NCBI GenBank assembly: GCA_021300155.1
Contig: JAJTID010000120.1
Location: forward strand, 1-38,931
DNA: 38,931 bases
Direction of reading: 5' to 3'
Origin: Pirellula sp.
GTDB taxonomy: Bacteria > Planctomycetota > Planctomycetia > Pirellulales > Pirellulaceae
The notes under the pieces were generated by a model. It was not told where the DNA came from. It worked only from the letters and a program-made list of their open reading frames with translations, and made no database searches. Shown one piece after another: positions 1 through 38,931 of the stretch (position 1 is its first letter; each line of letters opens with the position of its first letter). The position numbers and the translations under genes were made by a program.

Positions 1-216
1 GTCGAGGAAGAAATTCCAGACGAAGAGGTCGTTCCAGCAGACGATGAGGATCCAGATCCCTTCGACGATTTCGACGAAGAGGACTTCGACGACGATTTTG
101 ATGACGACTTTGAAGAAGAACTCGATGACGAGTACGAAATCGAACCAAAAGACGATGGATTTGTCATTGGTACGGATGAACCTGATCTAGAACCAGACGA
201 AGAGGACATTGACTGA
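1..216 (+). CDS. C-terminal acidic tail of an unidentified protein (partial)
   Basis: Frame 1 is open from the first base to a TGA at 214-216, giving the last 71 residues of a protein that starts before the window. Aspartate and glutamate dominate (for example [19 protein letters not shown]), with several Phe residues spaced through the acidic run and no basic stretch. Such tails are disordered and often bind basic partners or metal ions, but the fragment holds no domain that would identify the family. The frame runs to within 7 bases of the likely ileS start, so the two genes are probably co-transcribed. The compositional bias is clear and the stop is real; the function is unknown. Confidence 0.7.
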
Positions 217-223
217 TCTCACG

Positions 224-3200
224 ATGTTTCATGCAGTCAAGCAAGATACGAAGTTCCCACAACTCGAAGAGCAAGTTCTCGCGTTCTGGAAGCAAAACAA
301 TATCTACCAACGAAGCCTCGATCTAAGAAAGAACGGTAAGCCGTTCGTTTTCTTTGAAGGACCTCCGACGGCCAACGGACTTCCACACCCTGGCCACTGC
401 CTTACGCGAGCAATCAAGGATCTATTTCCTCGCTATCGAACAATGCGGGGCTACCTATGCGAACGCAAGGCAGGCTGGGATACCCACGGTCTACCTGTCG
501 AGGTAGAAGTCTGCAAAGAACTCGGTATCCACGGTAAAGAAGAAATCGAAAGTTACGGCATCGAGGGCTTTGTTCAAAAATGCCAACAAAGTGTATGGAG
601 GTACATGCAAGAGTGGGAGCGAGTCACCGAACGACTCGGCTTCTGGATCGATCTTTCCCAAGCGTATGTCACATACCATCAGAGCTACATCGAAAGCGTT
701 TGGTGGTCGCTAAAGACTTTATTTGACAAGGGACTGCTATACCGCGGTCACAAAATCGTTTGGTGGTGGGCTCAGGGTGGAACCGCATTGAGCTCTGGTG
801 AAGTCGGCCAAGGGTATCGTCAAGTTGCAGACCCTAGCGTTTATGTTCGCTTCCCTCTAGAAGGTGAACCAAACACGTCCCTCGTTGTTTGGACAACAAC
901 TCCTTGGACTTTGCCTAGCAATCAGTTTGCGGCAGTGAATCCAGAACTCGAATATGCATACTGTTTCGATGAAACATCCAGCGAGACGATCGTCATCGCG
1001 AAAGCGCTTGTCGAGAGCTTGTCAGAAAAAACAAAACGAAAACTTGCCATTGTTAAGGTCGTCGTAGGAAGCGAGCTCGTCGGCAAATTTTATGTCCCAC
1101 CTTTTGATTGCTACTCAAAACAACTGGGGCATGCCGAAGCGAGACTGAAGAGCGGCGGCTCACAACGTCCCTGTTGGCGAGTGGTCGCAGCAAACTTCGT
1201 TACGATCGATTCCGGAACCGGCCTTGTGCACTTAGCACCTGCGTTCGGCGAGGTCGATTACGAAGTCCTTACCGAAGAACGATTGCGATTTGTCGAACCG
1301 AGCGTTCCACCGTTGCTGTGCGCAGTCGGGCCGAACGGTAAGTTCACGGCAGACTTCCCTTCGCACGAAGGCGTTTGGGTCAAAGATGCGGACAAAACGT
1401 TGCAGCGATTCCTCAAAGACGCAGGCAAACTATGGCATCAAGAGCAATACCTACACGACTATCCGTTCTGCTGGCGGGCTAGCGAAGATCCGCTCATCCA
1501 GTACCCCCGCGAAAGTTGGTTTATTCGCACGACCAAGTTTCGTGACTCAATGCTCGAGAACAACAAAACGATTGGCTGGTTGCCGGAACACATCGGACCA
1601 GGCCGATTTGGGAACTTCCTTGAATCGAATGTCGATTGGGCTCTCTCGCGCGAACGCTATTGGGGAACACCGCTACCGATCTGGGTTTGTGATCAAACGT
1701 CCCAAATGGAAGCGATCGGTTGCTACGAAGAACTAATCGCGAAGCCTGGCGTCCAAGGTACCGAAGTTTGGGCGAATGCAAAGAAGGCTAATCCGGAACT
1801 CGAAGATGATTTGCGAGTTCACAAACCGTACATCGACGCAGTGACCTATGATTCACCGTACGCACCTGGCGCTCGCATGCGGCGAGTCACGGAAGTCATC
1901 GATTGTTGGTATGACAGCGGAGCCATGCCATTTGCGCAATGGGGCTATCCTCACAAGAATGCGGAGTCCTTTAACTCGCAATTTCCTTCGGACTTTATCA
2001 GCGAAGCCATCGATCAAACCCGCGGGTGGTTTTACAGCCAATTGGCGATCAGCACGATGCTATTCGGTGCATCGGATGAAGATACAAAGAACGGAAAAAT
2101 TGCAGAGCGTGCTTATCCGCATCCGTTCAAGAATTGCATCGTTCTCGGACTCATGCTTGCAGAATGGTATGAGAGCAAAGATGGCAAGCAACGCTTTCTC
2201 ACCGAAGAGGAAGCTAAGACTGCGTGCGGCACAGACTATGTCGTGAAGACTGGAAAGATGTCCAAGCAGCTTCGCAATTATCGAAGCCCGCAGGAGATCT
2301 TTGACAAGTATGGGGCGGACGCGCTGCGTTGGTACTTGTTCTATAACCAAGCGCCTTGGAATTCCATTCTCTACAGCGAACGAGCGATTCGAGACAGCAT
2401 CTCGGAGTTCATCCTCCGATTATGGAATTCTGTTAGCTTCTTCTCCATCTACGCAGAAATCGATGGCTTTGCAGGCCCATCCGAAATCGCCTCTGGATTG
2501 GACCAACTCACGAGCGAGGAACTGAGTCGGGCCAAATCCTATCGACCTATCGAGCAACGAAGCGAACTCGATCGATGGATGATGAGCGAGCTAGCTGCGA
2601 CATGTCGAGACGTCGTGGAGAGGATGGATCGATACGACAGCTACGGGGCTTGTCAAACACTCCATGCTTTCGTAGACGCCATGAGCAATTGGTACATTCG
2701 CCGAAGTCGATCTCGCTATTGGGCTGCCGACAAACAGTCCGCTGACAAATTGGATGCTTACTGGACACTTTACGAGAGCTTTGTGGTCGTCGCCAAACTG
2801 ATCGCTCCGTTTACCCCGTTTCTTGCAGAATCCCTATGGAAACTGCTGAAGGGAGATCTCGCGGGAGTAAGAGATAGTGTTCATTTATGCGATTTCCCTG
2901 ACGGTGGTGCAATCGCTCCGGACGCAGAACTAAACGCGAGAATGAGTTTGCTCCGCGAGATAGCTTCCCTGGGACGATCCGCTCGAATGGATTCCAAGCT
3001 CAAGGTGCGACAACCTCTGCAACGCGTCGAAGTCTCATTGGCAGACGATTCGCAGATCCAATGGCTTCGCAAACATGACGACATCGTGCGTGAAGAGCTG
3101 AACGTCGACGAAATTCATTATGCCAGCGGAGCTAGCCCCTTTGTCGAATACCAAGTGCAACCGAACTTCCGTCGCCTCGGTCCCAAGGTCGGCCCATTGT

Positions 3201-3694
3201 TGCCTAAGCTAAAGCAACAACTTGGATCCGTCTCGGGTGCGACACTCCTCGAAGAGTTGACCGCAAACGGCAAGATCACATTGGTGCTAGACGGCAAGTC
3301 GATCGAGTTGGATTGCGAAGACATTCAAGTTCGAATGCAAGCCAAAGCCGGCTGGGCTGCTGCACAAGGGAAGCTATGCGTTGTCGCATTGAATACGGAA
3401 CTAACCGATGCGCTGATTCGACGTGGCATTGCGAAAGATGCAATTCGATTGGTCCAGGACTTGCGCAAGAAACGCGATTGCAATTTTACGGATCGGATTG
3501 AGATTTGGATTTTGGATGCACCAGTCGCGATGCGTGAAGCCCTCGAAGAAAACCAAGTGTTCATTTGCACCGAAACACTTGGTGTCTCGATTCACTTCGA
3601 TAATCCGCCTAGCGACCTGGAGTTAGACGATTGCGAACTGGGGGACTCGAAAGTCCGGATCGGGCTTCGTGTGACAACAGCATCCCTCGCATAG
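224..3694 (+). CDS. ileS: Isoleucyl-tRNA synthetase, eukaryote-like (type 2) form
   Basis: Class I aminoacyl-tRNA synthetase that charges tRNA-Ile in the cytoplasm. The product is 1156 residues from ATG 224. An in-frame TTG at 209 would add five residues but lies inside the upstream gene; the ATG gives the usual family start, with conserved sequence beginning almost at once. HPGH (HIGH motif) is at residues 55-58, followed by the [10 protein letters not shown] segment, and KMSKQ (KMSKS motif) is at 678-682. [10 protein letters not shown] and the [10 protein letters not shown] region are typical of the eukaryote-like IleRS2 branch, some members of which tolerate mupirocin. Two places where relatives carry zinc-binding cysteines have lost them: [10 protein letters not shown] stands where CPxCGTAL is usual, and the WVC segment keeps a single Cys. 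The C-terminal part is an anticodon-binding region without the bacterial zinc finger. Confidence 0.95.
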
Positions 3695-4018
3695 TAAATC
3701 ACTTTACCACCCAATCATTCCAGAACGATACCTTTCTGCGTTCGATCTTTCTGCCAACCTGTCGGCCTGAAGAACCTGCATCTCTGCGTCGATGAAAACG
3801 CAGAGTCCAAGAACGATGAGCCAACATAGCCGAATAGAACGAAAGAAACCGAAAAAACATCTATCAGCGTCAGCAGCAATGGCGATTGATCATAAACAGT
3901 CGTTCTATCCAATGCGCGATCATGCAGCATGCGATTGATCCGCAATAGCAATTGCTCTTTTCGTCTTTTTTGCTTTCTTTCAGCCGATCTACCCTGCCTT
4001 CATCAGCAACTGATTCCG
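3695..4018. other. Intergenic region between convergent genes, nothing recognised
   Basis: These 324 bases separate the convergent ileS and HD-domain genes. Short open frames occur on the minus strand, but their composition is not protein-like. I found no convincing terminator hairpin, RNA gene or repeat. Confidence 0.5.
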
Positions 4019-4507
4019 CTATTCAAACAGTGGCATAGCCTTTAGATAGGTTTCTTGATCGATCTCGTCCGAGAGGAATTGTTTGGTCAAAATGTACCTC
4101 TGCAAACGTTTCGCGTCCTGAGCTGCGTGCTCGATGCGATAAGCGACACGATCCAATCGGTAATTATCGTTTAGATCAAGTAACTTTACCTGGGTTGCCA
4201 CTCGATCCGTTTTGATTCGTACGACATACTCTGCATACGACAGTTCGCTCGTATGCGTTAGCAACTCGATCGCATGAATCGCACGCGGATCTAATTGTGC
4301 CGTTACCAGGTCGTCTCGAGTGGCGATTGTATCTTCCAAGAGGTCATGTAACACCGCGGCTTGCTGAACAACCGGGTCGTTTGACTGGAGCATCAATGTC
4401 AACGGGTGCAGGATGTAAGCTATGCCAGCTTTGTCGCGTTGGCCTCGATGAAACTTGACCGCCAATGCGATCGCATTTTCGACGGCGATATCTGGAGTTG
4501 TAGACAT
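4019..4507 (-). CDS. Small HD-domain hydrolase, MESH1/SpoT-like
   Basis: A 162-residue single-domain protein resembling the hydrolase half of RelA/SpoT and the free-standing MESH1-type alarmone hydrolases. The metal-site pattern is visible: H20 in the AVKFHRGQ segment, H34 in YILHP, the HD pair at 54-55 in HDLLEDT, and D111/N115 in VKLLDLNDN, which corresponds to the KLADRLHN motif of SpoT. No synthetase, TGS or ACT domain is present, so it would be a hydrolase only. Hydrolysis of ppGpp or another phosphorylated nucleotide is inferred from the family; the substrate is not shown. It lies 44 bases downstream of the AAA+ ATPase gene on the same strand, so the two are probably one operon. A duplicated 15-bp sequence sits just upstream of its ATG. 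Confidence 0.8.
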   Translation of the reverse strand: MSTTPDIAVENAIALAVKFHRGQRDKAGIAYILHPLTLMLQSNDPVVQQAAVLHDLLEDTIATRDDLVTAQLDPRAIHAIELLTHTSELSYAEYVVRIKTDRVATQVKLLDLNDNYRLDRVAYRIEHAAQDAKRLQRYILTKQFLSDEIDQETYLKAMPLFE

Positions 4508-4508
4508 G

Positions 4509-4538
4509 GCTTACTTCTTCATTGCTTACTTCTTCATT
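4509..4538 (-). repeat. 15-bp tandem duplication upstream of the HD-domain gene
   Basis: The 15-mer GCTTACTTCTTCATT occurs twice head to tail on the + strand. On the coding strand this places AATGAAGAAGTAAGC twice just before the ATG at 4507, duplicating a purine-rich stretch that could act as the ribosome binding region. Confidence 0.75.
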
Positions 4539-4551
4539 CGATTCGTAGCGT

Positions 4552-5517
4552 TCAAATGCGGTTATCTTCCTCATTCTCTTCGAAATCATCAAAATCAGGA
4601 TGCATCGGATCGTCTGGGTCTAAGAAAAAGTCACCTAAACCGTGTGGTAGAGTATTGGCACCTAGCGATCTCGATCGACGTTCATGCGTCGCTTCGAGAT
4701 CGAGCGCGTCTTCTCCTAAACAAGCCATCAACGCTTTTTGCCAAACCTGATCTTTCGCCACAGGGTGCGTGGAATCTTGCGACAACAACTTAATGGCATA
4801 CCGAAGCATTTGAATGCCATCTCGAGCAGAGTAATCCAGTTTTAGAGCATGCGACTGTTGTAGAAAATCGACAGTCAACGTAAGCATCTCATCGCTGGCA
4901 AAAGGTAGGTGATACTTTAGAATTGCGAGCTCATCTTCTCGGTTTGGAAATCCAACCTGCAACGTCGGTTGCAAACGGCTCATGATGTAGTCTGGAATCT
5001 CGTAGGTCGAATCGTCCTGATTCATGGTAACAGCGCATCGAAAGCCTGGATGAGCCTTGATCGATACGCCAGCAACGATCGACTCGATATAACGACGATG
5101 ATCCAAAAGAGGGGCGAGCGATGCCCATGATTTTTCATTCATGCGATTCCCTTCGTCGAGAATACAGACCGCTCCACGGATCATGGCAGTGACCAGAGGT
5201 GAGGCGTGATATGCAATTTTTCCATTGCTCGCCAAGATGGGGGTGATCAGCAAGTCTTCAGGCCGCGTATCTGCCGTACATTGATAAATGTATAAATCCT
5301 GGTCGCGAGCCTTGGCCGCAGCCATCGCCAGGGCCGTCTTTCCAATACCGGGCGGTCCTACTAACCTGGGTGCTAACGGCAAATCGCTCTTGTCGACGAC
5401 CAGCCAGCATGCCGCTAACTGTCGCAATACCTCTGTCTGACCAATCCACTGCAACTCATTGGAAATAGAATTGCTCAAAGAGAGCGTGACGCCGTCGATT
5501 TGAACTGTGTCCTGCAT
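4552..5517 (-). CDS. MoxR-like AAA+ ATPase
   Basis: A 321-residue ATPase of the MoxR/AAA_5 type, a family of chaperone-like ATPases that usually act with a VWA-domain partner on metal insertion or complex assembly. Walker A is GPPGIGKT at 54-61, Walker B AVCILDE at 116-122, sensor 1 Asn is at about 166 (VTMNQDD), and an arginine-finger candidate follows in YIMSRLQP. The last 35 residues are proline- and acid-rich and look like a disordered tail. No VWA gene lies beside it; instead there is a downstream HD hydrolase and a divergent DUF5682-like gene whose ATG is 92 bases away. Such divergent pairing suggests shared control. The client is unknown. Confidence 0.85.
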
Positions 5518-5609
5518 GGGTCGTTTGTATCAATACGGTTGACGTTAGAATAAAAAAATGTTCAAACTGATCAAGAATTGTAACAGATCTACCAAGAAAG
5601 GGGCTGCTC

Positions 5610-7538
5610 ATGGCTGATTGCTTCCGGCTCGATGACAAAGTGACATTGCTCCCGGTGGTTCATCGCAGCGGCACGCACGCGCGAGCTGTTGAGAACTGGC
5701 TTCTCGAACAAGAGATCGACTGCCTTGCTGTTCCATTACCACCCTCTTTCCGAGAAAGCGTTCTGGCCGGAGTAGAACTCCTACCAACGATTTCTATCGT
5801 TGCCCAAGCTCCAGACGCGGCTTCTTGGTCCGAACCAGAATTAAGAGATTGGTCCGAACAAAATCAAGAAGAGCTGGACGAAGACGAGTCTGAGGGTTGG
5901 CTTATGGATGTTTCTTATAGCTACGTCCCGATTGATCCCTGCCAAAGCGTCATCGCAGCGATTCGTTACGCCGTAGGAGAACGGATCCCAACTCGATTCG
6001 TCGATATGGAAACACCGATCTTTGAAGGTGAAGATAGCTACGTCACTCCCGATTGTTTCGCTCTTCGTGAAGTCAGCCTCGAGGTCTTTAGTGCCGCATT
6101 ATTGCCGAGCATCCCTCGACCAACTTCGGAACAAACAATCGATCGGATCCGGACGATGGCGTCGAGGCTTTTGGAGCTAAGACAGCGATTCAACAAAATT
6201 GTAATGGTCTGTTCGATCGCTCATTGGCCGTGGATTCGCGAAGCCTACCAACAATTACTCCTTACAGAATCATCGGAACAGGAAATCGTCACCAACGATA
6301 TTCCTGCCGTCAATTATTCAGTAAACGAAAAGACACTTGTTTTCCTTTTGGGAGAATTGCCTTACATCACATCAGTGTACGAGCAGCAGAGATTCACTTT
6401 CCAAGAAAAAGATGTTGAAACTGCAATCGATGGGGTCAAGCGATTGTATCTTTCTGCACGTTCGTCATACATTGCCGACTTTGGCAAACGCGCTAGAAAG
6501 ATCTCCCCAATGCTGTTGGCGCAATGTCTTAAGTACGCACGAAACCTGACTTTGCTAGATCGTCGATTGACGCCGGATATGTACACGTTGGTGCTGGCTG
6601 CGAAACAAACACTCGGCGACCAGTTCGCCATCCATGTGGCAGAGACGATCCGAGATTATGCCTTTCAAGAGCCGCTCCCATGGCCCAGTGTCGACATGGG
6701 CATTCAAGAGATGAGACTGCCGGATGGAGATACGGTCCCTGCATTGAGTCGATTGGGTGAGTCTGATGGACAATGGCGATCATTGGAACTGAATCGCAAA
6801 CCTCTCAAGGATGAGTCGTTGCAGTGGCGCATGCAATGGAATCCTTATCAGCAATGCTCCTGGCTACCCGATGATGCCAAGATCGAAAGCTTCCGAACTC
6901 GCGTGATCGACCGCGCTCGCGCATTGCTCGGTGCAGATCTAGCACGATCGGAAAAGTTTACAACGAGCATGATGGATGGCATCGATATTCGAGAAACATT
7001 GAGACATTGGTACGATGGTACGCTATACGTCAAAGTGCAACCACCCAGCGTTGGGCATCTCGACGCGTGCGTGTTCTTGTTTGAAGCCTCGCCTGATCCC
7101 GCGGTCTATACATGGCGGACGACATGGTTTGCTGAGCATTCCTGGGAATCGACGCTGGCTTTTTACGCAACCGATTTCCACGAGGAGATACTCGGGCCAG
7201 GTGTCGCGGTAGCCACCTACGGCGGAGCGCTCTTTCTTTATCCTCCGAGATCGATCCCCGACATTTGGTCGGACAAGGAGCTGCAGTTTGCAGATACGTT
7301 GGAAGAAAAACTGATCGCTGCGGCCTGCTTGCACGCCAATTCCAAGCAAATCGCATTACTTTCGCCGCTCGCTCCGCTGGCCTCTTGGCGTCGAATTGCG
7401 AAGCGATTTGGCAAATCGCTGGTCCACGTTCCACTTTCCCAATTCAGCGACGCGATGGTCGCTCAGTTAAGAACGGTGCATGTTCTCAACGGAAAAGAGG
7501 TCCGTAGCTTCGCGGCCCACTTCATTCGACAAGCGTAA
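5610..7538 (+). CDS. TraB/DUF5682-like protein of unknown function
   Basis: A 642-residue soluble protein with no signal peptide or membrane segment. The first 230 residues resemble the TraB/GumN-related DUF5682 family in layout: an opening HRSGTHARAVENWL segment where DUF5682 has HGPGSAR followed by a helix, a following LLPTISIVAQAPD strand, a middle segment matching the usual 'P..AIRYA...G.P.RFVDM' pattern (residues about 108-134), and a later VMVCSIAHWPW segment like the conserved 'VVCGAWHVP'. The C-terminal 350 residues are unrecognised. DUF5682 genes are commonly found in loci with MoxR-type ATPases, and an AAA+ ATPase gene is divergent here. The similarity is from memory of the family pattern and needs a profile search. 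A purine-rich AAAGGGG lies about 8 bases before the ATG. Confidence 0.6.
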   Translation: MADCFRLDDKVTLLPVVHRSGTHARAVENWLLEQEIDCLAVPLPPSFRESVLAGVELLPTISIVAQAPDAASWSEPELRDWSEQNQEELDEDESEGWLMDVSYSYVPIDPCQSVIAAIRYAVGERIPTRFVDMETPIFEGEDSYVTPDCFALREVSLEVFSAALLPSIPRPTSEQTIDRIRTMASRLLELRQRFNKIVMVCSIAHWPWIREAYQQLLLTESSEQEIVTNDIPAVNYSVNEKTLVFLLGELPYITSVYEQQRFTFQEKDVETAIDGVKRLYLSARSSYIADFGKRARKISPMLLAQCLKYARNLTLLDRRLTPDMYTLVLAAKQTLGDQFAIHVAETIRDYAFQEPLPWPSVDMGIQEMRLPDGDTVPALSRLGESDGQWRSLELNRKPLKDESLQWRMQWNPYQQCSWLPDDAKIESFRTRVIDRARALLGADLARSEKFTTSMMDGIDIRETLRHWYDGTLYVKVQPPSVGHLDACVFLFEASPDPAVYTWRTTWFAEHSWESTLAFYATDFHEEILGPGVAVATYGGALFLYPPRSIPDIWSDKELQFADTLEEKLIAAACLHANSKQIALLSPLAPLASWRRIAKRFGKSLVHVPLSQFSDAMVAQLRTVHVLNGKEVRSFAAHFIRQA

Positions 7539-7824
7539 ACTTGATCATTCGTGATCGCGATGTAGAGCTAAAGGTAGGCTTACTTCAAAAGGGAAGGCAG
7601 AAACTCGTGGAGTAATCGAGCACGATGGTAAACGAAGGTAATCCACTTGGCGAAAACTTTTAGCCATTTTGGTAGCTACAGTTGTTTCAAAAAGCCGACA
7701 ATCGGAGGACAATTAGAACTCAATTTGATGTCGCTTAGAATCATTGGGGCGTTTCGCGCGAACCAAAATCATTCGATGTCGACATCCCCGCCGTTTTCCA
7801 ACTCACCCACCTCCGATTTCTTCC

Positions 7825-10800
7825 ATGCACATTCGCAAACTGCTTTCCCTTGGCTGTCTCTTGTTGCTCACGTCTACGCCAGAGCAGGGGAGGGGGGAGC
7901 CACAGGATTATTCTACGCAACTCCCTCGAATTGCCCCTCGGACTCCCGCGGATTCGATCGCTACGATGACGATCGCCCCGGGCTATCGGATAGAATTGGT
8001 TGCAAGCGAACCCCATGTTTTCGACCCAGTTGCGATCGCCTTCGACGAGTCATCGCGTCTGTATGCAGTCGAAATGTGCGATTATTCGGAACAAGAAACC
8101 GAACATCTTGGAAACGTACGTCTACTTGAAGACAGAGATCGCAATGGCTCCTACGAGACTAGCATTCTTTTCGCAGAAAAACTCTCTTGGCCTACAGCGA
8201 TCGCTTGCTACGACGGGGGAGTTTTCGTCGGCGCTGCACCTGATATCTGGTATCTCAAAGACACAAACGGTGATGGCGCAGCCGACATTCGCGAAAAGGT
8301 GTTTACCGGCTTCGGACGGAGCAATGTCCAGGGATTGTTGAATAGCTTTTGTTGGGGACTCGACAATCGGCTCTATGGACAAACAAGCAGTTCCGGTGGC
8401 ACAATCACGCGCCCCGATGTCGCTGACTCAAAACCCGTCTCCTTGGGTGGTCGCGATTTCTCCTTCGACCCGCGAACTCGCGACATTCGCTCCGAAAGCG
8501 GTGGAGGTCAGCACGGTATGTCGTTCGACGATTGGGGGAATCGATTCTCGTGTCAGAATAGCGACCACCTCCAATTGCATGTGTACGACGAAAGTTACCA
8601 AAAGCCCGACAATCTACTACCTCTCCCCTCCATTCGACAGAGCATTGCCATCGACGGCCCACAAGCGACGGTCTACCGCCGAAGTGAAGTCGAACCATGG
8701 CGGATCTTGCGCACCAATCTGCGCGTGACGAAGCAAGTAACAGGACTCGTCGAAGGGGGGGGACGTCCAAGTGGTTACTTTACTAGCGCGACTGGTATCA
8801 CGATTTATCGAGGGGATGCGATGCCCGAACTACGTGGCCTAGCCTTCGTCGGTGATGTCGGGAGCAATATCGTTCATCGCAAACGATTAAAGCCTAACGG
8901 AGTCAGCATGGTCGGCGAACGGATCGATCAAGACTCGGAGTTCATCGCGGCAACCGATATCTGGTTTCGACCTGTTCAGTTTTCCAATGCTCCAGACGGC
9001 AGCCTTTTCCTTCTGGATCTCTATCGCGAAGTAATCGAACATCCGAAATCGCTACCCGAAGTCATCAAGAAGCATCTTGATTTGACCAGCGGTCGAGATC
9101 GAGGGCGACTCTATCGAATCATCCCCAACAAGGGACTCGCAACTCGCGACACGGATTTGAAGAAGCGGTCGACGGATGAACTGATCGAATTGTTGGGACA
9201 CTCCAATAGTTGGCATCGCGAAACGGCTGCACAGTTGCTGGCGAACCATATTTCGGAGGGGAATAAAACATCGCCAACCGATGCCAGTAACTTGCTTCAG
9301 AAAATTGACGCGACTGCATCACGCATTGAACATGGTGAAGGGAAACTGCAGTGCCTCGGAGTACTTAGCTACTTTCGTCATTTGCCGGCAAATCCAAGTG
9401 TATGGCTGAAACATGAAGATCCCCGGGTCCGGTCTTATGCGGTCCGACTCTTGGAACCGATGGCAAACGTCGATGCATCGCTACGCAGTGACATGCGAAA
9501 TCTCGCAACGGATGCCAATAACCGCGTTCGATTTCAAGTGGCATTAACTCTCGTAGCCTTACCTCAAATCGATGCAGAGCAACAGGAGCAATCGATTGCA
9601 GTAAAGTCAATGTTAAAGTCGACCAACAATGACCCATCGCTCGAATCAGCAGCAGCCAATGCTTCGCGCCCATTTCTTGCTGACTTCTCCAACGAGATAA
9701 TTGCCAGCGGAGCAGGGCAGGGGGGGCAATTCAATCCGTGGTCCGAGTCCGCCAGTTTACTCGTTGGCCGGTGCTTTGCACTTGCTGCTAGCGAAACCGA
9801 AATTCAAGCAATCGACAAGCGGCTGACCCTTTCGCCGAATACACCGAATGTGGTGGCTTCTTGGGTGAAGGGCTGCCTTCGTGGTCTTGCGACTCGCTGG
9901 AAATACGATCTGAAAAAGCTGGAGACCTGCCCTCAATTGGCGAAGGTTGTTCAGCAATCTATTGAGCAAAGCAAACTGTCCGGTATCACAGAGCAGCTAT
10001 CTCTGTCTCAAAAACTAGATGCGATTCAATCGATTCGATGGAGTCGTTCGAATGAAAGTGCAGATTTGTTGTTTCGCTGGATGGATCTTCGAGAACCTTC
10101 GGAGGTACAACTCGCCGCCCTCGATGGGATCGCTTCGTGTGCGAATGAAGAAGTCATCAACAAGTTGATCACCAAATACACGTCCTTGTCACCATCGATC
10201 CGTACTAAAGCGGCTGATTTGCTCTTGTCGAAAAAAGGGTGGCTAGAAATTTTGCTGAGAAGGGCAGGGGAGGGGGGATTCGATTTGCAGGACTTGGACG
10301 CAAGTCGTCAGAACGCACTGCAACAACATGCGGATTCTGCCATTCGCGAAAAAGCCAATTCGTTACTCGGTCGATCAACGAATTCGAATCGAGAAGAAGT
10401 GCTAGCCAAATACCGCGAGTCCCTCTCCCTTCGAGGGAACCAAGGGATAGGGAAACAGCATTTTGCAAAATCCTGTGCGGCATGCCACCGACTCGATGGT
10501 GTCGGATACGAGCTGGGACCGAACTTAGCGACGTTCAAGTATCGTGGCGCAGAGGCCATTCTCCAAAACGTGATCGACCCAAACCGCGAAGTGAACCCGC
10601 AGTACATCAGCTATACGATCTTGACTACGGATGATCGAACCATAACAGGGATGATCGAATCGGAAACAGCGACCCATATAACGCTTGTACGGGGCGACAA
10701 TGCCCGTGATACCATTCCTCGCTCGGAAATCGAACAACTCAAGAGTTCCCGAGTCTCCATCATGCCTGAGGGGTTGGAGAATCAGCTCAATCCGCAATCA

Positions 10801-10839
10801 ATGGCCGACTTGCTCGCATATTTGCTGAATACCCCTTAG
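7825..10839 (+). CDS. PVC-type membrane-bound dehydrogenase / HEAT / CxxCH heme-binding protein
   Basis: A 1004-residue exported protein of a planctomycete/verrucomicrobial family (TIGR02604-type N-terminal domain, TIGR02603-type C-terminal heme domain). ATG 7825 is chosen over an upstream in-frame start at 7744 because it begins a good signal peptide (MHIRK then LLSLGCLLLL). The next ~400 residues form a beta-propeller-like sugar/alcohol dehydrogenase domain with repeated D-x-D/N and GLDNRLYG-type motifs. HEAT-like helical repeats follow. The C-terminus carries one cytochrome c motif, CAACH at 884-888, with a likely distal Met further on. It should act in the periplasm, oxidising a substrate and passing electrons to heme; the substrate is unknown. 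Three copies of the G-rich polar repeat are embedded in frame, after the signal peptide and twice in the HEAT region. Confidence 0.9.
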   Translation: MHIRKLLSLGCLLLLTSTPEQGRGEPQDYSTQLPRIAPRTPADSIATMTIAPGYRIELVASEPHVFDPVAIAFDESSRLYAVEMCDYSEQETEHLGNVRLLEDRDRNGSYETSILFAEKLSWPTAIACYDGGVFVGAAPDIWYLKDTNGDGAADIREKVFTGFGRSNVQGLLNSFCWGLDNRLYGQTSSSGGTITRPDVADSKPVSLGGRDFSFDPRTRDIRSESGGGQHGMSFDDWGNRFSCQNSDHLQLHVYDESYQKPDNLLPLPSIRQSIAIDGPQATVYRRSEVEPWRILRTNLRVTKQVTGLVEGGGRPSGYFTSATGITIYRGDAMPELRGLAFVGDVGSNIVHRKRLKPNGVSMVGERIDQDSEFIAATDIWFRPVQFSNAPDGSLFLLDLYREVIEHPKSLPEVIKKHLDLTSGRDRGRLYRIIPNKGLATRDTDLKKRSTDELIELLGHSNSWHRETAAQLLANHISEGNKTSPTDASNLLQKIDATASRIEHGEGKLQCLGVLSYFRHLPANPSVWLKHEDPRVRSYAVRLLEPMANVDASLRSDMRNLATDANNRVRFQVALTLVALPQIDAEQQEQSIAVKSMLKSTNNDPSLESAAANASRPFLADFSNEIIASGAGQGGQFNPWSESASLLVGRCFALAASETEIQAIDKRLTLSPNTPNVVASWVKGCLRGLATRWKYDLKKLETCPQLAKVVQQSIEQSKLSGITEQLSLSQKLDAIQSIRWSRSNESADLLFRWMDLREPSEVQLAALDGIASCANEEVINKLITKYTSLSPSIRTKAADLLLSKKGWLEILLRRAGEGGFDLQDLDASRQNALQQHADSAIREKANSLLGRSTNSNREEVLAKYRESLSLRGNQGIGKQHFAKSCAACHRLDGVGYELGPNLATFKYRGAEAILQNVIDPNREVNPQYISYTILTTDDRTITGMIESETATHITLVRGDNARDTIPRSEIEQLKSSRVSIMPEGLENQLNPQSMADLLAYLLNTP
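7882..7897 (+). repeat. KOPS-like G-rich repeat, copy 1 (+)
   Basis: GAGCAGGGGAGGGGGG contains the octamer GGGGAGGG. It encodes EQGRGE just after the signal peptide of the heme-binding protein. This is the leftmost copy of the family. Confidence 0.8.
9711..9726 (+). repeat. KOPS-like G-rich repeat, copy 2 (+)
   Basis: AGCAGGGCAGGGGGGG contains GGGCAGGG. It is read in frame as GAGQGGQ in the HEAT region. Confidence 0.85.
10261..10277 (+). repeat. KOPS-like G-rich repeat, copy 3 (+)
   Basis: AGGGCAGGGGAGGGGGG contains both GGGCAGGG and GGGGAGGG. It is read in frame as RAGEGG near the end of the HEAT region. Confidence 0.85.
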
Positions 10840-10925
10840 CCGCGATGTTAAACCTTTCCGCCTAGGCTGTTTTTGCTTATAGTGAGACGGGTAGAGTCAT
10901 GGAAAAGCCTTGTTTTTCTTGCACC

Positions 10926-10942
10926 AGGGTAGGGCAGGGGGG
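10926..10942 (+). repeat. KOPS-like G-rich repeat, copy 4 (+)
   Basis: AGGGTAGGGCAGGGGGG, with overlapping GGGTAGGG and GGGCAGGG, lies in the leader 36 bases before the kinase ATG. A bare GGGAAGGG on the same strand follows inside the kinase gene at about 11055. Confidence 0.85.
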
Positions 10943-10977
10943 CTGCAAAATGCCTCCTCTCCGTTATCAGGCAACAA

Positions 10978-11880
10978 ATGGTCAAAGTTCGTGACTTTCT
11001 CGGCCGCTATCGGCTGGCGAGACTTATTCGCCTCGGTAGCACCTGCCAGGTGTGGGAAGGGATCAAGGATGATGGTAGCCACTACGCACTCAAGGTATTG
11101 CGTCCTGAACAGCGAGGGAACAAAACCGAAATCGGCTTCCTTAAGCATGAGTTCGAAGTTGCCAGTAATCTCAATCACAAGAATATCATCAAACTTATCG
11201 AGTACTGTACCGACTCGGAAACGCCATTTATCGTTTTGGAATTGTTCAGTGAAATCAACTTGAAGCAAGCGCTTCGGCGCGGCCCAGAACCGATTTCTTA
11301 CATGCTGACCAGCATGGTCGAGCAGATCGTTGAATCGTTGTACTACTTTCACAGCAAAGGGTACGTGCATTGCGATATCAAGCCGGACAACATTCTGGTG
11401 AATCGAGATGGTATGATCAAGCTCATCGACTTTACCATTGCAAAGAAAGTTAAGACCGGTATTGGAAAGCTCTTCGGTGGTGGTTCGAAAGTCGAAGGGA
11501 CTCGATCCTATATGTCGCCGGAACAGATTCGCGGCCAATCCTTGGATGCACGAAGCGATATCTACTCTCTTGGCTGCCTATTGTATGAATTGTTGACCGG
11601 GAAAGCCCCTTTCACTGGCAACACTCCAAACGACTTACTTAGTAAACATCTTTCGGCCACTCCTCCATCGGTCCTCGTGGTGAACGACAATGTTACACCA
11701 GAATTTAATAACCTGATCAAGAAGCTAATGGCCAAGAAACCAGAAGACCGGCCACAGTCTATGTGGGATGTGCTCAAGACAGTTCGTGCCACCCCGATCT
11801 TCAAGAAGCCTCCACGCATCCCTGAAACTTCGATCTTCGACGACTTTCCTACAGGTGGTCGAATGGAAAATCCATCGTAG
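10978..11880 (+). CDS. Serine/threonine protein kinase-like protein with altered DFG
   Basis: A 300-residue soluble Hanks-type kinase domain with almost nothing outside it and no membrane segment. Visible elements are the VAIK-type YALKVL lysine, HCDIKPDN as the catalytic loop (HRD changed to HCD but the Asp kept), LIDFT where DFG is normal, SPE in place of APE, and the conserved SDIYSLGCLLYELLTG helix. The nucleotide loop RLGSTCQVWEG lacks two of the usual glycines. The metal-binding Asp of DFG is present, so weak activity is possible, but the loop and DFT changes suggest an atypical or regulatory kinase. It stands alone between the heme-binding protein and accA; the substrate is unknown. 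No strong Shine-Dalgarno precedes the ATG. Confidence 0.85.
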   Translation: MVKVRDFLGRYRLARLIRLGSTCQVWEGIKDDGSHYALKVLRPEQRGNKTEIGFLKHEFEVASNLNHKNIIKLIEYCTDSETPFIVLELFSEINLKQALRRGPEPISYMLTSMVEQIVESLYYFHSKGYVHCDIKPDNILVNRDGMIKLIDFTIAKKVKTGIGKLFGGGSKVEGTRSYMSPEQIRGQSLDARSDIYSLGCLLYELLTGKAPFTGNTPNDLLSKHLSATPPSVLVVNDNVTPEFNNLIKKLMAKKPEDRPQSMWDVLKTVRATPIFKKPPRIPETSIFDDFPTGGRMENPS

Positions 11881-11936
11881 TTCTCATTACTGCATTTAGA
11901 CGACCTAAACCACTTTCGCGATTATCAACAACCATC

Positions 11937-12944
11937 ATGGAATCAACTCCTCCTGGATTCGAATTCGAACAACCTATGCTGGATCTCGAGAACCAACTCA
12001 AGCAGTTGGAACAAAATCCAAGCCATACACCAGAGGAAGAGCAACAGATCAATGCGATTCGTCGTCAATGGACCGACACGACTCGCAAAATCTACTCCAA
12101 CCTAACACCATGGCAAATCGTTCAGGTGTCGCGACATAAGGATCGCCCCTACACGAAGGACTATCTCAATTTAGCATTCGATGAGTTTTTCGAACTGCAT
12201 GGAGATAAGTTCTTTGGCGATGATCGAGCTATGCTCACCGGCTTCGCTAAACTTGGAAGGCACAAGGTGATGGTCGTCGGGCATCAAAAAGGGAGGACCT
12301 ACAAAGAACGAACTGCATGCCACTTCGGATGCGCGCATCCCGAAGGTTATCGAAAAGCTATGTCCAAAATGGAAATGGCCGAGAAGTACGGTTTGCCTAT
12401 AGTTTGCTTCATCGACACTCCCGGCGCTTATCCCGGCATCGGAGCCGAAGAACGAGGCCAAGCGCAAGTGATCGCCGAAAGCATGTTTTTAATGAGCCAA
12501 CTCAAAGTACCTGTGATCTGTGTCGTTATCGGCGAAGGAGGATCAGGAGGTGCGTTGGGGATCGGTGTCGGCAACAAGATTGCCATGCTCCAAAACGCCT
12601 ACTATTCGGTCATTAGCCCCGAAGGTTGCGCGGGCATCCTATGGAAGAGCCATCAGTTCGCGTCCAAAGCGGCTGATGCATTGCGTTTTACATCCTCCCA
12701 TCTTCTGAAGCTCGGCGTTGTCGACGATGTCATCGAGGAGCCACTCGGTGGAGCGCATCGAGATCATCACCAAATGGCTTCTCGTCTAAAGAATTACCTT
12801 TCCCGAACTCTCGATCAACTTCTCAAACGATCCCCTGACGAGTTGGCAAACGATCGTTATGAGAAGTTTCGACGGATGGGTACCTATCTCGAAACCATGG
12901 AAGACGGCAGCGTCCTAACGCACGGCCACTCCGTAACTTCGTAA
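11937..12944 (+). CDS. accA: Acetyl-CoA carboxylase carboxyltransferase subunit alpha
   Basis: A 335-residue alpha subunit of the carboxyltransferase that moves the carboxyl group from carboxybiotin to acetyl-CoA in the first committed step of fatty acid synthesis. It has the family order: an N-terminal helical pair (LENQLKQLEQ), the RPYTKDYL segment, GDDRAMLTGFAKL, the GRTYKER and PEGYRKAMSKMEMA region, then FIDTPGAYPGIGAEERGQ and GEGGSGGALGIGVG, which form the acyl-CoA and oxyanion sites. The length is normal. Its partner accD is 18 kb away on the other strand (30759-31595), so the two subunits are not co-transcribed here. The ATG at 11937 gives the normal N-terminus. Confidence 0.96.
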   Translation: MESTPPGFEFEQPMLDLENQLKQLEQNPSHTPEEEQQINAIRRQWTDTTRKIYSNLTPWQIVQVSRHKDRPYTKDYLNLAFDEFFELHGDKFFGDDRAMLTGFAKLGRHKVMVVGHQKGRTYKERTACHFGCAHPEGYRKAMSKMEMAEKYGLPIVCFIDTPGAYPGIGAEERGQAQVIAESMFLMSQLKVPVICVVIGEGGSGGALGIGVGNKIAMLQNAYYSVISPEGCAGILWKSHQFASKAADALRFTSSHLLKLGVVDDVIEEPLGGAHRDHHQMASRLKNYLSRTLDQLLKRSPDELANDRYEKFRRMGTYLETMEDGSVLTHGHSVTS

Positions 12945-13137
12945 CGGCCGATTTCACCATCTGTGGATATTCGACTTAAACCTAAAGCGTCGCTAAACAA
13001 CTCCATGGCAAGTGGAGCAGGGTAGCCACGTTCGGCATGAGAAGTTAGCCACGTTTGCCAGATCATGGTTTTCCCCTGGAGCCACTACGGTCTGTCGAAC
13101 GTAGCTACGCGTTTAAAAACTAAGCCTCGAGCTCATC

Positions 13138-13154
13138 GGGGCAGGGCAGGGGGG
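13138..13154 (+). repeat. KOPS-like G-rich repeat, copy 5 (+)
   Basis: GGGGCAGGGCAGGGGGG, a full-length consensus copy with two overlapping GGGCAGGG octamers, in non-coding DNA downstream of accA. Confidence 0.9.
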
Positions 13155-13168
13155 CTTACCCTGCAATT

Positions 13169-13256
13169 GGCAGCTAAGAATGGCATGAGCACCATAGCTG
13201 ATCTTCGTCCGGTTCGGGCTCGACCCGACCGGACGCCGCTTTGGTGTTCTAGCACC
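13169..13256 (+). repeat. REP-like hairpin repeat, family B copy 1
   Basis: A hairpin at 13206-13235 pairs CGTCCGGTTCGGG with CCCGACCGGACG around a 5-base loop, with one bulged base. It is followed by a tail GCCGCTTTGGTGTTCTAGCA. The whole ~88-bp block, including the leader GGCAGCTAAGAATGGC, recurs inverted at 15955-16044. Confidence 0.8.
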
Positions 13257-13286
13257 GTTTACCAAAACAACTCACCCCATCTCCTA

Positions 13287-14492
13287 TCACTTGGCTGAGC
13301 CCAGCGCCTTCGCTGCTTCATCCTGGAACACGCGTCTCATATCGGAAGCATCCGAGTTCGGGAAGTTTGATCGCTGGGTCATCAAGATGTAGCAGCATCC
13401 CTTCACCGGATCGATCCAAGCTTGCGTGCCATGTGCACCTCCATGGCCGAACGATCCCTTCGAAAGTTTCGCGGTTACGCCAGCCGGCTCTTGAACGATG
13501 CAGCAGCCGATGCCCCAAGCATTCCCTGGCGTAAATCCAGTAACTACATTGCCACTGGCAGGAGTACTGAACACTTCGACGGCTTTCTGAGACAAGATTT
13601 GCTTCCCGCCATACGATCCTCCGTTGAGCAGCATCAGGCAGAAGTTTGCGTAGTCACTGGCCGTCGAAAACAGTCCTCCATTGGCGGCCGGCATTCGATC
13701 TCGATCGGTCGGTTTTTTGCCGGCAAGCAACCCAATTGGAGCCTCAACCAACTTGCCATCATCCGTCCTCTTGTACGATTTCGCCAAGCGTGCTGCTTGG
13801 GATTCATTCAGATAAAAAGTTGTGTCAACCATACCAAGCGGCTTGCAAATACGTTCATTCACAAATTGATCGAACGGCATCCCCGATACAACCTCAACAA
13901 TCCGAGCAGCCGTGTTGATCGACGTTTGGCTATACTGCCACTTCGATCCAGGAGGAAACAAGACCTTCACTTGCGAGTACTTCTCAGCGGCTTCTGCAAG
14001 ATTCTTCGAGGTATAGGCACTTGCTGGCGGGAGTTCGGCCATCCCCGAAGTATGCGTCAATAGATGCTTCAAGGTTATCGTAGGGGACGTTCCATCAGCT
14101 AGCTTCAATTGGCTCATCTCCGGCAAGTACTTGGTGATCGGCTCGTCGAGGGAAAGCTTACCCTCGTCCACTAGAATCATCACGCAAACACCCGTGATAG
14201 GCTTAGACATGGAAGCGATCCAAAATATAGAATCAGCCGCTATCGGTTTTGCGTTGTCGATGTCCGACATACCGGCAGCATGGCGATGCCACGTCCCATT
14301 CCGACCGACGACCATCGTAAGAACGCCAGCGACTTCACTCCGGTGCACGAAATCGTTCATGGCTGTCGCAACGCTTTCGATAACCGGCGGACCTTGCGAT
14401 CCCTTGGCTTCTTGCGAGTAAACCGAATTGCTTCCGATCAAGCAGATCGACAAGGCGACGAGACTCGAACTCAACCTTCTAAAGTAACGCAT
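13287..14492 (-). CDS. Exported serine beta-lactamase-like hydrolase (class C/esterase family)
   Basis: A 401-residue protein of the beta-lactamase/D-Ala-D-Ala carboxypeptidase/esterase superfamily (Pfam Beta-lactamase). An N-terminal signal peptide (MRYFRRLSSSLVALSICLIG) ends near SVYSQ, so it acts outside the inner membrane. The nucleophile motif SMSK (SxxK) lies about residue 94. The second motif is YSQ in place of the common YSN or YAN. HGGAHG near the C-terminus is the KTG equivalent seen as HxG in this branch. Such proteins are often esterases or peptidases rather than true antibiotic resistance enzymes, and the sequence does not settle which. It follows the membrane-protein gene by 43 bases on the same strand, so an operon is likely. 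Confidence 0.9.
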   Translation of the reverse strand: MRYFRRLSSSLVALSICLIGSNSVYSQEAKGSQGPPVIESVATAMNDFVHRSEVAGVLTMVVGRNGTWHRHAAGMSDIDNAKPIAADSIFWIASMSKPITGVCVMILVDEGKLSLDEPITKYLPEMSQLKLADGTSPTITLKHLLTHTSGMAELPPASAYTSKNLAEAAEKYSQVKVLFPPGSKWQYSQTSINTAARIVEVVSGMPFDQFVNERICKPLGMVDTTFYLNESQAARLAKSYKRTDDGKLVEAPIGLLAGKKPTDRDRMPAANGGLFSTASDYANFCLMLLNGGSYGGKQILSQKAVEVFSTPASGNVVTGFTPGNAWGIGCCIVQEPAGVTAKLSKGSFGHGGAHGTQAWIDPVKGCCYILMTQRSNFPNSDASDMRRVFQDEAAKALGSAK

Positions 14493-14535
14493 AGGTGCAA
14501 AATCTGTCTGGAGGATGGGGCAGTGATGACCAGGT

Positions 14536-15567
14536 TCAAGTATAGCGATTGCGTAGATCTTGAGCCCATCGCCCTACCCTAAAACCAAAGAACTGCAGCC
14601 AAAGGAACGCAAGAAACAAAAGTGATTGCTGAACGATCGCCTCCACCGCATACACCGACCACGGCAATCGGCGGGGCAGGGCAGGGGGGGCCGGGTAGGA
14701 CATATAGGTAGCGATGGCTTGATTTCCACTGGCAATCTCCATGCCTGTCGCACTATCCAATTCGCGGCTGATCTCACCTGCAAGCTTACTCTCCAGGGCG
14801 TCTGTACCGAGAATAGCAACACCTGTGCTGGTCTCCCAATAAACCTGCCCAGTTCCCCAACGAACGAACATGAAGCACGGGATCCAAACAACCAATGCGG
14901 CCAACCGATACGACTTGGCCCGAAGGATGGCCCAGGTAATGAGCCATTGAAACGGGAGAAGCAAACCGCCGATCAAGGCGCTAATGAACGGCTTCAGTTC
15001 GATCGGAAACCAATGAAACATGGATGCATTTGAAGACCCGGTAGGAACCGGCGTGATCAAGATTCGATACGCAAGCGATCCGCATCCAACCAAAAACATG
15101 AGGAACAGAAGCTTGCGAACGCTCAACTTGGCCGGCGGTTTTACTGCGCCCCCCGCCCTCTCCTTCCCTGACCGAATTCCCGCCGAGTCGCTCCAGATCC
15201 CAACCGATATGCTCCATTGCAAGTACCTAGCCACCACCACACCCATCAAGAAATACAAACTCCAGTGAATGAGGTTCGAGACCAATGCATCTTGGAGGAC
15301 GTTTCCCTCCAAGCCTCGAAGCATGATCCCGTTCCAAACAGCGAACGATGAAAACGCGAGTATTCCAACAGTGAGTAAATCCCGTTGGTTGATGCTGTTC
15401 TTCCATCCCAACCACATGCACGCGACAGTTGCTGGGCAGAACAGAATCATGCCGGCAACTTGCGAGAGATGTCGCTCCTCGGGAAATTGCAAATTCAGCC
15501 ATCGAGCCAAACCGCCGAGCATCCATACGACAACGAGGGTTAGGCAAATCGTGCGGGCAGATGACAC
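14536..15567 (-). CDS. Polytopic membrane protein of unknown function
   Basis: A 343-residue protein with about nine hydrophobic segments, starting with a membrane helix at residues 8-22 and continuing through FCPATVACMWLGW, SLYFLMGVVVARYL, LLFLMFLVGCGSLAY, LIGGLLLPFQWLITWAIL, LAALVVWIPCFMF and a C-terminal FLAFLWLQFFGF. I do not recognise a family. A soluble loop of about 65 residues lies between the last helices. Two G-rich repeat sequences fall in loops: a degenerate one in the central loop (KERAGGAVK) and a full copy encoding PAPPALPRR, consistent with insertion where sequence is unconstrained. It is upstream of the beta-lactamase-like gene and probably co-transcribed with it. Confidence 0.75.
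   Translation of the reverse strand: MSSARTICLTLVVVWMLGGLARWLNLQFPEERHLSQVAGMILFCPATVACMWLGWKNSINQRDLLTVGILAFSSFAVWNGIMLRGLEGNVLQDALVSNLIHWSLYFLMGVVVARYLQWSISVGIWSDSAGIRSGKERAGGAVKPPAKLSVRKLLFLMFLVGCGSLAYRILITPVPTGSSNASMFHWFPIELKPFISALIGGLLLPFQWLITWAILRAKSYRLAALVVWIPCFMFVRWGTGQVYWETSTGVAILGTDALESKLAGEISRELDSATGMEIASGNQAIATYMSYPAPPALPRRLPWSVYAVEAIVQQSLLFLAFLWLQFFGFRVGRWAQDLRNRYT
14673..14690 (+). repeat. KOPS-like G-rich repeat, copy 6 (+)
   Basis: GGGGCAGGGCAGGGGGGG, a full-length consensus copy on the strand opposite to the gene it lies in, where it reads as PAPPALPR in a loop of the membrane protein. It also fits the four-run G-quadruplex pattern. Confidence 0.9.
15148..15170 (-). repeat. 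Degenerate G-rich repeat of opposite polarity
   Basis: On the minus strand this reads CAGGGAAGGAGAGGGCGGGG followed by more Gs. It resembles the family but contains no exact GGGNAGGG, and it is the only extended copy whose G strand does not match its side of the pivot. Confidence 0.4.
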
Positions 15568-15804
15568 GGCGGTAAGTCGTTTGGGTTGGGAGAGCGGATC
15601 CGTTAGCGAAATACGTAACCTCTGCGATGACTTGGGAGAACGCGTTGCCGAATCCGAAAACTCTGTTCCGCGAACAAGAGCAAAGAGATCTACTTCTTGA
15701 AAGGATAACGATCTGGCAAGCTGTGTCGATTCCGGAAGATCTCTCCACTACGGGAGCAGGATGACCAATCCAGTTGTTCTCAGCCGATTGCGGCTGAACC
15801 AAAA

Positions 15805-15822
15805 AGGGCTAGGGCAGGGGAG
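15805..15822 (+). repeat. KOPS-like G-rich repeat, copy 7 (+), last before the switch
   Basis: AGGGCTAGGGCAGGGGAG contains GGGCAGGG. It is the rightmost copy with its G strand on + and lies about 310 bases left of the dif-like site. Confidence 0.85.
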
Positions 15823-15863
15823 TCTAGCAGGACGGTTGGGGGAGCCTAGCAGGACGTTTGGGG
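15820..15863 (+). repeat. 22-bp direct repeat
   Basis: Two adjacent units of about 22 bases share CTAGCAGGACG followed by GTTGGGG or TTTGGGG. The second unit runs into the stem of the following hairpin. Confidence 0.7.
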
Positions 15864-15896
15864 CTTGCCCCCACCGTCCGCAGCTTTGGCGTTCTA
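15852..15896 (+). repeat. REP-like hairpin repeat, family B copy 2
   Basis: A stem of GGACGTTTGGGGC with GCCCCCACCGTCC (two mismatches) around a tiny loop is followed by the tail GCAGCTTTGGCGTTCTAG. The tail is almost the one in copy 1; the stem sequence differs but keeps the fold. Confidence 0.7.
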
Positions 15897-15954
15897 GAAA
15901 AGGCCGACGCGGCGATGACAGCCCAGCCTTGCATCGCATCTGTGAATTAGGTTG

Positions 15955-16044
15955 CGGTGCTAGGACTCCAAAGCGACGTCCGTTCGGGTCGAGCCCGAAC
16001 CGGATGGAGAGCAGCTATTGTTCTTGGGCCATTCTCGTAGCTGC
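15955..16044 (-). repeat. REP-like hairpin repeat, family B copy 3 (inverted)
   Basis: Read on the minus strand, this matches the 13169-13256 block along its length: the leader GGCAGCTACGAGAATGGC, the hairpin TCCGGTTCGGG / CCCGAACGGA, and the tail GTCGCTTTGGAGTCCTAGCA. It ends 85 bases before the dif-like site. Confidence 0.8.
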
Positions 16045-16128
16045 CATTGTGACTGCGGTCTATGAACGTCCGTGTATCCGCATGGAAATCCGCAGACCCA
16101 CGAAAACCCAGGGAGAAACCAAAACACA

Positions 16129-16156
16129 ACCGAACATAAGAAACATTATCGGACGT
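16129..16156 (-). other. dif: Candidate dif site (XerC/XerD recombination site)
   Basis: On the minus strand: 11-base arm ACGTCCGATAA, 6-base spacer TGTTTC, 11-base arm TTATGTTCGGT. E. coli dif has arm GGTGCGCATAA, spacer TGTATA, arm TTATGTTAAAT. The inner dyad ATAA-N6-TTAT, the start of the spacer (TGT) and the XerD-side TTATGTT are identical; I count 18 of 28 matches, with mismatches concentrated in the outer arms as is usual between phyla. It lies in non-coding DNA exactly between the last + strand and first - strand G-rich polar repeats. It would be the site of chromosome dimer resolution activated by FtsK. Assignment rests on sequence pattern and position only. Confidence 0.65.
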
Positions 16157-16591
16157 TGTTTCGGCGGGATTTTGACCTCGGGTTTCATGGGGTCGCTTCC
16201 CTGTGCACCATATTTGCGTTTCCAAAATCGAGACTGAACGCGTGCCGACTCATGAGCATGTCACTAAGTCTTGCCGTCATAAATAGCCGCTGGATAGACA
16301 GGAGCTTAAAGCGTTTTGAACTGCAATCACTCGACGACTGAGAACCAGCCGAGCAAGCCAACCAACTAAAATGAATCCAGCAGAAATGAACACGGTGTTC
16401 CGCTCCGAGGAAAAGGAATCGAATCGAGCCGAATGGAGCTGAAGTCAGAAAAGTCGACGCGATCCCGTCTGTTCAAGCGAATCCGTTTTGTTTCCCGAAT
16501 CGGATCTTTTTCCCAAGAACGAAATCGCCGAACAATTCGCAGGCCTCGCCCAGACCGATTTGTTCAGAATCCACCCGGCCAGGTTTTTCTT

Positions 16592-16608
16592 CCCGCCCTG
16601 CCCTGCCC
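16592..16608 (-). repeat. KOPS-like G-rich repeat, copy 8 (-), first after the switch
   Basis: CCCGCCCTGCCCTGCCC on +, that is GGGCAGGGCAGGGCGGG on -, with two GGGCAGGG octamers. It is the first copy right of the dif-like site (about 440 bases away) and the first with its G strand on -. Confidence 0.9.
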
Positions 16609-16712
16609 TTGCCTGAAAACCGCTTTCCATCTTTTGGAAGCCTTGTTTCCGAGGAACATCAAGGTCACACTAGAAGCTTAATCTTCCCTGATCGATAAAC
16701 TCGCCTGAAACC

Positions 16713-17312
16713 ATGCCGAACAACAGCACACCATCTTCCTCCGAATCAGATCCGAAACGTCGAGTAATCACCACAACGGATTCGGAACGGCGCGACAAAC
16801 TCCTCAAACGACTGAAGCCGTATTGGATGATGGAAGGTGCGAATGTTTTTTTCATGCCCTTCTTCGCATGGTTTCTCATAACGGTCGTTGCAAAAGGGCA
16901 AATCACTGTCGCGGTCATAGCAGCCATGCTGGCCACGTCATTCCTTCTTGTTGTCGGCACCTTCGCTTGGAAAATGGTCGTCGACGGACTCGAAGGCAAC
17001 TCAACGTCCGAAGAGCAATGGACACCTTGGTTAGATCTCGCTCGCTGGCCGGCAATATTACTTACCACCCTTGCTTTGATTGCCACCGTCATTGAGGCTA
17101 TCTCGACATTGCCGCGTTTCTCTGCAAGTCTTATTGGTGCGAGCCTACTCTGCTTGCTCGCGGTTCTTGAGTTCGTGAACTACTACCACGTTCAGTTGCA
17201 ACACTTCGATCATGCCGACGACTTCCAGCGACTCTTGTCCGGCAAGGGCTTTCGCCAATCGCATCTCTCCAAGTCCATTCGCGCCTACCGTCAAAGAGTT
17301 CGAAAAGTTTAG
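16713..17312 (+). CDS. Four-helix membrane protein of unknown function
   Basis: A 199-residue protein with a hydrophilic N-terminal region of about 40 residues (Ser/Arg/Lys-rich), two close membrane helices (FFMPFFAWFLITVV and VAVIAAMLATSFLLVVGTFAW), then two more (WPAILLTTLALIATVIEAI and ASLIGASLLCLLAVLEFVNY). The tail of about 40 residues is basic and ends RAYRQRVRKV, which should lie in the cytoplasm. I do not recognise a family. It is the first gene right of the candidate dif site and is followed by the BlaI operator region. Translation from ATG 16713 avoids the repeat-rich DNA upstream; no strong ribosome binding site is seen. Confidence 0.7.
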   Translation: MPNNSTPSSSESDPKRRVITTTDSERRDKLLKRLKPYWMMEGANVFFMPFFAWFLITVVAKGQITVAVIAAMLATSFLLVVGTFAWKMVVDGLEGNSTSEEQWTPWLDLARWPAILLTTLALIATVIEAISTLPRFSASLIGASLLCLLAVLEFVNYYHVQLQHFDHADDFQRLLSGKGFRQSHLSKSIRAYRQRVRKV

Positions 17313-17329
17313 GAAAGTACGGTTCGGGG

Positions 17330-17412
17330 TTGATTCCAGTACAGTCGTACGTGTATCTTGATTCCAGTACAGTCGTACGTGTATCTTGACTCCAGTACAA
17401 ACGTACGGGTTC
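17330..17412 (+). promoter_or_regulatory. Triple 28-bp tandem repeat, probable BlaI operator/promoter
   Basis: Two identical 28-base units and a third diverged one, each beginning TTGATTCC or TTGACTCC and containing a dyad. The first two carry TACAGTCGTACGTGTA, with outer TACA/TGTA halves as in BlaI/MecI operators and a CGTACG core; the third has TACAAACGTACG. The array ends 30 bases before the blaI-like ATG, so autoregulation by the BlaI protein is likely. Each unit also offers a TTGA(C/T) -35-like element. Confidence 0.7.
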
Positions 17413-17442
17413 TGAAACTTGTTGGCATCACGGAGGCAAAGG

Positions 17443-17832
17443 ATGGCGAAAAGACCCGCTCTTTCGAAGGGAGAGATGGTGGTGGCACGATTGCTGTGGG
17501 ACCACTCCCCTGCCACGGTTCGGCAGATCCACACCGCCCTGCCCTCCCCTCAAGATATGGACTTCTCTACCGTCCAAACCTATCTGCGTCGACTTGAGAC
17601 CAAAGGCTACGCGTCGTCGGTTCTGCAAGGAAAAACAAGGATCTACTCGGCCAAGGCGAAAGCGGCTGCCGTCGTCAAAGCGACCGTCGACGAGCTCGTC
17701 TCTCGCCTCTTCGGCGGATCCACGATGCCGCTGATGCGTCATCTCATCGAGGAACGGTCCGTTTCAGCCGATGAGCTTTCCGAACTTCGCCAGTTGATCG
17801 AGCGTTTAGAAAAGGAAAGGAACTCCGAATGA
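17443..17832 (+). CDS. BlaI/MecI-family winged-helix repressor
   Basis: A 129-residue repressor of the penicillinase-repressor family (PF03965). ATG 17443 is preferred over an in-frame start at 17419 because GGAGG sits six bases ahead and the family starts at ..LSKGEMVVARLLWD. Helices of the winged-helix domain run over residues 7-70, with the recognition segment DFSTVQTYLRRLETKGY and the wing GKTRIYSA. The C-terminal dimerisation helices include MRHLIEERSVSADELSELRQLIERLE. The stop overlaps the ATG of the next gene (ATGA), so it is translationally coupled to the BlaR1-like gene, the standard sensor-repressor pair. The linker ALPSPQ is encoded by a G-rich repeat copy. BlaI proteins bind TACA/TGTA dyads such as those just upstream. 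Confidence 0.92.
   Translation: MAKRPALSKGEMVVARLLWDHSPATVRQIHTALPSPQDMDFSTVQTYLRRLETKGYASSVLQGKTRIYSAKAKAAAVVKATVDELVSRLFGGSTMPLMRHLIEERSVSADELSELRQLIERLEKERNSE
17534..17550 (-). repeat. KOPS-like G-rich repeat, copy 9 (-)
   Basis: On the minus strand AGGGGAGGGCAGGGCGG, with GGGGAGGG and GGGCAGGG. It is read on the coding strand as TALPSPQ between helices of the BlaI-like protein. Confidence 0.85.
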
Positions 17833-18038
17833 TCCATCAAACTCTGATACTCGTCTGGACGCAAGCGTGGCAAATCGCTGTCTTGTTTTTTGTCATCCTC
17901 ATCCTGTTTCGACTGCTCGCTCGCAATCGACCCCATGTAGCCCATCTGCTCTGGGCCGTACTACTGATCAAGTGCTTGATACCTCCGGTGGTGAGCAGTT
18001 CGTGGGCTCCGTTTTCTTGGATAACCCATTTCATGTAG
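17829..18038 (+). pseudogene. N-terminal part of a BlaR1-like gene, cut by in-frame TAG
   Basis: A 69-residue piece whose ATG overlaps the blaI-like stop codon. It has two membrane helices (VWTQAWQIAVLFFVILILFRLLA and VAHLLWAVLLIKCLIPPVVSS), which match the first two helices of BlaR1/M56 proteins, including the RxxxxHLLWAxLLIKxLxPP pattern. It ends at TAG 18036-18038. The same frame continues at once as the rest of the M56 protein, so this is the front of a single 742-codon gene interrupted at codon 70. The fragment alone could not be a protease. Confidence 0.75.
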
Positions 18039-18044
18039 CAATGG

Positions 18045-20054
18045 TTGCCAACCGAAGCTTCCGATTCCCTTAGAACCACCGAGTACATCACGTACTCCAC
18101 TCAACCAACAAGTTCATTGCTCTCACAACTAACAGAAGAACCATCTTCGACACAGAATGCGAACGATTCGTCGAAGCTCAATCCTTCGTGGCAATCGTAC
18201 CTTGCAAACACGGAACGCACGCTGATTGTGTTTTGGATTGGCTCCATCGCCTTCGTGATCGCAGTTTGGGCAAGTCGCTTCGTTCATGCCCTTCATCGGT
18301 TGCGTTTGCATCGCATTGATACACCCGAACGAGTGAAGAAGATTGCGGATGATCTTGCGCAATTGCTGTCGCTTCGCCAAAAGATTTGCGTTCAGGTCAG
18401 TAACGAACGAATCGGGCCGGCAGTTATAGGATGGCTTCGTCCGCGAATTCTGCTCCCTTCCTTCTTGGTCGACCGAATGGACGATGAGGCGCTCCGCATA
18501 TTGATTGCTCACGAGATGACGCACATTCAGCGAGGGGATTTATTCTGGACTTTTCTTCAAACGGTCGCCGGGAGTCTCTGGTGGTTTCATCCCGCAGTAT
18601 GGATTGCGAATCGACAACTCAATCTAGAGTGCGAACGAAGCTGTGATGAAGAAACCATTGCACGCTTGGAATGCCCTCCGAGCGATTATGCAAAGTGTCT
18701 GCTGCAAGTATTGGAATGGAAGCATCAGTTGTATGTTGTGCCCGCGCTGCCGGGCGTACGACCAATGCAGATTACTAAGGATCGATTGGAAAGGATTATG
18801 AAAATGAGACATGGATGTTTCAAGAAAAACTCGAGAGGACTTTGGCTCGCGATGGCGGCTGCCGTCCTATTGGTGGCCCCCGGTGCCGAATATGGTATCA
18901 GCCAGCAATCGACAACTACACCACAGGAACCAGCCAACGTTGCGAAGCAACCGACCAAGGCGCAACTCGAGGGAACTGTTAACTCCGATTTAGGAGTCGC
19001 TGGCCAAGTAGTCGTAGAACAGACTCCTGCTGTCCAGAAGGCCATTCGTGTGACGAGAGTTTATGACGCCTCAGATCTCATCGAAAGATTCGTTGCGGAC
19101 CATGCAGCCAATAAGGAAGATGCACCTAGAATCCTCGAAAACATGTTGGCATGCTATGAAACTCAGCCGATCCCCCAACCTGGAATCGCTAATTCAACTG
19201 CCGTTCCCACGGCGCCCCCTGCCCCGCCCAATTCGAGCTCAAAACGGGACGGCGAGTTTTCCCTTCGTAATGGCCAGTTCTCGGCGACCACCTCTGAAGC
19301 AAACCACGAACTGATCAATAACCGACTGGCTCGATTCCGCGAATTCGGATTTAGAACACTAGACTGTTCTGTAGAAGTTTTTTGTGGTCCCGATGAATTA
19401 TCGCTGGACGGTTTGAAATGGCAGAGTATCAACACTGAATATAGAGGGCAAATCAACGTGACTGAAAACGTGACTTGGGAGATGGTGGTCCTAGATCGTT
19501 CGCAAGCGAACAGCATTAAGGAGTTCGTCGCGGCCCAAGATCGAATCGTACGACTGATGTCACCAAATCTGTTGCTCTACAATGGCTCTCCGGGTTCTGT
19601 CATGGTTGTAACTAGCATCTCAAATTTGCCATCCGGCAGATCGCAAAGCGTGCCGGATGCGATCGAAAATTTTTTTGATGGCGTCCGTGTTGATTTGTTG
19701 GCAAAGATTCGCCCCGAAAATCGCGTTTGGGTCGAATATAGGCTTTCGGAATTTCATCGAGAGGGGGAACCGGTTCCACCAACGATGCACAAGAAACGTC
19801 GTTTTTTATTCATCGACACCGCGGTAGAACTACTCAAAGATGATTATGTGGCGTATCGACTACACGTCCCCGAGCTGGAGTCCCCTCTGAAGGGAAAGTG
19901 TTACTTTTTCTTGATTCACGCCGAGCCTTTCAAAACCCAATGGAAATTGACAAAAGTACTGCCCGAAGCTGCTAATGCAAATGCAAAACAGAGCTCATCG
20001 AGTGACTTGAGCACCCACAAAGTCATCGCTATTCCGCGTTTCGACCTCGAATAG
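18045..20054 (+). CDS. BlaR1-like M56 zinc metallopeptidase, main part (possibly a broken gene)
   Basis: The continuation of the frame from 17829 after the in-frame TAG, 669 residues if it starts at the TTG 18045. A third membrane helix (TLIVFWIGSIAFVIAVWASRFV) precedes the zinc peptidase domain: HEMTH (HExxH) at 18510-18524, the downstream WWFHPAVW helix, and NLECERSCDEE supplying the third ligand. A fourth helix (LWLAMAAAVLLVAPGAEYG) leads to an extracytoplasmic C-terminal part of about 390 residues that does not resemble a penicillin-binding sensor domain. In BlaR1 systems a signal activates the peptidase, which removes BlaI. Without the first two helices the topology would be wrong, so either the gene is inactivated, the TAG is read through or is an error, or translation restarts. 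One G-rich repeat encodes TAPPAPPN in the sensor region. Confidence 0.8.
   Translation: MPTEASDSLRTTEYITYSTQPTSSLLSQLTEEPSSTQNANDSSKLNPSWQSYLANTERTLIVFWIGSIAFVIAVWASRFVHALHRLRLHRIDTPERVKKIADDLAQLLSLRQKICVQVSNERIGPAVIGWLRPRILLPSFLVDRMDDEALRILIAHEMTHIQRGDLFWTFLQTVAGSLWWFHPAVWIANRQLNLECERSCDEETIARLECPPSDYAKCLLQVLEWKHQLYVVPALPGVRPMQITKDRLERIMKMRHGCFKKNSRGLWLAMAAAVLLVAPGAEYGISQQSTTTPQEPANVAKQPTKAQLEGTVNSDLGVAGQVVVEQTPAVQKAIRVTRVYDASDLIERFVADHAANKEDAPRILENMLACYETQPIPQPGIANSTAVPTAPPAPPNSSSKRDGEFSLRNGQFSATTSEANHELINNRLARFREFGFRTLDCSVEVFCGPDELSLDGLKWQSINTEYRGQINVTENVTWEMVVLDRSQANSIKEFVAAQDRIVRLMSPNLLLYNGSPGSVMVVTSISNLPSGRSQSVPDAIENFFDGVRVDLLAKIRPENRVWVEYRLSEFHREGEPVPPTMHKKRRFLFIDTAVELLKDDYVAYRLHVPELESPLKGKCYFFLIHAEPFKTQWKLTKVLPEAANANAKQSSSSDLSTHKVIAIPRFDLE
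19214..19229 (-). repeat. KOPS-like G-rich repeat, copy 10 (-)
   Basis: GCCCCCTGCCCCGCCC on +; the minus strand carries GGGCAGGG. It encodes APPAPP in the C-terminal part of the M56 protein. Confidence 0.8.
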
Positions 20055-20092
20055 GCAACTCGTACCGCGCATCCTCGTCAAACAACATCAAC

Positions 20093-21235
20093 ATGAAACT
20101 TGCTTTTTCGTTCCCCCCCTGCCCTGCCCTGATAATCGCTTTCGGACTAGTAGTTTTTTTAGAAGCCCATCTGCAAAGGACTTCGGCTCAATCCCCTGCG
20201 GTATCAATTCCCGAACTGGGACAAAAGCTGAGCGATGAACAAGCAGCTAACCTTTCGAAATTGGCGATCGATGGATTGCACCGGGAGTATCCGAACAAAC
20301 CTGGCAATGTTGTCACGAGTCCTGAAACGGTGCTCAGTCCCAAACAGATGCACCCTGCCTTCTACGGTTGTTTCGATTGGCACAGCAGTGTGCATGGACA
20401 TTGGATGTTGGTCCGACTGCTAAAGACGAACCCAACACACTCGCTTGCCGATGCTACCCGTAAAGGCTTGGCCATCAGCTTGACTCCAGAAAACATCTTA
20501 ATCGAAGCCGCCTACTTCGATGAGAAAGAGAACAAGTCGTTTGAAAGAATGTATGGTTGGGCTTGGTTGCTGCGCCTGGCTGCCGAGTTGCACACATGGG
20601 AGGATTCGCAAGGGAAGCAATGGCGAGTTGCACTACAACCTTTGGAAGCGAAGATCGTAGAGTTGGCGATGCTCTATCTTCCGAAATTGAAGCAACCGAT
20701 CCGCACAGGAGTCCATCCTGACGCGGCTTTTGCATTGGGTCAGTTTCTCGACTACGCCAGAATCGTTGGCAACCAAGAATTGGAGCAACTCGTGGTTGCA
20801 CGCGCAAACGACTACTATGCGATGGATCGAAACTACAACTCCGAATACGAACCATCCGGCGAAGACTTCTTTTCCCCAAGTCTCAATGAAGCCGATTTGA
20901 TGAGAAGGATTTTGCCTCAAGCTGAATTCGCCCAATGGCTTACTGCCTTCTTGCCTGATCTGAAAGTGAATTCGAAAAGTAAACTGCTTCAACCCGTAAT
21001 CGTCAGCGATGTAACCGATGGAAAGTTAGTGCATCTCGCCGGCTTGGATCTATCGCGAGCTTGGTGTATGCAGGGGATCGCGCAAGGGCTCCCATCGAAT
21101 GATCCACGCGTTGGGATGCTCAAGCGTTCCGCAATCGAGCACGCAAAGATGGGTTTAGGCTATGTCTTCAGCGGTCATTACGAAGGCGAACATTGGCTCG
21201 GCACCTTCGCCGTCTATACGCTAACGATGCAATAG
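20093..21235 (+). CDS. Exported DUF2891-family protein
   Basis: A 380-residue protein matching the DUF2891 pattern: HPAFYGCFDWHSSVHGHW near residue 90, YGWAWLLRLAAEL, IRTGVHPDAAFALGQFLDYA, YEPSGEDFFSPSLNEADLMRR, LVHLAGLDLSRAWCMQGIA and a final GEHWLGTFAVYTL. The alternating helices and conserved His/Trp/Asp residues suggest an alpha/alpha-barrel like that of glycan-active enzymes, but no activity is established. The first 30 residues form a signal peptide, and its hydrophobic core (PPCPALIIAFGL) is partly encoded by a G-rich repeat copy. It begins 38 bases after the M56 gene, on the same strand, and may be part of the BlaI-controlled operon. Confidence 0.85.
   Translation: MKLAFSFPPCPALIIAFGLVVFLEAHLQRTSAQSPAVSIPELGQKLSDEQAANLSKLAIDGLHREYPNKPGNVVTSPETVLSPKQMHPAFYGCFDWHSSVHGHWMLVRLLKTNPTHSLADATRKGLAISLTPENILIEAAYFDEKENKSFERMYGWAWLLRLAAELHTWEDSQGKQWRVALQPLEAKIVELAMLYLPKLKQPIRTGVHPDAAFALGQFLDYARIVGNQELEQLVVARANDYYAMDRNYNSEYEPSGEDFFSPSLNEADLMRRILPQAEFAQWLTAFLPDLKVNSKSKLLQPVIVSDVTDGKLVHLAGLDLSRAWCMQGIAQGLPSNDPRVGMLKRSAIEHAKMGLGYVFSGHYEGEHWLGTFAVYTLTMQ
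20113..20130 (-). repeat. KOPS-like G-rich repeat, copy 11 (-)
   Basis: CCCCCCCTGCCCTGCCCT on +, with two GGGCAGGG octamers on -. It lies inside the signal peptide coding sequence of the DUF2891 protein as PPCPAL. Confidence 0.9.
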
Positions 21236-21362
21236 CAGCCCCCCTTTCGTCGCAGAGGCTGTTTACGCAGTTCGCAACGCGAGGCGACCAAGCTGCTTGT
21301 CTCGCTCAAGCGACCACGCTGTTCTTCATCCACAGGCTACCACGCTGCTCGCAAAGCTAAGG
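21236..21362 (+). repeat. Degenerate REP half-sites left of the BIME units
   Basis: Non-coding DNA with partial copies of the REP 5' half: AAGCTGCTTGTC, CGACCACGCTGTTC and GGCTACCACGCTGCTCGC, none followed by a complete right half-stem. These look like decayed or truncated REP ends. Confidence 0.6.
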
Positions 21363-21631
21363 CTACCACGCTGCTCGCCAGCGTGGAGCCATAGCCGCAA
21401 CCAGACCGAAGAAAATTCGCGAGCCGACGCCACCACGCTGCTTGTCAGCGTGGGGCGATGGTCAGGCTGCGTACCCCAACCAGACCACCATCCTACGTTG
21501 GCAATCAACGCAGTGATGAAACCCCTCGCTTCCGCGAGGCTGGTTACGGCTATCGTCCCACGTTGACGAGCAACGTGGTAACGATGAGTATTGCTTCGCA
21601 ATGCGAAGGACGATACGGATCCGACTTCCCC
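21363..21631 (+). repeat. REP/BIME composite unit 1 (complete)
   Basis: About 270 bp with four REP hairpins: 21366-21386 (CCACGCTG-CTCGC-CAGCGTGG), 21433-21453, then the inverted pair 21493-21513 (CTACGTTG...CAACGCAG) and 21558-21578 (CCACGTTG...CAACGTGG). A short hairpin CCTCGC...GCGAGG lies at 21524-21539. Flanks such as AGCCGCAACCAG and CTGGTTACGGCT also pair, making the unit a nested imperfect palindrome. Confidence 0.9.
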
Positions 21632-21702
21632 ACTTTTTGCCCATATACAGGTCACCATACTACTCGCCGAGATCTGGCTACCACGCTGCTCGCCAAGCAA
21701 AG

Positions 21703-21803
21703 GCTACCACGCTGCTCGCCAGCGTGGGGCCATAGCCGCAACCAGAAAGCAAAAAACGCGAGAGGCGACGCCACCACGCTGCTTGCCAGCGTGGTGCGAT
21801 GGT
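21703..21803 (+). repeat. REP/BIME composite unit 2 (truncated)
   Basis: Contains only the first two hairpins of the unit (21707-21727 and 21774-21794), then leaves the repeat sequence 82 bases before the transposase ATG. A lone half-site GGCTACCACGCTGCTCGCC precedes it at 21676. Confidence 0.85.
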
Positions 21804-21885
21804 TGCGTCCTAATGACCAAGCCTTCAAAATCACTTACAATTTCCACTTCGCTACGATCAATGCAATTGTCGATGGAATTTCATC

Positions 21886-22677
21886 ATGCCATCTCTTTCG
21901 ACGTCAACTCAGATATACACACCTAGCAACTGCACATTTTCAGCACCGCTACTTTGGTCTGTTAGCTTGTTTTGGAACGAACCCGAGCCAAATGACTCTT
22001 GGACAGAAGCTTTGATTCGCGACTTACGGAAGGACGACATTCGGCTGTTGCGGCATCACTTCTCTGATATGCAAACAAGCCACTTGACCGTATCGACGAA
22101 GATCGGCGACGCGCCATCGTTTATCGTTCAGCGGGTCAAAGGCAGGCACTACTATTTGGTCAAGCAACGTAAACCGAAGCCTTTTCACGGAAACTTTGCC
22201 ATTCGTTCTATTGGGAAGTCATCACTAGCAGAGACTCAACAGTATGTAATGAATCAGCTTGGGCATCACAAGATGGCTGATCCTGATCTGCAATCGAACT
22301 TAGAGACCTTGCAGATTCGGAACGAGGATGTAGACCTCAGCCGGTTGGAAACGTCATCTCACGGAGCATATTGGTACAATTTGCATATGGTGTTCGTCCA
22401 TCGGGAACGATGGAGTACATCGAACGTTTTTCAGTTGGAGCGGGTTCAGCAAAAGATCATTTCAGTTGCAAAGTTGAATGGATTGAGATTAGCGGCTGCG
22501 GGAGTGCTGACCGATCACGTTCATTTATTGGCGGGTTGTCCTTATGCCCTATCTCCACAAGACATTGCGATCGAATTTCTAAATGCGTTGGCAAGTGTAT
22601 GGGATTCAAAGCCAGTCTATCAATTTGGCGGCTACGTCGGAACAGTCGGCGACTACACAACCAATGCGATTACGTAG
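21886..22677 (+). CDS. REP-associated tyrosine transposase (RAYT, Y1/HUH family)
   Basis: A 263-residue protein of the IS200/IS605-related REP-associated transposase group. The HUH metal site is DHVHLLAG at about residue 212; a candidate catalytic tyrosine lies about 45 residues later in GGYVGTVGDY. The preceding YWYNLHMVFVHRERW segment and the YVMNQLGHHKMADP segment match RAYT-like proteins I associate with planctomycetes. RAYTs cut and join single-stranded DNA at REP hairpins and stay as single-copy domesticated genes. Complete and partial REP units lie on both sides (21363-21803 and 22741-23390), the classic arrangement. The ATG at 21886 is the first in frame. It is intact, so activity is possible. 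Confidence 0.85.
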   Translation: MPSLSTSTQIYTPSNCTFSAPLLWSVSLFWNEPEPNDSWTEALIRDLRKDDIRLLRHHFSDMQTSHLTVSTKIGDAPSFIVQRVKGRHYYLVKQRKPKPFHGNFAIRSIGKSSLAETQQYVMNQLGHHKMADPDLQSNLETLQIRNEDVDLSRLETSSHGAYWYNLHMVFVHRERWSTSNVFQLERVQQKIISVAKLNGLRLAAAGVLTDHVHLLAGCPYALSPQDIAIEFLNALASVWDSKPVYQFGGYVGTVGDYTTNAIT

Positions 22678-22740
22678 CGAGCAATCCGTGGAGCGATCGC
22701 TGTCCGCTTCGTCGCTATGCTCCCAGTAAGCCACTTTCAG

Positions 22741-22792
22741 GCTACAACGCTGCTTGTCGAGCTCCGGCTACCACGCTGCTTGCCACGCCCAG
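22741..22792 (+). repeat. REP half-sites right of the transposase gene
   Basis: GGCTACAACGCTGCTTGTC and GGCTACCACGCTGCTTGCC occur 27 bases apart without complete right half-stems, mirroring the decayed sites on the left side. Confidence 0.65.
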
Positions 22793-23069
22793 GCTACCAC
22801 GCTGCTCGCCAGCGTGGGGCCATAGCCGTAACCAGAACGCAAAAAATGCGAGGCGACGCCACCACGCTGCTTGTCAGCGTGGGGCGATGGTCAGATCGCG
22901 CACCCCAACCTAACCACCATCCTACGTTGGCAAGCAACGCAGTGATGAAACCCCTCGCTTCCGCGAGGCTGGTTACTGCTATCGTCCCACGTTGGCAAGC
23001 AACGTGGTAACGATGGGTTTTGCTTCGCAATGCGAAGGACGATACGCATCCGACTTCCCACTTCTTGCC
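22793..23069 (+). repeat. REP/BIME composite unit 3 (complete)
   Basis: Same order as unit 1: hairpins at 22797-22817, 22862-22882, 22922-22942 and 22987-23007, with the short CCTCGC/GCGAGG hairpin at 22953-22968. The unit ends with TTGCTTCGCAATGCGAAGGA and a diverging tail. Confidence 0.9.
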
Positions 23070-23143
23070 GTAGTTAGGTCATCAAACAAAGGGTTTCTTA
23101 CTGCTAACCAGGCTGATGTTGGCACGCTGCACGCCACGCGCAG

Positions 23144-23390
23144 GCTACCACGCTGCTCGCCAGCGCGGGGCCATAGCCGTAACCAGAACGCAAAAAACGC
23201 GAGGCGACGCCACCACGCTGCTTGTCAGCGTGGGGCGATGGTCAGGCTGCGTACTCAATCTGGCCAGCATCCTACGTTGGCAAGCAACGTAGTGATGAGA
23301 CCTCTCGCTTCCGCGAGGCTGGTTACGGCTATCGTCCCACGTTGGCAAGCAACATGGTAACGATGGGCTTTGCTTCGCAATGCGAGGAGA
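23144..23390 (+). repeat. REP/BIME composite unit 4 (complete)
   Basis: Hairpins at 23148-23168, 23213-23233, 23272-23292 and 23337-23357. The third hairpin is fully paired here (CTACGTTG/CAACGTAG), unlike in units 1 and 3. The first and last stems each carry one change that breaks a pair. It ends 15 bases from the cvpA stop codon. Confidence 0.9.
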
Positions 23391-23404
23391 CTACACGAAA
23401 CCGA

Positions 23405-24268
23405 CTACCGAGGAAGAATATCGTTTGGCCAATTCGGATTGGTGTTTCCATTCGGCCAAGTGTTATTCTGCGAGTTGTTCGCCGGCCACGGATTCGTTGC
23501 TGGCGGTTGTGTGCTAGGAGTGGTCGATGGCCCGTTCCAGAAGCCCCCCCCTGCCCCGTTCGAGTTGTTACCGGTGTTGTTTGGATTGGCCCCAAATGGA
23601 TTGGTGATACCCCCCTGCTCTGCCATTCGACCCAGGTTATCGAGTATCCCCCCCTGCCCTGCCCCAGAATTCACAGGAAATCCAAGCGGTGACGATGGGT
23701 TCGTCCCCCAAGTATCGGTACCAAACTGGCCATTACTCATTTGCCCCTGTTGAAGCTTTTTCTCCACGTTATCGAGGTAAGGCCCGACCACCTGCTTGAT
23801 CTCTTTCGGCAACAATCCATCCGCGTTTGCCAAGAATCGACTGATGTAACGACCGCTGCTCGAGTTCGCAATCCGTTGCTGCTGCGCTGGCCCCAATAGA
23901 GTCATCGCAAACATGGTAATCAACAAACAAATCAACACGCCTTTCACTAAACCAAAGCCTGCACCGAGCTGCCGATCGAAGTCTCGCAGCTTGATCTTAT
24001 CAATGGAGGTGCTCACCAATCGAAATGCCATCCATATCACGAAGCTGGAGCCGAAGTACAGAAGCAACATCGCCAGAAAGAGATTCCAAGGTGGATCGGC
24101 GTTGATCATCTTCGCTACATCATTCCTGAAAAAGTATGCAACGAAGTAGCTAGCAACAATCGAAGCGACAGATGCCAACTGCCAAGCAAAACCCTTGATC
24201 GCCCCAAAGATTGTCGTCGACGCCAAGACGATAAGCATGACGATGTCATATGTTTGCATTGCTAGCAT
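23405..24268 (-). CDS. CvpA-family membrane protein with low-complexity C-terminus
   Basis: A 287-residue protein. Residues 1-150 are the CvpA domain (PF02674): four membrane helices with YDIVMLIVLASTTIFGAIKGFAWQLAS at the start and the family's G-x-G-x-x-K-G turn (LGAGFGLVKGVLICLL). CvpA proteins are inner-membrane proteins with roles in envelope stress and colicin V export in enterics; the role here is unknown. The last ~110 residues are rich in Asn, Gly, Pro, Gln and Trp (PNNTGNNSNGAGGG, TNPNWPNDILPR) and look disordered. Three G-rich repeat copies encode SGAGQGG, EQGG and GAGGG in this tail. A second start three codons downstream (24259) is possible. Confidence 0.88.
   Translation of the reverse strand: MLAMQTYDIVMLIVLASTTIFGAIKGFAWQLASVASIVASYFVAYFFRNDVAKMINADPPWNLFLAMLLLYFGSSFVIWMAFRLVSTSIDKIKLRDFDRQLGAGFGLVKGVLICLLITMFAMTLLGPAQQQRIANSSSGRYISRFLANADGLLPKEIKQVVGPYLDNVEKKLQQGQMSNGQFGTDTWGTNPSSPLGFPVNSGAGQGGILDNLGRMAEQGGITNPFGANPNNTGNNSNGAGGGFWNGPSTTPSTQPPATNPWPANNSQNNTWPNGNTNPNWPNDILPR
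23544..23557 (-). repeat. KOPS-like G-rich repeat, copy 12 (-)
   Basis: CCCCCCCTGCCCC on +, giving GGGGCAGGGGGGG on -, in the cvpA tail as GAGGG. Confidence 0.85.
23610..23624 (-). repeat. KOPS-like G-rich repeat, copy 13 (-), degenerate
   Basis: On the minus strand GGCAGAGCAGGGGG; one base spoils the octamer (GAGCAGGG). It encodes AEQGG in the cvpA tail. Confidence 0.65.
23648..23665 (-). repeat. KOPS-like G-rich repeat, copy 14 (-)
   Basis: CCCCCCCTGCCCTGCCCC on +, a full consensus copy with two octamers on -, in the cvpA tail as GAGQGG. Confidence 0.9.
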
Positions 24269-24450
24269 TCCTACGCATATCCTGAGTTGTAACTTCCACT
24301 GGGACTATAGCGAGACATCCCCTCAATCGTAAAGACCGAACGGTCGCCATCGGCGAGTGAGTCGTCATAACGATTATGCCACCCAACCTTAGTTTTCAAA
24401 CTTCACACATCACACTTCAAACTTCTCCGTAGTTCTGCTACTTTCCCAAC

Positions 24451-24465
24451 TCCCCTGCCCTGTTC
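24451..24465 (-). repeat. KOPS-like G-rich repeat, copy 15 (-)
   Basis: TCCCCTGCCCTGTTC on +; GGGCAGGG on -. It lies in non-coding DNA 27 bases before the YdjM-like gene. Confidence 0.8.
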
Positions 24466-24491
24466 TGGTTCTTGGTGTAACGAGAAATCCT

Positions 24492-25214
24492 ATGGCCGAC
24501 TATCGCACACATATGATTGTCAGCACGACTGCTGGCGTGCTATATGGACTGGGTGGTTTTCAATCGGGACTACCCATAGAAAGTTGTATCATCGGCGGCG
24601 CTTTATGCAGTGTCAGTGGCATGCTCCCTGACTTGGATAGCGATTCAGGTATCCCATTGCGAGAGGCGGTAGGGTTTGCCTCGGCGTTTATACCTATGCT
24701 TATGGTCGATCGACTGCAGCGGATCGGCATGTCGCATGAGAGGATGCTGGTTACAACCATCGTTGTTTATTTCTGTCTCCGATTTGGAATCGCGGAATTG
24801 TTTCGTCGCTACACCGTCCATCGTGGGATGTGGCACAGCATGCCTGCGGCGATTTCTGCCGCGTTGTTCGCATTTTTAGCTTGCTCCTGCGAGCATATGG
24901 GGCTCCGGCTATTCAAGACCCTGGCGATCTTCATCGGCTTTATGTCTCACATTCTGCTAGACGAAATCTGGTCCATCGAGTTTCGCCGAGGACGCTATAC
25001 CTTCAAACATAGCTTTGGAACAGCGCTCAAGTTCTGGAGCAACAGTCGTGTTGCGAATATCTTCAGTTATCTTCTTCTAGCAATCCTCTGTACCCTGGCT
25101 TACTATGATGAAGGTCTCATGCAGCGTTTCGGTTATAAAGCGCAATCGCCACAGACCGCCGTCGACTGGCTAAACCAATTGCGACAGCATTCGCAAAATC
25201 TATTAACCAGGTAA
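24492..25214 (+). CDS. YdjM-like inner-membrane protein (metal-dependent hydrolase-like family)
   Basis: A 240-residue protein of the YdjM family (PF04307, LexA-regulated membrane-bound metal-dependent hydrolase-like). The hallmarks are MADYRTHMIVS at the start, the acidic GGALCSVSGMLPDLDSDSG motif around residue 45, and HRGMWHSMPAA near residue 110, followed by FMSHILLDE; these His/Asp residues form the presumed metal site. Several hydrophobic helices place it in the inner membrane. Its activity is unproven. Its stop is one base before the ATG of the GH13 gene, so the two are co-transcribed. Confidence 0.88.
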   Translation: MADYRTHMIVSTTAGVLYGLGGFQSGLPIESCIIGGALCSVSGMLPDLDSDSGIPLREAVGFASAFIPMLMVDRLQRIGMSHERMLVTTIVVYFCLRFGIAELFRRYTVHRGMWHSMPAAISAALFAFLACSCEHMGLRLFKTLAIFIGFMSHILLDEIWSIEFRRGRYTFKHSFGTALKFWSNSRVANIFSYLLLAILCTLAYYDEGLMQRFGYKAQSPQTAVDWLNQLRQHSQNLLTR

Positions 25215-25215
25215 T

Positions 25216-26664
25216 ATGCTTTATCAAATCAATACGCGGGCACTGCTAAACGAAATTGCCCGTGATTGCGGTCGTTCGGTGACACTGGACGACATCCCGG
25301 ATGCAATACTCGATCGTTGGCAGTCGATGGGATTCGAGTGGATATGGCTCTTGAGCGTTTGGCAGACCGGGGACGCGGCCCGACAAGTTTCACGATCGCA
25401 TCATGACTGGCAACAGGAATTCGCACGCAACCTGCCTGATCTGCGAGAAGACGACATCCAAGGCTCTGGATTTGCAATCACCGACTATCATGTGCACCAG
25501 CAGATGGGCGGAGATGAATCGTTGGCTCGACTGCGCGAACGCCTGAAGGCTCGTGGTTTGAAGCTCATGCTCGACTTCGTACCCAATCATATGGCACCAG
25601 ACCATGTTTGGATCGAGTCGCATCCGGAGTGGTTCATTACTGGCACCGAAGAACAACTTCGCCGCGAGCCTCAAAACTATTTTCGACATCCCTCGGGTCA
25701 AGTCTTCGCGTTCGGCCGCGACCCTTACTTCTCAGGTTGGCCAGACACAATTCAATTGGACTATAGCTCCCCTGCCCTGCTCCAAGCGATGGATGGCGAG
25801 ATGCAACGTATCGCTTCTCAATGCGATGGTGTGCGATGCGATATGGCGATGCTGATTCAACCCGATGTCTTTCAACGAACCTGGGGCCGCCCTGCCCTCC
25901 CCTTCTGGGAACAAACGATCCAACAAATCAAAAGCAACGATCCGAAGTTTTGCTTTTTAGCTGAAGTTTATTGGGATCGCGAATGGGAACTGCAACAACT
26001 GGGCTTCGACTATTGTTACGACAAAAGGCTCTACGATCGACTGTTGCACGAGAATGCAAGATCCGTTCACATGCACTTGGTCGCAGGTCTCGATTACCAA
26101 AATCGACAAGCGCGCTTTCTTGAGAACCACGACGAGCCACGGATCGCTTCTGTCCTTGAGAAGAGTAAACACTTTGCCGCTGCCATCGTTTGCTATTTGA
26201 CACCAGGTCTACAGTTCTTCCATGAGGGACAATTCGAAGGCCGGCGGATCAAGATATCACCACATCTCGTCAGGCGTCCTGTTGAAGAACAGAACCCCGA
26301 AATCGCGGGATTCTACGAACGATTACGAGGACTTCTAAAGCTCCCCATGAGAACAGATGCCAAGTGGCTACTATTGGATGCGAAACCCGCATGGGATGGC
26401 AATACGAGTCACGAATCCCTCATTTGTTTTCGTTGGAAGAGCCCTGACAATCGTCAACTGGTTATCGCTGTCAATTACTCGGATAAACCATCGCAAGGGC
26501 GATTACGAATAAACATCGACAGCAGTTGCGTTGCCGAGGTCGTATGGCACGAGTGGATGACGAACACAATCCTACGTCATCATCGTGGTGAGCTATTCAA
26601 CCCTGGAATGCTCCTCGACTTGGCTCCGTGGGAGTACCGTGTTTTGCTCGAAACGGACGATTGA
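25216..26664 (+). CDS. Alpha-amylase-family (GH13) glycoside hydrolase
   Basis: A 482-residue cytoplasmic GH13 enzyme without signal peptide. The four conserved regions are present: DFVPNH (I), DGVRCDMA with the nucleophile Asp (II), FLAEVYW with the acid/base Glu (III), and FLENHDEPR with the transition-state Asp (IV). A C-terminal beta domain ends at LAPWEYRVLLE. The (beta/alpha)8 barrel begins almost at residue 1, so no N-terminal CBM is present. The substrate is not clear: an alpha-glucan or sucrose/trehalose-type sugar is possible. Two G-rich repeat copies read in frame as SSPALLQA and GRPALPFW in barrel loops. Translation starts one base after the YdjM-like stop. Confidence 0.9.
   Translation: MLYQINTRALLNEIARDCGRSVTLDDIPDAILDRWQSMGFEWIWLLSVWQTGDAARQVSRSHHDWQQEFARNLPDLREDDIQGSGFAITDYHVHQQMGGDESLARLRERLKARGLKLMLDFVPNHMAPDHVWIESHPEWFITGTEEQLRREPQNYFRHPSGQVFAFGRDPYFSGWPDTIQLDYSSPALLQAMDGEMQRIASQCDGVRCDMAMLIQPDVFQRTWGRPALPFWEQTIQQIKSNDPKFCFLAEVYWDREWELQQLGFDYCYDKRLYDRLLHENARSVHMHLVAGLDYQNRQARFLENHDEPRIASVLEKSKHFAAAIVCYLTPGLQFFHEGQFEGRRIKISPHLVRRPVEEQNPEIAGFYERLRGLLKLPMRTDAKWLLLDAKPAWDGNTSHESLICFRWKSPDNRQLVIAVNYSDKPSQGRLRINIDSSCVAEVVWHEWMTNTILRHHRGELFNPGMLLDLAPWEYRVLLETDD
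25767..25783 (-). repeat. KOPS-like G-rich repeat, copy 16 (-)
   Basis: CTCCCCTGCCCTGCTCC on +; GGGCAGGG on -. It encodes SPALL inside the GH13 barrel. Confidence 0.85.
25887..25904 (-). repeat. KOPS-like G-rich repeat, copy 17 (-), rightmost
   Basis: On the minus strand AAGGGGAGGGCAGGGCGG, with GGGGAGGG and GGGCAGGG. It encodes RPALPF in the GH13 gene. I saw no further full copy to the end of the window. Confidence 0.85.
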
Positions 26665-26706
26665 CATCCACGGTCAGAGGACATGATCTGCGGACAGTAG
26701 ATGCAC

Positions 26707-27870
26707 TCATTGGGTAGCTAGCGATTGAATGGCACCGAGCCATTGCGGTACAACGGCAGTCCATTGATACAGCTTGGCTCGTTCTGCCGCGTGAATGCCC
26801 ATCGACTCCAGTTCTGACGGATGGGACAAAAATGATTTGAGCGATGCTGAATAATTGTCGTTGCCCGACACAATCATTCCATGAACTCCGTTCTCCATGA
26901 TCTGCGAAATAGCCGGTGAGCAATCTGTCACGATTCCTGGCAAGCCAGCAGTCATGCCCTCCAATATGCATTGAGGAAAACCTTCGTAGTCGCTCGGTAG
27001 TGCAAACGCATTCGCCTCCTTCCAGTGATCCCAAATTCGATTTGTCCACGGTATCCAATCGATGCTTGCGGAGATACCAAGGCGATCGGCCTGACGCTTG
27101 AGTTCCATTTCTAGCGGTCCTTCACCGATAATTCGAAGTCGCCAATCGGAATGCAGAGATCCCAGGGTCGCCCAAGCTTCCAACAGTCGATCCACTCTCT
27201 TTTCTTGAGCAAGCCGACCTACGAACAGTAGGATACGAGGATTGTTCGTAGCTCGTCGAGCGATACACGATGCCAAATCGATTTCAGGTGCATCGATGGC
27301 GGACGGGATGGTTATCACTCTATCCGGACTTCGAAGGAAGTAATGCTCTTTCAAGTACTCGGCAACCGATTCTGTTTGCGCCACACATCGAGTCGCGCGT
27401 GAATAGGTCCAGGATCGCAACCATTCCCACGGCCTCGACAGGACTTGTCGTCGTGGATCGCTTCGCTCAGAGATGAGAACGGGAACGCGACCGGAAAACG
27501 CGAGGAGTGACAAGATGTTGGTGGAATCACAAAAACTGACAACTACCTCTGGTTGCAATTCTGCTTGTACGCGACGCATGCGTTGAATGCGATTCCAATT
27601 GCCAATGGTTCCGTTCCATATGCCACCGCGACTGGAGGTTAACCCGAGGCCGATCCGTTGGATTCGAGGATCGAGGGTGTAACGGTCGTTGTCAGAACCC
27701 GACAAGGTGAGTAGGCTTACGGTGTTCGTCGATGGCAACTTAGCAAGCTCGTTCGCTAGGCAACTCATTTGACGTTCCGACCCACCACCCGTCATCGCAT
27801 GAATGACGAGGAGGATCCGAGTTGGGAATGGAGTCGATGCCGATTTATTGTCCAATGCTTTGAAACTCAT
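26707..27870 (-). CDS. GT4-family glycosyltransferase (GT-B fold)
   Basis: A 387-residue group 1 glycosyltransferase. ATG 27870 is chosen over upstream in-frame codons because the GT-B N-terminal strand follows directly (TRILLVIHAMTGGGSERQ), and it leaves 28 bases to the divergent methyltransferase ATG. Features include the Gly-rich GGGSER loop, the interdomain ILLFVGRLAQEKRVDRLLEAW segment that begins the sugar-nucleotide domain, and the EGFPQCILEGMTAGLPGIVTD motif with the donor-binding glutamates. It should transfer a sugar from a nucleotide donor to a glycan or lipid at the inner face of the membrane, probably for surface polysaccharide. The neighbouring methyltransferase suggests a glycan-modification pair. 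Confidence 0.92.
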   Translation of the reverse strand: MSFKALDNKSASTPFPTRILLVIHAMTGGGSERQMSCLANELAKLPSTNTVSLLTLSGSDNDRYTLDPRIQRIGLGLTSSRGGIWNGTIGNWNRIQRMRRVQAELQPEVVVSFCDSTNILSLLAFSGRVPVLISERSDPRRQVLSRPWEWLRSWTYSRATRCVAQTESVAEYLKEHYFLRSPDRVITIPSAIDAPEIDLASCIARRATNNPRILLFVGRLAQEKRVDRLLEAWATLGSLHSDWRLRIIGEGPLEMELKRQADRLGISASIDWIPWTNRIWDHWKEANAFALPSDYEGFPQCILEGMTAGLPGIVTDCSPAISQIMENGVHGMIVSGNDNYSASLKSFLSHPSELESMGIHAAERAKLYQWTAVVPQWLGAIQSLATQ

Positions 27871-27898
27871 CCGATCTACGAGAACGATCTCTTTCTTT

Positions 27899-28780
27899 AT
27901 GGACCATTCTAGCACACAACCGAAATGTATCATTTGTGGTGGGCAGAATTGGTATGCGGACTCCGAAACAACCACTGTGATTCGGTCGCGTTTTTCTTCG
28001 GCCAACGTCGTGCGATGCAGAAATTGTGGACAAGGTCTATTATGGCCGATGCCTTCACAGGAAGAAGTACGACACATTTACGAGTCCCACGACTATGTCG
28101 ACTCCTACGACGACGCCGGCGAAGAGTTTGCGATTGCGGGAGACAAGTTTGTTGAACAGCTTCGGGAGCGATTCGACCGAATAGAATCGCAATTGCCCGG
28201 TCGAGGTACCATGCTCGATGTTGGAGCGTCGCGAGGATACTTTATGCATGCAGCCAGGCAACGAGGTTGGCAAGTCAACGGATTGGAGGCAGGGAAAGAG
28301 GCGATCGAATTTGCGAAACGCCAGTTCGACCTCGAGATTGCGCATGGCGTTATCGAGTCTGTAGAATTGCCAAACGATCGATACGATTGCGTCCATATGA
28401 GCCATGTGCTGGAACACGTTTTGGATCCTCGTGGCTGTATTGAAAAACTGCATAAAACGTTGAAACGAAACGGACTATTGGTGATCGAAGTTCCCTATGA
28501 GTTTGGAGATTTGTTTGAAAGGGCTCGCAAGTGGTTTCTTCGGCGTTCGCGACAATCGAACTCAGTGCCATCGACGCATCTTCATTTCTTTACGCTTGCT
28601 ACGCTCGGAAAGTTGTTGCAGCAGACCGGCTTTGAAGTGATATACTCTGCGACACCACGACGAAATCGATCGAACGACAGCCAATTGCCGTTAGGAACTT
28701 TGGTAAAATCGATGGCTTATTGGGCCGAGTATCGATGGAAACGAGGACCTTTGATCGAGTTCTATGCAAGAAAGTTGTAA
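27899..28780 (+). CDS. SAM-dependent methyltransferase with N-terminal zinc ribbon
   Basis: A 293-residue class I methyltransferase. ATG 27899 starts directly before the zinc-ribbon-like pair CIICGG and CRNCGQ (residues about 8-45), typical of sugar or surface-glycan methyltransferases of the Methyltransf_23 type. Motif I is MLDVGASRGYF, with the SAM-binding acidic residue in VNGLEAG; a motif VLEHVLDP follows. The earlier in-frame codon at 27803 would overlap the divergent glycosyltransferase gene and is rejected. Its stop lies three bases before the ymdB-like ATG, so it may be co-transcribed with that gene. The substrate is unknown. Confidence 0.9.
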   Translation: MDHSSTQPKCIICGGQNWYADSETTTVIRSRFSSANVVRCRNCGQGLLWPMPSQEEVRHIYESHDYVDSYDDAGEEFAIAGDKFVEQLRERFDRIESQLPGRGTMLDVGASRGYFMHAARQRGWQVNGLEAGKEAIEFAKRQFDLEIAHGVIESVELPNDRYDCVHMSHVLEHVLDPRGCIEKLHKTLKRNGLLVIEVPYEFGDLFERARKWFLRRSRQSNSVPSTHLHFFTLATLGKLLQQTGFEVIYSATPRRNRSNDSQLPLGTLVKSMAYWAEYRWKRGPLIEFYARKL

Positions 28781-28783
28781 TTC

Positions 28784-29608
28784 ATGTTGCCCCCCCCGAA
28801 GGCAGTTCAAACGGTTCGCGTCATTTTGGTGGGTGATGTCGTTGGAAAACCTGGCTTGAACATGGTTTGCCAAAGCATGAAATGGCTCCGTCAAAAGGGA
28901 CAGATCGACGCCGTGATTGTCAATGGCGAGAACGCAGCCGATGGAGCGGGGATCTCGATTCAGCAATACAACAAACTCAAGGAAGCCGGAGTGGATGCGA
29001 TCACGCTTGGAGATCACATCTACAAGAAGAAAGAGATCGCAGGAATCCTGCAGAGTGCCAACAACATCGTAAAGCCGGCGAACTTTCCGCCCGAAGCGCC
29101 CGGGAAAGACTTTTGCATTGTTCCATTAGCCTGTGGATATTCGCTAGCGGTGATCAGCCTATTAGGCAGAGTGTTCATGCGGCCGGTCGATTGTCCATTT
29201 CATGCAGCGGATCGCGTTCTGGCTCAATTGCCAGCAGATTGCAAGATTCGGCTTTGCGATTTTCATGCGGAAGCAACGAGCGATAAACAATCCATGGGAC
29301 GATACTTGGACGGGCGTGTGTCGGCAGTGTTGGGGACTCATACGCATGTGCCTACGGCCGATGAGTGTGTCTTGCCAAAGGGCACAGCGTTTCAGTGCGA
29401 TGTCGGAATGACGGGCCCGTACGAAAGCATTCTAGGTCGCCAGATTGAACCGGTACTGAACACGACCTTTTCGTTTGATCCAAATTCCTTCCATGTTGCT
29501 TCGGACGATGTTCGACTATCGGGAACTTGGTTCGACGTGGATCCCACAAATGGCCGAGCCTTGCAGATTGGGCGACTGCAGTTGAGGCCATCGGATCTCA
29601 GTTTTTAG
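28784..29608 (+). CDS. YmdB-family metallophosphoesterase
   Basis: A 274-residue calcineurin-like phosphoesterase of the YmdB family (TIGR00282), characterised in Bacillus as a 2',3'- and 3',5'-cyclic nucleotide phosphodiesterase affecting biofilm and motility choice. Metal-site motifs are ILVGDVVGKPG at the N-terminus, NGENAADGAGI, LGDHIYKKKE, DFHAEATSDKQ and LGTHTHVPTAD, with the DVGMTGPYESILG signature near the C-terminus. The length is normal. The first residues MLPPP come from a run of eight C bases right after the start codon, so frame slippage or a later start is possible. Confidence 0.93.
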   Translation: MLPPPKAVQTVRVILVGDVVGKPGLNMVCQSMKWLRQKGQIDAVIVNGENAADGAGISIQQYNKLKEAGVDAITLGDHIYKKKEIAGILQSANNIVKPANFPPEAPGKDFCIVPLACGYSLAVISLLGRVFMRPVDCPFHAADRVLAQLPADCKIRLCDFHAEATSDKQSMGRYLDGRVSAVLGTHTHVPTADECVLPKGTAFQCDVGMTGPYESILGRQIEPVLNTTFSFDPNSFHVASDDVRLSGTWFDVDPTNGRALQIGRLQLRPSDLSF

Positions 29609-29801
29609 CTTTACTTGCCGACGAACCTTTGTCGAAAGATTTGGGGCGAAAAATGCTGGAACAATTTCGTGACCAGGGACACGTTTTTGCTAGCCAGTAA
29701 CTTTACTGACGACCAAGAGATTCGACCTTCAAGAAACCGTGGTCTCTATTGCAATTCGTTTTCGATTTCTGGTATTGCCTTGGCTTAAAAGGAACCTTGC
29801 C

Positions 29802-30650
29802 ATGAAATCGATCTTTCGTCTTTTGCTATGCTTTCACTTCCTCTCTGCAATTTGCTTTGCAAGCACTCCGTCGGAAGTTTCTTATGAGAAGGTCAAGAAA
29901 CAACTTTCAATCGCTTGCGATTGGTTAGCCAAGGGGGAGATCGAGAAGTTCGTGGAGTCGTTACCCGCGGGGACTCATTCCGTAGAAGCAGATAGTGAGT
30001 TCAGAACAAAGTTTCAGGGAATACTCCAAAACCAAAAGGCAAACATCGTCGAAAGATACGGCATTTCGTTAGGTGATGTCTCTTATGTTCGTGAAGAAGC
30101 GAGCGGTGCCTATTGGCGCAAGATTGGTTACCTGCAGAGATTCGCAAAAGGTGCTTGCTATTGGTACTTCTTGCTATATCGCGTGGAAGACCAGTGGCGT
30201 TTAACAAAAGTGCAATTTGATCCCGTGGAAGCAGGGTTCACTAACGAACCCAACGCGATCTCAGCAAAAGATAGCGAGCCGATGAAGCTAGCCGACAAGT
30301 TCGCTGAGTTATTCGCAAAGGATGCAATTTCCGAAGCGATCGAGACGTTCCAGTCGAGCAGCGAGTTGAAGATTGACGAGACGGCCGTCAAAAAACTCGA
30401 CCTGACTATGAAACTCGACACCTTAAACGGAAACCCGACGCGTAACGAGTTCGAAATCGTCCAAGCAGAAACAGTCGGCCCGAATGCAGTGCGATATCAC
30501 TACATCATCCCGCGCTTGAAAAGTGCGTCTCAATTGCAAGTTACTTTGTACAACGGCGAAAGAGGTTGGCAGTTCTACGGATGGAGCGTAACAAACGATG
30601 CGCCCAAAGCATACACCGTCATGTCGACAAATGCGCCCTTGGTTCGATAA
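29802..30650 (+). CDS. Exported protein of unknown function
   Basis: A 282-residue protein with a clear signal peptide from ATG 29802 (MKSIFRLLLCFHFLSAICFA, cleavage near Ala-Ser-Thr). An earlier in-frame start at 29739 would bury the signal and is rejected. The mature protein has two similar-looking halves: each has a K/E-rich helical stretch followed by a beta segment ending in a Trp-containing strand (QWRLTKVQF, RGWQFYGWSV). This resembles DUF3887/NTF2-like repeats, but I cannot assign a family. It is convergent with accD; a stem-loop lies between them. Confidence 0.7.
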   Translation: MKSIFRLLLCFHFLSAICFASTPSEVSYEKVKKQLSIACDWLAKGEIEKFVESLPAGTHSVEADSEFRTKFQGILQNQKANIVERYGISLGDVSYVREEASGAYWRKIGYLQRFAKGACYWYFLLYRVEDQWRLTKVQFDPVEAGFTNEPNAISAKDSEPMKLADKFAELFAKDAISEAIETFQSSSELKIDETAVKKLDLTMKLDTLNGNPTRNEFEIVQAETVGPNAVRYHYIIPRLKSASQLQVTLYNGERGWQFYGWSVTNDAPKAYTVMSTNAPLVR

Positions 30651-30657
30651 AGCAGGT

Positions 30658-30699
30658 GGTTCTCGCAAACGGGTCCTCGCAAACGGGTCCTCGCAAACG
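30658..30699 (+). repeat. 14-bp tandem repeat, three units
   Basis: GGTTCTCGCAAACG followed by two copies of GGTCCTCGCAAACG, directly after the stop codon of the exported protein. Confidence 0.85.
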
Positions 30700-30702
30700 A
30701 TC

Positions 30703-30736
30703 GTGAGTGGCTGACAACCATTGATTAGCCACTCGC
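30703..30736. terminator. Stem-loop between convergent genes
   Basis: GAGTGGCT and AGCCACTC pair perfectly (8 bp, extendable by a wobble and one more pair) around a 14-base loop. It lies between the + strand exported-protein gene and the - strand accD, so a bidirectional terminator is plausible, but no U-tract follows on either strand. Confidence 0.45.
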
Positions 30737-30758
30737 CACACCGCCGAGCCTCAAGCCA

Positions 30759-31595
30759 CTATACTTTTCCGCAATAATCGATCGCTGTTGCGATCTCCGT
30801 TTTGAGTCGATTGCGTTGGACAATACGGTCGATGTAACCGTGATCCAGCAGAAACTCACTCGTTTGGAACCCTTCCGGCAATTCGATCCGAATCGTTGCC
30901 TTGATCGTTCGTGGTCCTGCAAAACCAATCAGCGCCTTGGGCTCGGCAAAAATCAAGTCACCTAGACTCGCGAAGCTTGCAGCAACACCGCCCATCGTCG
31001 GATTCGTCAACACACTAATGTAGAGGCCGCCATTCAAGTGATACTTGGCCAGTGCGGCTGATACCTTGGCCATCTGCATCAAGGACAGAATACCTTCGTG
31101 CATGCGTGCTCCGCCACCGGAACCGCTGACAATGATGAGAGGAAGCGAGTGCTCGGTCGCTCTTTCGATCAACCGTGTTAATCGCTCTCCAACCACAGAC
31201 CCCATGCTACCCATGATGAACGCGGAGTCTGTAATCGCGATCGCGACACGTCGAGCACGAATCATCCCTGTGCCGCACACTGCAGCATCAGTAAGCCCCG
31301 TTCTCTTCTGTTCGTCGACCAACCGCTGCGCGTATGGTTTCTTATCTGAAAAGGTGAGCGGGTCGGTTGGCAAAACGTTTTCGTCACAGATCTCAAAGGT
31401 ATTTGCATCTAGCAATTGCTCGATACGTTCCTGTGCCGACACATACATATGATAGGAACACTTCGGGCAAACGTTGAGATTGCGATCTAGCTCTTTTCGA
31501 TAGATCGTCTCGCTACAGCCAGGGCATTTGATCCAAAGCCCCTCGGGAACACCCCGTTTGATGGCCGATTTAGTGTCGTTTTCCATGATGGACAT
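30759..31595 (-). CDS. accD: Acetyl-CoA carboxylase carboxyltransferase subunit beta
   Basis: A 278-residue beta subunit that pairs with AccA in malonyl-CoA synthesis. It begins with the four-cysteine zinc ribbon (C24, C27, C43, C46: CPGC and CPKC), followed by the crotonase-like core with [18 protein letters not shown], the [12 protein letters not shown] oxyanion region, [17 protein letters not shown] and IGFAGPRTI. The length is normal. It starts 11 bases after the degenerate histidine-phosphatase gene, so an rpe - phosphatase homologue - accD operon is likely. The matching accA is on the opposite strand at 11937. Confidence 0.96.
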
Positions 31596-31606
31596 TTGCC
31601 AGTTTC

Positions 31607-32236
31607 CTAACGAATAGGTTGTGCTTCATTGTTTGCGGAGCTACCAGAAACACCGGTATCGGAATCCACGTATGTATGCGTGTCCGCATCGATCATTTCC
31701 CAGGTTCCGTCGTCTTGCTCTGACTTCCACATATCGTCAAAGTCCGTTTCCGTTAGTCGATTGGAAACAAGTGTTGCCAATGGTTCGGGAATAACCACAG
31801 CTATGGTTTCGTTGGCATGTTTGCGACACAGTTTTGCCAGAAACTTTTCAACGCGTGCTTCTGCTTCAGCGATCGTTTCTCCACCTGGGGGACAAAACGA
31901 TCGAGGATTCTCTTGTACCTGTCGGAATAACTTTGGCTGTTGTCGCTTGACTTCATCAATCAACTTACCTTCCCACAGGCCATGGTCGAGGTTCCGAAAG
32001 CAATCGCAAACCTTCCATTTTGATTGAACATGTTCTGCGATCTCTTTCGCGGTGGATTGTGCCGACTCGCATGGTGCTGAGTAGACAAATCGAATCGACA
32101 ATTTTTCCATCGCGCTGGCTACCCGATGCGCTTGCTCCACGCCATTCTCGGATAGCGGCATGTCTAGGCTTCCTTTGATGCGTTCTTGCTCGTCAAACGC
32201 TGTGGCACCTGGACGCACTACAACTACATTACACAT
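31607..32236 (-). CDS. Histidine-phosphatase-superfamily homologue lacking catalytic histidines
   Basis: A 209-residue phosphoglycerate-mutase-like protein. ATG 32236 is preferred over a TTG eight codons upstream. The fold markers are present: the first strand [19 protein letters not shown], the [12 protein letters not shown] helix, [31 protein letters not shown] and [18 protein letters not shown]. The catalytic RHG is RPG, and the second histidine (VxHG) is a Pro in [10 protein letters not shown]. Both residues needed for phosphohistidine chemistry are therefore replaced by proline, which argues for a non-catalytic role, perhaps regulatory or structural. The codons read CGT CCA GGT and ATT CCC GAA, so this is not a reading error of the frame. 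It sits between rpe and accD with short spacers. Confidence 0.88.
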
Positions 32237-32273
32237 ACAAATCTTCCGAAGAGGAAACAATCGCGGCTGTTGT

Positions 32274-32972
32274 TCATTGCATAGCCGCTTGAAGTCGCGT
32301 CATCGCTTGGCAGTAGTCGGCCTGTCGAAACAGAGCGGAGCCGACAACGAGTAAATCCGCACCAGCGGAGACGCACGAATGAATCGTCGCATCGTTTACA
32401 CCACCATCGACTTCGAGGAGCACTCGGTCGCCGAAGGTGGATTTCATTTCTTTCAGGCGTTCCAATGAGATCGGATTGAAGGATTGGCCTCCAAACCCAG
32501 CCTCAACACTCATGATCAAAATCATGTCGCAATACTCAGCGAACGGCCTTAAACGTACCATATCCGTACTAGGATTGATCGCTAAACCCGACAGAACGCC
32601 GGTTGCTCGGATTTCTTCTAGCAACGCCTGGGGAGCGGGCAGCGCTTCGATATGAAACGTAATCGCATCAGCTCCGGCCTGGACAAACTGCTTGGAATAC
32701 TTTGCCGGCTCGCTGATCATCAAATGAACGTCGAGGGCCAAGTCGGTGATGCGTCGCAAACTCTCCACGATCGGCATCCCGTAACTGAGGTTCGGAACGA
32801 AATGACCATCCATCACATCGAGATGCAATATCTCGACCCCCGCCTCCTCCAATTGACGGACTTCTCGTTCTAAATTCGAAAAGTCGCAAAGAAGGAGCGA
32901 CGGCAAAATGGCCGGGCTCGCGTTTTGGAACAAGCTTCGGTTGCGTTGGAACTTGTCTTCAGTTGCGGACAT
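32274..32972 (-). CDS. rpe: Ribulose-phosphate 3-epimerase
   Basis: A 232-residue TIM-barrel enzyme that interconverts ribulose 5-phosphate and xylulose 5-phosphate in the pentose phosphate pathway. Family motifs are ILPSLLLCDFSNLE, ILHLDVMDGHFVPNLSYG with the metal His/Asp, DVHLMISEP, MSVEAGFGGQSF and LLEVDGGVN. ATG 32972 gives the normal N-terminus; an in-frame extension to 33119 would add 49 residues of unrelated sequence. It is followed 37 bases later by the histidine-phosphatase homologue, and it lies 176 bases downstream of bioD. Confidence 0.95.
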   Translation of the reverse strand: MSATEDKFQRNRSLFQNASPAILPSLLLCDFSNLEREVRQLEEAGVEILHLDVMDGHFVPNLSYGMPIVESLRRITDLALDVHLMISEPAKYSKQFVQAGADAITFHIEALPAPQALLEEIRATGVLSGLAINPSTDMVRLRPFAEYCDMILIMSVEAGFGGQSFNPISLERLKEMKSTFGDRVLLEVDGGVNDATIHSCVSAGADLLVVGSALFRQADYCQAMTRLQAAMQ

Positions 32973-33148
32973 ATAGACCGTGGGAAAATTACCACCGCGG
33001 AGCTGGTCGATGCCAGCTAAAACTCCGCAGACTGCACTACACAATAGCCAACGCATGCCGGTTTCGGCAAGAGGCAAACCAAAAACTGTGTTGAACCACA
33101 CTAGCCCCCGGCCTGACAATTGTTCGCAAGTTGTTTTCCAGTAAAGCT

Positions 33149-33826
33149 TTAAGAAAAAAGCGAGTCGAGTGAGACCGGACTCTTGATCGTCGTTTCGCCG
33201 TGCTTAACGAGAAGAATAGGAATCGCCTGCCAACGTTTTTTCCCTGTCAAAAAATCTGCAAGAAGCTGAAAATGGCTTCCTGTCGCTCCTTCGTTTTGGA
33301 CATCGTTGAGAACGATCCCCTGGACTCGAATTTGAAGAGAGTCACAAGCGACAAGCGTCGTCAAAACTTGATTCACCACCCCTAATCGCCAACTAGAAAC
33401 CAAAAGAATCGGCACGTCCAACGCTTGGATCAAGTCGGCATTGGTCCAACGATCCGAAACCGGTGACATCAACCCTCCAGCTCCCTCGACCAGCAGCAAA
33501 TCCGCCCGAGAACGCCAATCTTGGTAGCCGGACAAGATCGCCTGCTCATCAACGACCCGCCCTTCCATCTTGGCTGCAACGGGCGGTGCCAAGGGTGCGA
33601 CGAACCGTTGGGGTGAAACCTGATCGATCGAATCAGACTGCCCTATAGCCTGCATCAGTCGCTGGCCATCAGAACCTTCGATGGTCGGAAACCCACTTGC
33701 GACAGGTTTGTAGGCGCCCAACCGAACTTGCTCCGATGCCAATTGCTTCAGCAGCATGCAACTCACATACGTCTTTCCGACGTCGGTGTCCGTGCCCGCT
33801 ACAAAGAGGCATCTTGCTGGTTGCAT
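33149..33826 (-). CDS. bioD: Dethiobiotin synthase
   Basis: A 225-residue ATP-dependent dethiobiotin synthetase that closes the ureido ring of biotin from 7,8-diaminopelargonate and CO2. The P-loop GTDTDVGKT follows the first strand; the substrate-site KPVASGF and the metal/ATP motif VEGAGGLMSPVSD are present, then LLVSSWRLGVVNQVL and GIVLND. ATG 33826 is preferred over an upstream TTG. No other biotin genes lie nearby, so the pathway is scattered. Biotin is the cofactor of the acetyl-CoA carboxylase encoded in part downstream (accD). Confidence 0.94.
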   Translation of the reverse strand: MQPARCLFVAGTDTDVGKTYVSCMLLKQLASEQVRLGAYKPVASGFPTIEGSDGQRLMQAIGQSDSIDQVSPQRFVAPLAPPVAAKMEGRVVDEQAILSGYQDWRSRADLLLVEGAGGLMSPVSDRWTNADLIQALDVPILLVSSWRLGVVNQVLTTLVACDSLQIRVQGIVLNDVQNEGATGSHFQLLADFLTGKKRWQAIPILLVKHGETTIKSPVSLDSLFS

Positions 33827-33898
33827 ACTTCGAATCAAAAGTGAGAACTGGGTTAGAGGTTCGATCAGCCGTGATTCAACCCGATAACCAAAATTTAG

Positions 33899-35380
33899 CT
33901 ATCGAACCTTGCAATCGAACCGAATGAGTCCGCCATCGCCGGCTTTGAGCCCATCCTGCAGTTCCCATCGTAACACGTCTGAACCGGCAGCGTTCGGTTG
34001 CGTTGAGAATTTCGCAGCGACGCTCGACTTCTCGCTTCCCTCGACATACTCAAGCCGAGGGGTGAGCGAATCGGTAACCACCAATTTAGAAAGAGGTTGT
34101 TCGCCGACGTTGTCAAAGCGGATCGTGAACGAGATGATATCGCCAGGATTCGCCATCTGTTCTGAAGCAACTTTGCAGAGTCGGATTCTAGCTCCTTTGT
34201 ACTCGTACAATCGGAACTCTTCCGCTTGCTTCTTCGAGGTGATCTCGGTTGTTTCTTGTCCATCGATTAGCACTTGGAGTTCGTCGACATTCGTCCATGT
34301 GCGAGCGGCCGCTGCAGCTTTGGCAAATCGAGCTAGATCTGTTCCCTTCAAGTCACCGTTTCGCATCAGCGAGAAGTCTTCGTATGGTTTGAAGGCTTCG
34401 CTAGCCACCAACATTGGAAGGACCATTTCGGCAGGTACCAATTGGTCGCGATCACGCACGGATTCGATTACATTCACATTCCCTTGGTTAACGAGTTTCT
34501 CTGGTTTGGAGACGCTGACACTTGGGAGACGATCGATGAATTGGCCAGGGCCACTTGGTTGGTCTGTCGTTCGCAATCGCATAGCAACATCGCTTTGCGC
34601 AGTGCTCGTACGCTTCCGGACACTTGCGAAGCGAGGTGCGTAAATGGCAACGCGGCAACCACTCACTACATCGCTCTTTCCATCTGCGGTTTCATATTGA
34701 ATGACGGTGTCTTCGGTGTCGAGTCCCGAAAGGGAGTCATCCTTTCGCAATCGAACTGTCGGCCCGCGGTCTCCTCCGTCAAACAAATACTCTTGTGGAT
34801 CCGACTGTCGCGGAACTGCGAACGCATCCACGGGATTGCAAGGACCACACGAAACGGTAGTCGATGGCGAACAATCCACTCCGTTCTCAAACTGTGAGAA
34901 GACAGGTTGATAACGTTGTCCGATCATACTGCAACTCGGGCAACTATGCGCCGCCATCGATCGAGGCGGCATCATCGTCGGCCCAACGGGGCCAGGCATC
35001 ATAGGCCCTGCCATCATCGGCCCTGCCGTCATTGGACCATTGCCATAAGCAGAGTACACGGGTGGCAACGGTTCGCGAGGAACTGCGTAGGAATCACTCG
35101 ATGGTTCGGTATATTGAACCAAAGCGATCTCATTGGTTGTAGCAAGGGACGCATGTCCTGCGGTCGGCATTGTAGACGCGGTTGCCGAACGGCTTGGTTG
35201 ATTGCTCTTGTCTAGATTGGCTTTTGCGAGAGGTGTTTGGGCTAAGCTCTGTTGGCGTGCGGTTTGATGAAGAACTTTTGAATTCGTTAGTTGTTGCGTT
35301 TGGCAACCTGCCCATGGCACGACAGTCAGCCCTAGGATAACGGTGCGAACGAAGACTCTTTTGTGCATCGGATTGTTCAT
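33899..35380 (-). CDS. DUF11-domain lipoprotein, envelope-associated
   Basis: A 493-residue protein with a lipoprotein signal peptide (VILGLTVVPWAGC, lipobox Cys followed by Gln). Residues ~40-150 are low-complexity, including a Met/Gly/Pro-rich stretch (PMTAGPMMAGPMMPGP) and CPSC/CGPC cysteines. The C-terminal ~90 residues form one DUF11 repeat, the beta-sandwich found in planctomycete and archaeal surface proteins: NPGDIISFTIRFDNVGEQPL, VVTDSLTPRLEYVEGS and VLRWELQDGLKAGDGG. It is likely anchored in the envelope. It follows the smaller paralogue gene by nine bases and precedes bioD by 72 bases. Confidence 0.85.
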   Translation of the reverse strand: MNNPMHKRVFVRTVILGLTVVPWAGCQTQQLTNSKVLHQTARQQSLAQTPLAKANLDKSNQPSRSATASTMPTAGHASLATTNEIALVQYTEPSSDSYAVPREPLPPVYSAYGNGPMTAGPMMAGPMMPGPVGPTMMPPRSMAAHSCPSCSMIGQRYQPVFSQFENGVDCSPSTTVSCGPCNPVDAFAVPRQSDPQEYLFDGGDRGPTVRLRKDDSLSGLDTEDTVIQYETADGKSDVVSGCRVAIYAPRFASVRKRTSTAQSDVAMRLRTTDQPSGPGQFIDRLPSVSVSKPEKLVNQGNVNVIESVRDRDQLVPAEMVLPMLVASEAFKPYEDFSLMRNGDLKGTDLARFAKAAAAARTWTNVDELQVLIDGQETTEITSKKQAEEFRLYEYKGARIRLCKVASEQMANPGDIISFTIRFDNVGEQPLSKLVVTDSLTPRLEYVEGSEKSSVAAKFSTQPNAAGSDVLRWELQDGLKAGDGGLIRFDCKVR

Positions 35381-35389
35381 ATTGGAAAC

Positions 35390-36193
35390 CTATCTTCGAT
35401 CGCTAATGGAGCCCGATTTTGCGGAGGCGGGCCATTTCCCTTGCTCGATCAACATTTGTTTGGTGGGAATCGGCTTGATCGTTGTCCATGCTGGACATCC
35501 GTAAAGAAAATTGTCCCAATCTTGACCTTCGGACACATTTGGGACGCGAGAACCGATGCGAAGAATAGCAACGGGCCGACCCAATCGATCCGCAGTCCGC
35601 AGTGCATCTTGCCCGGGTCGAACATCCAACACTCGTTGCGGACGTCCTGCGGTATCCACGGGATCGGCAATCTCGTTGTCTTCCAAGTAGATGACCTTCA
35701 TAACCATCTCTCCCTTGATCGCTTCGGCCAAATCATCTTCATCGAGCTCGATAGGGATCGGGAATCGGTGTTCGCGTTCGGCAGGTGGATGGATACGGTC
35801 AATGACTTCAAGTGTAGGGTACAACGCCACATCTTCTTCAAGAGGGATCCCAGTAATTCGCAATCGATAGGGATAACCGACAACAACAGCGATCCTCGAC
35901 TCAGCAAGATTGTCTGTGAACTGACCAGCGTCGGCCATAGCCACCTTAAGCCCCTGGGGGCCCTTGATCTCAACCGCTTGCCAAACGCCACGTAGCTCCG
36001 GCTTTCGATGAAGTTGTATGGCTCCGATTTCACCCGGTGGCATCGAATCGTGCAACAACGGATGAGTGCCGCTCGGCAATCGACTGCCTAAATCCTGAGC
36101 TCGTGCGCTACTAGCGAATGCGGCAACGACACATAGTGCAACCGCCGCAATCCAGGTGACAAGGAGCGTCGGGAACGATACTCGCTTTAGCAT
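35390..36193 (-). CDS. Exported protein, paralogue of the 36288-37460 protein
   Basis: A 267-residue secreted protein with a signal peptide (VTWIAAVALCVVAAFASSARA). Its central region aligns with the next gene upstream: YRLRITGIPLEEDVALYPTLEV against FRLKLTDIPGREGVELYPTVEV, then EDDLAEA...VMKVIYLEDNE against EEDLDQA...VTKVIYLPDPE, and RPVAILRIGSRVP against GSILAIVRLGNKD. The shared module spans about 110 residues. I do not recognise a named family. It probably works in the envelope together with the upstream paralogue and the DUF11 lipoprotein, because the three genes are clustered and all exported. Confidence 0.8.
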   Translation of the reverse strand: MLKRVSFPTLLVTWIAAVALCVVAAFASSARAQDLGSRLPSGTHPLLHDSMPPGEIGAIQLHRKPELRGVWQAVEIKGPQGLKVAMADAGQFTDNLAESRIAVVVGYPYRLRITGIPLEEDVALYPTLEVIDRIHPPAEREHRFPIPIELDEDDLAEAIKGEMVMKVIYLEDNEIADPVDTAGRPQRVLDVRPGQDALRTADRLGRPVAILRIGSRVPNVSEGQDWDNFLYGCPAWTTIKPIPTKQMLIEQGKWPASAKSGSISDRR

Positions 36194-36287
36194 AGTGCCA
36201 TCCTATAGGATGCGAGATACAAACATCTATAAACGATTTGTCCCCAAGACTTGGCTTGGGGACAATTTGATTTACCGAATCTAACTA

Positions 36288-37460
36288 CTAGCGAACCATA
36301 CCCGGTGGGCAGTATTCACCATTCCCACCAGCCGGTGGCTGGCTACTGAATTGGTTCGGTGCCACCACTCGGCTTGCGTTGTGGAAGCCTGGTGCTCCGG
36401 ACGGAAATCCTGGATGAATGTTTTGCTCTTTGATATGGAATCGGCTTGGTGGCTGTGGATAGCTATATCCTGGTTGATGCCGAACAGTTCCCTTTACCTT
36501 TTCTACTGGATCTGGGATATGTTGATGTGTTCGATTCACCATGATGTGCTTTTGAAGCCCAGCAGGATGTCCCAATGGAATATGAGGAGGTCCTGCAAGC
36601 CCAATCGGTGTTCCGCTATAAGGCATACCGTATTGAGGAGCAGTAACACCAGCCACCATGTTCGGTGGGTTATGTTGTGGGCCGATCGGCGAACCATCTG
36701 GACCGCATGGCATCCCGTTTCCGTCGAGCATTCCTGCGTAAGGCACCCCTGCAACACCAGCACCGGATAGCTCAACGTCTTTGTTTCCAAGACGCACGAT
36801 AGCCAAAATCGAACCGCGTCGATCGGCTTCAATGATCGGATCCAAACCTGGTTCCAATCGCGAGCTTACAAGAGTGTCGATACCGGAGATCGCTTCCCCT
36901 TGGAATTCAGGATCTGGCAAATAGATCACTTTGGTGACAAAGTTGCTCGACAACGCTTGGTCGAGATCTTCTTCAGTGAACTGAATCGCCAGTGCATTGT
37001 GTGCCAAGAAGGCTGCCGTACGATAGCTGGCAGTACCAACTTCGACTGTCGGATAGAGTTCGACACCTTCGCGACCTGGAATATCGGTTAGCTTCAAGCG
37101 AAAGATTCCGCCTTGTGCGAATTCAACTCGGCCAGGAACCACAAGTGGTTCGCTACCGAATGTTCCATCACCGACAACATCGTAAAGGATGTTCATCGAC
37201 TGTGGTTGATTGAACAAAATTTGGATCGTGGGAGCTACCGCTGGTGCACCATACCCTGGAACCGGAATGGTTTCTGGCATTAGAACACCTGGACCGGGTC
37301 CTCCGACCATGGGACCTGGTTCTGCCAAGCGAGCAGCAGGTGGCATGTTGTGCCGCTTTGCAAGCTCACCAGCGTCAGAAACATAAGCCAGTTGGGAGAG
37401 CATGCAGGGAGCGCCCAACCCGAACACGGCCATCGTTTGCCATTTACTACGCATTTTCAT
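36288..37460 (-). CDS. Exported Pro/Gly-rich protein, larger paralogue
   Basis: A 390-residue protein with a short hydrophobic N-terminus (TMAVFGLGAPCMLSQLAYVSDA) that may be a signal peptide. Residues ~115-235 hold the module shared with the downstream gene; after it comes a 150-residue tail rich in Pro, Gly, His and Tyr (GMPYSGTPIGLAGPPHIPLGHP), which looks disordered and probably faces outward. No enzymatic motif is seen. The start is MKM at 37460, with a second ATG two codons on. It is the first gene of the minus-strand cluster, with 183 bases to the first codon read on the divergent gene. Confidence 0.78.
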   Translation of the reverse strand: MKMRSKWQTMAVFGLGAPCMLSQLAYVSDAGELAKRHNMPPAARLAEPGPMVGGPGPGVLMPETIPVPGYGAPAVAPTIQILFNQPQSMNILYDVVGDGTFGSEPLVVPGRVEFAQGGIFRLKLTDIPGREGVELYPTVEVGTASYRTAAFLAHNALAIQFTEEDLDQALSSNFVTKVIYLPDPEFQGEAISGIDTLVSSRLEPGLDPIIEADRRGSILAIVRLGNKDVELSGAGVAGVPYAGMLDGNGMPCGPDGSPIGPQHNPPNMVAGVTAPQYGMPYSGTPIGLAGPPHIPLGHPAGLQKHIMVNRTHQHIPDPVEKVKGTVRHQPGYSYPQPPSRFHIKEQNIHPGFPSGAPGFHNASRVVAPNQFSSQPPAGGNGEYCPPGMVR

Positions 37461-37649
37461 TCGAAATACCCCTGGAATTTGGCCCTGGAATTGATTGGGT
37501 CAAGCCGGCTAGACATTTGGGTCCAATAGACCGACGTTTCAACCTGGACACTACGCAAGCGATCGACCTACAATCCGCTCCACATGTCCTCATCGCTATG
37601 TTCGGCAGAGCTGAATACGAATCTTTGATAAAACCGATACAAGTTGCCA

Positions 37650-38660
37650 ATGCGGCTATATTTAAAAATCGCTAGCACTCACATCTCGCACTCCAGAAGC
37701 CCTCGAAGTGTTCGTTGTGACGTAACGAAAACTCGTGCACGAATTGCCAAGACTATTCGAACTACAGCGATTATTGCATGTTTACTTGTAGCCGATTGGT
37801 TCGCTAGCAAAGTCATGTTTGGTCAAACGTCGGGCATGCTAACGTCGGCTGCAGCGCCTAGTGCATCGCGGCCTGTTATCGACCCGAATACGCTTGTTCT
37901 GGCAGCACTACGCCAGTCGATCACGGGCCCACCGATTGCGTGCAAAGTTCATCAACAAAGCATTGCTTTCGATCAACAAGTAGTGCTAAGTGGTGAATAC
38001 AAATCGGCGGGTGCTGGCACTGGACAATTTCGATATACAGCGAGAATCTCGTCAGGCGAAACCACCGTTGATACGATTCAAGTATCAGACGGCCGACTAA
38101 TGCATACCCAGATGGGAGAACTGAGCCCAACCAAAATCGTCAACGTGGAAAAAATTCGCGAAGCAATGACAAGCAAGATTCGCCGAATCGACGATCATCC
38201 TGAAGTCTATATTCACCTGGCAATCGGCGGACAACCAGAACTTCTTCGAAGCCTCTATCAAAAGTATCATTGGTATCGCTCCGTCGAAGGCAAGGTGGGT
38301 GGTACCGATGTGTGGCAACTTCTTGGCAAACTACGAACCGAACCGCCGAAACTGTCTGGCACCGCAAAAATCGACAAGGACACGCTGGCGTTGCCTGCAA
38401 CCTCGGAGAATTTGCCAAGCAATGTTCGCTTGACCCTCGGCCGTACCTCCAACATGCAGTACTTTCCGTACTTGATCGAGTACTTCCGGATCAAGAAAGA
38501 CAAAGATGGGCGAGCAATCGGTTTGGAGGCTGTATCCAAGATCGAATACAGCGAACCAGTACTCAATCCAAAGATCTCTGACTCAGATTTCGTCTATCGT
38601 TGCGATGTCACAGTTGACAAACCCGAGTGGGAGACAGACATCTATTTGCCTGCACCTTAA
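37650..38660 (+). CDS. Exported or anchored protein, possibly LolA-like fold
   Basis: A 336-residue protein. A long basic N-terminus (residues 1-38) precedes one hydrophobic helix (TTAIIACLLVADWFASKVMFG), which may be an uncleaved anchor or a signal peptide if translation starts later. The rest is beta-rich: IACKVHQQSIAFDQQVVLSGEYKSAG, QFRYTARISSGETTVDTIQVSDGRLMHTQMG and DVWQLLGKL have the alternating pattern of LolA/LppX-type outer-membrane lipid carriers, ending KDGRAIGLEAVSKIEY. This is a weak fold-level guess. ATG 37650 is preferred over a TTG two codons earlier. Confidence 0.72.
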   Translation: MRLYLKIASTHISHSRSPRSVRCDVTKTRARIAKTIRTTAIIACLLVADWFASKVMFGQTSGMLTSAAAPSASRPVIDPNTLVLAALRQSITGPPIACKVHQQSIAFDQQVVLSGEYKSAGAGTGQFRYTARISSGETTVDTIQVSDGRLMHTQMGELSPTKIVNVEKIREAMTSKIRRIDDHPEVYIHLAIGGQPELLRSLYQKYHWYRSVEGKVGGTDVWQLLGKLRTEPPKLSGTAKIDKDTLALPATSENLPSNVRLTLGRTSNMQYFPYLIEYFRIKKDKDGRAIGLEAVSKIEYSEPVLNPKISDSDFVYRCDVTVDKPEWETDIYLPAP

Positions 38661-38831
38661 AAAGCATTTGATCGCATTCAGGCAACGCGTTGTTCACGAA
38701 TTCCAGACTTCGCCAAAGATGGGGAAAATGCTATCGAAGCCAAATCAAGGAAATCACCCGGGTTCAGAGACAATCAAACGAAGCATCTTAGCACTTTCTT
38801 CTGTCCTGGCTGAAACTTGCGTAAGCCCAAG

Positions 38832-38931
38832 ATGGCGTCTTCTCGCATCCTATCCGGCGAACCAGGCCCGCGACTCCTGCCAAAGTATCGCTTGAAGTTC
38901 CACACCAAGTCGCACCACATACTCTCAGCAA
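38832..38931 (+). CDS. Possible start of a gene cut by the window end
   Basis: From ATG 38832 a frame stays open to the last base (33 residues, MASSRILSGEPGPRLLPKYR onward). An in-frame stop lies 18 bases upstream of the ATG. The basic N-terminus looks plausible but the stretch is too short to assign; the DNA from 38661 to 38831 holds nothing recognisable. Confidence 0.25.
   Translation, partial: MASSRILSGEPGPRLLPKYRLKFHTKSHHILSA

Follow-up and report, generated by a model that had tools for sequence, protein, structure and literature searches.

A converging array of KOPS-like motifs around a predicted dif site in a Pirellula genome

The KOPS motifs of Escherichia coli are found over the whole chromosome at about one per 12 kb (PMC3140498); according to a review, their concentration increases toward dif, and they converge on it within a dif activation zone (DAZ) of about 10 kb on each side (PMC5357621). 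The KOPS-reading residues of the E. coli FtsK gamma domain are numbered N1296, R1300 and E1303 in a Vibrio study, in which triple overlapping GGGCAGGG was a constructed test substrate (PMC2533119). In Bacillus subtilis, the FtsK-family pump SpoIIIE likewise has a polar guide (PMC9764985), the SRS octamer (GAGAAGGG), which differs in sequence. With a filter of 'more than four pairs', Kono et al. 2011 predicted dif in none of one Planctomycetes (PMC3025954).

The window analyzed here is a whole stretch of 38,931 nucleotides from Pirellula sp. (contig JAJTID010000120.1). To our knowledge, the phylum Planctomycetes divides without FtsZ; neither dif nor KOPS was found described in Planctomycetes in the literature searched. 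The window contains an array that shares with the KOPS of E. coli and Vibrio cholerae the octamer GGGNAGGG, the inward polarity and the switch of strand at a dif-like site. Judged from sequence, we put a probability of about 0.92 on the array being the KOPS set of this planctomycete, converging on dif at 16129-16156 and directing FtsK; the first-pass annotation had read the array in much the same way and was largely right. The coordinates of the features are given in Table 1.

A total of 27 exact GGGNAGGG octamers were counted in the window (2.76 expected; none of 100 shuffles contained as many), and the 17-mer consensus matched 15 times at no more than three mismatches (0.07 expected). Left of 16.14 kb 12 of 13 octamers are on the + strand, and right of it all 14 are on the - strand, i.e. 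26 of 27 point inward, crowded into 18 kb (binomial p 4e-7); as 18 clusters, 17 are inward. This bears out the inward array and the strand switch at about 16.1 kb that had been claimed initially, together with the claimed lack of full copies toward the ends of the window (no exact octamer in 1-7.8 kb or 26-38.9 kb), one bare octamer of opposite polarity and one degenerate copy, the latter found by eye. Array copies overlap naturally with a 5-base step (GGGCA-GGGCA-GGG), and the N position of GGGNAGGG is C in 71% of the window copies. The gap between the last + copy and the first - copy is 776 bp and contains a dif-like 28-mer. The window gave no match when scanned for Rfam families and tRNAs. 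A bare + octamer at 11054 is missing from the first-pass annotation.

Table 1. Predicted dif, KOPS-like copies and conserved neighbor genes in the window.
Feature	Position	Strand	Evidence or remark
Predicted dif	16129..16156	+	28-mer ACCGAACATAA-GAAACA-TTATCGGACGT; core single-copy, recurs in relatives
Predicted dif XerD-type arm ACCGAACATAA	16129-16139	+	arm assignment inferred from comparison with E. coli dif
Predicted dif central hexamer GAAACA	16140-16145	+	
Predicted dif XerC-type arm TTATCGGACGT	16146-16156	+	arm assignment inferred from comparison with E. coli dif
KOPS-like GCAGGGGAGGGGGG	7887..7894	+	exact octamer and 17-mer match
KOPS-like GCAGGGCAGGGGGG	9715..9722	+	exact octamer and 17-mer match
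KOPS-like, double overlapping, GGGCAGGGGAGGG	10262..10274	+	exact octamers and 17-mer match
KOPS-like, double overlapping, GGGTAGGGCAGGG	10927..10939	+	exact octamers and 17-mer match
Bare octamer GGGAAGGG, may be chance	11054..11061	+	exact octamer
KOPS-like, double overlapping, GGGCAGGGCAGGG	13139..13151	+	exact octamers and 17-mer match
Bare octamer GGGTAGGG, sole exact exception to polarity	14572..14579	-	exact octamer
KOPS-like, double overlapping, GGGCAGGGCAGGG	14674..14686	+	exact octamers and 17-mer match
Degenerate copy	near 15148-15170		identified visually
KOPS-like, final + copy ahead of dif	15812..15819	+	exact octamer and 17-mer match
KOPS-like, double overlapping, first - copy past dif	16596..16608	-	exact octamers and 17-mer match
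KOPS-like, double overlapping, GGGGAGGGCAGGG	17537..17549	-	exact octamers and 17-mer match
KOPS-like	19217..19224	-	exact octamer and 17-mer match
KOPS-like, double overlapping, GGGCAGGGCAGGG	20117..20129	-	exact octamers and 17-mer match
KOPS-like, inside cvpA-like gene	23549..23556	-	exact octamer
Degenerate copy ATGGCAGAGCAGGGGGG, without exact octamer	23610..23626	-	17-mer match
KOPS-like, double overlapping, inside cvpA-like gene	23652..23664	-	exact octamers and 17-mer match
KOPS-like	24453..24460	-	exact octamer
KOPS-like, inside alpha-amylase-like gene	25770..25777	-	exact octamer and 17-mer match
KOPS-like, double overlapping, outermost - copy	25890..25902	-	exact octamers and 17-mer match
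accA, conserved dif neighbor in family	11937..12944	+	PF03255, 451 bits; gene family in 57 of 61 dif loci
cvpA-like, conserved dif neighbor in family	23405..24268	-	PF02674, 89 bits; gene family in 54 of 61 dif loci

The 28-mer is very likely dif, the chromosome dimer-resolution site; a dif-like convergence point near 16.1 kb had been postulated beforehand with no site named. It shares with dif/XerCD systems the 11-6-11 layout (outer arm letters conserved, centre variable, with eight forms over 61 loci), a single-copy core, the presence of XerC and XerD genes, and the position at the KOPS junction, whereas the Planctomycete arms, ACCGAACATAA and TTATCGGACGT, differ; its identity to E. coli dif, 17 of 28 positions, equals that of the best chance 28-mer in 49 kb of E. 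coli. The inner dyad has four of six positions paired, compared with six of six in E. coli, and the miss in Kono et al. 2011 may, we infer, be due to such a dyad falling under its filter. With at most two mismatches, the 17-base core matched once in the 6.46-Mb genome of the strain and in 118 of 149 genomes of the family (reversed control, counted by reading, 29 of 149); some of the 31 family genomes without a match at this threshold carry the motif. With the centre free and at most one mismatch, 169 of 294 genomes of the phylum matched, and the reversed control matched in seven (counted by reading). Furthermore, the six bases to the right of the searched 18-mer, which were outside the query, are GGACGT at 58 of the 61 loci and AGACGT at the other three. 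DnaA as a marker of the origin gave two matches per genome and a mixed result: the longer dnaA gene lies at 33-50% of the chromosome from dif in six of eight genomes, at 29% in the complete congener, and at 3.5% in one.

In the genome of the strain, GGGCAGGGCAGGGG at no more than one mismatch gave ten matches, all ten in this contig (reversed control, three). The 89 copies of GGGCAGGG comprise 20 in the array (about 16 kb), each of them inward, and 69 outside it, i.e. about one per 93 kb; no similar cluster was found elsewhere with either pattern, as the proposed check had anticipated. This concentration near dif, with scarcity elsewhere, was seen also in several congeners; one congener (G123) is an exception, with two of 17 extended matches on the dif contig. 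In the complete congener (G105), both polarity and density peak at dif, as had been predicted, with 16 matches counted near dif; beyond 500 kb from dif 84 copies were inward and 69 outward, i.e. a chromosome-wide KOPS skew of the E. coli type was not seen in this sampled genome. The first-pass annotation had also expected an extremum of cumulative GC skew at dif, which was not borne out: the curve for G105, sampled at 80 stretches (60 of 20 kb and 20 of 4 kb; 1.28 of 6.53 Mb), is noisy and reaches its lowest point at 4.86 Mb, with dif at 4.66 Mb. GC skew was kept out of the support.

The pattern is repeated in related genomes, within the family and outside it. Within 10 kb of dif in 61 family loci (one of which, L081, was missed by the strict dif pattern and included via a wider one), 694 copies of GGGNAGGG were inward and 36 outward; inward copies outnumbered outward copies in 60 loci, and occurred on both sides of dif in 57. 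Of the octamer-with-N families counted, those seen at least 20 times were ranked by polarity, and GGGNAGGG came first both outside the genus (591:31; 57 loci, 131,067 families counted) and within it (103:5; four loci, 122,571 families). All 71 copies of GGGNAGGGCAGGG in five whole genomes were directed to dif along the shorter arc, and in G028, a genome from a different genus, the motif keeps its polarity over megabases, with 29 of 29 toward dif. Among 12 genomes outside the family ten had matches, and 40 of the 43 placed ones point toward dif, a count for which genome lengths were rounded and from which two matches on other contigs of one genome (G363) are omitted.

These comparisons also bear on other explanations of the array. 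Fork traps can flank dif with opposite polarity on each side, and the motifs might be polar replication-fork barriers (Ter/Tus- or RTP-like) of a terminus trap that merely encloses dif, for which the local array in this genome would speak as well. We regard this as improbable: the motif includes the exact KOPS octamer of E. coli and Vibrio (PMC2533119), which the unbiased octamer ranking also selects, a polarity over megabases as in G028 is unlike a trap, and an FtsK with a gamma domain is encoded. Still less probable is selection for G-runs themselves (G-quadruplexes, Chi-like sites, or a general leading-strand G skew), with the KOPS octamer incidental. Every copy is G-rich, and GGGNGGGG (143:37), GGGTNGGG (108:58) and the reversed control GGGANGGG (130:53) do lean inward, though these can overlap KOPS copies; the lean of GGGANGGG was gone once KOPS octamers were masked (40:45), GGGNTGGG and GGGNCGGG are without polarity at these dif loci (90:87 and 78:72, respectively), and Chi would be expected genome-wide. 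A dispersed minisatellite or mobile repeat, spread around 16 kb by chance, is hardly credible: the copies with a 5-base step resemble possible slippage products, but Tandem Repeats Finder reported no array at motif copies except one that flanks the copy at 15812 and starts at 15817, the clusters lie seven sense and six antisense in genes with differing codon offsets and five between genes, and the polarity recurs around dif in nearly every family locus. Neither Chi nor a minisatellite would produce the summed polarity in these loci; the Chi, minisatellite and G-quadruplex readings of the array were rejected on the octamer ranking and the masked-control counts.

The genome encodes FtsK, XerC and XerD. 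One FtsK gamma domain is present, in an FtsK of 1032 amino acids that also has 4TM, alpha and FtsK_SpoIIIE domains, and XerD (355 bits) and XerC (348 bits) both score above the NCBIfam cut-off. The gamma domain keeps R1300, and has G at the position of E. coli N1296 and D at that of E1303 (positions mapped onto the alignment by our own judgement), i.e. two of the three KOPS-reading residues are unlike those of E. coli; the G and the D are present in all 119 readable sequences among the 120 closest homologues. In such a system, the GGGNAGGG arrows on both sides would load the FtsK DNA pump and aim it at the predicted dif: the gamma domain would read the motif, FtsK hexamers would load on it in a single orientation and translocate to dif, where FtsK would activate XerC/XerD recombination, and chromosome dimers would be resolved where the cells part.

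The array differs from the KOPS of E. coli in several respects. E. coli K-12 has five inward and no outward octamers within 10 kb of dif, compared with the 27 octamers here, which are about five times denser; furthermore, the copies here overlap naturally, prefer C at the N position and are scarce away from dif, and the gamma domain is altered. The convergence zone of about 10 kb on either side of dif is shared with the DAZ and is here also marked by density, with 20 of the 89 genomic GGGCAGGG. Since overlapping copies are found at most 10 kb from dif and the motif is rare in the rest of the genome, the guide in this genome would be local, and FtsK loading concentrated at the terminus and not along whole chromosome arms. 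It is conceivable, although we lean slightly against it, that in the Pirellula lineage a chromosome-wide FtsK guide was turned into a local landing strip of overlapping multi-KOPS within about 10-15 kb of dif, scarce elsewhere and with altered gamma contacts, so that a budding, FtsZ-less cell would load FtsK almost only at the terminus.

A known dif and KOPS would provide cis-acting sites for testing FtsK DNA pumping directly, separate from any role in a divisome, and the predicted sites would mark the terminus in genomes with too weak a GC skew. A guide concentrated at dif, as in this genome, and a chromosome-wide one, as in G028, would offer a natural comparison for the KOPS reach that is needed.

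Within 2 kb of dif, the 57 loci outside the genus have 36 inward copies, compared with 184 at 2-4 kb. This zone of few KOPS, 2 kb to either side of dif, might reflect a spacing rule, but much of it is occupied by conserved genes (accA, a kinase gene, and cvpA-like and YdjM-like genes), and the loci of the genus lack it.

Exact copies of the KOPS-like octamer GGGNAGGG number 27 in the window, compared with 2.76 expected from shuffles, and near copies of the 17-mer described in the first-pass annotation are indeed present (15 versus 0.07 expected). Also confirmed was the reported inward polarity with a switch near 16.1 kb: the G strand of the octamers is + in 12 of 13 cases to the left of 16.14 kb and - in all 14 to the right. 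The octamers group into 18 clusters, nine of which are overlapping pairs with a 5-base step. A protein repeat as the source of the copies is ruled out, since seven clusters are sense in genes, six antisense and five intergenic, and since codon offsets differ among those inside genes. The extended consensus in the Pirellula-like genus and the family Pirellulaceae is GGGCA-GGGCA-GGG(G/C)(A/G)GG.

In E. coli, the 10 kb on either side of dif contain five KOPS octamers, all inward; the KOPS density given in PMC3140498, both within and beyond the FtsK-active region, is one per ~12 kb. A triple overlapping GGGCAGGG was once constructed as a test substrate, according to PMC2533119, whereas the overlapping copies in the window are natural.

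Coordinates of the predicted dif site and the motif copies bordering it
Feature	Position	Strand	Remarks
Last + copy before predicted dif	15812-15819	+	
Predicted dif	16129-16156	+	ACCGAACATAA-GAAACA-TTATCGGACGT; found by reading the gap between the last + and first - copies
First - copy after predicted dif	16596-16608	-	

The 17-base core of the predicted dif has a single match in the 6.46-Mb genome of the strain (up to two mismatches). An 18-base core at the same threshold was matched in 118 of 149 family genomes, mostly once, and its reversed control in 29 (tallied by reading); when the centre was left free and no more than one arm mismatch was allowed, the site was matched in 169 of the 294 phylum genomes and the reversed control in seven (tallied by reading). 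For comparison of loci, up to 10 kb on each side of dif was fetched from 60 relatives, picked by us from the 118 with a match, and examined together with the window. Across these 61 loci GGACGT (58) or AGACGT (3) follows the searched core on its right, the four bases on its left are ACCG in 49 and ATAC in 10, and the centre has eight forms; such constant arms with a varying centre are the pattern expected of a Xer recombination site. The site is similar to E. coli dif in its inner part, where both read AACATAA-6-TTAT; identity over the whole 28 bases is 17, not above chance.

The terminus was not fixed by GC skew or by the position of dnaA; all eight complete Pirellulaceae chromosomes searched contain two distant matches each to the DnaA C-terminal domain. 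Prediction of dif failed in Planctomycetes according to Kono et al. 2011 (PMC3025954), and in the literature searched, mostly other than subscription papers, no description was found of KOPS or dif of Planctomycetes, or of GGGNAGGG as their KOPS.

A scan of named genomes for the dif-like pattern (257 billion bases, for which a few chance matches are expected) placed some records of other phyla among the matches listed, e.g. loci L243, L282 (Alicyclobacillus) and L305 (Chlamydiae). Two planctomycete contigs among the matches listed (L260:2031-2136 and L292:4966-5061) carry two inverted dif-like sites within ~100 bp, perhaps as dif-using mobile elements, and some planctomycete genomes (G237, G256, G418) carry three dif-like sites with differing centres, perhaps on secondary replicons or integrated elements.

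The converging pattern was repeated in related planctomycetes, as the first-pass annotation had proposed to check. Within 10 kb of dif, 694 copies of GGGNAGGG point inward and 36 outward in the 61 loci (690 and 36 in 60 of these); inward copies predominate in 60 loci, the exception being L121, an 11-kb piece (1 versus 2), and lie on both sides of dif in 57. When octamers with one free position were ranked by polarity without prior choice of a motif, families seen fewer than 20 times being left unranked, GGGNAGGG took first place both in the 57 loci outside the genus (131,067 families counted) and in the four loci of the genus (122,571 counted). GGGNTGGG and GGGNCGGG had no polarity toward dif in the same loci, and the inward lean of the reversed control GGGANGGG (130:53) is due to overlap with KOPS copies (40:45 once these were masked). 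In five whole genomes, 71 of 71 copies of GGGNAGGGCAGGG point toward dif when the shorter arc is followed, and the reversed control has 5 copies. Matches were present in 10 of 12 genomes from other families, and 40 of the 43 that were placed point toward dif.

In the 57 loci outside the genus (L072-L131 minus L104-L106), 36 inward KOPS-like motifs lie within 2 kb of dif and 184 at 2-4 kb, with the rise at ~2 kb on both sides. Conserved genes occupy much of this KOPS-poor zone, which may thus reflect gene constraint or a spacing rule.

Among the dif neighbours in the 61 loci are a cvpA-like gene (54) and accA (57). The four genus loci have accA to the left and cvpA to the right, most others the opposite, and in the genus the two genes are ~2 to 10.5 kb apart, with other sequence between them; hence, no single fixed set of genes is inherited along with the array. 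In the window, short palindromic-looking repeated units (accacgctgct...agcgtgg) at 21300-23400 flank a Y1/IS200-like transposase gene (21886-22677), forming a REP/RAYT-like island within the KOPS array, and a 28-bp tandem repeat (17330-17407) directly upstream of BlaI-like repressor and BlaR1-like genes may be their operator.

The genome of the strain contains 89 copies of GGGCAGGG (reversed control, 114), of which 20, all inward, lie in ~16 kb around dif and the remaining 69 amount to one per 93 kb; 10 of 11 extended matches are at dif. The suggested peak of polarity and density at this site was borne out in the complete congener G105 (6,534,136 bases), with 23 inward and 1 outward GGGNAGGG within 10 kb of dif, and 84 and 69, respectively, in sampled stretches beyond 500 kb. 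Of its extended matches (GGGNAGGGNRGGG), 16 of 28 lie within 50 kb of dif, all inward, and those beyond are 7 inward and 5 outward (reversed control of this looser pattern, 23). In draft congeners the dif contig(s) carry 14/15 (G146), 15/19 (G010), 9/11 (G136), 7/18 (G074) and 2/17 (G123) of the extended matches, every one on these contigs inward as judged by reading. By these counts, concentration at dif holds for the strain and several congeners, with G123 an exception. In G028, by contrast, motif polarity is kept out to megabases.

The genome encodes XerC and XerD, each above the curated cut-off. A search for the FtsK gamma domain gave one match, in a protein of 1032 residues (4TM, alpha, FtsK_SpoIIIE and gamma domains). 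The gamma domain was aligned to solved FtsK gamma chains, among them 2ve8 and 2ve9 of P. aeruginosa. Chain 2j5p is that of E. coli (PMC9764985). In this alignment the arginine is retained in the reading helix, IGYGRAARLID, but G replaces N1296 and D replaces E1303; the same G and D were present in 119 of 119 readable homologues, the best 120 being taken. The altered residues may be linked to the extended motif. By analogy with E. coli and Vibrio, and following a review (PMC5357621), FtsK would bind and load at the array, and Xer recombination would take place at dif. The FtsK gene (L213:1315-4410) also encodes 67 residues, many of them charged, C-terminal to the gamma domain; in E. coli FtsK the gamma domain is the extreme C-terminus.
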